From Zeus faber (taxonomy: Eukaryota; Chordata; Actinopteri; Zeiformes; Zeidae), in contig OY482854.1 of the NCBI GenBank assembly GCA_960531495.1, forward strand, positions 34,412,450-34,476,449: DNA of 64,000 nt, read 5' to 3'. Numbering within the stretch: the stretch's first letter is position 1; the number at the start of each line of letters is the position of its first letter. Under the pieces are notes generated by a model. The model was not told the DNA's origin, did not search any database, and saw only the letters and a program-made list of their open reading frames with translations. This document shows positions 1 through 64,000 of the stretch, in pieces. Both the position numbers and the translations under genes were made by a program.

Positions 1-691
1 TGTAGTTATCCCATTTGGGTTAAAGAATATAGGCATATTCTGGCTTCAAGGAGAAGTCCCCTAACCAGGGTTTAAGGTGACTTACATTTAAAAGGATGCT
101 TGTTTCCTCTTAGTAGTATAGGTCCAGAGTAATTTGTCTTATATTTGTTGTTTAGATGCTTTATTAGTTGTTGGTAGACGTAGTTGTTTTCTTTAAGAGT
201 GGTTAAGAACACCTTATTTGTTTTTTGTTTCAAGTTGTTAAGAGTGGTTAAGAACACCTTATTTGTTCTTTCTCCGCATTTCTATATGATTACTTTTAGA
301 AATTTAGGACACATTCATCAGTAGTGTACCTCAGGATCATTGAGTGTTTCAGCCTTTTAAACAAACTATACACCCTCTCCTTGAGGCAGGCCACCTGGGC
401 TTCGTCAAGACCCTGGTGTGTGTCCCCCGGTCAATTGGTTTATTTTAGGAAATATTTCTACTCTTGTTGGTTGGATTTTGATGAGTTTGGGTACGACCTC
501 TATTTGTCCGTGGGATATCTATGTGCTTAGATTTAGTTGAGTATAGGTAAGTTCCGTCTCTGTTTGTCATTGGGAAACTTCTTCCATTTTCAATTGGATT
601 TTGTAGAGTTTGGGTACGACCTCTATTTGTCAGTGGGATATTTTTGTTCTTGGATTTTGTTGAGTTTGGGTACGACCTCTATTCGTCAATG

Positions 692-930
692 GTTAGGGTT
701 AGGATTTGGTTTTAGGGTTAGGATAGGGGTTAGGTTTAGGGTTAGGTTTGGGGTTAGGTTTAGGGCTAGGTCTTAGGGTTAACGTTAGGGTTGGGGTTAG
801 GTTTAGAACCAGGGCTAGGCTTAGGTTTAGGGTTAGGCTAAGGGTTAGGTTTAGGGTTAAGTCTTAGGGTTAACGTTAGGGTTAGGTTTAGAGCTAGAGT
901 TAGGGTTAGGGTTAGGGTCAGGGTTTTAGG
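692..930 (+). repeat. degenerate telomere-like array in B0
   Basis: Continuous GGGTTAGG/TTTAGGG variants on the + strand, mixed with GGGCTAGG, GGGTTAACG and GGTTTAGAACC forms. The orientation matches the terminal telomere. It appears to be decayed telomeric DNA rather than a functional tract. Confidence 0.85.
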
Positions 931-959
931 ATTAGGGTTGGAGAGGAGAGGGAAGTGGA

Positions 960-1085
960 GGAGAAGTATATGTAGAAGGGAGGTAGAGGGAAGGAGAGCC
1001 GTCTGTTCGGACTGCATTCTCCTCCTGCCTGTTCGGGCTATTCTCTACCGTCCCAGCTCTCTCAGTTTCCTGAGAGAAGGGGAAG
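960..1085 (+). repeat. K element (structured core), B0 copy
   Basis: A sequence of about 120 bp found once in each B unit and once in each 318-bp repeat of the A and C units. It contains GGTAGAG...CTCTACC arms and the TCTCTCAG-TTTC-CTGAGAGA stem-loop. It is followed by a purine-rich stretch and a short A-run. Confidence 0.75.
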
Positions 1086-1257
1086 AGAGTGAGAAAAAGA
1101 ATGAAAAAAGAGAAAAAAAAATTGTAAGCTAAGTTATTTTGTATAGTTGTTAATTTATGAGAATAGACTCTAAACAATAGTTGGAAGTTGTTGTACACCT
1201 TATCTTGCGCCATGTCAATGCCTTTAAGAGGAGGAAAGAAAGGGGAGAGAGATTTGG

Positions 1258-2318
1258 TTGGTTGAGTACTGTATTGATGATCCCGTCTACCCAGTTTGGG
1301 TAGCCTGGTATGTATTGGTGAGTACTTTTCCTATGTTCCCCCCTGGCCAGCAAGGGCAGTTTGGTATAGGGGACCAAAGGTAATGCACGGGCCGTCGCAC
1401 GTTATCAAGATTCTCCAATCCCGTATTATGTTAGGTAGAGAGTTAGGTTCCTGTTCAAGTTGTTGCGGATGGTTAAGAACGTTTTGTTTGTTTTTTGTTC
1501 TGGGTGTAAACGTGGTTAAATACACCTTGTTTGTTTTTGTTTCCAGTTGTTTATGGATGGTTAAGAACACCCTATTTGTTTTATTTGGGTGTTCATTTGT
1601 TATGGGTTTAAGCGTGGTTAAATAAACCTTGTTTGTTTTTGTTTCAAGTTGTTACGAATGGTTAAGATCACCTTGTTTGTTTTTTTGGTTACGGGTTTAA
1701 GCGTGGTTAGGTACACCTTATTTGTTTCTGTTTCAAGTTTTTACGGATTGGTTCAGAACACCTTGTTTGTTCCTTATTACGGGTTTAAGCGTGGTTAAGT
1801 ACACCTTGTTAGTTTCTTGTTTAAAGTTGTTACGGATGGTTAAGATCACCTTGTTTGTTTTTTTGGTTACGGGTTTAAGCGTGGTTAGGTACACCTTATT
1901 TGTTTCTGTTACAAGTTTTTACGGATTGGTTCAGAACACCTTGTTTGTTCCTTATTACGGGTTTAAGCGTGGTTAAGTACACCTTGTTAGTTTCTTGTTT
2001 AAAGTTGTTACGGATGGTAAGAAAACCTTGTTTGTTTTTTATTACGAGTTTAAGCGTGGTTAGGTACACCTTATTGTTTTTTGATTTGGGTTTGTTGAGT
2101 ACTGTATAGATGATTCCGTTTACCCAGTTGGGTATCCTGGCATGTATTGGTGAGTACTATTCCTATGTTCCCCCCTGGCCAGCATGGGCAGTTTGGTATA
2201 GGGGACCAAAGGTAATGCACGGGCCGTCGCACGTTATCAAGATTCTCCAATCCCGTATTATGTTAGGTAGAGAGTTAGGTTCCTGTTCAAGTTGTTGCGG
2301 ATGGTTAAGAACGTTTTG
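1258..2318 (+). repeat. A0: partial A-type head (P, minisatellite, P' and stub)
   Basis: A 1061-bp segment repeated almost exactly as the first 1061 bp of A1 (2319-3379). It consists of P at 1258, the 43-45-bp minisatellite from about 1456, variant P' at 2091, and a short minisatellite stub that stops at 2318, where the next P begins. It looks like a head fragment onto which a full A unit was joined. Confidence 0.85.
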
Positions 2319-2516
2319 TTGGTTGAGTACTGTATTGATGATCCCGTCTACCCAGTTTGGGTAGCCTGGTATGTATTGGTGAGTACTTTTCCTATGTTCC
2401 CCCCTGGCCAGCAAGGGCAGTTTGGTATAGGGGACCAAAGGTAATGCACGGGCCGTCGCACGTTATCAAGATTCTCCAATCCCGTATTATGTTAGGTAGA
2501 GAGTTAGGTTCCTGTT
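2319..2516 (+). repeat. P module (reference copy)
   Basis: About 198 bp starting TTGGTTGAGTACTG. Box TGAGTACT lies at module bases 6-13 and again at 62-69. Between them, CTACCCA-GTT-TGGGTAG can form a hairpin at bases 30-46. A C-rich/TGGCCA stretch and a conserved segment ending about GTTAGGTAGAG follow. About 41 P or P' copies occur in the window, and the left edge is the same base at each. Function is unknown; a recombination or replication site, or an element terminus, are possibilities. Confidence 0.85.
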
Positions 2517-3151
2517 CAAGTTGTTGCGGATGGTTAAGAACGTTTTGTTTGTTTTTTGTTCTGGGTGTAAACGTGGTTAAATACACCTTGTTTGTTTTTG
2601 TTTCCAGTTGTTTATGGATGGTTAAGAACACCCTATTTGTTTTATTTGGGTGTTCATTTGTTATGGGTTTAAGCGTAGTTAAATAAACCTTGTTTGTTTT
2701 TGTTTCAAGTTGTTACGAATGGTTAAGATCACCTTGTTTGTTTTTTTGGTTACGGGTTTAAGCGTGGTTAGGTACACCTTATTTGTTTCTGTTTCAAGTT
2801 TTTACGGATTGGTTCAGAACACCTTGTTTGTTCCTTATTACGGGTTTAAGCGTGGTTAAGAACACCTTGTTAGTTTCTTGTTTAAAGTTGTTACGGATGG
2901 TTAAGATCACCTTGTTTGTTTTTTTGGTTACGGGTTTAAGCGTGGTTAGGTACACCTTATTTGTTTCTGTTACAAGTTTTTACGGATTGGTTCAGAACAC
3001 CTTGTTTGTTCCTTATTACGGGTTTAAGCGTGGTTAAGTACACCTTGTTAGTTTCTTGTTTAAAGTTGTTACGGATGGTAAGAAAACCTTGTTTGTTTTT
3101 TATTACGAGTTTAAGCGTGGTTAGGTACACCTTATTGTTTTTTGATTTGGG
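2517..3151 (+). repeat. 43-45-bp minisatellite, array I of A1
   Basis: Alternating monomers, one ending about GTTACGGATGGTTAAG and the other about CGGGTTTAAGCGTGGTTAAG. Each is followed by NACACCTTGTTTGTTT-like sequence. Four monomers (45+43+45+45 bp) make a 178-bp higher-order unit, present about twice here. The short frames inside simply recur with the 178-bp period. Confidence 0.88.
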
Positions 3152-3349
3152 TTTGTTGAGTACTGTATAGATGATTCCGTTTACCCAGTTGGGTATCCTG
3201 GCATGTATTGGTGAGTACTATTCCTATGTTCCCCCCTGGCCAGCATGGGCAGTTTGGTATAGGGGACCAAAGGTAATGCACGGGCCGTCGCACGTTATCA
3301 AGATTCTCCAATCCCGTATTATGTTAGGTAGAGAGTTAGGTTCCTGTTC
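3152..3349 (+). repeat. P' variant of the P module
   Basis: A diverged P copy starting TTTGTTGAGTACTG, with a shorter hairpin loop (TACCCA-GT-TGGGTA) and CATGGGC instead of CAAGGGC. It begins at the same base as P but is joined on its left to minisatellite DNA. Confidence 0.83.
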
Positions 3350-3846
3350 AAGTTGTTGCGGATGGTTAAGAACGTTTTGTTTGTTTTTTGTTCTGGGTTT
3401 AAACGTGGTTAAATACACCTTGTTTGTTTTTGTTTCCAGTTGTTTATGGATGGTTAAGAACACCCTATTTGTTTTATTTGGGTGTTCATTTGTTATGGGT
3501 TTAAGCGTGGTTAAATAAACCTTGTTTGTTTTTGTTTCAAGTTGTTACGAATGGTTAAGATCACCTTGTTTGTTTTTTTGGTTACGGGTTTAAGCGTGGT
3601 TAGGTACACCTTATTTGTTTCTGTTTCAAGTTTTTACGGATTGGTTCAGAACACCTTGTTTGTTCCTTATTACGGGTTTAAGCGTGGTTAAATACACCTT
3701 GTTAGTTTCTTGTTTAAAGTTGTTACGGATGGTAAGAAAACCTTGTTTGTTTTTTATTACGAGTTTAAGCGTGGTTAGGTACACCTTATTGTTTTTTGTT
3801 TCAAGTTGTTACGGATGGTTAAGCGCACCCTGTTTCTTCTTTCTCT
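3350..3846 (+). repeat. 43-45-bp minisatellite, array II of A1
   Basis: The same monomer family as array I, ending in a T/C-rich stretch before module M. Confidence 0.85.
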
Positions 3847-4013
3847 GAATTTCCATATGATTACTTTTAGGAATTTAGGACACATTCATCAGTAGTGTAC
3901 CTCAGGATCATTGAGTGTTTCAGCCTTTTAAACAAACTATACACCCTCTCCTTGAGGCAGGCCACCTGGGTTTGATCAAGACCCTGGTGTGTGTCCCCCG
4001 GTCAATTGGTTTT
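3847..4013 (+). repeat. M module, shared by A, B and C units
   Basis: A conserved non-repetitive segment of about 170 bp, found once per A, B and C unit. Near its end, arms CACC-T-GGGT and ACCC-T-GGTG with a TTGATCA-type loop (about 3962-3988) form a good hairpin with one T-T mismatch in A and C; pairing is weaker in B. I recognise no RNA gene or promoter box in it. Confidence 0.7.
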
Positions 4014-4330
4014 ATTTAAAAAAAATTTGTTCGTTGGATTTCGTTGCATTTGGGTACGACCTTTATACGTTGGTAGGATATTCTTTTCCTTAGACTTTGA
4101 GTTTTTTTTGGTTAGGTTCTGTCTTTGTCATTGGGTAGTTCTTACTATGGTCATTCGGATTTTGTTGAGTTTGGGTACGGTTTTTCTTTGTCGGTAAGAT
4201 ATTTCTGTCCTAGGATTCTGTTGAGTTTGGGTAAGTTTGTATCACTATTTTTTCTTAAGGTGCCTCCGGTATTATTGGTTGGACTTTGTTGAGCTTGGAT
4301 ACGTTGCCTTTTAATTTATCCCAGGTACAT
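4014..4330 (+). repeat. degenerate ~60-bp tandem repeat
   Basis: Recurring phrases of the type TTGGATTTTGTTGAGTTTGG followed by GTACGACC, TTTGTC and GATATT, spaced about 57-64 bp. Copies are substantially diverged. The B units carry a shorter, better preserved version. Confidence 0.7.
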
Positions 4331-5278
4331 TTCTGCTGTTGTTAGACGAGGTAGTCGAGTTTGGCTAAATTGAAATACCGTTGTTCTAACGTTATTCAAG
4401 TTGGTCGGGTTTTGGTTATTTTCTTGGGTAAGCTATCGTCTGTTTGATGATAGTTTGGTTACTTCGGTTATAATGGATAATAAGATCTGATTACGGGTAT
4501 GTCTTGGGAGTAAGGATAAATTAGACCTAGTAGAGTAAGTGGTTACTGTTATCTCCTAGGTATTATTATACAGGTTGGGTTAAAGGATGGAGATAGGTAG
4601 TTAGTTCTAAAAGGTCTAGGTCCCGGTGCATCCACGGCCTGGTCCCTAAGTTTGGACCAGGGGATGAGGAAATAAGGGTGTGAAAATTTAAATTGCTGTA
4701 AAAACAGCATTCTACTTTTAAAGGAACAATTCCTGTGTCCCGTACACCGCACAACTCCAGGAATTGTCCAATATATCTATGTTTTTTTTAGTTTTACACC
4801 TAGAAACCTTGGATAACACTTACCCCAGCCAGGTCTTCATTATTTTATCACTTAAATTTCGTATAGGGTCTACTCGGGTTATGTCTTTCACCCTCCTGGT
4901 TCCTGGGATTTTATGTTTTTAATAATGTAGTTGGGGTCCTGAATATTATATTTAGAATTTCATTAAACGATTGGTGGCATATAAATATTTTTTCGTGCAA
5001 TAAAATGCGTGAAGAAATTAAAATTAAAAGTACCCATGGTTCATAGCGGTTTTTTTCGGTAGGAACGGCCGCTACTTCCTGAAGGGGAGTCTCTAGCATG
5101 ATGTTCATCCTCTGATTGGTCCTCTATAATTATCCCATAATTCCTCTATTTTATTAGTTGACTATGTTTTTGTATGTTAAATAATTTTCAATAGCCTACT
5201 GAAATTATTTTAACCAGAAAAAACATCGCGGAAGTGTTTCATTAACGTGGGGATGTTGTAGGTTTTTTTTTTTTAAAA
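4331..5278. other. U: unique ~0.95-kb block without recognised gene
   Basis: Low-copy sequence present once per A and C unit and absent from B. Open frames do not exceed about 68 codons and overlap on the same strand. It holds a cluster of three perfect stem-loops (4638-4767) and ends in a T-run followed by an A-run just before the CpG-rich block. I recognise no protein or RNA family. Confidence 0.6.
4638..4767. other. cluster of three perfect stem-loops in U (A1)
   Basis: Three serial perfect inverted repeats: CCTGGTCC/GGACCAGG (4638-4645, 4654-4661; 8-nt loop), TGCTGT/ACAGCA (4694-4699, 4704-4709; AAAA loop) and ACAATTCCTG/CAGGAATTGT (4726-4735, 4758-4767; 22-nt loop). The cluster is unchanged in the otherwise more diverged C0 unit. 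It could be part of a structured RNA or a single-strand DNA feature; neither is shown. Confidence 0.6.
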
Positions 5279-5575
5279 AAACGGTACCATGAGCGATAGC
5301 GGTAGCGCTTGTAATGACATGACAGCGGGAAAACAAAATAATCTCCGGGTGGACAACTTCTGTCCAAAACAATCCGGTCGACAGCGAGCAACTCGCCGCC
5401 GAGAAAACCGGCCCTCAAAGAGAAGTAAAGGCAGTCCATCGGCATCGCGAGCGAAACTCGCGCCGCGATTAAAGTGGCACTCCATCACTCTCGGTGGATC
5501 CGGCTGACTACACACACTACGCGTGGGGCTATACACCTGGGCACGGAGAACGCTCCGTGTTGGAATGTCCGTAGT
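5279..5575. promoter_or_regulatory. CpG-rich GC block (candidate CpG island), A1
   Basis: I count about 29 CpG dinucleotides by eye in roughly 290 bp. The flanks are AT-rich, and adjacent U and the minisatellites have few CpGs. Three perfect stem-loops lie inside: TGGACA/TGTCCA (5350-5366), CGCGAG/CTCGCG (5446-5462) and CACGGAG/CTCCGTG with an AACG loop (5542-5559). An open frame of 72 basic codons starts at 5289 on the + strand, but coding evidence is weak. Downstream on the + strand lie TTAGGG-like arrays, so a rightward transcript would carry UUAGGG repeats. The promoter role is inference. Confidence 0.45.
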
Positions 5576-5745
5576 CATTATATAAATATATAAATAAATA
5601 GAAAAAACTAATAAATAAATACATAAATAATTTAGAAAAAATCTATAAATATATAAAAAAATATATATAAAAAAAATATAATAAAAACATAATAAAAAAA
5701 TATATATATATGAAAAAAATATATATATATAAAAACAAACCTTCC
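5576..5745. repeat. AT-rich low-complexity tract, A1
   Basis: Almost pure A/T with TATATA, AATAAA and ATAAAT repetitions. The C units contain an extra internal duplication here. The long minus-strand frame rich in Tyr, Phe and Ile across this tract in C units is a composition artefact. Confidence 0.85.
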
Positions 5746-5792
5746 CACATAACTATTCATTTTAACTACATCTGTAGTAATTAGAGATTTTA

Positions 5793-5813
5793 GGGTTGGG
5801 GAAAGGGGTGGGG
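5793..5813 (+). other. G-quadruplex motif, A1
   Basis: Four G-runs with loops TT, AAA and T (G3-TT-G4-AAA-G4-T-G4), a canonical intramolecular G4 pattern on the + strand. It lies between the AT-rich tract and the degenerate telomeric array, followed at once by a T-run. Present in all eight A/C-type units that reach this position (5793, 12303, 33597, 37348, 43582, 49816, 56050, 62284). Confidence 0.7.
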
Positions 5814-5869
5814 TTTTTTTTGTTACGTTTTTTTTATATATAAAAAAGATTGGGTAACAGTGATGGTTT

Positions 5870-6590
5870 TAGAGCTAAGGTTAGGTTTAGGGTTAGGTCT
5901 AAGGTTAGGCTCAGGGCTAGGTTTAGGGTTAGGTTTAGGGTTAGGTTTAGGGTTAGGTTTAGGGTTAGATTGAGGGTTAAGTTTAGGGTTAGATTGAGGG
6001 TTAAGTTTAGGGTTGGATTGAGGGTTAAGTTTAGGGTTAGGTTTAGGGTTAGGTTAAGCGCTAGGGTTAGGTTTAGGGTCGGGTTTAGGGCTAGGTCTTA
6101 GGGTTAACGTTAGGGTTAGGTTTAGAACCAGGGCTAGGGTTAGTTTTAGGGTTAGGTTTAGGGCTAGGTTAGGGTTAGGGTTAGGGTTAGGGTGGGGAAT
6201 ATGGTTAGGGTAGGGGTTGGGGTTAGGTTTAGATTCAGAGTTAGGTTGGGGTTAGTTAAGCTTAAGGTTGGGGTTGGGGTTAGGGTTAGGGTTAGGGTTG
6301 GGAATGTGTTGAGGGTAGGGGTTAAGTTTAGGGTTTAGGTCCGGATTCAGGATTGGGTAAGGGTTAATAGGGTTAGGGTTAGGGTTAGGGTTAGGAATGT
6401 GTTAAGGGTAGGGGTTAGGGTTAGGGTTAGGTTTGGATTCAAGGACTCGTGTTAAGAGTTAGGGTTTGGGTTAGGGTTAGAGTTAGGGTTTGGGTTAGGG
6501 TTAGGGTTAGGGTTGGGAATATGTTAAGGGTTAGGGTTAGGGGTTAGGGTTAGGGTTAGGGTTAGGGTTAGGGTTGGGAATGTGTTGAGG
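5870..6590 (+). repeat. degenerate telomere-like array, A1
   Basis: About 0.7 kb of TTAGGG relatives: 12-bp TTTAGGGTTAGG periods near 5910-5965, a 24-bp GATTGAGGG-type alternation near 5966-6040, then mixed stretches with short runs of true TTAGGG and phrases such as GGGAATGTGTTGAGGG. The G-rich strand faces the chromosome end. Confidence 0.88.
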
Positions 6591-6600
6591 GTTTACCAAG

Positions 6601-8204
6601 TATATTGGGATAGACTCCGGGTTACGGTTAGTTTGTTTGTTATGAAGATTAATTAATTATAAGGTTTATTTTTAGAAGGAGCAAGAGGGAGGTAGGAGGG
6701 AGGTAGAGGGAAGGAGAGCCGTCTGTTCGGACTGCATTCTCCTCCTGCCTGTTCGGGCTGTTCTCTACCGTCCCAACTCTCTCATTTTCATGAGAGAAAG
6801 GGAAGAGAGTGAAAAAAAGGTTTGTGAGTTAAATTGTTTGGGTTATTTTGTTCGGGCATAAATTCTAATTGGTCCTAGGTGGTAGTGGGTTATATTAATC
6901 CGGTAATGTTATATCAAGTATATTGGGATAGATACCGGGTTACGGTTAGTTTGTTTGTTATGAAGATTAATTCATTATAAGGTTTATTTTTAGAAGGAGC
7001 AAGAGGGAGGTAGGAGGGAGGTAGAGGGAAGGAGAGCCGTCTGTTCGGACTGCATTCTCCTCCTGCCTGTTCGGGCTGTTCTCTACCGTCCCAACTCTCT
7101 CATTTTCATGAGAGAAAGGGAAGAGAGTGAAAAAAAGGTTTGTGAGTTAAATTGTTTGGGTTATTTTGTTCGGGCATAAATTCTAATTGGTCCTAGGTGG
7201 TAGTGGGTTATATTAATCCGGTAATGTTTTATTAAGTATATTGGGATAGACTCCGGGTTACGGTTAGTTTGTTTGTTATGAAGATTAATTCATTATAAGG
7301 TTTATTTTTAGAAGGAGCAAGAGGGAGGTAGGAGGGAGGTAGAGGGAAGGAGAGCCGTCTGTTCGGACTGCATTCTCCTCCTGCCTGTTCGGGCTGTTCT
7401 CTACCGTCCCAACTCTCTCATTTTCATGAGAGAAAGGGAAGAGAGTGAAAAAAAGGTTTGTGAGTTAAATTGTTTGGGTTATTTTGTTCGGGCGTAAATT
7501 CTAATTGGTCCTAGGTGGTAGTGGGTTATATTAATCCGGTAATGTTATATCAAGTATATTGGGATAGACTCTGGGTTACGGTTAGTTTGTTTGTTATGAA
7601 GATTAATTCATTATAAGGTTTATTTTTAGAAGGAGCAAGAGGGAGGTAGGAGGGAGGTAGAGGGAAGGAGAGCCGTCTGTTCGGACTGCATTCTCCTCCT
7701 GCCTGTTCGGGCTGTTCTCTACCGTCCCAACTCTCTCATTTTCATGAGAGAAAGGGAAGAGAGTGAAAAAAAGGTTTGTGAGTTAAATTGTTTGGGTTAT
7801 TTTGTTCGGGCGTAAATTCTAATTGGTCCTAGGTGGTAGTGGGTTATATTAATCCGGTAATGTTATATCAAGTATATTGGGATAGACTCCGGGTTACGGT
7901 TAGTTTGTTTGTTATGAAGATTAATTCATTATAAGGTTTATTTTTAGAAGGAGCAAGAGGGAGGTAGGAGGGAGGTAGAGGGAAGGAGAGCCGTCTGTTC
8001 GGACTGCATTCTCCTCCTGCCTGTTCGGGCTGTTCTCTACCGTCCCAACTCTCTCATTTTCATGAGAGAAAGGGAAGAGAGTGAAAAAAAGGTTTGTGAG
8101 TTAAATTGTTTGGGTTATTTTGTTCGGGCGTAAATTCTAATTGGTCCTAGGTGGTAGTGGGTTATATTAATCCGGTAGTGTTATATCAAGTATATTGGGA
8201 TACG
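6601..8204 (+). repeat. five 318-bp tandem repeats (R318), A1
   Basis: Copies start at 6601, 6919, 7237, 7555 and 7873, each exactly 318 bp, followed by a 12-base partial copy at 8191. Each carries one K element. The first copy has AATTAATT where the others have AATTCATT, the second has GATACC, and the fourth has GACTCTGGG. No spacers are present, so this is not a CRISPR array. Confidence 0.95.
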
Positions 8205-8402
8205 TTGGTTGAGTACTGTATTGATGATCCCGTCTACCCAGTTTGGGTAGCCTGGTATGTATTGGTGAGTACTTTTCCTATGTTCCCCCCTGGCCAGCAA
8301 GGGCAGTTTGGTATAGGGGACCCAAGGTAATGCACGGGCCGTCGCACGTTATCAAGATTCTCCAATCCCGTATTATGTTAGGTAGAGAGTAAGGTTCCTG
8401 TT
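8205..8402 (+). repeat. P module after the R318 array, A1
   Basis: A P copy distinguished by ACCCAAGG instead of ACCAAAGG and GAGTAAGG instead of GAGTTAGG. Its left flank is a truncated 318-bp repeat ending GGGATACG. Confidence 0.85.
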
Positions 8403-8626
8403 CAAGTTGTTGCGGATGGTTAAGAACGTTTTGTTTGTTTTTTGTTCTGGGTTTAACCGTGGCAAAATACACCTTGTTGGTTTTTGTTTCAAGTTGTTAT
8501 GGATGGTTAAGAACACCCTATTTGTTTTTTTTGGGTGTTCATTTGTTATGGGTTTAAGCGTGGTTAAATAAACCTTATTTGTTTTTGTTCCAAGTTGTTA
8601 CGAATGGTTAAGATCACCTTGTTTGA
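8403..8626 (+). repeat. short minisatellite block, A1
   Basis: About five monomers of the 43-45-bp family between P (8205) and the truncated P' (8627). Confidence 0.8.
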
Positions 8627-8758
8627 TTTGTTGAGTACTGTATTGATGATTCCGTTTACCCAGTTGGGTATCCTGGCATGTATTGGTGAGTACTATTCCT
8701 ATGTTCCCCCCTGGCCAGCATGGGCAGTTTGGTATAGGGGACCAAAGGTAATGCACGG
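8627..8758 (+). repeat. truncated P' copy, A1
   Basis: The first 132 bp of P', ending at GCACGG, where it switches to tail Z. The left flank ends in A rather than the usual G. Confidence 0.8.
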
Positions 8759-8827
8759 TCTTGGTAAGATAATACATATAATGGGTTATAAGGAGAATCT
8801 GCTTTCCGAGGCACAGGCTAGGTTAGG
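8759..8827 (+). repeat. Z tail with TTAGG end, A1
   Basis: A 69-bp segment ending AGGCTAGGTTAGG directly before the next P. A near-identical tail ends every full B unit (for example 18640-18700, ending TTAGG). It marks the right end of a unit and leaves a telomere-like TTAGG at the junction. Confidence 0.8.
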
Positions 8828-10355
8828 TTGGTTGAGTACTGTATTGATGATCCCGTCTACCCAGTTTGGGTAGCCTGGTATGTATTGGTGAGTACTTTTC
8901 CTATGTTCCCCCCTGGCCAGCAAGGGCAGTTTGGTATAGGGGACCAAAGGTAATGCACGGGCCGTCGCACGTTATCAAGATTCTCCAATCCCGTATTATG
9001 TTAGGTAGAGAGTTAGGTTCCTGTTCAAGTTGTTGCGGATGGTTAAGAACGTTTTGTTTGTTTTTTGTTCTGGGTGTAAACGTGGTTAAATACACCTTGT
9101 TTGTTTTTGTTTCCAGTTGTTTATGGATGGTTAAGAACACCCTATTTGTTTTATTTGGGTGTTCATTTGTTATGGGTTTAAGCGTAGTTAAATAAACCTT
9201 GTTTGTTTTTGTTTCAAGTTGTTACGAATGGTTAAGATCACCTTGTTTGTTTTTTTGGTTACGGGTTTAAGCGTGGTTAGGTACACCTTATTTGTTTCTG
9301 TTTCAAGTTTTTACGGATTGGTTCAGAACACCTTGTTTGTTCCTTATTACGGGTTTAAGCGTGGTTAAGAACACCTTGTTAGTTTCTTGTTTAAAGTTGT
9401 TACGGATGGTTAAGATCACCTTGTTTGTTTTTTTGGTTACGGGTTTAAGCGTGGTTAGGTACACCTTATTTGTTTCTGTTACAAGTTTTTACGGATTGGT
9501 TCAGAACACCTTGTTTGTTCCTTATTACGGGTTTAAGCGTGGTTAAGTACACCTTGTTAGTTTCTTGTTTAAAGTTGTTACGGATGGTAAGAAAACCTTG
9601 TTTGTTTTTTATTACGAGTTTAAGCGTGGTTAGGTACACCTTATTGTTTTTTGATTTGGGTTTGTTGAGTACTGTATAGATGATTCCGTTTACCCAGTTG
9701 GGTATCCTGGCATGTATTGGTGAGTACTATTCCTATGTTCCCCCCTGGCCAGCATGGGCAGTTTGGTATAGGGGACCAAAGGTAATGCACGGGCCGTCGC
9801 ACGTTATCAAGATTCTCCAATCCCGTATTATGTTAGGTAGAGAGTTAGGTTCCTGTTCAAGTTGTTGCGGATGGTTAAGAACGTTTTGTTTGTTTTTTGT
9901 TCTGGGTTTAAACGTGGTTAAATACACCTTGTTTGTTTTTGTTTCCAGTTGTTTATGGATGGTTAAGAACACCCTATTTGTTTTATTTGGGTGTTCATTT
10001 GTTATGGGTTTAAGCGTGGTTAAATAAACCTTGTTTGTTTTTGTTTCAAGTTGTTACGAATGGTTAAGATCACCTTGTTTGTTTTTTTGGTTACGGGTTT
10101 AAGCGTGGTTAGGTACACCTTATTTGTTTCTGTTTCAAGTTTTTACGGATTGGTTCAGAACACCTTGTTTGTTCCTTATTACGGGTTTAAGCGTGGTTAA
10201 ATACACCTTGTTAGTTTCTTGTTTAAAGTTGTTACGGATGGTAAGAAAACCTTGTTTGTTTTTTATTACGAGTTTAAGCGTGGTTAGGTACACCTTATTG
10301 TTTTTTGTTTCAAGTTGTTACGGATGGTTAAGCGCACCCTGTTTCTTCTTTCTCT
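8828..10355 (+). repeat. P/P' and minisatellite block, A2
   Basis: P at 8828, P' at 9661, with the 43-45-bp minisatellite after each. Confidence 0.85.
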
Positions 10356-11146
10356 GAATTTCCATATGATTACTTTTAGGAATTTAGGACACATTCATCA
10401 GTAGTGTACCTCAGGATCATTGAGTGTTTCAGCCTTTTAAACAAACTATACACCCTCTCCTTGAGGCAGGCCACCTGGGTTTGATCAAGACCCTGGTGTG
10501 TGTCCCCCGGTCAATTGGTTTTATTTAAAAAAAATTTGTTCGTTGGATTTCGTTGCATTTGGGTACGACCTTTATACGTTGGTAGGATATTCTTTTCCTT
10601 AGACTTTGAGTTTTTTTTGGTTAGGTTCTGTCTTTGTCATTGGGTAGTTCTTACTATGGTCATTCGGATTTTGTTGAGTTTGGGTACGGTTTTTCTTTGT
10701 CGGTAAGATATTTCTGTCCTAGGATTCTGTTGAGTTTGGGTAAGTTTGTATCACTATTTTTTCTTAAGGTGCCTCCGGTATTATTGGTTGGACTTTGTTG
10801 AGCTTGGATACGTTGCCTTTTAATTTATCCCAGGTACATTTCTGCTGTTGTTAGACGAGGTAGTCGAGTTTGGCTAAATTGAAATACCGTTGTTCTAACG
10901 TTATTCAAGTTGGTCGGGTTTTGGTTATTTTCTTGGGTAAGCTATCGTCTGTTTGATGATAGTTTGGTTACTTCGGTTATAATGGATAATAAGATCTGAT
11001 TACGGGTATGTCTTGGGAGTAAGGATAAATTAGACCTAGTAGAGTAAGTGGTTACTGTTATCTCCTAGGTATTATTATACAGGTTGGGTTAAAGGATGGA
11101 GATAGGTAGTTAGTTCTAAAAGGTCTAGGTCCCGGTGCATCCACGG

Positions 11147-11276
11147 CCTGGTCCCTAAGTTTGGACCAGGGGATGAGGAAATAAGGGTGTGAAAATTTAA
11201 ATTGCTGTAAAAACAGCATTCTACTTTTAAAGGAACAATTCCTGTGTCCCGTACACCGCACAACTCCAGGAATTGT
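11147..11276. other. stem-loop cluster, A2
   Basis: Same three perfect inverted repeats as 4638-4767. Confidence 0.58.
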
Positions 11277-11788
11277 CCAATATATCTATGTTTTTTTTAG
11301 TTTTACACCTAGAAACCTTGGATAACACTTACCCCAGCCAGGTCTTCATTATTTTATCACTTAAATTTCGTATAGGGTCTACTCGGGTTATGTCTTTCAC
11401 CCTCCTGGTTCCTGGGATTTTATGTTTTTAATAATGTAGTTGGGGTCCTGAATATTATATTTAGAATTTCATTAAACGATTGGTGGCATATAAATATTTT
11501 TTCGTGCAATAAAATGCGTGAAGAAATTAAAATTAAAAGTACCCATGGTTCATAGCGGTTTTTTTCGGTAGGAACGGCCGCTACTTCCTGAAGGGGAGTC
11601 TCTAGCATGATGTTCATCCTCTGATTGGTCCTCTATAATTATCCCATAATTCCTCTATTTTATTAGTTGACTATGTTTTTGTATGTTAAATAATTTTCAA
11701 TAGCCTACTGAAATTATTTTAACCAGAAAAAACATCGCGGAAGTGTTTCATTAACGTGGGGATGTTGTAGGTTTTTTTTTTTTTAAAA

Positions 11789-12085
11789 AAACGGTACCAT
11801 GAGCGATAGCGGTAGCGCTTGTAATGACATGACAGCGGGAAAACAAAATAATCTCCGGGTGGACAACTTCTGTCCAAAACAATCCGGTCGACAGCGAGCA
11901 ACTCGCCGCCGAGAAAACCGGCCCTCAAAGAGAAGTAAAGGCAGTCCATCGGCATCGCGAGCGAAACTCGCGCCGCGATTAAAGTGGCACTCCATCACTC
12001 TCGGTGGATCCGGCTGACTACACACACTACGCGTGGGGCTATACACCTGGGCACGGAGAACGCTCCGTGTTGGAATGTCCGTAGT
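11789..12085. promoter_or_regulatory. CpG-rich GC block, A2
   Basis: Matches the A1 block, with the same CpGs and stem-loops. The 72-codon frame starts at 11799. Confidence 0.43.
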
Positions 12086-12379
12086 CATTATATAAATATA
12101 TAAATAAATAGAAAAAACTAATAAATAAATACATAAATAATTTAGAAAAAATCTATAAATATATAAAAAAATATATATAAAAAAAATATAATAAAAACAT
12201 AATAAAAAAATATATATATATGAAAAAAATATATATATATAAAAACAAACCTTCCCACATAACTATTCATTTTAACTACATCTGTAGTAATTAGAGATTT
12301 TAGGGTTGGGGAAAGGGGTGGGGTTTTTTTTGTTACGTTTTTTTTATATATAAAAAAGATTGGGTAACAGTGATGGTTT

Positions 12380-13100
12380 TAGAGCTAAGGTTAGGTTTAG
12401 GGTTAGGTCTAAGGTTAGGCTCAGGGCTAGGTTTAGGGTTAGGTTTAGGGTTAGGTTTAGGGTTAGGTTTAGGGTTAGATTGAGGGTTAAGTTTAGGGTT
12501 AGATTGAGGGTTAAGTTTAGGGTTGGATTGAGGGTTAAGTTTAGGGTTAGGTTTAGGGTTAGGTTAAGCGCTAGGGTTAGGTTTAGGGTCGGGTTTAGGG
12601 CTAGGTCTTAGGGTTAACGTTAGGGTTAGGTTTAGAACCAGGGCTAGGGTTAGTTTTAGGGTTAGGTTTAGGGCTAGGTTAGGGTTAGGGTTAGGGTTAG
12701 GGTGGGGAATATGGTTAGGGTAGGGGTTGGGGTTAGGTTTAGATTCAGAGTTAGGTTGGGGTTAGTTAAGCTTAAGGTTGGGGTTGGGGTTAGGGTTAGG
12801 GTTAGGGTTGGGAATGTGTTGAGGGTAGGGGTTAAGTTTAGGGTTTAGGTCCGGATTCAGGATTGGGTAAGGGTTAATAGGGTTAGGGTTAGGGTTAGGG
12901 TTAGGAATGTGTTAAGGGTAGGGGTTAGGGTTAGGGTTAGGTTTGGATTCAAGGACTCGTGTTAAGAGTTAGGGTTTGGGTTAGGGTTAGAGTTAGGGTT
13001 TGGGTTAGGGTTAGGGTTAGGGTTGGGAATATGTTAAGGGTTAGGGTTAGGGGTTAGGGTTAGGGTTAGGGTTAGGGTTAGGGTTGGGAATGTGTTGAGG
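12380..13100 (+). repeat. degenerate telomere-like array, A2
   Basis: Same variant order as in A1. Confidence 0.88.
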
Positions 13101-13110
13101 GTTTACCAAG

Positions 13111-14714
13111 TATATTGGGATAGACTCCGGGTTACGGTTAGTTTGTTTGTTATGAAGATTAATTAATTATAAGGTTTATTTTTAGAAGGAGCAAGAGGGA
13201 GGTAGGAGGGAGGTAGAGGGAAGGAGAGCCGTCTGTTCGGACTGCATTCTCCTCCTGCCTGTTCGGGCTGTTCTCTACCGTCCCAACTCTCTCATTTTCA
13301 TGAGAGAAAGGGAAGAGAGTGAAAAAAAGGTTTGTGAGTTAAATTGTTTGGGTTATTTTGTTCGGGCATAAATTCTAATTGGTCCTAGGTGGTAGTGGGT
13401 TATATTAATCCGGTAATGTTATATCAAGTATATTGGGATAGATACCGGGTTACGGTTAGTTTGTTTGTTATGAAGATTAATTCATTATAAGGTTTATTTT
13501 TAGAAGGAGCAAGAGGGAGGTAGGAGGGAGGTAGAGGGAAGGAGAGCCGTCTGTTCGGACTGCATTCTCCTCCTGCCTGTTCGGGCTGTTCTCTACCGTC
13601 CCAACTCTCTCATTTTCATGAGAGAAAGGGAAGAGAGTGAAAAAAAGGTTTGTGAGTTAAATTGTTTGGGTTATTTTGTTCGGGCATAAATTCTAATTGG
13701 TCCTAGGTGGTAGTGGGTTATATTAATCCGGTAATGTTTTATTAAGTATATTGGGATAGACTCCGGGTTACGGTTAGTTTGTTTGTTATGAAGATTAATT
13801 CATTATAAGGTTTATTTTTAGAAGGAGCAAGAGGGAGGTAGGAGGGAGGTAGAGGGAAGGAGAGCCGTCTGTTCGGACTGCATTCTCCTCCTGCCTGTTC
13901 GGGCTGTTCTCTACCGTCCCAACTCTCTCATTTTCATGAGAGAAAGGGAAGAGAGTGAAAAAAAGGTTTGTGAGTTAAATTGTTTGGGTTATTTTGTTCG
14001 GGCGTAAATTCTAATTGGTCCTAGGTGGTAGTGGGTTATATTAATCCGGTAATGTTATATCAAGTATATTGGGATAGACTCTGGGTTACGGTTAGTTTGT
14101 TTGTTATGAAGATTAATTCATTATAAGGTTTATTTTTAGAAGGAGCAAGAGGGAGGTAGGAGGGAGGTAGAGGGAAGGAGAGCCGTCTGTTCGGACTGCA
14201 TTCTCCTCCTGCCTGTTCGGGCTGTTCTCTACCGTCCCAACTCTCTCATTTTCATGAGAGAAAGGGAAGAGAGTGAAAAAAAGGTTTGTGAGTTAAATTG
14301 TTTGGGTTATTTTGTTCGGGCGTAAATTCTAATTGGTCCTAGGTGGTAGTGGGTTATATTAATCCGGTAATGTTATATCAAGTATATTGGGATAGACTCC
14401 GGGTTACGGTTAGTTTGTTTGTTATGAAGATTAATTCATTATAAGGTTTATTTTTAGAAGGAGCAAGAGGGAGGTAGGAGGGAGGTAGAGGGAAGGAGAG
14501 CCGTCTGTTCGGACTGCATTCTCCTCCTGCCTGTTCGGGCTGTTCTCTACCGTCCCAACTCTCTCATTTTCATGAGAGAAAGGGAAGAGAGTGAAAAAAA
14601 GGTTTGTGAGTTAAATTGTTTGGGTTATTTTGTTCGGGCGTAAATTCTAATTGGTCCTAGGTGGTAGTGGGTTATATTAATCCGGTAGTGTTATATCAAG
14701 TATATTGGGATACG
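13111..14714 (+). repeat. five R318 repeats, A2
   Basis: Copies start at 13111, 13429, 13747, 14065 and 14383, with the same diagnostic substitutions per copy as A1. The whole 6.5-kb unit was therefore duplicated, not just the 318-bp monomers. P follows at 14715. Confidence 0.94.
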
Positions 14715-15337
14715 TTGGTTGAGTACTGTATTGATGATCCCGTCTACCCAGTTTGGGTAGCCTGGTATGTATTGGTGAGTACTTTTCCTATGTTCCCCCC
14801 TGGCCAGCAAGGGCAGTTTGGTATAGGGGACCCAAGGTAATGCACGGGCCGTCGCACGTTATCAAGATTCTCCAATCCCGTATTATGTTAGGTAGAGAGT
14901 AAGGTTCCTGTTCAAGTTGTTGCGGATGGTTAAGAACGTTTTGTTTGTTTTTTGTTCTGGGTTTAACCGTGGCAAAATACACCTTGTTGGTTTTTGTTTC
15001 AAGTTGTTATGGATGGTTAAGAACACCCTATTTGTTTTTTTTGGGTGTTCATTTGTTATGGGTTTAAGCGTGGTTAAATAAACCTTATTTGTTTTTGTTC
15101 CAAGTTGTTACGAATGGTTAAGATCACCTTGTTTGATTTGTTGAGTACTGTATTGATGATTCCGTTTACCCAGTTGGGTATCCTGGCATGTATTGGTGAG
15201 TACTATTCCTATGTTCCCCCCTGGCCAGCATGGGCAGTTTGGTATAGGGGACCAAAGGTAATGCACGGTCTTGGTAAGATAATACATATAATGGGTTATA
15301 AGGAGAATCTGCTTTCCGAGGCACAGGCTAGGTTAGG

Positions 15338-16879
15338 TTGGTTGAGTACTGTATTGATGATCCCGTCTACCCAGTTTGGGTAGCCTGGTATGTATTGGTG
15401 AGTACTTTTCCTATGTTCCCCCCTGGCCAGCAAGGGCAGTTTGGTATAGGGGACCAAAGGTAATGCACGGGCCGTCGCACGTTATCAAGATTCTCCAATC
15501 CCGTATTATGTTAGGTAGAGAGTTAGGTTCCTGTTCAAGTTGTTGCGGATGGTTAAGAACGTTTTGTTTGTTTTTTGTTCTGGGTGTAAACGTGGTTAAA
15601 TACACCTTGTTTGTTTTTGTTTCCAGTTGTTTATGGATGGTTAAGAACACCCTATTTGTTTTATTTGGGTGTTCATTTGTTATGGGTTTAAGCGTAGTTA
15701 AATAAACCTTGTTTGTTTTTGTTTCAAGTTGTTACGAATGGTTAAGATCACCTTGTTTGTTTTTTTGGTTACGGGTTTAAGCGTGGTTAGGTACACCTTA
15801 TTTGTTTCTGTTTCAAGTTTTTACGGATTGGTTCAGAACACCTTGTTTGTTCCTTATTACGGGTTTAAGCGTGGTTAAGAACACCTTGTTAGTTTCTTGT
15901 TTAAAGTTGTTACGGATGGTTAAGATCACCTTGTTTGTTTTTTTGGTTACGGGTTTAAGCGTGGTTAGGTACACCTTATTTGTTTCTGTTACAAGTTTTT
16001 ACGGATTGGTTCAGAACACCTTGTTTGTTCCTTATTACGGGTTTAAGCGTGGTTAAGTACACCTTGTTAGTTTCTTGTTTAAAGTTGTTACGGATGGTAA
16101 GAAAACCTTGTTTGTTTTTTATTACGAGTTTAAGCGTGGTTAGGTACACCTTATTGTTTTTTGATTTGGGTTTGTTGAGTACTGTATAGATGATTCCGTT
16201 TACCCAGTTGGGTATCCTGGCATGTATTGGTGAGTACTATTCCTATGTTCCCCCCTGGCCAGCATGGGCAGTTTGGTATAGGGGACCAAAGGTAATGCAC
16301 GGGCCGTCGCACGTTATCAAGATTCTCCAATCCCGTATTATGTTAGGTAGAGAGTTAGGTTCCTGTTCAAGTTGTTGCGGATGGTTAAGAACGTTTTGTT
16401 TGTTTTTTGTTCTGGGTTTAAACGTGGTTAAATACACCTTGTTTGTTTTTGTTTCCAGTTGTTTATGGATGGTTAAGAACACCCTATTTGTTTTATTTGG
16501 GTGTTCATTTGTTATGGGTTTAAGCGTGGTTAAATAAACCTTGTTTGTTTTTGTTTCAAGTTGTTACGAATGGTTAAGATCACCTTGTTTGTTTTTTTGG
16601 TTACGGGTTTAAGCGTGGTTAGGTACACCTTATTTGTTTCTGTTTCAAGTTTTTACGGATTGGTTCAGAACACCTTGTTTGTTCCTTATTACGGGTTTAA
16701 GCGTGGTTAAATACACCTTGTTAGTTTCTTGTTTAAAGTTGTTACGGATGGTAAGAAAACCTTGTTTGTTTTTTATTACGAGTTTAAGCGTGGTTAGGTA
16801 CACCTTATTGTTTTTTGTTTCAAGTTGTTACGGATGGTTAAGCGCACCCTGTTTCTTCTTTCTCTGAATTTCCATATGA
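15338..16879 (+). repeat. A3: truncated third A unit
   Basis: Begins as A1 and A2 do (P at 15338, P' at 16171, minisatellite arrays) and stops at CATATGA in the first bases of module M, where intact copies continue GATTACTTTTAGG. A perfect TTAGGG tract replaces the rest of the unit. It is best read as a former broken chromosome end healed by telomere addition. Confidence 0.92.
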
Positions 16880-17153
16880 TAGGGTTAGGGTTAGGGTTAG
16901 GGTTAGGGTTAGGGTTAGGGTTAGGGTTAGGGTTAGGGTTAGGGTTAGGGTTAGGGTTAGGGTTAGGGTTAGGGTTAGGGTTAGGGTTAGGGTTAGGGTT
17001 AGGGTTAGGGTTAGGGTTAGGGTTAGGGTTAGGGTTAGGGTTAGGGTTAGGGTTAGGGTTAGGGTTAGGGTTAGGGTTAGGGTTAGGGTTAGGGTTAGGG
17101 TTAGGGTTAGGGTTAGGGTTAGGGTTAGGGTTAGGGTTAGGGTTAGGGTTAGG
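16880..17153 (+). repeat. interstitial telomere: about 45 perfect TTAGGG repeats
   Basis: Uninterrupted TTAGGG repeats with no variant, in the same orientation as the terminal telomere. The left side joins a truncated A unit within M, and the right side passes from TTAGG into the first B unit (TTGGGTGAG). Length (about 274 bp) is of the same order as the visible terminal tract (343 bp). Perfection suggests it is recent or homogenised, unlike the degenerate arrays. Frames of repeated Leu-Gly or Asn-Pro here are artefacts. Confidence 0.97.
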
Positions 17154-18040
17154 TTGGGTGAGTACTGTATTGATGATCCCGTCTACCCAGTTTGGGTAGC
17201 CTGGTATGTATTGGTGAGTACTTTTCCTATGTTCCCCCCTGGCCAGCATGGTCAGTTTGGTATAGGGGACCAAAGGTAATGCACGGGCCGTCGCACGTTA
17301 TCAAGATTCTCCAATCCCGTATTATGTTAGGTAGAGTGTCAGGTTCATGTTTTGTAGTTATCCCATTTGGGTTAAAGAATATAGGCATATTCTGGCTTCA
17401 AGGAGAAGTCCCCTAACCAGAGTTTAAGGTGACTTACATTTAAAAGGATGCTTGTTTCCTCTTAGCAGTACAGGTCCAGAGTAATTTGTCTTATATTTGT
17501 TGTTTAGATGCTTTATTAGTTGTTGGTAGACGTAGTTGTTTTCTTTAAGAGTGGTTAAGAACACCTTATTTGTTTTTTGTTTCAAGTTGTTAAGAGTGGT
17601 TAAGAACACCTTATTTGTTCTTTCTCCGCATTTCTATATGATTACTTTTAGAAATTTAGGACACATTCATCAGTAGTGTACCTCAGGATCATTGAGTGTT
17701 TCAGCCTTTTAAACAAACTATACACCCTCTCCTTGAGGCAGGCCACCTGGGCTTCGTCAAGACCCTGGTGTGTGTCCCCCGGTCAATTGGTTTATTTTAG
17801 GAAATATTTCTACTCTTGTTGGTTGGATTTTGATGAGTTTGGGTACGACCTCTATTTGTCCGTGGTATATCTATGTTCTTAGATTTAGTTGAGTATAGGT
17901 AAGTTCCGTCTCTGTTTGTCATTGGGAAACTTCTTCCATTTTCAATTGGATTTTGTAGAGTTTGGGTACGACCTCTATTTCTCAGTGGGATATTTTTGTT
18001 CTTGGATTTTGTTGAGTTTGGGTACGACCTCTATTCGTCA

Positions 18041-18290
18041 ATGGTTAGGGTTAGGATTTGGTTTTAGGGTTAGGATAAGGGTTAGGTTTAGGGTTAGGTT
18101 TGGGGTTAGGTTTAGGGCTAGGTCTTAGGGTTAGGGTTAGGGTTAGGGTTAGGTTTAGAACCAGGGCTAGGCTTAGGTTTAGGGTTAGGCTAAGGGTTAG
18201 GTTTAGGGTTAAGTCTTAGGGTTAACGTTAGGGTTAGTTTTAGAGCTAGAGTTAGGGTTAGGGTTAGGGTCAGGGTTTTAGGATTAGGGT
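18041..18290 (+). repeat. degenerate telomere-like array in B1
   Basis: TTAGGG variants with a run of four plain TTAGGG near 18125-18150 where B0 has GTTAACG and GGGGTT forms. The same version is copied in every B unit. Confidence 0.85.
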
Positions 18291-18324
18291 TGGAGAGGAG
18301 AGGGAAGTGGAGGAGAAGTATATG

Positions 18325-18440
18325 TAGAAGGGAGGTAGAGGGAAGGAGAGCCGTCTGTTCGGACTGCATTCTCCTCCTGCCTGTTCGGGCTATTCTCTAC
18401 CGTCCCAGCTCTCTCAGTTTCCTGAGAGAAGGGGAAGAGA
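18325..18440 (+). repeat. K element in B1
   Basis: Arms GGTAGAG (18334-18340) and CTCTACC (18395-18401). Nested AGGAGA/TCTCCT arms surround a GTC-TGTTCG-GAC mini-hairpin, then GCC-TGTTCG-GGC. Stem-loop TCTCTCAG-TTTC-CTGAGAGA lies at 18410-18429. In R318 repeats the last stem is TCTCTCAT/ATGAGAGA, so two paired bases changed together. An A-rich stretch follows, so a retroposed structured RNA is one possible origin, but there is no proof. Confidence 0.65.
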
Positions 18441-18470
18441 GTGAGAAAAAGAATGAAAAAAGAGAAAAAG

Positions 18471-18501
<31 letters not shown>
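18471..18501 (+). repeat. 31-base A homopolymer in B1
   Basis: The corresponding runs in B2 to B8 are 17, 17, 16, 14, 17, 19 and 15 bases. Subtracting the run from each unit length leaves exactly 1516 bp in all eight units. Confidence 0.9.
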
Positions 18502-18504
<3 letters not shown>

Positions 18505-18700
18505 TAAGCTAAGTTATTTTGTATAGTTGTTAATTTATGAGAATAGACTCTAATCAATAGTTGGAAGTTGTTGTACACCTTATCTTGCGCCATGTCAATG
18601 CCTTTAAGAGGAGGAAAGAAAGGGGAGAGAGATTTGGTTAGATAATACATATAATGGGTTATAAGGAGAATCTGCTTTCCGAGGCACAGGCTAGATTAGG

Positions 18701-20233
18701 TTGGGTGAGTACTGTATTGATGATCCCGTCTACCCAGTTTGGGTAGCCTGGTATGTATTGGTGAGTACTTTTCCTATGTTCCCCCCTGGCCAGCATGGTC
18801 AGTTTGGTATAGGGGACCAAAGGTAATGCACGGGCCGTCGCACGTTATCAAGATTCTCCAATCCCGTATTATGTTAGGTAGAGTGTCAGGTTCATGTTTT
18901 GTAGTTATCCCATTTGGGTTAAAGAATATAGGCATATTCTGGCTTCAAGGAGAAGTCCCCTAACCAGAGTTTAAGGTGACTTACATTTAAAAGGATGCTT
19001 GTTTCCTCTTAGCAGTACAGGTCCAGAGTAATTTGTCTTATATTTGTTGTTTAGATGCTTTATTAGTTGTTGGTAGACGTAGTTGTTTTCTTTAAGAGTG
19101 GTTAAGAACACCTTATTTGTTTTTTGTTTCAAGTTGTTAAGAGTGGTTAAGAACACCTTATTTGTTCTTTCTCCGCATTTCTATATGATTACTTTTAGAA
19201 ATTTAGGACACATTCATCAGTAGTGTACCTCAGGATCATTGAGTGTTTCAGCCTTTTAAACAAACTATACACCCTCTCCTTGAGGCAGGCCACCTGGGCT
19301 TCGTCAAGACCCTGGTGTGTGTCCCCCGGTCAATTGGTTTATTTTAGGAAATATTTCTACTCTTGTTGGTTGGATTTTGATGAGTTTGGGTACGACCTCT
19401 ATTTGTCCGTGGTATATCTATGTTCTTAGATTTAGTTGAGTATAGGTAAGTTCCGTCTCTGTTTGTCATTGGGAAACTTCTTCCATTTTCAATTGGATTT
19501 TGTAGAGTTTGGGTACGACCTCTATTTCTCAGTGGGATATTTTTGTTCTTGGATTTTGTTGAGTTTGGGTACGACCTCTATTCGTCAATGGTTAGGGTTA
19601 GGATTTGGTTTTAGGGTTAGGATAAGGGTTAGGTTTAGGGTTAGGTTTGGGGTTAGGTTTAGGGCTAGGTCTTAGGGTTAGGGTTAGGGTTAGGGTTAGG
19701 TTTAGAACCAGGGCTAGGCTTAGGTTTAGGGTTAGGCTAAGGGTTAGGTTTAGGGTTAAGTCTTAGGGTTAACGTTAGGGTTAGTTTTAGAGCTAGAGTT
19801 AGGGTTAGGGTTAGGGTCAGGGTTTTAGGATTAGGGTTGGAGAGGAGAGGGAAGTGGAGGAGAAGTATATGTAGAAGGGAGGTAGAGGGAAGGAGAGCCG
19901 TCTGTTCGGACTGCATTCTCCTCCTGCCTGTTCGGGCTATTCTCTACCGTCCCAGCTCTCTCAGTTTCCTGAGAGAAGGGGAAGAGAGTGAGAAAAAGAA
20001 TGAAAAAAGAGAAAAAGAAAAAAAAAAAAAAAAATTGTAAGCTAAGTTATTTTGTATAGTTGTTAATTTATGAGAATAGACTCTAATCAATAGTTGGAAG
20101 TTGTTGTACACCTTATCTTGCGCCATGTCAATGCCTTTAAGAGGAGGAAAGAAAGGGGAGAGAGATTTGGTTAGATAATACATATAATGGGTTATAAGGA
20201 GAATCTGCTTTCCGAGGCACAGGCTAGATTAGG
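18701..20233 (+). repeat. B2: 1533-bp B unit
   Basis: Tandem copy of B1 with a 17-base A-run at 20018-20034. I saw no other length difference. Confidence 0.94.
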
Positions 20234-21766
20234 TTGGGTGAGTACTGTATTGATGATCCCGTCTACCCAGTTTGGGTAGCCTGGTATGTATTGGTGAGTA
20301 CTTTTCCTATGTTCCCCCCTGGCCAGCATGGTCAGTTTGGTATAGGGGACCAAAGGTAATGCACGGGCCGTCGCACGTTATCAAGATTCTCCAATCCCGT
20401 ATTATGTTAGGTAGAGTGTCAGGTTCATGTTTTGTAGTTATCCCATTTGGGTTAAAGAATATAGGCATATTCTGGCTTCAAGGAGAAGTCCCCTAACCAG
20501 AGTTTAAGGTGACTTACATTTAAAAGGATGCTTGTTTCCTCTTAGCAGTACAGGTCCAGAGTAATTTGTCTTATATTTGTTGTTTAGATGCTTTATTAGT
20601 TGTTGGTAGACGTAGTTGTTTTCTTTAAGAGTGGTTAAGAACACCTTATTTGTTTTTTGTTTCAAGTTGTTAAGAGTGGTTAAGAACACCTTATTTGTTC
20701 TTTCTCCGCATTTCTATATGATTACTTTTAGAAATTTAGGACACATTCATCAGTAGTGTACCTCAGGATCATTGAGTGTTTCAGCCTTTTAAACAAACTA
20801 TACACCCTCTCCTTGAGGCAGGCCACCTGGGCTTCGTCAAGACCCTGGTGTGTGTCCCCCGGTCAATTGGTTTATTTTAGGAAATATTTCTACTCTTGTT
20901 GGTTGGATTTTGATGAGTTTGGGTACGACCTCTATTTGTCCGTGGTATATCTATGTTCTTAGATTTAGTTGAGTATAGGTAAGTTCCGTCTCTGTTTGTC
21001 ATTGGGAAACTTCTTCCATTTTCAATTGGATTTTGTAGAGTTTGGGTACGACCTCTATTTCTCAGTGGGATATTTTTGTTCTTGGATTTTGTTGAGTTTG
21101 GGTACGACCTCTATTCGTCAATGGTTAGGGTTAGGATTTGGTTTTAGGGTTAGGATAAGGGTTAGGTTTAGGGTTAGGTTTGGGGTTAGGTTTAGGGCTA
21201 GGTCTTAGGGTTAGGGTTAGGGTTAGGGTTAGGTTTAGAACCAGGGCTAGGCTTAGGTTTAGGGTTAGGCTAAGGGTTAGGTTTAGGGTTAAGTCTTAGG
21301 GTTAACGTTAGGGTTAGTTTTAGAGCTAGAGTTAGGGTTAGGGTTAGGGTCAGGGTTTTAGGATTAGGGTTGGAGAGGAGAGGGAAGTGGAGGAGAAGTA
21401 TATGTAGAAGGGAGGTAGAGGGAAGGAGAGCCGTCTGTTCGGACTGCATTCTCCTCCTGCCTGTTCGGGCTATTCTCTACCGTCCCAGCTCTCTCAGTTT
21501 CCTGAGAGAAGGGGAAGAGAGTGAGAAAAAGAATGAAAAAAGAGAAAAAGAAAAAAAAAAAAAAAAATTGTAAGCTAAGTTATTTTGTATAGTTGTTAAT
21601 TTATGAGAATAGACTCTAATCAATAGTTGGAAGTTGTTGTACACCTTATCTTGCGCCATGTCAATGCCTTTAAGAGGAGGAAAGAAAGGGGAGAGAGATT
21701 TGGTTAGATAATACATATAATGGGTTATAAGGAGAATCTGCTTTCCGAGGCACAGGCTAGATTAGG
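20234..21766 (+). repeat. B3: 1533-bp B unit
   Basis: Tandem copy with a 17-base A-run at 21551-21567. Confidence 0.94.
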
Positions 21767-23298
21767 TTGGGTGAGTACTGTATTGATGATCCCGTCTACC
21801 CAGTTTGGGTAGCCTGGTATGTATTGGTGAGTACTTTTCCTATGTTCCCCCCTGGCCAGCATGGTCAGTTTGGTATAGGGGACCAAAGGTAATGCACGGG
21901 CCGTCGCACGTTATCAAGATTCTCCAATCCCGTATTATGTTAGGTAGAGTGTCAGGTTCATGTTTTGTAGTTATCCCATTTGGGTTAAAGAATATAGGCA
22001 TATTCTGGCTTCAAGGAGAAGTCCCCTAACCAGAGTTTAAGGTGACTTACATTTAAAAGGATGCTTGTTTCCTCTTAGCAGTACAGGTCCAGAGTAATTT
22101 GTCTTATATTTGTTGTTTAGATGCTTTATTAGTTGTTGGTAGACGTAGTTGTTTTCTTTAAGAGTGGTTAAGAACACCTTATTTGTTTTTTGTTTCAAGT
22201 TGTTAAGAGTGGTTAAGAACACCTTATTTGTTCTTTCTCCGCATTTCTATATGATTACTTTTAGAAATTTAGGACACATTCATCAGTAGTGTACCTCAGG
22301 ATCATTGAGTGTTTCAGCCTTTTAAACAAACTATACACCCTCTCCTTGAGGCAGGCCACCTGGGCTTCGTCAAGACCCTGGTGTGTGTCCCCCGGTCAAT
22401 TGGTTTATTTTAGGAAATATTTCTACTCTTGTTGGTTGGATTTTGATGAGTTTGGGTACGACCTCTATTTGTCCGTGGTATATCTATGTTCTTAGATTTA
22501 GTTGAGTATAGGTAAGTTCCGTCTCTGTTTGTCATTGGGAAACTTCTTCCATTTTCAATTGGATTTTGTAGAGTTTGGGTACGACCTCTATTTCTCAGTG
22601 GGATATTTTTGTTCTTGGATTTTGTTGAGTTTGGGTACGACCTCTATTCGTCAATGGTTAGGGTTAGGATTTGGTTTTAGGGTTAGGATAAGGGTTAGGT
22701 TTAGGGTTAGGTTTGGGGTTAGGTTTAGGGCTAGGTCTTAGGGTTAGGGTTAGGGTTAGGGTTAGGTTTAGAACCAGGGCTAGGCTTAGGTTTAGGGTTA
22801 GGCTAAGGGTTAGGTTTAGGGTTAAGTCTTAGGGTTAACGTTAGGGTTAGTTTTAGAGCTAGAGTTAGGGTTAGGGTTAGGGTCAGGGTTTTAGGATTAG
22901 GGTTGGAGAGGAGAGGGAAGTGGAGGAGAAGTATATGTAGAAGGGAGGTAGAGGGAAGGAGAGCCGTCTGTTCGGACTGCATTCTCCTCCTGCCTGTTCG
23001 GGCTATTCTCTACCGTCCCAGCTCTCTCAGTTTCCTGAGAGAAGGGGAAGAGAGTGAGAAAAAGAATGAAAAAAGAGAAAAAGAAAAAAAAAAAAAAAAT
23101 TGTAAGCTAAGTTATTTTGTATAGTTGTTAATTTATGAGAATAGACTCTAATCAATAGTTGGAAGTTGTTGTACACCTTATCTTGCGCCATGTCAATGCC
23201 TTTAAGAGGAGGAAAGAAAGGGGAGAGAGATTTGGTTAGATAATACATATAATGGGTTATAAGGAGAATCTGCTTTCCGAGGCACAGGCTAGATTAGG
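21767..23298 (+). repeat. B4: 1532-bp B unit
   Basis: Tandem copy with a 16-base A-run at 23084-23099. Confidence 0.94.
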
Positions 23299-24828
23299 TT
23301 GGGTGAGTACTGTATTGATGATCCCGTCTACCCAGTTTGGGTAGCCTGGTATGTATTGGTGAGTACTTTTCCTATGTTCCCCCCTGGCCAGCATGGTCAG
23401 TTTGGTATAGGGGACCAAAGGTAATGCACGGGCCGTCGCACGTTATCAAGATTCTCCAATCCCGTATTATGTTAGGTAGAGTGTCAGGTTCATGTTTTGT
23501 AGTTATCCCATTTGGGTTAAAGAATATAGGCATATTCTGGCTTCAAGGAGAAGTCCCCTAACCAGAGTTTAAGGTGACTTACATTTAAAAGGATGCTTGT
23601 TTCCTCTTAGCAGTACAGGTCCAGAGTAATTTGTCTTATATTTGTTGTTTAGATGCTTTATTAGTTGTTGGTAGACGTAGTTGTTTTCTTTAAGAGTGGT
23701 TAAGAACACCTTATTTGTTTTTTGTTTCAAGTTGTTAAGAGTGGTTAAGAACACCTTATTTGTTCTTTCTCCGCATTTCTATATGATTACTTTTAGAAAT
23801 TTAGGACACATTCATCAGTAGTGTACCTCAGGATCATTGAGTGTTTCAGCCTTTTAAACAAACTATACACCCTCTCCTTGAGGCAGGCCACCTGGGCTTC
23901 GTCAAGACCCTGGTGTGTGTCCCCCGGTCAATTGGTTTATTTTAGGAAATATTTCTACTCTTGTTGGTTGGATTTTGATGAGTTTGGGTACGACCTCTAT
24001 TTGTCCGTGGTATATCTATGTTCTTAGATTTAGTTGAGTATAGGTAAGTTCCGTCTCTGTTTGTCATTGGGAAACTTCTTCCATTTTCAATTGGATTTTG
24101 TAGAGTTTGGGTACGACCTCTATTTCTCAGTGGGATATTTTTGTTCTTGGATTTTGTTGAGTTTGGGTACGACCTCTATTCGTCAATGGTTAGGGTTAGG
24201 ATTTGGTTTTAGGGTTAGGATAAGGGTTAGGTTTAGGGTTAGGTTTGGGGTTAGGTTTAGGGCTAGGTCTTAGGGTTAGGGTTAGGGTTAGGGTTAGGTT
24301 TAGAACCAGGGCTAGGCTTAGGTTTAGGGTTAGGCTAAGGGTTAGGTTTAGGGTTAAGTCTTAGGGTTAACGTTAGGGTTAGTTTTAGAGCTAGAGTTAG
24401 GGTTAGGGTTAGGGTCAGGGTTTTAGGATTAGGGTTGGAGAGGAGAGGGAAGTGGAGGAGAAGTATATGTAGAAGGGAGGTAGAGGGAAGGAGAGCCGTC
24501 TGTTCGGACTGCATTCTCCTCCTGCCTGTTCGGGCTATTCTCTACCGTCCCAGCTCTCTCAGTTTCCTGAGAGAAGGGGAAGAGAGTGAGAAAAAGAATG
24601 AAAAAAGAGAAAAAGAAAAAAAAAAAAAATTGTAAGCTAAGTTATTTTGTATAGTTGTTAATTTATGAGAATAGACTCTAATCAATAGTTGGAAGTTGTT
24701 GTACACCTTATCTTGCGCCATGTCAATGCCTTTAAGAGGAGGAAAGAAAGGGGAGAGAGATTTGGTTAGATAATACATATAATGGGTTATAAGGAGAATC
24801 TGCTTTCCGAGGCACAGGCTAGATTAGG
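23299..24828 (+). repeat. B5: 1530-bp B unit
   Basis: Tandem copy with the shortest A-run of the array, 14 bases at 24616-24629. Confidence 0.94.
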
Positions 24829-26361
24829 TTGGGTGAGTACTGTATTGATGATCCCGTCTACCCAGTTTGGGTAGCCTGGTATGTATTGGTGAGTACTTTT
24901 CCTATGTTCCCCCCTGGCCAGCATGGTCAGTTTGGTATAGGGGACCAAAGGTAATGCACGGGCCGTCGCACGTTATCAAGATTCTCCAATCCCGTATTAT
25001 GTTAGGTAGAGTGTCAGGTTCATGTTTTGTAGTTATCCCATTTGGGTTAAAGAATATAGGCATATTCTGGCTTCAAGGAGAAGTCCCCTAACCAGAGTTT
25101 AAGGTGACTTACATTTAAAAGGATGCTTGTTTCCTCTTAGCAGTACAGGTCCAGAGTAATTTGTCTTATATTTGTTGTTTAGATGCTTTATTAGTTGTTG
25201 GTAGACGTAGTTGTTTTCTTTAAGAGTGGTTAAGAACACCTTATTTGTTTTTTGTTTCAAGTTGTTAAGAGTGGTTAAGAACACCTTATTTGTTCTTTCT
25301 CCGCATTTCTATATGATTACTTTTAGAAATTTAGGACACATTCATCAGTAGTGTACCTCAGGATCATTGAGTGTTTCAGCCTTTTAAACAAACTATACAC
25401 CCTCTCCTTGAGGCAGGCCACCTGGGCTTCGTCAAGACCCTGGTGTGTGTCCCCCGGTCAATTGGTTTATTTTAGGAAATATTTCTACTCTTGTTGGTTG
25501 GATTTTGATGAGTTTGGGTACGACCTCTATTTGTCCGTGGTATATCTATGTTCTTAGATTTAGTTGAGTATAGGTAAGTTCCGTCTCTGTTTGTCATTGG
25601 GAAACTTCTTCCATTTTCAATTGGATTTTGTAGAGTTTGGGTACGACCTCTATTTCTCAGTGGGATATTTTTGTTCTTGGATTTTGTTGAGTTTGGGTAC
25701 GACCTCTATTCGTCAATGGTTAGGGTTAGGATTTGGTTTTAGGGTTAGGATAAGGGTTAGGTTTAGGGTTAGGTTTGGGGTTAGGTTTAGGGCTAGGTCT
25801 TAGGGTTAGGGTTAGGGTTAGGGTTAGGTTTAGAACCAGGGCTAGGCTTAGGTTTAGGGTTAGGCTAAGGGTTAGGTTTAGGGTTAAGTCTTAGGGTTAA
25901 CGTTAGGGTTAGTTTTAGAGCTAGAGTTAGGGTTAGGGTTAGGGTCAGGGTTTTAGGATTAGGGTTGGAGAGGAGAGGGAAGTGGAGGAGAAGTATATGT
26001 AGAAGGGAGGTAGAGGGAAGGAGAGCCGTCTGTTCGGACTGCATTCTCCTCCTGCCTGTTCGGGCTATTCTCTACCGTCCCAGCTCTCTCAGTTTCCTGA
26101 GAGAAGGGGAAGAGAGTGAGAAAAAGAATGAAAAAAGAGAAAAAGAAAAAAAAAAAAAAAAATTGTAAGCTAAGTTATTTTGTATAGTTGTTAATTTATG
26201 AGAATAGACTCTAATCAATAGTTGGAAGTTGTTGTACACCTTATCTTGCGCCATGTCAATGCCTTTAAGAGGAGGAAAGAAAGGGGAGAGAGATTTGGTT
26301 AGATAATACATATAATGGGTTATAAGGAGAATCTGCTTTCCGAGGCACAGGCTAGATTAGG
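24829..26361 (+). repeat. B6: 1533-bp B unit
   Basis: Tandem copy with a 17-base A-run at 26146-26162. Confidence 0.94.
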
Positions 26362-27896
26362 TTGGGTGAGTACTGTATTGATGATCCCGTCTACCCAGTT
26401 TGGGTAGCCTGGTATGTATTGGTGAGTACTTTTCCTATGTTCCCCCCTGGCCAGCATGGTCAGTTTGGTATAGGGGACCAAAGGTAATGCACGGGCCGTC
26501 GCACGTTATCAAGATTCTCCAATCCCGTATTATGTTAGGTAGAGTGTCAGGTTCATGTTTTGTAGTTATCCCATTTGGGTTAAAGAATATAGGCATATTC
26601 TGGCTTCAAGGAGAAGTCCCCTAACCAGAGTTTAAGGTGACTTACATTTAAAAGGATGCTTGTTTCCTCTTAGCAGTACAGGTCCAGAGTAATTTGTCTT
26701 ATATTTGTTGTTTAGATGCTTTATTAGTTGTTGGTAGACGTAGTTGTTTTCTTTAAGAGTGGTTAAGAACACCTTATTTGTTTTTTGTTTCAAGTTGTTA
26801 AGAGTGGTTAAGAACACCTTATTTGTTCTTTCTCCGCATTTCTATATGATTACTTTTAGAAATTTAGGACACATTCATCAGTAGTGTACCTCAGGATCAT
26901 TGAGTGTTTCAGCCTTTTAAACAAACTATACACCCTCTCCTTGAGGCAGGCCACCTGGGCTTCGTCAAGACCCTGGTGTGTGTCCCCCGGTCAATTGGTT
27001 TATTTTAGGAAATATTTCTACTCTTGTTGGTTGGATTTTGATGAGTTTGGGTACGACCTCTATTTGTCCGTGGTATATCTATGTTCTTAGATTTAGTTGA
27101 GTATAGGTAAGTTCCGTCTCTGTTTGTCATTGGGAAACTTCTTCCATTTTCAATTGGATTTTGTAGAGTTTGGGTACGACCTCTATTTCTCAGTGGGATA
27201 TTTTTGTTCTTGGATTTTGTTGAGTTTGGGTACGACCTCTATTCGTCAATGGTTAGGGTTAGGATTTGGTTTTAGGGTTAGGATAAGGGTTAGGTTTAGG
27301 GTTAGGTTTGGGGTTAGGTTTAGGGCTAGGTCTTAGGGTTAGGGTTAGGGTTAGGGTTAGGTTTAGAACCAGGGCTAGGCTTAGGTTTAGGGTTAGGCTA
27401 AGGGTTAGGTTTAGGGTTAAGTCTTAGGGTTAACGTTAGGGTTAGTTTTAGAGCTAGAGTTAGGGTTAGGGTTAGGGTCAGGGTTTTAGGATTAGGGTTG
27501 GAGAGGAGAGGGAAGTGGAGGAGAAGTATATGTAGAAGGGAGGTAGAGGGAAGGAGAGCCGTCTGTTCGGACTGCATTCTCCTCCTGCCTGTTCGGGCTA
27601 TTCTCTACCGTCCCAGCTCTCTCAGTTTCCTGAGAGAAGGGGAAGAGAGTGAGAAAAAGAATGAAAAAAGAGAAAAAGAAAAAAAAAAAAAAAAAAATTG
27701 TAAGCTAAGTTATTTTGTATAGTTGTTAATTTATGAGAATAGACTCTAATCAATAGTTGGAAGTTGTTGTACACCTTATCTTGCGCCATGTCAATGCCTT
27801 TAAGAGGAGGAAAGAAAGGGGAGAGAGATTTGGTTAGATAATACATATAATGGGTTATAAGGAGAATCTGCTTTCCGAGGCACAGGCTAGATTAGG
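26362..27896 (+). repeat. B7: 1535-bp B unit
   Basis: Tandem copy with a 19-base A-run at 27679-27697. Confidence 0.94.
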
Positions 27897-29427
27897 TTGG
27901 GTGAGTACTGTATTGATGATCCCGTCTACCCAGTTTGGGTAGCCTGGTATGTATTGGTGAGTACTTTTCCTATGTTCCCCCCTGGCCAGCATGGTCAGTT
28001 TGGTATAGGGGACCAAAGGTAATGCACGGGCCGTCGCACGTTATCAAGATTCTCCAATCCCGTATTATGTTAGGTAGAGTGTCAGGTTCATGTTTTGTAG
28101 TTATCCCATTTGGGTTAAAGAATATAGGCATATTCTGGCTTCAAGGAGAAGTCCCCTAACCAGAGTTTAAGGTGACTTACATTTAAAAGGATGCTTGTTT
28201 CCTCTTAGCAGTACAGGTCCAGAGTAATTTGTCTTATATTTGTTGTTTAGATGCTTTATTAGTTGTTGGTAGACGTAGTTGTTTTCTTTAAGAGTGGTTA
28301 AGAACACCTTATTTGTTTTTTGTTTCAAGTTGTTAAGAGTGGTTAAGAACACCTTATTTGTTCTTTCTCCGCATTTCTATATGATTACTTTTAGAAATTT
28401 AGGACACATTCATCAGTAGTGTACCTCAGGATCATTGAGTGTTTCAGCCTTTTAAACAAACTATACACCCTCTCCTTGAGGCAGGCCACCTGGGCTTCGT
28501 CAAGACCCTGGTGTGTGTCCCCCGGTCAATTGGTTTATTTTAGGAAATATTTCTACTCTTGTTGGTTGGATTTTGATGAGTTTGGGTACGACCTCTATTT
28601 GTCCGTGGTATATCTATGTTCTTAGATTTAGTTGAGTATAGGTAAGTTCCGTCTCTGTTTGTCATTGGGAAACTTCTTCCATTTTCAATTGGATTTTGTA
28701 GAGTTTGGGTACGACCTCTATTTCTCAGTGGGATATTTTTGTTCTTGGATTTTGTTGAGTTTGGGTACGACCTCTATTCGTCAATGGTTAGGGTTAGGAT
28801 TTGGTTTTAGGGTTAGGATAAGGGTTAGGTTTAGGGTTAGGTTTGGGGTTAGGTTTAGGGCTAGGTCTTAGGGTTAGGGTTAGGGTTAGGGTTAGGTTTA
28901 GAACCAGGGCTAGGCTTAGGTTTAGGGTTAGGCTAAGGGTTAGGTTTAGGGTTAAGTCTTAGGGTTAACGTTAGGGTTAGTTTTAGAGCTAGAGTTAGGG
29001 TTAGGGTTAGGGTCAGGGTTTTAGGATTAGGGTTGGAGAGGAGAGGGAAGTGGAGGAGAAGTATATGTAGAAGGGAGGTAGAGGGAAGGAGAGCCGTCTG
29101 TTCGGACTGCATTCTCCTCCTGCCTGTTCGGGCTATTCTCTACCGTCCCAGCTCTCTCAGTTTCCTGAGAGAAGGGGAAGAGAGTGAGAAAAAGAATGAA
29201 AAAAGAGAAAAAGAAAAAAAAAAAAAAATTGTAAGCTAAGTTATTTTGTATAGTTGTTAATTTATGAGAATAGACTCTAATCAATAGTTGGAAGTTGTTG
29301 TACACCTTATCTTGCGCCATGTCAATGCCTTTAAGAGGAGGAAAGAAAGGGGAGAGAGATTTGGTTAGATAATACATATAATGGGTTATAAGGAGAATCT
29401 GCTTTCCGAGGCACAGGCTAGATTAGG
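27897..29427 (+). repeat. B8: 1531-bp B unit
   Basis: Tandem copy with a 15-base A-run at 29214-29228. Confidence 0.94.
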
Positions 29428-30295
29428 TTGGGTGAGTACTGTATTGATGATCCCGTCTACCCAGTTTGGGTAGCCTGGTATGTATTGGTGAGTACTTTTC
29501 CTATGTTCCCCCCTGGCCAGCATGGTCAGTTTGGTATAGGGGACCAAAGGTAATGCACGGGCCGTCGCACGTTATCAAGATTCTCCAATCCCGTATTATG
29601 TTAGGTAGAGTGTCAGGTTCATGTTTTGTAGTTATCCCATTTGGGTTAAAGAATATAGGCATATTCTGGCTTCAAGGAGAAGTCCCCTAACCAGAGTTTA
29701 AGGTGACTTACATTTAAAAGGATGCTTGTTTCCTCTTAGCAGTACAGGTCCAGAGTAATTTGTCTTATATTTGTTGTTTAGATGCTTTATTAGTTGTTGG
29801 TAGACGTAGTTGTTTTCTTTAAGAGTGGTTAAGAACACCTTATTTGTTTTTTGTTTCAAGTTGTTAAGAGTGGTTAAGAACACCTTATTTGTTCTTTCTC
29901 CGCATTTCTATATGATTACTTTTAGAAATTTAGGACACATTCATCAGTAGTGTACCTCAGGATCATTGAGTGTTTCAGCCTTTTAAACAAACTATACACC
30001 CTCTCCTTGAGGCAGGCCACCTGGGCTTCGTCAAGACCCTGGTGTGTGTCCCCCGGTCAATTGGTTTATTTTAGGAAATATTTCTACTCTTGTTGGTTGG
30101 ATTTTGATGAGTTTGGGTACGACCTCTATTTGTCCGTGGTATATCTATGTTCTTAGATTTAGTTGAGTATAGGTAAGTTCCGTCTCTGTTTGTCATTGGG
30201 AAACTTCTTCCATTTTCAATTGGATTTTGTAGAGTTTGGGTACGACCTCTATTTCTCAGTGGGATATTTTTGTTCTTGGATTTTGTTGAGTTTGG
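29428..30295 (+). repeat. B9: truncated B unit
   Basis: The first 868 bp of a B unit, stopping inside the 60-bp degenerate repeat at GAGTTTGG, where intact copies read GAGTTTGGGTACG. A P module of A/C type starts at the next base. Confidence 0.93.
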
Positions 30296-30885
30296 TTGGT
30301 TGAGTACTGTATTGATGATCCCGTCTACCCAGTTTGGGTAGCCTGGTATGTATTGGTGAGTACTTTTCCTATGTTCCCCCCTGGCCAGCAAGGGCAGTTT
30401 GGTATAGGGGACCAAAGGTAATGCACGGGCCGTTGGTTGAGTACTGTATTGATGATCCCGTCTACCCAGTTTGGGTAGCCTGGTATGTATTGGTGAGTAC
30501 TTTTCCTATGTTCCCCCCTGGCCAGAAAGGGCAGTTTGGTATAGGGGACCAAAGGTAATGCACGGGCCGTCGCACGTTATCAAGATTCTCCAATCCCGTA
30601 TTATGTTAGGTAGAGAGTTAGGTTCCTGTTCAAGTTGTTGCGGATGGTTAAGAACGTTTTGTTTGTTTTTTGTTCTGGGTGTAAACGTGGTTAAATACAC
30701 CTTGTTTGTTTTTGTTTCCAGTTGTTTATGGATGGTTAAGAACACCCTATTTGTTTTATTTGGGTGTTCATTTGTTATGGGTTTAAGCGTGGTTAAATAA
30801 ACCTTGTTTGTTTTTGTTTCAAGTTGTTACGAATGGTTAAGATCACCTTGTTTGTTTTTTTGGTTACGGGTTTAAGCGTGGTTAG

Positions 30886-31597
30886 GTACACCTTATTTGT
30901 TTCTGTTTCAAGTTTTTACGGATTGGTTCAGAACACCTTGTTTGTTCCTTATTACGGGTTTAAGCGTGGTTAAGTACACCTTGTTAGTTTCTTGTTTAAA
31001 GTTGTTACGGATGGTTAAGATCACCTTGTTTGTTTTTTTGGTTACGGGTTTAAGCGTGGTTAGGTACACCTTATTTGTTTCTGTTTCAAGTTTTTACGGA
31101 TTGGTTCAGAACACCTTGTTTGTTCCTTATTACGGGTTTAAGCGTGGTTAAGTACACCTTGTTAGTTTCTTGTTTAAAGTTGTTACGGATGGTTAAGATC
31201 ACCTTGTTTGTTTTTTTGGTTACGGGTTTAAGCGTGGTTAGGTACACCTTATTTGTTTCTGTTTCAAGTTTTTACGGATTGGTTCAGAACACCTTGTTTG
31301 TTCCTTATTACGGGTTTAAGCGTGGTTAAGTACACCTTGTTAGTTTCTTGTTTAAAGTTGTTACGGATGGTTAAGATCACCTTGTTTGTTTTTTTGGTTA
31401 CGGGTTTAAGCGTGGTTAGGTACACCTTATTTGTTTCTGTTTCAAGTTTTTACGGATTGGTTCAGAACACCTTGTTTGTTCCTTATTACGGGTTTAAGCG
31501 TGGTTAAGTACACCTTGTTAGTTTCTTGTTTAAAGTTGTTACGGATGGTAAGAAAACCTTGTTTGTTTTTTATTACGGGTTTAAGCGTGGTTAGGTA
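30886..31597 (+). repeat. 178-bp higher-order minisatellite, about 4 copies
   Basis: Units start at 30886, 31064, 31242 and 31420, each made of four monomers of 45, 43, 45 and 45 bp. The first three appear identical and the fourth has a one-base deletion (GGTAAG for GGTTAAG). The other A and C units have two copies of this higher-order unit, the second marked by TGTTACAAG. Short frames repeat with the period and are not genes. Confidence 0.9.
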
Positions 31598-32453
31598 CAC
31601 CTTATTTTTTTTGATTCAAGTTGTTACGGATGGTTAAGCGCACCCTGTTTCTTCTTTCTCTGAATTTCCATATGATTACTTTTAGGAATTTAGGACACAT
31701 TCATCAGTAGTGTACCTCAGGATCATTGAGTGTTTCAGCCTTTTAAACAAACTATACACCCTCTCCTTGAGGCAGGCCACCTGGGTTTGATCAAGACCCT
31801 GGTGTGTGTCCCCCGGTCAATTGGTTTTATTTAAACAAAATTTGTAAGTTGGATTTCGTTGCATTTGGGTTCGACCTTTATACGTTGGTAGGATATTCTT
31901 TTTCTTAGACTTTGAGTTTTTTTTGGTTAGGTTCTGTCTTTGTCATTGGGTAGTTCTTACTATGGTCATTCGGATTTTGTTGAGTTTTGGGTACGGTCTT
32001 TCTTTGTCGGTAAGATATTTCTGTCCTAGGATTCTGTTGAGTTTGGGTAAGTTTGTATCACTATTTTTTCTTAAGGTGCCTCCGGTATTATTGGTTGGAC
32101 TTTGTTGAGCTTGGATACGTTGCCTTTTAATTTATCCCAGGTACATTTCTGCTGTTGTTAGACGAGATAGTCGAGTTTGGCTAAATTGAAATACCGTTGT
32201 TCTAACGTTATTCAAGTTGGTCGGCTTTTGGTTATTTTCTTGGGTAAGCTATCGTCTGTTTGATGATAGTTTGGTTACTTCGGTTATAATGGATAATAAG
32301 ATCTGATTACGGGTATGTCTTGGGAGTAAGTATAAATTAGACCTAGTAGAGTAAGTGGTTACTGTTATCTCCTAGGTATTATTATACAGGTTGGGTTAAA
32401 GGATGGAGATAGGTAGTTAGTTCTAAAAGGTCTAGGTCCCGGTGCATCCACGG

Positions 32454-32583
32454 CCTGGTCCCTAAGTTTGGACCAGGGGATGAGGAAATAAGGGTGTGAA
32501 AATTTAAATTGCTGTAAAAACAGCATTCTACTTTTAAAGGAACAATTCCTGTGTCCCGTACACCGCACAACTCCAGGAATTGT
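32454..32583. other. stem-loop cluster, C0
   Basis: Same three perfect inverted repeats as 4638-4767, unchanged although C0 differs from A and C elsewhere in U. Confidence 0.6.
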
Positions 32584-33089
32584 CCAATATATCTATGTTT
32601 TTTTTAGTTTTACACCTAGAAACCTTGGATAACACTTACCCCAGCCAGGTCTTCATTATTTTATCACTTAAATTTCGTATAGGGTCTACTCGGGTTATAT
32701 CTTTCACCCTCCTGGTTCCTGGGATTTTATGTTTTTAATAATGTCGTTGGGGTCCTGAATATTATATTTAGAATTTCATTAAACGATTGGTGGCATATAA
32801 ATATTTTTTCGTGCAATAAAATGCGTGAAGAAATTAAAATTAAAAGTACCCATGGTTCATAGCGGTTTTTTTCGGTAGGAACGGCCGCTACTTCCTGAAG
32901 GGGAGTCTCTAGCATGATGTTCATCCTCTGATTGGTCCTCTATAATTATCCCATAATTCCTCTATTTTATTAGTTGACTATGTTTTTGTATGTTAAATAA
33001 TTTTCAATAGCCTACTGAAATTATTTTAACCAGAAAAAACATCGCGGAAGTGTTTCATTAAAGTGGGGATGTTGTAGGTTTTTTTTAAA

Positions 33090-33385
33090 AAACGGTACCA
33101 TGAGCGATAGCGGTAGCGCTTGTAATGACATGACAGCGGGAAAACAAAATAATCTTCGGGTGGACAACTTCTGTCCAAAACAATCCGGTCGACAGCGAGC
33201 AACTCGCCGCCGAAAAAACCGGCCCTCAAAGAGAAGTAAAGGCAGTCCATCGGCATCGCGAGCGAAACTCGCGCCGCGATTAAAGTGGCACTACATCGCT
33301 CTCGGTGGATCCGGCTGACTACACACTACGCGTGGGGCTATACACTTGGGCACGGAGAACGCTCCGTGTTGGAATGTCCGTAGTT
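33090..33385. promoter_or_regulatory. CpG-rich GC block, C0 variant
   Basis: About seven differences from the A/C version, none in the arms of the three stem-loops. Inside the 72-codon frame (start 33100) one change is silent and three alter the residue (Glu to Lys, Ser to Tyr, Thr to Ala). A 2-bp CA deletion lies just after the stop codon. This gives no support for purifying selection on a protein. Confidence 0.43.
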
Positions 33386-33664
33386 ATTATATAAATATAT
33401 AAATAAATAGAAAAAACTAATAAATAAATACATAAATAATTTAGAAAAAATCTATAAATATATAAAAAAATATATATAAAAAATATAATAAAAACATAAT
33501 AAAAAAAATATATATGAAAAAAATATATATATATAAAAACAAACCTTCCCACATAACTATTCATTTTAACTACATCTGTAGTAATTAGAGATTTTAGGGT
33601 TGGGGAAAGGGGTGGGGTTTTTTTTGTTACGTTTTTTTTATATATAAAAAAGATTGGGTAACAG

Positions 33665-33839
33665 TGATGGTTTTAGAGCTAAGGTTAGGTTTAGGGTTAG
33701 GTCTAAGGTTAGGCTCAGGGCTAGGTTTAGGGTTAGGTTTAGGGTTAGGTTTAGGGTTAGATTGAGGGTTAAGTTTAGGGTTAGATTGAGGGTTAAGTTT
33801 AGGGTTAGGGTTAGGGTTAGGGTTAGGGTTAGGGTTAGG
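33665..33839 (+). repeat. short telomere-like array, C0
   Basis: 12- and 24-bp variants followed by about seven plain TTAGGG repeats, ending TTAGG directly at the P module of C1. The plain repeats may be a remnant of a short true telomere. Confidence 0.85.
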
Positions 33840-35368
33840 TTGGTTGAGTACTGTATTGATGATCCCGTCTACCCAGTTTGGGTAGCCTGGTATGTATTGG
33901 TGAGTACTTTTCCTATGTTCCCCCCTGGCCAGCAAGGGCAGTTTGGTATAGGGGACCAAAGGTAATGCACGGGCCGTCGCACGTTATCAAGATTCTCCAA
34001 TCCCGTATTATGTTAGGTAGAGAGTTAGGTTCCTGTTCAAGTTGTTGCGGATGGTTAAGAACGTTTTGTTTGTTTTTTGTTCTGGGTGTAAACGTGGTTA
34101 AATACACCTTGTTTGTTTTTGTTTCCAGTTGTTTATGGATGGTTAAGAACACCCTATTTGTTTTATTTGGGTGTTCATTTGTTATGGGTTTAAGCGTGGT
34201 TAAATAAACCTTGTTTGTTTTTGTTTCAAGTTGTTACGAATGGTTAAGATCACCTTGTTTGTTTTTTTGGTTACGGGTTTAAGCGTGGTTAGGTACACCT
34301 TATTTGTTTCTGTTTCAAGTTTTTACGGATTGGTTCAGAACACCTTGTTTGTTCCTTATTACGGGTTTAAGCGTGGTTAAGTACACCTTGTTAGTTTCTT
34401 GTTTAAAGTTGTTACGGATGGTTAAGATCACCTTGTTTGTTTTTTTGGTTACGGGTTTAAGCGTGGTTAGGTACACCTTATTTGTTTCTGTTACAAGTTT
34501 TTACGGATTGGTTCAGAACACCTTGTTTGTTCCTTATTACGGGTTTAAGCGTGGTTAAGTACACCTTGTTAGTTTCTTGTTTAAAGTTGTTACGGATGGT
34601 AAGAAAACCTTGTTTGTTTTTTATTACGAGTTTAAGCGTGGTTAGGTACACCTTATTGTTTTTTGATTTGGGTTTGTTGAGTACTGTATAGATGATTCCG
34701 TTTACCCAGTTGGGTATCCTGGCATGTATTGGTGAGTACTATTCCTATGTTCCCCCCTGGCCAGCATGGGCAGTTTGGTATAGGGGACCAAAGGTAATGC
34801 ACGGGCCGTCGCACGTTATCAAGATTCTCCAATCCCGTATTATGTTAGGTAGAGAGTTAGGTTCCTGTTTAAGTTGTTGCGGATGGTTAAGAACGTTTTG
34901 TTTGTTTTTTGTTCTGGGTTTAAACGTGGTTAAATACACCTTGTTTGTTTTTGTTTCCAGTTGTTTATGGATGGTTAAGAACACCCTATTTGTTTTATTT
35001 GGGTGTTCATTTGTTATGGGTTTAAGCGTGGTTAAATAAACCTTTTTTGTTTTTGTTTCAAGTTGTTACGAATGGTTAAGATCACCTTGTTTGTTTTTTT
35101 GGTTACGGGTTTAAGCGTGGTTAGGTACACCTTATTTGTTTCTGTTTCAAGTTTTTACGGATTGGTTCAGAACACCTTGTTTGTTCCTTATTACGGGTTT
35201 AAGCGTGGTTAAGTACACCTTGTTAGTTTCTTGTTTAAAGTTGTTACGGATGGTTAAGAAAACCTTGTTTGTTTTTTATTACGAGTTTAAGCGTGGTTAG
35301 GTACACCTTATTGTTTTTTGTTTCAAGTTGTTACGGATGGTTAAGCGCACCCTGTTTCTTCTTTCTCT
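33840..35368 (+). repeat. P/P' and minisatellite block, C1
   Basis: P at 33840, P' at 34673, with minisatellite after each. Confidence 0.86.
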
Positions 35369-36159
35369 GAATTTCCATATGATTACTTTTAGGAATTTAG
35401 GACACATTCATCAGTAGTGTACCTCAGGATCATTGAGTGTTTCAGCCTTTTAAACAAACTATACACCCTCTCCTTGAGGCAGGCCACCTGGGTTTGATCA
35501 AGACCCTGGTGTGTGTCCCCCGGTCAATTGGTTTTATTTAAAAAAAATTTGTTCGTTGGATTTTGTTGCATTTGGGTACGACCTTTATACGTTGGTAGGA
35601 TATTCTTTTCCTTAGACTTTGAGTTTTTTTTGGTTAGGTTCTGTCTTTGTCATTGGGTAGTTCTTACTATGGTCATTCGGATTTTGTTGAGTTTGGGTAC
35701 GGTCTTTCTTTGTCGGTAAGATATTTCTGTCCTAGGATTCTGTTGAGTTTGGGTAAGTTTGTATCACTATTTTTTCTTAAGGTGCCTCCGGTATTATTGG
35801 TTGGACTTTGTTGAGCTTGGATACGTTGCCTTTTAATTTATCCCAGGTACATTTCTGCTGTTGTTAGACGAGGTAGTCGAGTTTGGCTAAATTGAAATAC
35901 CGTTGTTCTAACGTTATTCAAGTTGGTCGGGTTTTGGTTATTTTCTTGGGTAAGCTATCGTCTGTTTGATGATAGTTTGGTTACTTCGGTTATAATGGAT
36001 AATAAGATCTGATTACGGGTATGTCTTGGGAGTAAGGATAAATTAGACCTAGTAGAGTAAGTGGTTACTGTTATCTCCTAGGTATTATTATACAGGTTGG
36101 GTTAAAGGATGGAGATAGGTAGTTAGTTCTAAAAGGTCTAGGTCCCGGTGCATCCACGG

Positions 36160-36289
36160 CCTGGTCCCTAAGTTTGGACCAGGGGATGAGGAAATAAGGG
36201 TGTGAAAATTTAAATTGCTGTAAAAACAGCATTCTACTTTTAAAGGAACAATTCCTGTGTCCCGTACACCGCACAACTCCAGGAATTGT
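36160..36289. other. stem-loop cluster, C1
   Basis: Same three perfect inverted repeats as in A1. Confidence 0.58.
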
Positions 36290-36796
36290 CCAATATATCT
36301 ATGTTTTTTTTAGTTTTACACCTAGAAACCTTGGATAACACTTACCCCAGCCAGGTCTTCATTATTTTATCACTTAAATTTCGTATAGGGTCTACTCGGG
36401 TTATGTCTTTCACCCTCCTGGTTCCTGGGATTTTATGTTTTTAATAATGTAGTTGGGGTCCTGAATATTATATTTAGAATTTCATTAAACGATTGGTGGC
36501 ATATAAATATTTTTTCGTGCAATAAAATGCGTGAAGAAATTAAAATTAAAAGTACCCATGGTTCATAGCGGTTTTTTTCGGTAGGAACGGCCGCTACTTC
36601 CTGAAGGGGAGTCTCTAGCATGATGTTCATCCTCTGATTGGTCCTCTATAATTATCCCATAATTCCTCTATTTTATTAGTTGACTATGTTTTTGTATGTT
36701 AAATAATTTTCAATAGCCTACTGAAATTATTTTAACCAGAAAAAACATCGCGGAAGTGTTTCATTAACGTGGGGATGTTGTAGGTTTTTTTTTAAA

Positions 36797-37092
36797 AAAC
36801 GGTACCATGAGCGATAGCGGTAGCGCTTGTAATGACATGACAGCGGGAAAACAAAATAATCTCCGGGTGGACAACTTCTGTCCAAAACAATCCGGTCGAC
36901 AGCGAGCAACTCGCCGCCGAGAAAACCGGCCCTCAAAGAGAAGTAAAGGCAGTCCATCGGCATCGCGAGCGAAACTCGCGCCGCGATTAAAGTGGCACTC
37001 CATCACTCTCGGTGGATCCGGCTGACTACACACACTACGCGTGGGGCTATACACCTGGGCACGGAGAACGCTCCGTGTTGGAATGTCCGTAG
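36797..37092. promoter_or_regulatory. CpG-rich GC block, C1
   Basis: Same sequence as the A version. The T-run and A-run just before it are shorter than in A. Confidence 0.43.
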
Positions 37093-37424
37093 TCATTATA
37101 TAAATATATAAATAAATAGAAAAAACTAATAAATAAATACATAAATAATTTAGAAAAAATCTATAAATATATAAAAAAATATATATAAAAAATATAATAA
37201 AAACATAATAAAAAAATATATATGAAAAAAATATAATAAAAACATAATAAAAAAATATATATATATGAAAAAAATATATATATATAAAAACAAACCTTCC
37301 CACATAACTATTCATTTTAACTACATCTGTAGTAATTAGAGATTTTAGGGTTGGGGAAAGGGGTGGGGTTTTTTTTGTTACGTTTTTTTTATATATAAAA
37401 AAGATTGGGTAACAGTGATGGTTT

Positions 37425-38155
37425 TAGAGCTAAGGTTAGGTTTAGGGTTAGGTCTAAGGTTAGGCTCAGGGCTAGGTTTAGGGTTAGGTTTAGGGTTAGG
37501 TTTAGGGTTAGGTTTAGGGTTAGATTGAGGGTTAGATTGAGGGTTAGATTGAGGGTTAAGTTTAGGGTTGGATTGAGGGTTAAGTTTAGGGTTAGGTTTA
37601 GGGTTAGGTTAAGCGCTAGGGTTAGGTTTAGGGTCGGGTTTAGGGCTAGGTCTTAGGGTTAACGTTAGGGTTAGGTTTAGAACCAGGGCTAGGGTTAGTT
37701 TTAGGGTTAGGTTTAGGGCTAGGTTAGGGTTAGGGTTAGGGGTTAGGGGTTAGGGTTAGGGTTAGGGTGGGGAATATGGTTAGGGTAGGGGTTGGGGTTA
37801 GGTTTAGATTCAGAGTTAGGTTGGGGTTAGTTAAGCTTAAGGTTGGGGTTGGGGTTAGGGTTAGGGTTAGGGTTGGGAATGTGTTGAGGGTAGGGGTTAA
37901 GTTTAGGGTTTAGGTCCGGATTCAGGATTGGGTAAGGGTTAATAGGGTTAGGGTTAGGGTTAGGGTTAGGAATGTGTTAAGGGTAGGGGTTAGGGTTAGG
38001 GTTAGGTTTGGATTCAAGGACTCGTGTTAAGGGTTAGGGTTAGGGTTTAGGGTTTGGGTTAGGGTTTGGGTTAGGGTTAGGGTTAGGGTTGGGAATATGT
38101 TAAGGGTTAGGGTTAGGGGTTAGGGTTAGGGTTAGGGTTGGGAATGTGTTGAGGG
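37425..38155 (+). repeat. degenerate telomere-like array, C1
   Basis: Differs from A in having three tandem GATTGAGGGTTA 12-mers where A alternates 24-mers. Confidence 0.88.
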
Positions 38156-38164
38156 TTTACCAAG

Positions 38165-39450
38165 TATATTGGGATAGACTCCGGGTTACGGTTAGTTTGT
38201 TTGTTATGAAGATTAATTAATTATAAGGTTTATTTTTAGAAGGAGCAAGAGGGAGGTAGGAGGGAGGTAGAGGGAAGGAGAGCCGTCTGTTCGGACTGCA
38301 TTCTCCTCCTGCCTGTTCGGGCTGTTCTCTACCGTCCCAACTCTCTCATTTTCATGAGAGAAAGGGAAGAGAGTGAAAAAAAGGTTTGTGAGTTAAATTG
38401 TTTGGGTTATTTTGTTCGGGCATAAATTCTAATTGGTCCTAGGTGGTAGTGGGTTATATTAATCCGGTAATGTTATATCAAGTATATTGGGATAGATACC
38501 GGGTTACGGTTAGTTGGTTTGTTATGAAGATTAATTCATTATAAGGTTTATTTTTAGAAGGAGCAAGAGGGAGGTAGGAGGGAGGTAGAGGGAAGGAGAG
38601 CCGTCTGTTCGGACTGCATTCTCCTCCTGCCTGTTCGGGCTGTTCTCTACCGTCCCAACTCTCTCATTTTCATGAGAGAAAGGGAAGAGAGTGAAAAAAA
38701 GGTTTGTGAGTTAAATTGTTTGGGTTATTTTGTTCGGGCATAAATTCTAATTGGTCCTAGGTGGTAGTGGGTTATATTAATCCGGTAATGTTTTATTAAG
38801 TATATTGGGATAGACTCCGGGTTACGGTTAGTTTGTTTGTTATGAAGATTAATTCATTATAAGGTTTATTTTTAGAAGGAGCAAGAGGGAGGTAGGAGGG
38901 AGGTAGAGGGAAGGAGAGCCGTCTGTTCGGACTGCATTCTCCTCCTGCCTGTTCGGGCTGTTCTCTACCGTCCCAACTCTCTCATTTTCATGAGAGAAAG
39001 GGAAGAGAGTGAAAAAAAGGTTTGTGAGTTAAATTGTTTGGGTTATTTTGTTCGGGCGTAAATTCTAATTGGTCCTAGGTGGTAGTGGGTTATATTAATC
39101 CGGTAATGTTATATCAAGTATATTGGGATAGACTCCGGGTTACGGTTAGTTTGTTTGTTATGAAGATTAATTCATTATAAGGTTTATTTTTAGAAGGAGC
39201 AAGAGGAAAGTAGGAGGGAGGTAGAGGGAAGGAGAGCCGTCTGTTCGGACTGCATTCTCCTCCTGCCTGTTCGGGCTGTTCTCTACCGTCCCAACTCTCT
39301 CATTTTCATGAGAGAAAGGGAAGAGAGTGAAAAAAAGGTTTGTGAGTTAAATTGTTTGGGTTATTTTGTTCGGGCGTAAATTCTAATTGGTCCTAGGTGG
39401 TAGTGGGTTATATTAATCCGGTAGTGTTATATCAAGTATATTGGGATACG
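38165..39450 (+). repeat. four R318 repeats, C1
   Basis: Copies start at 38165, 38483, 38801 and 39119, then a partial at 39437. Copy 2 has GATACC and TTGGTTTG, and copy 4 has GAGGAAAG. P follows at 39451, truncated P' at 39873 and tail Z at 40005. Confidence 0.95.
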
Positions 39451-42393
39451 TTGGTTGAGTACTGTATTGATGATCCCGTCTACCCAGTTTGGGTAGCCTG
39501 GTATGTATTGGTGAGTACTTTTCCTATGTTCCCCCCTGGCCAGCAAGGGCAGTTTGGTATAGGGGACCCAAGGTAATGCACGGGCCGTCGCACGTTATCA
39601 AGATTCTCCAATCCCGTATTATGTTAGGTAGAGAGTAAGGTTCCTGTTCAAGTTGTTGCGGATGGTTAAGAACGTTTTGTTTGTTTTTTGTTCTGGGTTT
39701 AACCGTGGCAAAATACACCTTGTTGGTTTTTGTTTCAAGTTGTTATGGATGGTTAAGAACACCCTATTTGTTTTTTTTGGGTGTTCATTTGTTATGGGTT
39801 TAAGCGTGGTTAAATAAACCTTATTTGTTTTTGTTCCAAGTTGTTACGAATGGTTAAGATCACCTTGTTTGATTTGTTGAGTACTGTATTGATGATTCCG
39901 TTTACCCAGTTGGGTATCCTGGCATGTATTGGTGAGTACTATTCCTATGTTCCCCCCTGGCCAGCATGGGCAGTTTGGTATAGGGGACCAAAGGTAATGC
40001 ACGGTCTTGGTAAGATAATACATATAATGGGTTATAAGGAGAATCTGCTTTCCGAGGCACAGGCTAGGTTAGGTTGGTTGAGTACTGTATTGATGATCCC
40101 GTCTACCCAGTTTGGGTAGCCTGGTATGTATTGGTGAGTACTTTTCCTATGTTCCCCCCTGGCCAGCAAGGGCAGTTTGGTATAGGGGACCAAAGGTAAT
40201 GCACGGGCCGTCGCACGTTATCAAGATTCTCCAATCCCGTATTATGTTAGGTAGAGAGTTAGGTTCCTGTTCAAGTTGTTGCGGATGGTTAAGAACGTTT
40301 TGTTTGTTTTTTGTTCTGGGTGTAAACGTGGTTAAATACACCTTGTTTGTTTTTGTTTCCAGTTGTTTATGGATGGTTAAGAACACCCTATTTGTTTTAT
40401 TTGGGTGTTCATTTGTTATGGGTTTAAGCGTGGTTAAATAAACCTTGTTTGTTTTTGTTTCAAGTTGTTACGAATGGTTAAGATCACCTTGTTTGTTTTT
40501 TTGGTTACGGGTTTAAGCGTGGTTAGGTACACCTTATTTGTTTCTGTTTCAAGTTTTTACGGATTGGTTCAGAACACCTTGTTTGTTCCTTATTACGGGT
40601 TTAAGCGTGGTTAAGTACACCTTGTTAGTTTCTTGTTTAAAGTTGTTACGGATGGTTAAGATCACCTTGTTTGTTTTTTTGGTTACGGGTTTAAGCGTGG
40701 TTAGGTACACCTTATTTGTTTCTGTTACAAGTTTTTACGGATTGGTTCAGAACACCTTGTTTGTTCCTTATTACGGGTTTAAGCGTGGTTAAGTACACCT
40801 TGTTAGTTTCTTGTTTAAAGTTGTTACGGATGGTAAGAAAACCTTGTTTGTTTTTTATTACGAGTTTAAGCGTGGTTAGGTACACCTTATTGTTTTTTGA
40901 TTTGGGTTTGTTGAGTACTGTATAGATGATTCCGTTTACCCAGTTGGGTATCCTGGCATGTATTGGTGAGTACTATTCCTATGTTCCCCCCTGGCCAGCA
41001 TGGGCAGTTTGGTATAGGGGACCAAAGGTAATGCACGGGCCGTCGCACGTTATCAAGATTCTCCAATCCCGTATTATGTTAGGTAGAGAGTTAGGTTCCT
41101 GTTTAAGTTGTTGCGGATGGTTAAGAACGTTTTGTTTGTTTTTTGTTCTGGGTTTAAACGTGGTTAAATACACCTTGTTTGTTTTTGTTTCCAGTTGTTT
41201 ATGGATGGTTAAGAACACCCTATTTGTTTTATTTGGGTGTTCATTTGTTATGGGTTTAAGCGTGGTTAAATAAACCTTTTTTGTTTTTGTTTCAAGTTGT
41301 TACGAATGGTTAAGATCACCTTGTTTGTTTTTTTGGTTACGGGTTTAAGCGTGGTTAGGTACACCTTATTTGTTTCTGTTTCAAGTTTTTACGGATTGGT
41401 TCAGAACACCTTGTTTGTTCCTTATTACGGGTTTAAGCGTGGTTAAGTACACCTTGTTAGTTTCTTGTTTAAAGTTGTTACGGATGGTTAAGAAAACCTT
41501 GTTTGTTTTTTATTACGAGTTTAAGCGTGGTTAGGTACACCTTATTGTTTTTTGTTTCAAGTTGTTACGGATGGTTAAGCGCACCCTGTTTCTTCTTTCT
41601 CTGAATTTCCATATGATTACTTTTAGGAATTTAGGACACATTCATCAGTAGTGTACCTCAGGATCATTGAGTGTTTCAGCCTTTTAAACAAACTATACAC
41701 CCTCTCCTTGAGGCAGGCCACCTGGGTTTGATCAAGACCCTGGTGTGTGTCCCCCGGTCAATTGGTTTTATTTAAAAAAAATTTGTTCGTTGGATTTCGT
41801 TGCATTTGGGTACGACCTTTATACGTTGGTAGGATATTCTTTTCCTTAGACTTTGAGTTTTTTTTGGTTAGGTTCTGTCTTTGTCATTGGGTAGTTCTTA
41901 CTATGGTCATTCGGATTTTGTTGAGTTTGGGTACGGTCTTTCTTTGTCGGTAAGATATTTCTGTCCTAGGATTCTGTTGAGTTTGGGTAAGTTTGTATCA
42001 CTATTTTTTCTTAAGGTGCCTCCGGTATTATTGGTTGGACTTTGTTGAGCTTGGATACGTTGCCTTTTAATTTATCCCAGGTACATTTCTGCTGTTGTTA
42101 GACGAGGTAGTCGAGTTTGGCTAAATTGAAATACCGTTGTTCTAACGTTATTCAAGTTGGTCGGGTTTTGGTTATTTTCTTGGGTAAGCTATCGTCTGTT
42201 TGATGATAGTTTGGTTACTTCGGTTATAATGGATAATAAGATCTGATTACGGGTATGTCTTGGGAGTAAGGATAAATTAGACCTAGTAGAGTAAGTGGTT
42301 ACTGTTATCTCCTAGGTATTATTATACAGGTTGGGTTAAAGGATGGAGATAGGTAGTTAGTTCTAAAAGGTCTAGGTCCCGGTGCATCCACGG

Positions 42394-42523
42394 CCTGGTC
42401 CCTAAGTTTGGACCAGGGGATGAGGAAATAAGGGTGTGAAAATTTAAATTGCTGTAAAAACAGCATTCTACTTTTAAAGGAACAATTCCTGTGTCCCGTA
42501 CACCGCACAACTCCAGGAATTGT
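42394..42523. other. stem-loop cluster, C2
   Basis: Same three perfect inverted repeats. Confidence 0.58.
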
Positions 42524-43030
42524 CCAATATATCTATGTTTTTTTTAGTTTTACACCTAGAAACCTTGGATAACACTTACCCCAGCCAGGTCTTCATTATT
42601 TTATCACTTAAATTTCGTATAGGGTCTACTCGGGTTATGTCTTTCACCCTCCTGGTTCCTGGGATTTTATGTTTTTAATAATGTAGTTGGGGTCCTGAAT
42701 ATTATATTTAGAATTTCATTAAACGATTGGTGGCATATAAATATTTTTTCGTGCAATAAAATGCGTGAAGAAATTAAAATTAAAAGTACCCATGGTTCAT
42801 AGCGGTTTTTTTCGGTAGGAACGGCCGCTACTTCCTGAAGGGGAGTCTCTAGCATGATGTTCATCCTCTGATTGGTCCTCTATAATTATCCCATAATTCC
42901 TCTATTTTATTAGTTGACTATGTTTTTGTATGTTAAATAATTTTCAATAGCCTACTGAAATTATTTTAACCAGAAAAAACATCGCGGAAGTGTTTCATTA
43001 ACGTGGGGATGTTGTAGGTTTTTTTTTAAA

Positions 43031-43326
43031 AAACGGTACCATGAGCGATAGCGGTAGCGCTTGTAATGACATGACAGCGGGAAAACAAAATAATCTCCGG
43101 GTGGACAACTTCTGTCCAAAACAATCCGGTCGACAGCGAGCAACTCGCCGCCGAGAAAACCGGCCCTCAAAGAGAAGTAAAGGCAGTCCATCGGCATCGC
43201 GAGCGAAACTCGCGCCGCGATTAAAGTGGCACTCCATCACTCTCGGTGGATCCGGCTGACTACACACACTACGCGTGGGGCTATACACCTGGGCACGGAG
43301 AACGCTCCGTGTTGGAATGTCCGTAG
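43031..43326. promoter_or_regulatory. CpG-rich GC block, C2
   Basis: Same as C1. Confidence 0.43.
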
Positions 43327-43658
43327 TCATTATATAAATATATAAATAAATAGAAAAAACTAATAAATAAATACATAAATAATTTAGAAAAAATCTATAA
43401 ATATATAAAAAAATATATATAAAAAATATAATAAAAACATAATAAAAAAATATATATGAAAAAAATATAATAAAAACATAATAAAAAAATATATATATAT
43501 GAAAAAAATATATATATATAAAAACAAACCTTCCCACATAACTATTCATTTTAACTACATCTGTAGTAATTAGAGATTTTAGGGTTGGGGAAAGGGGTGG
43601 GGTTTTTTTTGTTACGTTTTTTTTATATATAAAAAAGATTGGGTAACAGTGATGGTTT

Positions 43659-44389
43659 TAGAGCTAAGGTTAGGTTTAGGGTTAGGTCTAAGGTTAGGCT
43701 CAGGGCTAGGTTTAGGGTTAGGTTTAGGGTTAGGTTTAGGGTTAGGTTTAGGGTTAGATTGAGGGTTAGATTGAGGGTTAGATTGAGGGTTAAGTTTAGG
43801 GTTGGATTGAGGGTTAAGTTTAGGGTTAGGTTTAGGGTTAGGTTAAGCGCTAGGGTTAGGTTTAGGGTCGGGTTTAGGGCTAGGTCTTAGGGTTAACGTT
43901 AGGGTTAGGTTTAGAACCAGGGCTAGGGTTAGTTTTAGGGTTAGGTTTAGGGCTAGGTTAGGGTTAGGGTTAGGGGTTAGGGGTTAGGGTTAGGGTTAGG
44001 GTGGGGAATATGGTTAGGGTAGGGGTTGGGGTTAGGTTTAGATTCAGAGTTAGGTTGGGGTTAGTTAAGCTTAAGGTTGGGGTTGGGGTTAGGGTTAGGG
44101 TTAGGGTTGGGAATGTGTTGAGGGTAGGGGTTAAGTTTAGGGTTTAGGTCCGGATTCAGGATTGGGTAAGGGTTAATAGGGTTAGGGTTAGGGTTAGGGT
44201 TAGGAATGTGTTAAGGGTAGGGGTTAGGGTTAGGGTTAGGTTTGGATTCAAGGACTCGTGTTAAGGGTTAGGGTTAGGGTTTAGGGTTTGGGTTAGGGTT
44301 TGGGTTAGGGTTAGGGTTAGGGTTGGGAATATGTTAAGGGTTAGGGTTAGGGGTTAGGGTTAGGGTTAGGGTTGGGAATGTGTTGAGGG
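43659..44389 (+). repeat. degenerate telomere-like array, C2
   Basis: Same as C1. Confidence 0.88.
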
Positions 44390-44398
44390 TTTACCAAG

Positions 44399-45684
44399 TA
44401 TATTGGGATAGACTCCGGGTTACGGTTAGTTTGTTTGTTATGAAGATTAATTAATTATAAGGTTTATTTTTAGAAGGAGCAAGAGGGAGGTAGGAGGGAG
44501 GTAGAGGGAAGGAGAGCCGTCTGTTCGGACTGCATTCTCCTCCTGCCTGTTCGGGCTGTTCTCTACCGTCCCAACTCTCTCATTTTCATGAGAGAAAGGG
44601 AAGAGAGTGAAAAAAAGGTTTGTGAGTTAAATTGTTTGGGTTATTTTGTTCGGGCATAAATTCTAATTGGTCCTAGGTGGTAGTGGGTTATATTAATCCG
44701 GTAATGTTATATCAAGTATATTGGGATAGATACCGGGTTACGGTTAGTTGGTTTGTTATGAAGATTAATTCATTATAAGGTTTATTTTTAGAAGGAGCAA
44801 GAGGGAGGTAGGAGGGAGGTAGAGGGAAGGAGAGCCGTCTGTTCGGACTGCATTCTCCTCCTGCCTGTTCGGGCTGTTCTCTACCGTCCCAACTCTCTCA
44901 TTTTCATGAGAGAAAGGGAAGAGAGTGAAAAAAAGGTTTGTGAGTTAAATTGTTTGGGTTATTTTGTTCGGGCATAAATTCTAATTGGTCCTAGGTGGTA
45001 GTGGGTTATATTAATCCGGTAATGTTTTATTAAGTATATTGGGATAGACTCCGGGTTACGGTTAGTTTGTTTGTTATGAAGATTAATTCATTATAAGGTT
45101 TATTTTTAGAAGGAGCAAGAGGGAGGTAGGAGGGAGGTAGAGGGAAGGAGAGCCGTCTGTTCGGACTGCATTCTCCTCCTGCCTGTTCGGGCTGTTCTCT
45201 ACCGTCCCAACTCTCTCATTTTCATGAGAGAAAGGGAAGAGAGTGAAAAAAAGGTTTGTGAGTTAAATTGTTTGGGTTATTTTGTTCGGGCGTAAATTCT
45301 AATTGGTCCTAGGTGGTAGTGGGTTATATTAATCCGGTAATGTTATATCAAGTATATTGGGATAGACTCCGGGTTACGGTTAGTTTGTTTGTTATGAAGA
45401 TTAATTCATTATAAGGTTTATTTTTAGAAGGAGCAAGAGGAAAGTAGGAGGGAGGTAGAGGGAAGGAGAGCCGTCTGTTCGGACTGCATTCTCCTCCTGC
45501 CTGTTCGGGCTGTTCTCTACCGTCCCAACTCTCTCATTTTCATGAGAGAAAGGGAAGAGAGTGAAAAAAAGGTTTGTGAGTTAAATTGTTTGGGTTATTT
45601 TGTTCGGGCGTAAATTCTAATTGGTCCTAGGTGGTAGTGGGTTATATTAATCCGGTAGTGTTATATCAAGTATATTGGGATACG
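44399..45684 (+). repeat. four R318 repeats, C2
   Basis: Same copy number and diagnostic bases as C1. Confidence 0.95.
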
Positions 45685-48627
45685 TTGGTTGAGTACTGTA
45701 TTGATGATCCCGTCTACCCAGTTTGGGTAGCCTGGTATGTATTGGTGAGTACTTTTCCTATGTTCCCCCCTGGCCAGCAAGGGCAGTTTGGTATAGGGGA
45801 CCCAAGGTAATGCACGGGCCGTCGCACGTTATCAAGATTCTCCAATCCCGTATTATGTTAGGTAGAGAGTAAGGTTCCTGTTCAAGTTGTTGCGGATGGT
45901 TAAGAACGTTTTGTTTGTTTTTTGTTCTGGGTTTAACCGTGGCAAAATACACCTTGTTGGTTTTTGTTTCAAGTTGTTATGGATGGTTAAGAACACCCTA
46001 TTTGTTTTTTTTGGGTGTTCATTTGTTATGGGTTTAAGCGTGGTTAAATAAACCTTATTTGTTTTTGTTCCAAGTTGTTACGAATGGTTAAGATCACCTT
46101 GTTTGATTTGTTGAGTACTGTATTGATGATTCCGTTTACCCAGTTGGGTATCCTGGCATGTATTGGTGAGTACTATTCCTATGTTCCCCCCTGGCCAGCA
46201 TGGGCAGTTTGGTATAGGGGACCAAAGGTAATGCACGGTCTTGGTAAGATAATACATATAATGGGTTATAAGGAGAATCTGCTTTCCGAGGCACAGGCTA
46301 GGTTAGGTTGGTTGAGTACTGTATTGATGATCCCGTCTACCCAGTTTGGGTAGCCTGGTATGTATTGGTGAGTACTTTTCCTATGTTCCCCCCTGGCCAG
46401 CAAGGGCAGTTTGGTATAGGGGACCAAAGGTAATGCACGGGCCGTCGCACGTTATCAAGATTCTCCAATCCCGTATTATGTTAGGTAGAGAGTTAGGTTC
46501 CTGTTCAAGTTGTTGCGGATGGTTAAGAACGTTTTGTTTGTTTTTTGTTCTGGGTGTAAACGTGGTTAAATACACCTTGTTTGTTTTTGTTTCCAGTTGT
46601 TTATGGATGGTTAAGAACACCCTATTTGTTTTATTTGGGTGTTCATTTGTTATGGGTTTAAGCGTGGTTAAATAAACCTTGTTTGTTTTTGTTTCAAGTT
46701 GTTACGAATGGTTAAGATCACCTTGTTTGTTTTTTTGGTTACGGGTTTAAGCGTGGTTAGGTACACCTTATTTGTTTCTGTTTCAAGTTTTTACGGATTG
46801 GTTCAGAACACCTTGTTTGTTCCTTATTACGGGTTTAAGCGTGGTTAAGTACACCTTGTTAGTTTCTTGTTTAAAGTTGTTACGGATGGTTAAGATCACC
46901 TTGTTTGTTTTTTTGGTTACGGGTTTAAGCGTGGTTAGGTACACCTTATTTGTTTCTGTTACAAGTTTTTACGGATTGGTTCAGAACACCTTGTTTGTTC
47001 CTTATTACGGGTTTAAGCGTGGTTAAGTACACCTTGTTAGTTTCTTGTTTAAAGTTGTTACGGATGGTAAGAAAACCTTGTTTGTTTTTTATTACGAGTT
47101 TAAGCGTGGTTAGGTACACCTTATTGTTTTTTGATTTGGGTTTGTTGAGTACTGTATAGATGATTCCGTTTACCCAGTTGGGTATCCTGGCATGTATTGG
47201 TGAGTACTATTCCTATGTTCCCCCCTGGCCAGCATGGGCAGTTTGGTATAGGGGACCAAAGGTAATGCACGGGCCGTCGCACGTTATCAAGATTCTCCAA
47301 TCCCGTATTATGTTAGGTAGAGAGTTAGGTTCCTGTTTAAGTTGTTGCGGATGGTTAAGAACGTTTTGTTTGTTTTTTGTTCTGGGTTTAAACGTGGTTA
47401 AATACACCTTGTTTGTTTTTGTTTCCAGTTGTTTATGGATGGTTAAGAACACCCTATTTGTTTTATTTGGGTGTTCATTTGTTATGGGTTTAAGCGTGGT
47501 TAAATAAACCTTTTTTGTTTTTGTTTCAAGTTGTTACGAATGGTTAAGATCACCTTGTTTGTTTTTTTGGTTACGGGTTTAAGCGTGGTTAGGTACACCT
47601 TATTTGTTTCTGTTTCAAGTTTTTACGGATTGGTTCAGAACACCTTGTTTGTTCCTTATTACGGGTTTAAGCGTGGTTAAGTACACCTTGTTAGTTTCTT
47701 GTTTAAAGTTGTTACGGATGGTTAAGAAAACCTTGTTTGTTTTTTATTACGAGTTTAAGCGTGGTTAGGTACACCTTATTGTTTTTTGTTTCAAGTTGTT
47801 ACGGATGGTTAAGCGCACCCTGTTTCTTCTTTCTCTGAATTTCCATATGATTACTTTTAGGAATTTAGGACACATTCATCAGTAGTGTACCTCAGGATCA
47901 TTGAGTGTTTCAGCCTTTTAAACAAACTATACACCCTCTCCTTGAGGCAGGCCACCTGGGTTTGATCAAGACCCTGGTGTGTGTCCCCCGGTCAATTGGT
48001 TTTATTTAAAAAAAATTTGTTCGTTGGATTTCGTTGCATTTGGGTACGACCTTTATACGTTGGTAGGATATTCTTTTCCTTAGACTTTGAGTTTTTTTTG
48101 GTTAGGTTCTGTCTTTGTCATTGGGTAGTTCTTACTATGGTCATTCGGATTTTGTTGAGTTTGGGTACGGTCTTTCTTTGTCGGTAAGATATTTCTGTCC
48201 TAGGATTCTGTTGAGTTTGGGTAAGTTTGTATCACTATTTTTTCTTAAGGTGCCTCCGGTATTATTGGTTGGACTTTGTTGAGCTTGGATACGTTGCCTT
48301 TTAATTTATCCCAGGTACATTTCTGCTGTTGTTAGACGAGGTAGTCGAGTTTGGCTAAATTGAAATACCGTTGTTCTAACGTTATTCAAGTTGGTCGGGT
48401 TTTGGTTATTTTCTTGGGTAAGCTATCGTCTGTTTGATGATAGTTTGGTTACTTCGGTTATAATGGATAATAAGATCTGATTACGGGTATGTCTTGGGAG
48501 TAAGGATAAATTAGACCTAGTAGAGTAAGTGGTTACTGTTATCTCCTAGGTATTATTATACAGGTTGGGTTAAAGGATGGAGATAGGTAGTTAGTTCTAA
48601 AAGGTCTAGGTCCCGGTGCATCCACGG

Positions 48628-48757
48628 CCTGGTCCCTAAGTTTGGACCAGGGGATGAGGAAATAAGGGTGTGAAAATTTAAATTGCTGTAAAAACAGCAT
48701 TCTACTTTTAAAGGAACAATTCCTGTGTCCCGTACACCGCACAACTCCAGGAATTGT
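48628..48757. other. stem-loop cluster, C3
   Basis: Same three perfect inverted repeats. Confidence 0.58.
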
Positions 48758-49264
48758 CCAATATATCTATGTTTTTTTTAGTTTTACACCTAGAAACCTT
48801 GGATAACACTTACCCCAGCCAGGTCTTCATTATTTTATCACTTAAATTTCGTATAGGGTCTACTCGGGTTATGTCTTTCACCCTCCTGGTTCCTGGGATT
48901 TTATGTTTTTAATAATGTAGTTGGGGTCCTGAATATTATATTTAGAATTTCATTAAACGATTGGTGGCATATAAATATTTTTTCGTGCAATAAAATGCGT
49001 GAAGAAATTAAAATTAAAAGTACCCATGGTTCATAGCGGTTTTTTTCGGTAGGAACGGCCGCTACTTCCTGAAGGGGAGTCTCTAGCATGATGTTCATCC
49101 TCTGATTGGTCCTCTATAATTATCCCATAATTCCTCTATTTTATTAGTTGACTATGTTTTTGTATGTTAAATAATTTTCAATAGCCTACTGAAATTATTT
49201 TAACCAGAAAAAACATCGCGGAAGTGTTTCATTAACGTGGGGATGTTGTAGGTTTTTTTTTAAA

Positions 49265-49560
49265 AAACGGTACCATGAGCGATAGCGGTAGCGCTTGTAA
49301 TGACATGACAGCGGGAAAACAAAATAATCTCCGGGTGGACAACTTCTGTCCAAAACAATCCGGTCGACAGCGAGCAACTCGCCGCCGAGAAAACCGGCCC
49401 TCAAAGAGAAGTAAAGGCAGTCCATCGGCATCGCGAGCGAAACTCGCGCCGCGATTAAAGTGGCACTCCATCACTCTCGGTGGATCCGGCTGACTACACA
49501 CACTACGCGTGGGGCTATACACCTGGGCACGGAGAACGCTCCGTGTTGGAATGTCCGTAG
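49265..49560. promoter_or_regulatory. CpG-rich GC block, C3
   Basis: Same as C1. Confidence 0.43.
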
Positions 49561-49892
49561 TCATTATATAAATATATAAATAAATAGAAAAAACTAATAA
49601 ATAAATACATAAATAATTTAGAAAAAATCTATAAATATATAAAAAAATATATATAAAAAATATAATAAAAACATAATAAAAAAATATATATGAAAAAAAT
49701 ATAATAAAAACATAATAAAAAAATATATATATATGAAAAAAATATATATATATAAAAACAAACCTTCCCACATAACTATTCATTTTAACTACATCTGTAG
49801 TAATTAGAGATTTTAGGGTTGGGGAAAGGGGTGGGGTTTTTTTTGTTACGTTTTTTTTATATATAAAAAAGATTGGGTAACAGTGATGGTTT

Positions 49893-50623
49893 TAGAGCTA
49901 AGGTTAGGTTTAGGGTTAGGTCTAAGGTTAGGCTCAGGGCTAGGTTTAGGGTTAGGTTTAGGGTTAGGTTTAGGGTTAGGTTTAGGGTTAGATTGAGGGT
50001 TAGATTGAGGGTTAGATTGAGGGTTAAGTTTAGGGTTGGATTGAGGGTTAAGTTTAGGGTTAGGTTTAGGGTTAGGTTAAGCGCTAGGGTTAGGTTTAGG
50101 GTCGGGTTTAGGGCTAGGTCTTAGGGTTAACGTTAGGGTTAGGTTTAGAACCAGGGCTAGGGTTAGTTTTAGGGTTAGGTTTAGGGCTAGGTTAGGGTTA
50201 GGGTTAGGGGTTAGGGGTTAGGGTTAGGGTTAGGGTGGGGAATATGGTTAGGGTAGGGGTTGGGGTTAGGTTTAGATTCAGAGTTAGGTTGGGGTTAGTT
50301 AAGCTTAAGGTTGGGGTTGGGGTTAGGGTTAGGGTTAGGGTTGGGAATGTGTTGAGGGTAGGGGTTAAGTTTAGGGTTTAGGTCCGGATTCAGGATTGGG
50401 TAAGGGTTAATAGGGTTAGGGTTAGGGTTAGGGTTAGGAATGTGTTAAGGGTAGGGGTTAGGGTTAGGGTTAGGTTTGGATTCAAGGACTCGTGTTAAGG
50501 GTTAGGGTTAGGGTTTAGGGTTTGGGTTAGGGTTTGGGTTAGGGTTAGGGTTAGGGTTGGGAATATGTTAAGGGTTAGGGTTAGGGGTTAGGGTTAGGGT
50601 TAGGGTTGGGAATGTGTTGAGGG
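49893..50623 (+). repeat. degenerate telomere-like array, C3
   Basis: Same as C1. Confidence 0.88.
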
Positions 50624-50632
50624 TTTACCAAG

Positions 50633-51918
50633 TATATTGGGATAGACTCCGGGTTACGGTTAGTTTGTTTGTTATGAAGATTAATTAATTATAAGGTTTA
50701 TTTTTAGAAGGAGCAAGAGGGAGGTAGGAGGGAGGTAGAGGGAAGGAGAGCCGTCTGTTCGGACTGCATTCTCCTCCTGCCTGTTCGGGCTGTTCTCTAC
50801 CGTCCCAACTCTCTCATTTTCATGAGAGAAAGGGAAGAGAGTGAAAAAAAGGTTTGTGAGTTAAATTGTTTGGGTTATTTTGTTCGGGCATAAATTCTAA
50901 TTGGTCCTAGGTGGTAGTGGGTTATATTAATCCGGTAATGTTATATCAAGTATATTGGGATAGATACCGGGTTACGGTTAGTTGGTTTGTTATGAAGATT
51001 AATTCATTATAAGGTTTATTTTTAGAAGGAGCAAGAGGGAGGTAGGAGGGAGGTAGAGGGAAGGAGAGCCGTCTGTTCGGACTGCATTCTCCTCCTGCCT
51101 GTTCGGGCTGTTCTCTACCGTCCCAACTCTCTCATTTTCATGAGAGAAAGGGAAGAGAGTGAAAAAAAGGTTTGTGAGTTAAATTGTTTGGGTTATTTTG
51201 TTCGGGCATAAATTCTAATTGGTCCTAGGTGGTAGTGGGTTATATTAATCCGGTAATGTTTTATTAAGTATATTGGGATAGACTCCGGGTTACGGTTAGT
51301 TTGTTTGTTATGAAGATTAATTCATTATAAGGTTTATTTTTAGAAGGAGCAAGAGGGAGGTAGGAGGGAGGTAGAGGGAAGGAGAGCCGTCTGTTCGGAC
51401 TGCATTCTCCTCCTGCCTGTTCGGGCTGTTCTCTACCGTCCCAACTCTCTCATTTTCATGAGAGAAAGGGAAGAGAGTGAAAAAAAGGTTTGTGAGTTAA
51501 ATTGTTTGGGTTATTTTGTTCGGGCGTAAATTCTAATTGGTCCTAGGTGGTAGTGGGTTATATTAATCCGGTAATGTTATATCAAGTATATTGGGATAGA
51601 CTCCGGGTTACGGTTAGTTTGTTTGTTATGAAGATTAATTCATTATAAGGTTTATTTTTAGAAGGAGCAAGAGGAAAGTAGGAGGGAGGTAGAGGGAAGG
51701 AGAGCCGTCTGTTCGGACTGCATTCTCCTCCTGCCTGTTCGGGCTGTTCTCTACCGTCCCAACTCTCTCATTTTCATGAGAGAAAGGGAAGAGAGTGAAA
51801 AAAAGGTTTGTGAGTTAAATTGTTTGGGTTATTTTGTTCGGGCGTAAATTCTAATTGGTCCTAGGTGGTAGTGGGTTATATTAATCCGGTAGTGTTATAT
51901 CAAGTATATTGGGATACG
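50633..51918 (+). repeat. four R318 repeats, C3
   Basis: Same copy number and diagnostic bases as C1. Confidence 0.95.
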
Positions 51919-54861
51919 TTGGTTGAGTACTGTATTGATGATCCCGTCTACCCAGTTTGGGTAGCCTGGTATGTATTGGTGAGTACTTTTCCTATGTTCC
52001 CCCCTGGCCAGCAAGGGCAGTTTGGTATAGGGGACCCAAGGTAATGCACGGGCCGTCGCACGTTATCAAGATTCTCCAATCCCGTATTATGTTAGGTAGA
52101 GAGTAAGGTTCCTGTTCAAGTTGTTGCGGATGGTTAAGAACGTTTTGTTTGTTTTTTGTTCTGGGTTTAACCGTGGCAAAATACACCTTGTTGGTTTTTG
52201 TTTCAAGTTGTTATGGATGGTTAAGAACACCCTATTTGTTTTTTTTGGGTGTTCATTTGTTATGGGTTTAAGCGTGGTTAAATAAACCTTATTTGTTTTT
52301 GTTCCAAGTTGTTACGAATGGTTAAGATCACCTTGTTTGATTTGTTGAGTACTGTATTGATGATTCCGTTTACCCAGTTGGGTATCCTGGCATGTATTGG
52401 TGAGTACTATTCCTATGTTCCCCCCTGGCCAGCATGGGCAGTTTGGTATAGGGGACCAAAGGTAATGCACGGTCTTGGTAAGATAATACATATAATGGGT
52501 TATAAGGAGAATCTGCTTTCCGAGGCACAGGCTAGGTTAGGTTGGTTGAGTACTGTATTGATGATCCCGTCTACCCAGTTTGGGTAGCCTGGTATGTATT
52601 GGTGAGTACTTTTCCTATGTTCCCCCCTGGCCAGCAAGGGCAGTTTGGTATAGGGGACCAAAGGTAATGCACGGGCCGTCGCACGTTATCAAGATTCTCC
52701 AATCCCGTATTATGTTAGGTAGAGAGTTAGGTTCCTGTTCAAGTTGTTGCGGATGGTTAAGAACGTTTTGTTTGTTTTTTGTTCTGGGTGTAAACGTGGT
52801 TAAATACACCTTGTTTGTTTTTGTTTCCAGTTGTTTATGGATGGTTAAGAACACCCTATTTGTTTTATTTGGGTGTTCATTTGTTATGGGTTTAAGCGTG
52901 GTTAAATAAACCTTGTTTGTTTTTGTTTCAAGTTGTTACGAATGGTTAAGATCACCTTGTTTGTTTTTTTGGTTACGGGTTTAAGCGTGGTTAGGTACAC
53001 CTTATTTGTTTCTGTTTCAAGTTTTTACGGATTGGTTCAGAACACCTTGTTTGTTCCTTATTACGGGTTTAAGCGTGGTTAAGTACACCTTGTTAGTTTC
53101 TTGTTTAAAGTTGTTACGGATGGTTAAGATCACCTTGTTTGTTTTTTTGGTTACGGGTTTAAGCGTGGTTAGGTACACCTTATTTGTTTCTGTTACAAGT
53201 TTTTACGGATTGGTTCAGAACACCTTGTTTGTTCCTTATTACGGGTTTAAGCGTGGTTAAGTACACCTTGTTAGTTTCTTGTTTAAAGTTGTTACGGATG
53301 GTAAGAAAACCTTGTTTGTTTTTTATTACGAGTTTAAGCGTGGTTAGGTACACCTTATTGTTTTTTGATTTGGGTTTGTTGAGTACTGTATAGATGATTC
53401 CGTTTACCCAGTTGGGTATCCTGGCATGTATTGGTGAGTACTATTCCTATGTTCCCCCCTGGCCAGCATGGGCAGTTTGGTATAGGGGACCAAAGGTAAT
53501 GCACGGGCCGTCGCACGTTATCAAGATTCTCCAATCCCGTATTATGTTAGGTAGAGAGTTAGGTTCCTGTTTAAGTTGTTGCGGATGGTTAAGAACGTTT
53601 TGTTTGTTTTTTGTTCTGGGTTTAAACGTGGTTAAATACACCTTGTTTGTTTTTGTTTCCAGTTGTTTATGGATGGTTAAGAACACCCTATTTGTTTTAT
53701 TTGGGTGTTCATTTGTTATGGGTTTAAGCGTGGTTAAATAAACCTTTTTTGTTTTTGTTTCAAGTTGTTACGAATGGTTAAGATCACCTTGTTTGTTTTT
53801 TTGGTTACGGGTTTAAGCGTGGTTAGGTACACCTTATTTGTTTCTGTTTCAAGTTTTTACGGATTGGTTCAGAACACCTTGTTTGTTCCTTATTACGGGT
53901 TTAAGCGTGGTTAAGTACACCTTGTTAGTTTCTTGTTTAAAGTTGTTACGGATGGTTAAGAAAACCTTGTTTGTTTTTTATTACGAGTTTAAGCGTGGTT
54001 AGGTACACCTTATTGTTTTTTGTTTCAAGTTGTTACGGATGGTTAAGCGCACCCTGTTTCTTCTTTCTCTGAATTTCCATATGATTACTTTTAGGAATTT
54101 AGGACACATTCATCAGTAGTGTACCTCAGGATCATTGAGTGTTTCAGCCTTTTAAACAAACTATACACCCTCTCCTTGAGGCAGGCCACCTGGGTTTGAT
54201 CAAGACCCTGGTGTGTGTCCCCCGGTCAATTGGTTTTATTTAAAAAAAATTTGTTCGTTGGATTTCGTTGCATTTGGGTACGACCTTTATACGTTGGTAG
54301 GATATTCTTTTCCTTAGACTTTGAGTTTTTTTTGGTTAGGTTCTGTCTTTGTCATTGGGTAGTTCTTACTATGGTCATTCGGATTTTGTTGAGTTTGGGT
54401 ACGGTCTTTCTTTGTCGGTAAGATATTTCTGTCCTAGGATTCTGTTGAGTTTGGGTAAGTTTGTATCACTATTTTTTCTTAAGGTGCCTCCGGTATTATT
54501 GGTTGGACTTTGTTGAGCTTGGATACGTTGCCTTTTAATTTATCCCAGGTACATTTCTGCTGTTGTTAGACGAGGTAGTCGAGTTTGGCTAAATTGAAAT
54601 ACCGTTGTTCTAACGTTATTCAAGTTGGTCGGGTTTTGGTTATTTTCTTGGGTAAGCTATCGTCTGTTTGATGATAGTTTGGTTACTTCGGTTATAATGG
54701 ATAATAAGATCTGATTACGGGTATGTCTTGGGAGTAAGGATAAATTAGACCTAGTAGAGTAAGTGGTTACTGTTATCTCCTAGGTATTATTATACAGGTT
54801 GGGTTAAAGGATGGAGATAGGTAGTTAGTTCTAAAAGGTCTAGGTCCCGGTGCATCCACGG

Positions 54862-54991
54862 CCTGGTCCCTAAGTTTGGACCAGGGGATGAGGAAATAAG
54901 GGTGTGAAAATTTAAATTGCTGTAAAAACAGCATTCTACTTTTAAAGGAACAATTCCTGTGTCCCGTACACCGCACAACTCCAGGAATTGT
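54862..54991. other. stem-loop cluster, C4
   Basis: Same three perfect inverted repeats. Confidence 0.58.
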
Positions 54992-55498
54992 CCAATATAT
55001 CTATGTTTTTTTTAGTTTTACACCTAGAAACCTTGGATAACACTTACCCCAGCCAGGTCTTCATTATTTTATCACTTAAATTTCGTATAGGGTCTACTCG
55101 GGTTATGTCTTTCACCCTCCTGGTTCCTGGGATTTTATGTTTTTAATAATGTAGTTGGGGTCCTGAATATTATATTTAGAATTTCATTAAACGATTGGTG
55201 GCATATAAATATTTTTTCGTGCAATAAAATGCGTGAAGAAATTAAAATTAAAAGTACCCATGGTTCATAGCGGTTTTTTTCGGTAGGAACGGCCGCTACT
55301 TCCTGAAGGGGAGTCTCTAGCATGATGTTCATCCTCTGATTGGTCCTCTATAATTATCCCATAATTCCTCTATTTTATTAGTTGACTATGTTTTTGTATG
55401 TTAAATAATTTTCAATAGCCTACTGAAATTATTTTAACCAGAAAAAACATCGCGGAAGTGTTTCATTAACGTGGGGATGTTGTAGGTTTTTTTTTAAA

Positions 55499-55794
55499 AA
55501 ACGGTACCATGAGCGATAGCGGTAGCGCTTGTAATGACATGACAGCGGGAAAACAAAATAATCTCCGGGTGGACAACTTCTGTCCAAAACAATCCGGTCG
55601 ACAGCGAGCAACTCGCCGCCGAGAAAACCGGCCCTCAAAGAGAAGTAAAGGCAGTCCATCGGCATCGCGAGCGAAACTCGCGCCGCGATTAAAGTGGCAC
55701 TCCATCACTCTCGGTGGATCCGGCTGACTACACACACTACGCGTGGGGCTATACACCTGGGCACGGAGAACGCTCCGTGTTGGAATGTCCGTAG
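55499..55794. promoter_or_regulatory. CpG-rich GC block, C4
   Basis: Same as C1. Confidence 0.43.
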
Positions 55795-56126
55795 TCATTA
55801 TATAAATATATAAATAAATAGAAAAAACTAATAAATAAATACATAAATAATTTAGAAAAAATCTATAAATATATAAAAAAATATATATAAAAAATATAAT
55901 AAAAACATAATAAAAAAATATATATGAAAAAAATATAATAAAAACATAATAAAAAAATATATATATATGAAAAAAATATATATATATAAAAACAAACCTT
56001 CCCACATAACTATTCATTTTAACTACATCTGTAGTAATTAGAGATTTTAGGGTTGGGGAAAGGGGTGGGGTTTTTTTTGTTACGTTTTTTTTATATATAA
56101 AAAAGATTGGGTAACAGTGATGGTTT

Positions 56127-56857
56127 TAGAGCTAAGGTTAGGTTTAGGGTTAGGTCTAAGGTTAGGCTCAGGGCTAGGTTTAGGGTTAGGTTTAGGGTTA
56201 GGTTTAGGGTTAGGTTTAGGGTTAGATTGAGGGTTAGATTGAGGGTTAGATTGAGGGTTAAGTTTAGGGTTGGATTGAGGGTTAAGTTTAGGGTTAGGTT
56301 TAGGGTTAGGTTAAGCGCTAGGGTTAGGTTTAGGGTCGGGTTTAGGGCTAGGTCTTAGGGTTAACGTTAGGGTTAGGTTTAGAACCAGGGCTAGGGTTAG
56401 TTTTAGGGTTAGGTTTAGGGCTAGGTTAGGGTTAGGGTTAGGGGTTAGGGGTTAGGGTTAGGGTTAGGGTGGGGAATATGGTTAGGGTAGGGGTTGGGGT
56501 TAGGTTTAGATTCAGAGTTAGGTTGGGGTTAGTTAAGCTTAAGGTTGGGGTTGGGGTTAGGGTTAGGGTTAGGGTTGGGAATGTGTTGAGGGTAGGGGTT
56601 AAGTTTAGGGTTTAGGTCCGGATTCAGGATTGGGTAAGGGTTAATAGGGTTAGGGTTAGGGTTAGGGTTAGGAATGTGTTAAGGGTAGGGGTTAGGGTTA
56701 GGGTTAGGTTTGGATTCAAGGACTCGTGTTAAGGGTTAGGGTTAGGGTTTAGGGTTTGGGTTAGGGTTTGGGTTAGGGTTAGGGTTAGGGTTGGGAATAT
56801 GTTAAGGGTTAGGGTTAGGGGTTAGGGTTAGGGTTAGGGTTGGGAATGTGTTGAGGG
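56127..56857 (+). repeat. degenerate telomere-like array, C4
   Basis: Same as C1. Confidence 0.88.
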
Positions 56858-56866
56858 TTTACCAAG

Positions 56867-58152
56867 TATATTGGGATAGACTCCGGGTTACGGTTAGTTT
56901 GTTTGTTATGAAGATTAATTAATTATAAGGTTTATTTTTAGAAGGAGCAAGAGGGAGGTAGGAGGGAGGTAGAGGGAAGGAGAGCCGTCTGTTCGGACTG
57001 CATTCTCCTCCTGCCTGTTCGGGCTGTTCTCTACCGTCCCAACTCTCTCATTTTCATGAGAGAAAGGGAAGAGAGTGAAAAAAAGGTTTGTGAGTTAAAT
57101 TGTTTGGGTTATTTTGTTCGGGCATAAATTCTAATTGGTCCTAGGTGGTAGTGGGTTATATTAATCCGGTAATGTTATATCAAGTATATTGGGATAGATA
57201 CCGGGTTACGGTTAGTTGGTTTGTTATGAAGATTAATTCATTATAAGGTTTATTTTTAGAAGGAGCAAGAGGGAGGTAGGAGGGAGGTAGAGGGAAGGAG
57301 AGCCGTCTGTTCGGACTGCATTCTCCTCCTGCCTGTTCGGGCTGTTCTCTACCGTCCCAACTCTCTCATTTTCATGAGAGAAAGGGAAGAGAGTGAAAAA
57401 AAGGTTTGTGAGTTAAATTGTTTGGGTTATTTTGTTCGGGCATAAATTCTAATTGGTCCTAGGTGGTAGTGGGTTATATTAATCCGGTAATGTTTTATTA
57501 AGTATATTGGGATAGACTCCGGGTTACGGTTAGTTTGTTTGTTATGAAGATTAATTCATTATAAGGTTTATTTTTAGAAGGAGCAAGAGGGAGGTAGGAG
57601 GGAGGTAGAGGGAAGGAGAGCCGTCTGTTCGGACTGCATTCTCCTCCTGCCTGTTCGGGCTGTTCTCTACCGTCCCAACTCTCTCATTTTCATGAGAGAA
57701 AGGGAAGAGAGTGAAAAAAAGGTTTGTGAGTTAAATTGTTTGGGTTATTTTGTTCGGGCGTAAATTCTAATTGGTCCTAGGTGGTAGTGGGTTATATTAA
57801 TCCGGTAATGTTATATCAAGTATATTGGGATAGACTCCGGGTTACGGTTAGTTTGTTTGTTATGAAGATTAATTCATTATAAGGTTTATTTTTAGAAGGA
57901 GCAAGAGGAAAGTAGGAGGGAGGTAGAGGGAAGGAGAGCCGTCTGTTCGGACTGCATTCTCCTCCTGCCTGTTCGGGCTGTTCTCTACCGTCCCAACTCT
58001 CTCATTTTCATGAGAGAAAGGGAAGAGAGTGAAAAAAAGGTTTGTGAGTTAAATTGTTTGGGTTATTTTGTTCGGGCGTAAATTCTAATTGGTCCTAGGT
58101 GGTAGTGGGTTATATTAATCCGGTAGTGTTATATCAAGTATATTGGGATACG
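56867..58152 (+). repeat. four R318 repeats, C4
   Basis: Same copy number and diagnostic bases as C1. Confidence 0.95.
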
Positions 58153-61095
58153 TTGGTTGAGTACTGTATTGATGATCCCGTCTACCCAGTTTGGGTAGCC
58201 TGGTATGTATTGGTGAGTACTTTTCCTATGTTCCCCCCTGGCCAGCAAGGGCAGTTTGGTATAGGGGACCCAAGGTAATGCACGGGCCGTCGCACGTTAT
58301 CAAGATTCTCCAATCCCGTATTATGTTAGGTAGAGAGTAAGGTTCCTGTTCAAGTTGTTGCGGATGGTTAAGAACGTTTTGTTTGTTTTTTGTTCTGGGT
58401 TTAACCGTGGCAAAATACACCTTGTTGGTTTTTGTTTCAAGTTGTTATGGATGGTTAAGAACACCCTATTTGTTTTTTTTGGGTGTTCATTTGTTATGGG
58501 TTTAAGCGTGGTTAAATAAACCTTATTTGTTTTTGTTCCAAGTTGTTACGAATGGTTAAGATCACCTTGTTTGATTTGTTGAGTACTGTATTGATGATTC
58601 CGTTTACCCAGTTGGGTATCCTGGCATGTATTGGTGAGTACTATTCCTATGTTCCCCCCTGGCCAGCATGGGCAGTTTGGTATAGGGGACCAAAGGTAAT
58701 GCACGGTCTTGGTAAGATAATACATATAATGGGTTATAAGGAGAATCTGCTTTCCGAGGCACAGGCTAGGTTAGGTTGGTTGAGTACTGTATTGATGATC
58801 CCGTCTACCCAGTTTGGGTAGCCTGGTATGTATTGGTGAGTACTTTTCCTATGTTCCCCCCTGGCCAGCAAGGGCAGTTTGGTATAGGGGACCAAAGGTA
58901 ATGCACGGGCCGTCGCACGTTATCAAGATTCTCCAATCCCGTATTATGTTAGGTAGAGAGTTAGGTTCCTGTTCAAGTTGTTGCGGATGGTTAAGAACGT
59001 TTTGTTTGTTTTTTGTTCTGGGTGTAAACGTGGTTAAATACACCTTGTTTGTTTTTGTTTCCAGTTGTTTATGGATGGTTAAGAACACCCTATTTGTTTT
59101 ATTTGGGTGTTCATTTGTTATGGGTTTAAGCGTGGTTAAATAAACCTTGTTTGTTTTTGTTTCAAGTTGTTACGAATGGTTAAGATCACCTTGTTTGTTT
59201 TTTTGGTTACGGGTTTAAGCGTGGTTAGGTACACCTTATTTGTTTCTGTTTCAAGTTTTTACGGATTGGTTCAGAACACCTTGTTTGTTCCTTATTACGG
59301 GTTTAAGCGTGGTTAAGTACACCTTGTTAGTTTCTTGTTTAAAGTTGTTACGGATGGTTAAGATCACCTTGTTTGTTTTTTTGGTTACGGGTTTAAGCGT
59401 GGTTAGGTACACCTTATTTGTTTCTGTTACAAGTTTTTACGGATTGGTTCAGAACACCTTGTTTGTTCCTTATTACGGGTTTAAGCGTGGTTAAGTACAC
59501 CTTGTTAGTTTCTTGTTTAAAGTTGTTACGGATGGTAAGAAAACCTTGTTTGTTTTTTATTACGAGTTTAAGCGTGGTTAGGTACACCTTATTGTTTTTT
59601 GATTTGGGTTTGTTGAGTACTGTATAGATGATTCCGTTTACCCAGTTGGGTATCCTGGCATGTATTGGTGAGTACTATTCCTATGTTCCCCCCTGGCCAG
59701 CATGGGCAGTTTGGTATAGGGGACCAAAGGTAATGCACGGGCCGTCGCACGTTATCAAGATTCTCCAATCCCGTATTATGTTAGGTAGAGAGTTAGGTTC
59801 CTGTTTAAGTTGTTGCGGATGGTTAAGAACGTTTTGTTTGTTTTTTGTTCTGGGTTTAAACGTGGTTAAATACACCTTGTTTGTTTTTGTTTCCAGTTGT
59901 TTATGGATGGTTAAGAACACCCTATTTGTTTTATTTGGGTGTTCATTTGTTATGGGTTTAAGCGTGGTTAAATAAACCTTTTTTGTTTTTGTTTCAAGTT
60001 GTTACGAATGGTTAAGATCACCTTGTTTGTTTTTTTGGTTACGGGTTTAAGCGTGGTTAGGTACACCTTATTTGTTTCTGTTTCAAGTTTTTACGGATTG
60101 GTTCAGAACACCTTGTTTGTTCCTTATTACGGGTTTAAGCGTGGTTAAGTACACCTTGTTAGTTTCTTGTTTAAAGTTGTTACGGATGGTTAAGAAAACC
60201 TTGTTTGTTTTTTATTACGAGTTTAAGCGTGGTTAGGTACACCTTATTGTTTTTTGTTTCAAGTTGTTACGGATGGTTAAGCGCACCCTGTTTCTTCTTT
60301 CTCTGAATTTCCATATGATTACTTTTAGGAATTTAGGACACATTCATCAGTAGTGTACCTCAGGATCATTGAGTGTTTCAGCCTTTTAAACAAACTATAC
60401 ACCCTCTCCTTGAGGCAGGCCACCTGGGTTTGATCAAGACCCTGGTGTGTGTCCCCCGGTCAATTGGTTTTATTTAAAAAAAATTTGTTCGTTGGATTTC
60501 GTTGCATTTGGGTACGACCTTTATACGTTGGTAGGATATTCTTTTCCTTAGACTTTGAGTTTTTTTTGGTTAGGTTCTGTCTTTGTCATTGGGTAGTTCT
60601 TACTATGGTCATTCGGATTTTGTTGAGTTTGGGTACGGTCTTTCTTTGTCGGTAAGATATTTCTGTCCTAGGATTCTGTTGAGTTTGGGTAAGTTTGTAT
60701 CACTATTTTTTCTTAAGGTGCCTCCGGTATTATTGGTTGGACTTTGTTGAGCTTGGATACGTTGCCTTTTAATTTATCCCAGGTACATTTCTGCTGTTGT
60801 TAGACGAGGTAGTCGAGTTTGGCTAAATTGAAATACCGTTGTTCTAACGTTATTCAAGTTGGTCGGGTTTTGGTTATTTTCTTGGGTAAGCTATCGTCTG
60901 TTTGATGATAGTTTGGTTACTTCGGTTATAATGGATAATAAGATCTGATTACGGGTATGTCTTGGGAGTAAGGATAAATTAGACCTAGTAGAGTAAGTGG
61001 TTACTGTTATCTCCTAGGTATTATTATACAGGTTGGGTTAAAGGATGGAGATAGGTAGTTAGTTCTAAAAGGTCTAGGTCCCGGTGCATCCACGG

Positions 61096-61225
61096 CCTGG
61101 TCCCTAAGTTTGGACCAGGGGATGAGGAAATAAGGGTGTGAAAATTTAAATTGCTGTAAAAACAGCATTCTACTTTTAAAGGAACAATTCCTGTGTCCCG
61201 TACACCGCACAACTCCAGGAATTGT
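61096..61225. other. stem-loop cluster, C5
   Basis: Same three perfect inverted repeats. Confidence 0.58.
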
Positions 61226-61732
61226 CCAATATATCTATGTTTTTTTTAGTTTTACACCTAGAAACCTTGGATAACACTTACCCCAGCCAGGTCTTCATTA
61301 TTTTATCACTTAAATTTCGTATAGGGTCTACTCGGGTTATGTCTTTCACCCTCCTGGTTCCTGGGATTTTATGTTTTTAATAATGTAGTTGGGGTCCTGA
61401 ATATTATATTTAGAATTTCATTAAACGATTGGTGGCATATAAATATTTTTTCGTGCAATAAAATGCGTGAAGAAATTAAAATTAAAAGTACCCATGGTTC
61501 ATAGCGGTTTTTTTCGGTAGGAACGGCCGCTACTTCCTGAAGGGGAGTCTCTAGCATGATGTTCATCCTCTGATTGGTCCTCTATAATTATCCCATAATT
61601 CCTCTATTTTATTAGTTGACTATGTTTTTGTATGTTAAATAATTTTCAATAGCCTACTGAAATTATTTTAACCAGAAAAAACATCGCGGAAGTGTTTCAT
61701 TAACGTGGGGATGTTGTAGGTTTTTTTTTAAA

Positions 61733-62028
61733 AAACGGTACCATGAGCGATAGCGGTAGCGCTTGTAATGACATGACAGCGGGAAAACAAAATAATCTCC
61801 GGGTGGACAACTTCTGTCCAAAACAATCCGGTCGACAGCGAGCAACTCGCCGCCGAGAAAACCGGCCCTCAAAGAGAAGTAAAGGCAGTCCATCGGCATC
61901 GCGAGCGAAACTCGCGCCGCGATTAAAGTGGCACTCCATCACTCTCGGTGGATCCGGCTGACTACACACACTACGCGTGGGGCTATACACCTGGGCACGG
62001 AGAACGCTCCGTGTTGGAATGTCCGTAG
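61733..62028. promoter_or_regulatory. CpG-rich GC block nearest the telomere
   Basis: The most distal copy, about 1.6 kb inside the terminal TTAGGG tract. Stem-loops lie at 61804-61820, 61900-61916 and 61996-62013. If any copy drives telomere-directed transcription, this one would give the shortest leader, followed by about 0.7 kb of degenerate UUAGGG-like sequence, two partial or complete R318 repeats and the true telomere. The role is inferred from composition and position only. Confidence 0.45.
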
Positions 62029-62360
62029 TCATTATATAAATATATAAATAAATAGAAAAAACTAATAAATAAATACATAAATAATTTAGAAAAAATCTAT
62101 AAATATATAAAAAAATATATATAAAAAATATAATAAAAACATAATAAAAAAATATATATGAAAAAAATATAATAAAAACATAATAAAAAAATATATATAT
62201 ATGAAAAAAATATATATATATAAAAACAAACCTTCCCACATAACTATTCATTTTAACTACATCTGTAGTAATTAGAGATTTTAGGGTTGGGGAAAGGGGT
62301 GGGGTTTTTTTTGTTACGTTTTTTTTATATATAAAAAAGATTGGGTAACAGTGATGGTTT

Positions 62361-63091
62361 TAGAGCTAAGGTTAGGTTTAGGGTTAGGTCTAAGGTTAGG
62401 CTCAGGGCTAGGTTTAGGGTTAGGTTTAGGGTTAGGTTTAGGGTTAGGTTTAGGGTTAGATTGAGGGTTAGATTGAGGGTTAGATTGAGGGTTAAGTTTA
62501 GGGTTGGATTGAGGGTTAAGTTTAGGGTTAGGTTTAGGGTTAGGTTAAGCGCTAGGGTTAGGTTTAGGGTCGGGTTTAGGGCTAGGTCTTAGGGTTAACG
62601 TTAGGGTTAGGTTTAGAACCAGGGCTAGGGTTAGTTTTAGGGTTAGGTTTAGGGCTAGGTTAGGGTTAGGGTTAGGGGTTAGGGGTTAGGGTTAGGGTTA
62701 GGGTGGGGAATATGGTTAGGGTAGGGGTTGGGGTTAGGTTTAGATTCAGAGTTAGGTTGGGGTTAGTTAAGCTTAAGGTTGGGGTTGGGGTTAGGGTTAG
62801 GGTTAGGGTTGGGAATGTGTTGAGGGTAGGGGTTAAGTTTAGGGTTTAGGTCCGGATTCAGGATTGGGTAAGGGTTAATAGGGTTAGGGTTAGGGTTAGG
62901 GTTAGGAATGTGTTAAGGGTAGGGGTTAGGGTTAGGGTTAGGTTTGGATTCAAGGACTCGTGTTAAGGGTTAGGGTTAGGGTTTAGGGTTTGGGTTAGGG
63001 TTTGGGTTAGGGTTAGGGTTAGGGTTGGGAATATGTTAAGGGTTAGGGTTAGGGGTTAGGGTTAGGGTTAGGGTTGGGAATGTGTTGAGGG
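62361..63091 (+). repeat. degenerate telomere-like array, C5
   Basis: Same as C1. It is separated from the true telomere by about 0.56 kb of R318 sequence, so it is not simply the decayed base of the present telomere. Confidence 0.88.
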
Positions 63092-63100
63092 TTTACCAAG

Positions 63101-63657
63101 TATATTGGGATAGACTCCGGGTTACGGTTAGTTTGTTTGTTATGAAGATTAATTAATTATAAGGTTTATTTTTAGAAGGAGCAAGAGGGAGGTAGGAGGG
63201 AGGTAGAGGGAAGGAGAGCCGTCTGTTCGGACTGCATTCTCCTCCTGCCTGTTCGGGCTGTTCTCTACCGTCCCAACTCTCTCATTTTCATGAGAGAAAG
63301 GGAAGAGAGTGAAAAAAAGGTTTGTGAGTTAAATTGTTTGGGTTATTTTGTTCGGGCATAAATTCTAATTGGTCCTAGGTGGTAGTGGGTTATATTAATC
63401 CGGTAATGTTATATCAAGTATATTGGGATAGATACCGGGTTACGGTTAGTTGGTTTGTTATGAAGATTAATTCATTATAAGGTTTATTTTTAGAAGGAGC
63501 AAGAGGGAGGTAGGAGGGAGGTAGAGGGAAGGAGAGCCGTCTGTTCGGACTGCATTCTCCTCCTGCCTGTTCGGGCTGTTCTCTACCGTCCCAACTCTCT
63601 CATTTTCATGAGAGAAAGGGAAGAGAGTGAAAAAAAGGTTTGTGAGTTAAATTGTTT
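63101..63657 (+). repeat. R318 repeats, C5 (one full, one truncated)
   Basis: Copies start at 63101 and 63419. The second stops after ATTGTTT, just before a GGGTTA that is shared with the telomere repeat. Both retain a complete K element. Confidence 0.95.
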
Positions 63658-64000
63658 GGGTTAGGGTTAGGGTTAGGGTTAGGGTTAGGGTTAGGGTTAG
63701 GGTTAGGGTTAGGGTTAGGGTTAGGGTTAGGGTTAGGGTTAGGGTTAGGGTTAGGGTTAGGGTTAGGGTTAGGGTTAGGGTTAGGGTTAGGGTTAGGGTT
63801 AGGGTTAGGGTTAGGGTTAGGGTTAGGGTTAGGGTTAGGGTTAGGGTTAGGGTTAGGGTTAGGGTTAGGGTTAGGGTTAGGGTTAGGGTTAGGGTTAGGG
63901 TTAGGGTTAGGGTTAGGGTTAGGGTTAGGGTTAGGGTTAGGGTTAGGGTTAGGGTTAGGGTTAGGGTTAGGGTTAGGGTTAGGGTTAGGGTTAGGGTTAG
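63658..64000 (+). repeat. terminal telomere, perfect TTAGGG
   Basis: About 57 uninterrupted TTAGGG repeats reaching the last base of the window, G-rich strand 5'->3' outward, as at a right chromosome end. The true length cannot be told because the window stops inside the tract. The first GGGTTA is native to the R318 repeat. Confidence 0.98.

Follow-up and report, generated by a model that had tools for sequence, protein, structure and literature searches.

The window analysed here, the whole stretch of 64,000 nucleotides, covers the final 64 kb of a contig of 34.5 Mb from an 803-Mb genome and terminates in (TTAGGG)n. Its repeat units all lie on the plus strand in head-to-tail order, with no inverted unit and no minus-strand match when the window is compared with itself. 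An A-type unit (1257..2317) adjoins, at GTTGG and with microhomology GTT, a B-type unit that stops just short of tail Z, and is itself cut off after 1,061 bp; a P′ segment (2091..2317) that starts with [G]TTTGTTGAG is joined to a truncated minisatellite and cut off after 227 bp. A 6.51-kb A-type unit with five R318 (2318..8826) is joined to this truncated P′, also with microhomology GTT, and a 623-bp P-to-Z unit, ‘S’ (8204..8826), follows a truncated R318, a single additional C lying at the join; identical copies of the 623-bp unit are found at 14714, 39450, 45684, 51918 and 58152. A second 6.51-kb A-type unit (8827..15336) is joined to Z by GGTTAG/GTTGG, the slash marking the join. It is followed by an A-type unit truncated at the core edge (15337..16879) and capped with telomere repeats, the interstitial pure TTAGGG array at 16880..17152. 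This array is presumably a former chromosome end, and the next P is attached to it at GGTTAG/GTTGG. Eight full 1.53-kb B-type units (17153..30294) start with GTTGGGTGAG and end in tail Z, and a ninth breaks off 868 bp in, within the 60-bp repeat. Tail Z (18634..18699) is the distal terminus common to A- and B-type units (aligned identity 67/69 between A and B, the last three of the 69 aligned bases being the GTT of the next unit), and complete units finish with this tail followed by GGTTAG or GATTAG. A 137-bp P stub (30295..30431) is joined to the truncated 60-bp repeat with microhomology G, and a 3.4-kb P unit (30432..33838), which ends in degenerate and then pure TTAGGG, is joined to the truncated stub with microhomology GT. 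Finally, 4.8 A-type units of 6,234 bp lie in tandem (33839..63663; 99.98-99.996% identity in shifted self-comparison), the first joined to TTAGGG at GGTTAG/GTTGG and the last truncated inside R318, where the terminal TTAGGG array at the contig end (63661..64000) is seeded at GGGTTA. Some truncated ends, then, carry TTAGGG caps.

No Pfam domain was detected in 10 ORFs of the window, nor did the window yield a reverse transcriptase; its longest ORF with a start codon has 183 codons. Rfam gave no match for the whole window at the gathering score or for 29427-40073 at E 1, folding of P RNA was not significant on either strand (z -0.60 and 0.37), poly(A) or poly(T) is missing at the P junction, and prokaryotic, viral and phage searches were without match, as expected of a eukaryotic subtelomere. 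The genome has pure TTAGGG ends and a match to the telomerase RNA-binding domain (E 3.7e-34, with one stop codon within the match). Outside TTAGGG arrays, the centromere-ward strand is 15% G.

The 41 P and P′ starts of the window have one terminus in common, hereafter P-left, and differ in their right ends, which lie in the minisatellite, R318, the 60-bp repeat, P itself, degenerate TTAGGG, true telomere or tail Z. GTTGG[T/G]TGAG opens all 26 P copies and [A/G]TTTGTTGAG is the start form of P′; 0.01 matches to the start pattern are expected in shuffled sequence versus the 41 seen, and a chance origin is excluded. A preliminary description had reported a fixed left boundary of P on many flanks. 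All the junctions that it reported are present and the phenomenon is larger than it stated, although its positions were one base off once the G before TTGG is counted, as the 26 P starts show. It was right that there is one terminus, but nine of the 26 P (17153 to 29427, in the 1.53-kb array) begin with GTTGGGTGAG rather than GTTGGTTGAG. G was also said to precede every junction checked except 8627; the base before the P′ start is G in nine of 15 copies but A in six, and 8627 is therefore one of six tandem copies and not a lone exception. Segments cut at P starts each begin at P by construction, which would be circular as evidence. Independently of such cutting, the seven segment types, when compared, are collinear from P-left onward and end at many points. 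We conclude that P-left is an intrinsic terminus of several related units (1.53-kb B, 6.2-kb A, 3.4-kb, 623-bp P-to-Z, P′ and others), because the same base joins each of them to unrelated flanks. Discontinuities of other kinds also exist inside units of the window, at least two in number and each common to all copies: from P′ to Z within the 623-bp unit and from the 60-bp repeat to degenerate TTAGGG within the B unit.

Across the whole genome there are 1,710 exact start patterns, against none for a control pattern, and the starts listed on large contigs all lie at most 177 kb from an end and in one orientation. Left flanks were sampled at loci L001-L122 plus the window, giving 260 starts (overlapping loci are counted more than once) with 53 distinct 24-nt left flanks, 12 of them telomeric; the same constant base, whose recurrence at other chromosome ends had been suggested as a check, is thus found with new flanks. 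Among the 35 flanks that are not tail Z, telomere array or P′, 32 show the exact GTTGG join and three are shifted by a few bases (L055 at 2650, L092 and L104). GGTTAG/GTTGG is the join at 17153, 33839 and several other loci, telomeric joins begin a few bases off at L057, L099, L100, L067 and L027, and telomere-bordered joins occur on C1, C2, C7, C8 and others, the units being spread over many ends. A 623-bp-sized unit, its size taken mostly from a spacing of 623-630 bp, follows ten different flanks elsewhere in the genome. The Z/P join is invariant (A 25/25, B 59/60 read, plus L006 with intervening stubs). An internal P marker occurs 1,633 times versus 1,710 starts, compared as totals rather than copy by copy, and left-truncated P is therefore not in excess. 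Neither gradual divergence across the P left edge nor derivation from one ancestral duplication was found.

A constant end base against variable flanks, and termini P and Z common to units of different length, might suggest a cut-and-paste or site-specific mobile element inserting at P-left. Within the window, however, the broken flank never resumes beyond the insert, as host sequence does after a cut-and-paste DNA transposon, and leaves no orphan far-side remainder; minus-strand self matches are absent, and the large-contig copies listed sit at ends in a single orientation. P-left is unlikely to be a DNA-transposon end, and this explanation, already disfavoured, is the least probable of those weighed here. 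The earlier suggestion of a mobile-element terminus therefore survives only in that P-left is intrinsic to several units, and conservative site-specific recombination is unsupported, the left-hand partner not being constant. Helitron-like ends (CTAG at Z) were also considered and dropped on account of the flank that does not resume. The nearly identical arrays could likewise raise the suspicion of an assembly error in a highly repetitive end. This is very unlikely: the R318/P join recurs on C2, C10, C88 and C89, the core/P join recurs at both C7 ends, and breakpoints carry microhomology. Many joins were seen once only.

Flanks overlap with GGTTAG/GTTGG by a mean of 2.2-2.3 nt at 29 direct joins (2.28 in the main test), against a simulated expectation of 0.81-0.93 nt, and none of 20,000 simulated sets reached the observed mean. 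Overlap values were set by hand and insertions were entered as 0; at window join 30432 the automatic value of 3 was lowered to 2, the third base coming from a telomere-capped truncated copy. Six flanks were left out of the 29 (L055 at 2650, L091 at 55, L092, L104, L006 and L008), and five of the 29 joins lie in the units’ own degenerate TTAGGG blocks (L069, L074, L026, L055 at 1510 and L059). Minus the joins in such blocks, the mean is 2.12 at 24 joins (0 of 20,000 simulated sets), and minus the 8-nt case as well it is 1.87 at 23 joins (5 of 20,000). The null used one donor string and the observed value the better of two, which matters for L114 only (3 or 1) and was corrected in the 24-join test. 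Five window joins tested separately gave P 0.005. At nine joins to the 623-bp unit, L092 being excluded, right-hand overlap was not significant (mean 0.78, P 0.15). Bases were added in L065 (TTAG) and L114 (GTTAG), the other joins among the 29 being without an added telomeric unit; element-derived poly(T) is absent at these 29 joins and added TTAGGG amounts to less than one unit.

Given one fixed base, many flanks and microhomology, P-left is a polar terminus that eroded chromosome ends capture, and a single old duplication does not account for it. The idea of a capture point at rebuilt broken ends, also raised in the preliminary description, fits the truncated flanks, the short microhomology at 29 joins and the strict orientation toward the end. 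Overlaps of 0-4 nt with occasional short insertions would also be left by end joining, in which broken ends would receive, through microhomology-mediated ligation, double-stranded fragments that have their left end at P-left and stem from recurrent breakage, or from a nuclease with a site preference, at the telomere-like start. We regard this as improbable: to our knowledge nothing would cause a cut at one base in P-left, and breakage of telomere tracts should leave variable TTAGGG remnants, yet added telomeric bases are seen only in L065 and L114 of the 29. Breaks at interstitial telomeres are nonetheless documented in the blast fungus (PMC7367193).

It looks as if worn chromosome ends had been repeatedly re-extended from one fixed starting point. 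Telomeric retroelements of Drosophila and fungi have a characteristic signature: a fixed terminus, and growth that proceeds from broken ends in the outward direction only. Found at no fewer than 29 different breakpoints on TTAGGG ends, the same signature constitutes a natural record of eroded-end repair, and it explains the patchwork look of the subtelomere, in which every truncated block may once have been the end of a chromosome. Our preferred, still tentative, reading is that chromosome 3′ ends prime the copying of an inferred template ending at P-left, in a terminal retrotransposition of the HeT-A/MoTeR type. P-left is the terminus that faces the centromere in a non-coding repeat family located at chromosome ends. 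At a chromosome end stripped of its telomere and of some of its array, the G-rich 3′ end thus laid bare would pair, over 0-4 bases (8 in one case), with the end of a template whose complement is (GGTTAG)GTTGGTTGAG...; synthesis would then proceed outward and append a partial unit, a single unit or several. Complete units, with tail Z and GGTTAG/GATTAG, would present a telomere-like 3′ end open to telomerase or to the next unit, and incomplete ones would become truncated flanks. The template, with its 3′ end at P-left, would most likely be RNA transcribed inward from the chromosome end and ending precisely in ...CUCAACCAAC(CUAA), and reverse transcriptase would be supplied in trans for terminal target-primed reverse transcription as in HeT-A or MoTeR. 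Near-identical tandem arrays would arise afterwards, as unequal exchange or break-induced replication multiplies the units.

Several short stubs run from P-left to a new start, much as aborted copying would leave them; they measure 10 and 10 nt in L006, about 42 in L091, 62 in L002 and L092, 77 in L095, 137 in the window and 173 in L014, most lengths being estimated by eye. Slippage may explain the two that stop close to P position 62, since TTGGTGAGTAC recurs there within P. An excess of P fragments shorter than 200 bp was rejected as proof of aborted copying, since it is only mildly high (by our own count about 8-10 of about 40 truncated ends, versus about 13% expected from unit structure).

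Break-induced replication of the TALT or Y′ kind is a close rival to terminal retrotransposition. Microhomology would let eroded ends anneal to the telomere-like sequence at P-left on a different subtelomere, or on an excised circle, and copying would run outward from there, comparable to the Y′ survivors of yeast and to TALT units in ALT cells of worm and mouse. Such DNA-templated repair, which we consider possible but rather doubtful, would account for the near-identical tandem arrays at 33839-63663, the invariant Z/P joins, the microhomology and the telomere repeats that precede P units at several ends; moreover, another start lies 615-640 bp on in 28 of 100 listed A-type starts typed, so that the 623-bp unit travels with its neighbour. 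Nevertheless, the mechanism alone does not explain entry at P-left. The degenerate TTAGGG blocks in the units provide many more telomere-like targets, yet only one of the window joins, shared and inside the B unit, enters such a block. Also, the sequence upstream of putative donors varies (R318 before the 623-bp unit, GGTTAG before A), and the entry point therefore seems set by P itself. Against terminal retrotransposition count the lack of Pfam domains in the 10 ORFs, the P junction without poly(A) or poly(T), the non-significant folding of P, the non-significant overlap at the nine joins to the 623-bp unit, the telomeric joins that begin a few bases off, the invariance of Z/P, equally explained by unit copying at the DNA level, and the at least two ancestral joins inside units without a P start. 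Should the terminal-retrotransposition reading hold, an animal that has TTAGGG telomeres and a gene for telomerase might also rebuild eroded ends from the fixed 3′ end of a non-coding RNA (units of about 0.6 to 6 kb), a HeT-A-like system beside telomerase with built-in GGTTAG acceptor ends; we put this forward as a speculative proposal, less probable than the reading from which it follows. RNA- and DNA-templated rescue become distinguishable by sequencing.

Compared with known systems, the P family has the constant proximal terminus, variable distal truncation and single orientation of telomeric non-LTR retrotransposons, with three of 35 non-telomeric flanks shifted, and lacks at the 29 direct joins their poly(A) or telomere tract at the proximal (3′) join. 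In the available parts of the accounts of Drosophila HeT-A, TART and TAHRE, these elements resemble it in head-to-tail, single orientation, a fixed proximal end on eroded or broken ends, variable distal truncation and a G-poor strand toward the centromere (PMC5537684, PMC4700185), a strand G bias being reported there (PMC5537684); the P family differs by showing no coding domain, no proximal poly(A), and a telomerase domain with TTAGGG. Athena and Terminons, endonuclease-deficient Penelope-like elements, are similar in terminal attachment, proximal telomeric sequence and 5′ truncation but carry a reverse transcriptase, none being seen in the P window (PMC5537684, in part). MoTeR1/2 of Magnaporthe and FoTeR of Fusarium, as portrayed in excerpts, are likewise elements in TTAGGG telomeres, with long and short forms having both termini in common, 5′ truncation and arrays that expand by break repair (PMC7367193, PMC12857005). 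MoTeR1, however, encodes a reverse transcriptase, none being found in the window, and tandem MoTeRs are spaced by half to more than 20 TTAGGG units, whereas most direct P joins are without added telomeric bases (PMC7367193, same excerpts). TALT1/2 of C. elegans and mouse mTALT are amplified in ALT lines, a setting that may differ from that of the P family, and the passages available describe no fixed base on dozens of truncated flanks (PMC4595603, PMC7889907); mTALT is head-to-tail, flanked by telomeric repeats and accompanied by RNA running from the end inward (PMC7889907, in part). Yeast Y′ has helicase ORFs, whereas the P ORFs tested have no Pfam domain, and, as far as the excerpted source goes, it resembles the P family in its subtelomeric tandem units, several size classes and interstitial telomere tracts (PMC13177704). 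With TALT and Y′ the P family also has in common telomere-repeat-bordered units on many chromosome ends.

Growth of the repeats at this chromosome end is polar: new material starts at P-left, the fixed left end of the repeat module P, and extends toward the chromosome end, onto any eroded end. In the window there are 41 such starts, 26 belonging to P and 15 to its variant P′, reading GTTGG[T/G]TGAGTACTG and [A/G]TTTGTTGAGTACTG, respectively. The constant start noted in the preliminary description is thus borne out, except for its exact base, since the true junction lies one base to the left of TTGG. The P of A-type units, the P of the B-type units and P′ show a between-type likeness of 93.5–97%, the terminus falls at the identical base, and pairwise comparison of seven segment types found them collinear from P-left onward. 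The fixed start recurs in units whose upstream neighbours differ, so the terminus is intrinsic to P. Together with polar growth, this excludes a single ancestral duplication, one of the outcomes that would have overturned the earlier proposal, and a DNA transposon insertion becomes unlikely.

Across the whole genome (803,497,848 bases, 153 contigs) the start pattern matched 1,710 times (1,175 forward and 535 reverse) and the reversed control pattern had no match. An internal P marker and a second internal stretch, allowing up to 3 mismatches, gave 1,633 and 1,589 matches genome-wide (totals only), both below the number of starts. Among the matches listed, about the first 100 per pattern, those on large contigs lie at most 177 kb from a contig end and all point outward; others sit on the small unplaced contigs C47, C72, C88, C89, C94 and C129. 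The contig analysed here has 34,476,449 bases, of which the window is the final 64,000, with pure TTAGGG at its outer end.

The expectation of many unrelated flanks held: the right ends of the segments vary, falling in minisatellite, R318, 60-bp repeat, P itself, degenerate TTAGGG, true telomere or the constant tail Z. Left flanks of 260 starts (loci L001–L122 plus the window, overlapping loci being counted repeatedly) reduced to 53 distinct 24-base flanks. We classed 3 as tail Z, 12 as telomeric, 3 as P′ and 29 as direct joins of A-type P onto truncated family sequence (5 of them within the units' degenerate TTAGGG blocks); the other 6 were set aside because they are complex or have a different start type. 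The join was exactly at GTTGG in 32 of the 35 direct and set-aside flanks, a sample taken via P and hence blind to joins beginning elsewhere. Some joins carry extra left-end stubs, as at L006, where two 10-base starts precede the full one. The flank at L008:1470–1520 differs from the others that were read: ahead of the P left end it has a duplicated TTGGTTGGTTGA together with GAGTTA repeats.

Telomere repeats also take part in these joins. TTAGGG caps two truncated ends in the window (16880 and 63661) instead of P, and TTAGGG caps precede P on contigs C1, C2, C7 and C8. At 17153 and 33839 the partner of P is the telomere phase GGTTAG; other telomeric joins (L057, L099, L100, L067, L027) are a few bases off. 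The interstitial pure TTAGGG array at 16880–17152 (273 bp), 47 kb inward of the present end, is probably an earlier telomere that has since been buried and shows no visible decay.

Microhomology was scored at the 29 direct joins by matching each flank against intact copies of that flank and against a donor string of GGTTAG followed by GTTGG. Mean overlap was 2.28 nt, with at least 1 nt in 22 joins and at least 3 nt in 14. Random breaks in the same DNA give means between 0.81, when the join is fixed at GTTGG, and 0.93, when it may fall anywhere nearby; not one of 20,000 simulations attained the mean observed. Dropping the five that lie within degenerate TTAGGG blocks left a mean of 2.12 (0/20,000), and also dropping the single 8-nt overlap left 1.87 versus 0.85 expected (5/20,000). 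Counting right-side bases only, the 9 joins assigned to the 623-bp P-to-Z unit averaged 0.78 (P 0.15) and the other 20 averaged 1.3 (P 0.00025), against an expectation of 0.42.

A- and B-type units have both termini in common (193/199 bases at P, 67/69 at Z), and the six copies of the 623-bp unit in the window are identical. In the comparison of segment types, at least two internal discontinuities were common to all copies: inside the 623-bp unit P′ changes to Z, and inside the B unit the 60-bp repeat gives way to degenerate TTAGGG; therefore some joins in the family's history began elsewhere than P. Both unit types hold a degenerate TTAGGG block of about 250 to 700 bp (5879–6575, 12389–13085, 37434–38139 and repeats; 18043–18291 and repeats), possibly a fossil telomere. 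In B units an A-rich run (18456–18501 and equivalents) varies in length though the units are otherwise near-identical, and could be usable as a clock or unit label. On contig C2, inspection by eye of the innermost repeats read (L062:190–950) showed a diverged mid-region copy with an additional 750 bp or so that was not noticed in the window. The innermost repeats of C1 (L061) adjoin what we take to be a Tc1-like stretch, which, along with assembly size and the telomere motif, points to a teleost fish.

The window gave no RNA family match, nor did 29427–40073 at E 1, and none of the 10 window ORFs tested had a Pfam match. One 183-codon ORF per 6,234-bp unit (36764–37315, minus strand, and tandem copies), likewise without Pfam match, overlaps AT-rich low-complexity sequence. 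Self-comparison of the window returned no minus-strand hits. The two strands differ strongly in composition once telomere-like arrays are left aside: G+T makes up 60% of the outward strand, and G only 15% of the centromere-ward one.

Such polarity calls for a template that either has its end at P-left or is entered there. We favour end-primed copying of a template whose 3′ end would be P-left, because it accounts at once for the constant start, for outer truncation at varying points, for the stubs and for the invariant joins of Z through GGTTAG to P; the template would probably be an RNA that runs from the chromosome end inward, and we infer both RNA and enzyme. Break-induced replication at the DNA level is almost as likely a source of the P joins. 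Some DNA-level amplification is needed under either mechanism, because the 4.8 tandem 6,234-bp units at 33839–63663 are 99.98–99.996% identical across as much as 23.6 kb, which implies very recent amplification or conversion.

In the part of the literature consulted on subtelomeres, fish and vertebrate chromosome ends and telomeric retrotransposons, we found no description of the P family, which does not prove its absence from print. In its way of working the P family resembles HeT-A arrays, MoTeR/FoTeR elements and TALT units, each of which differs from it in at least one feature.
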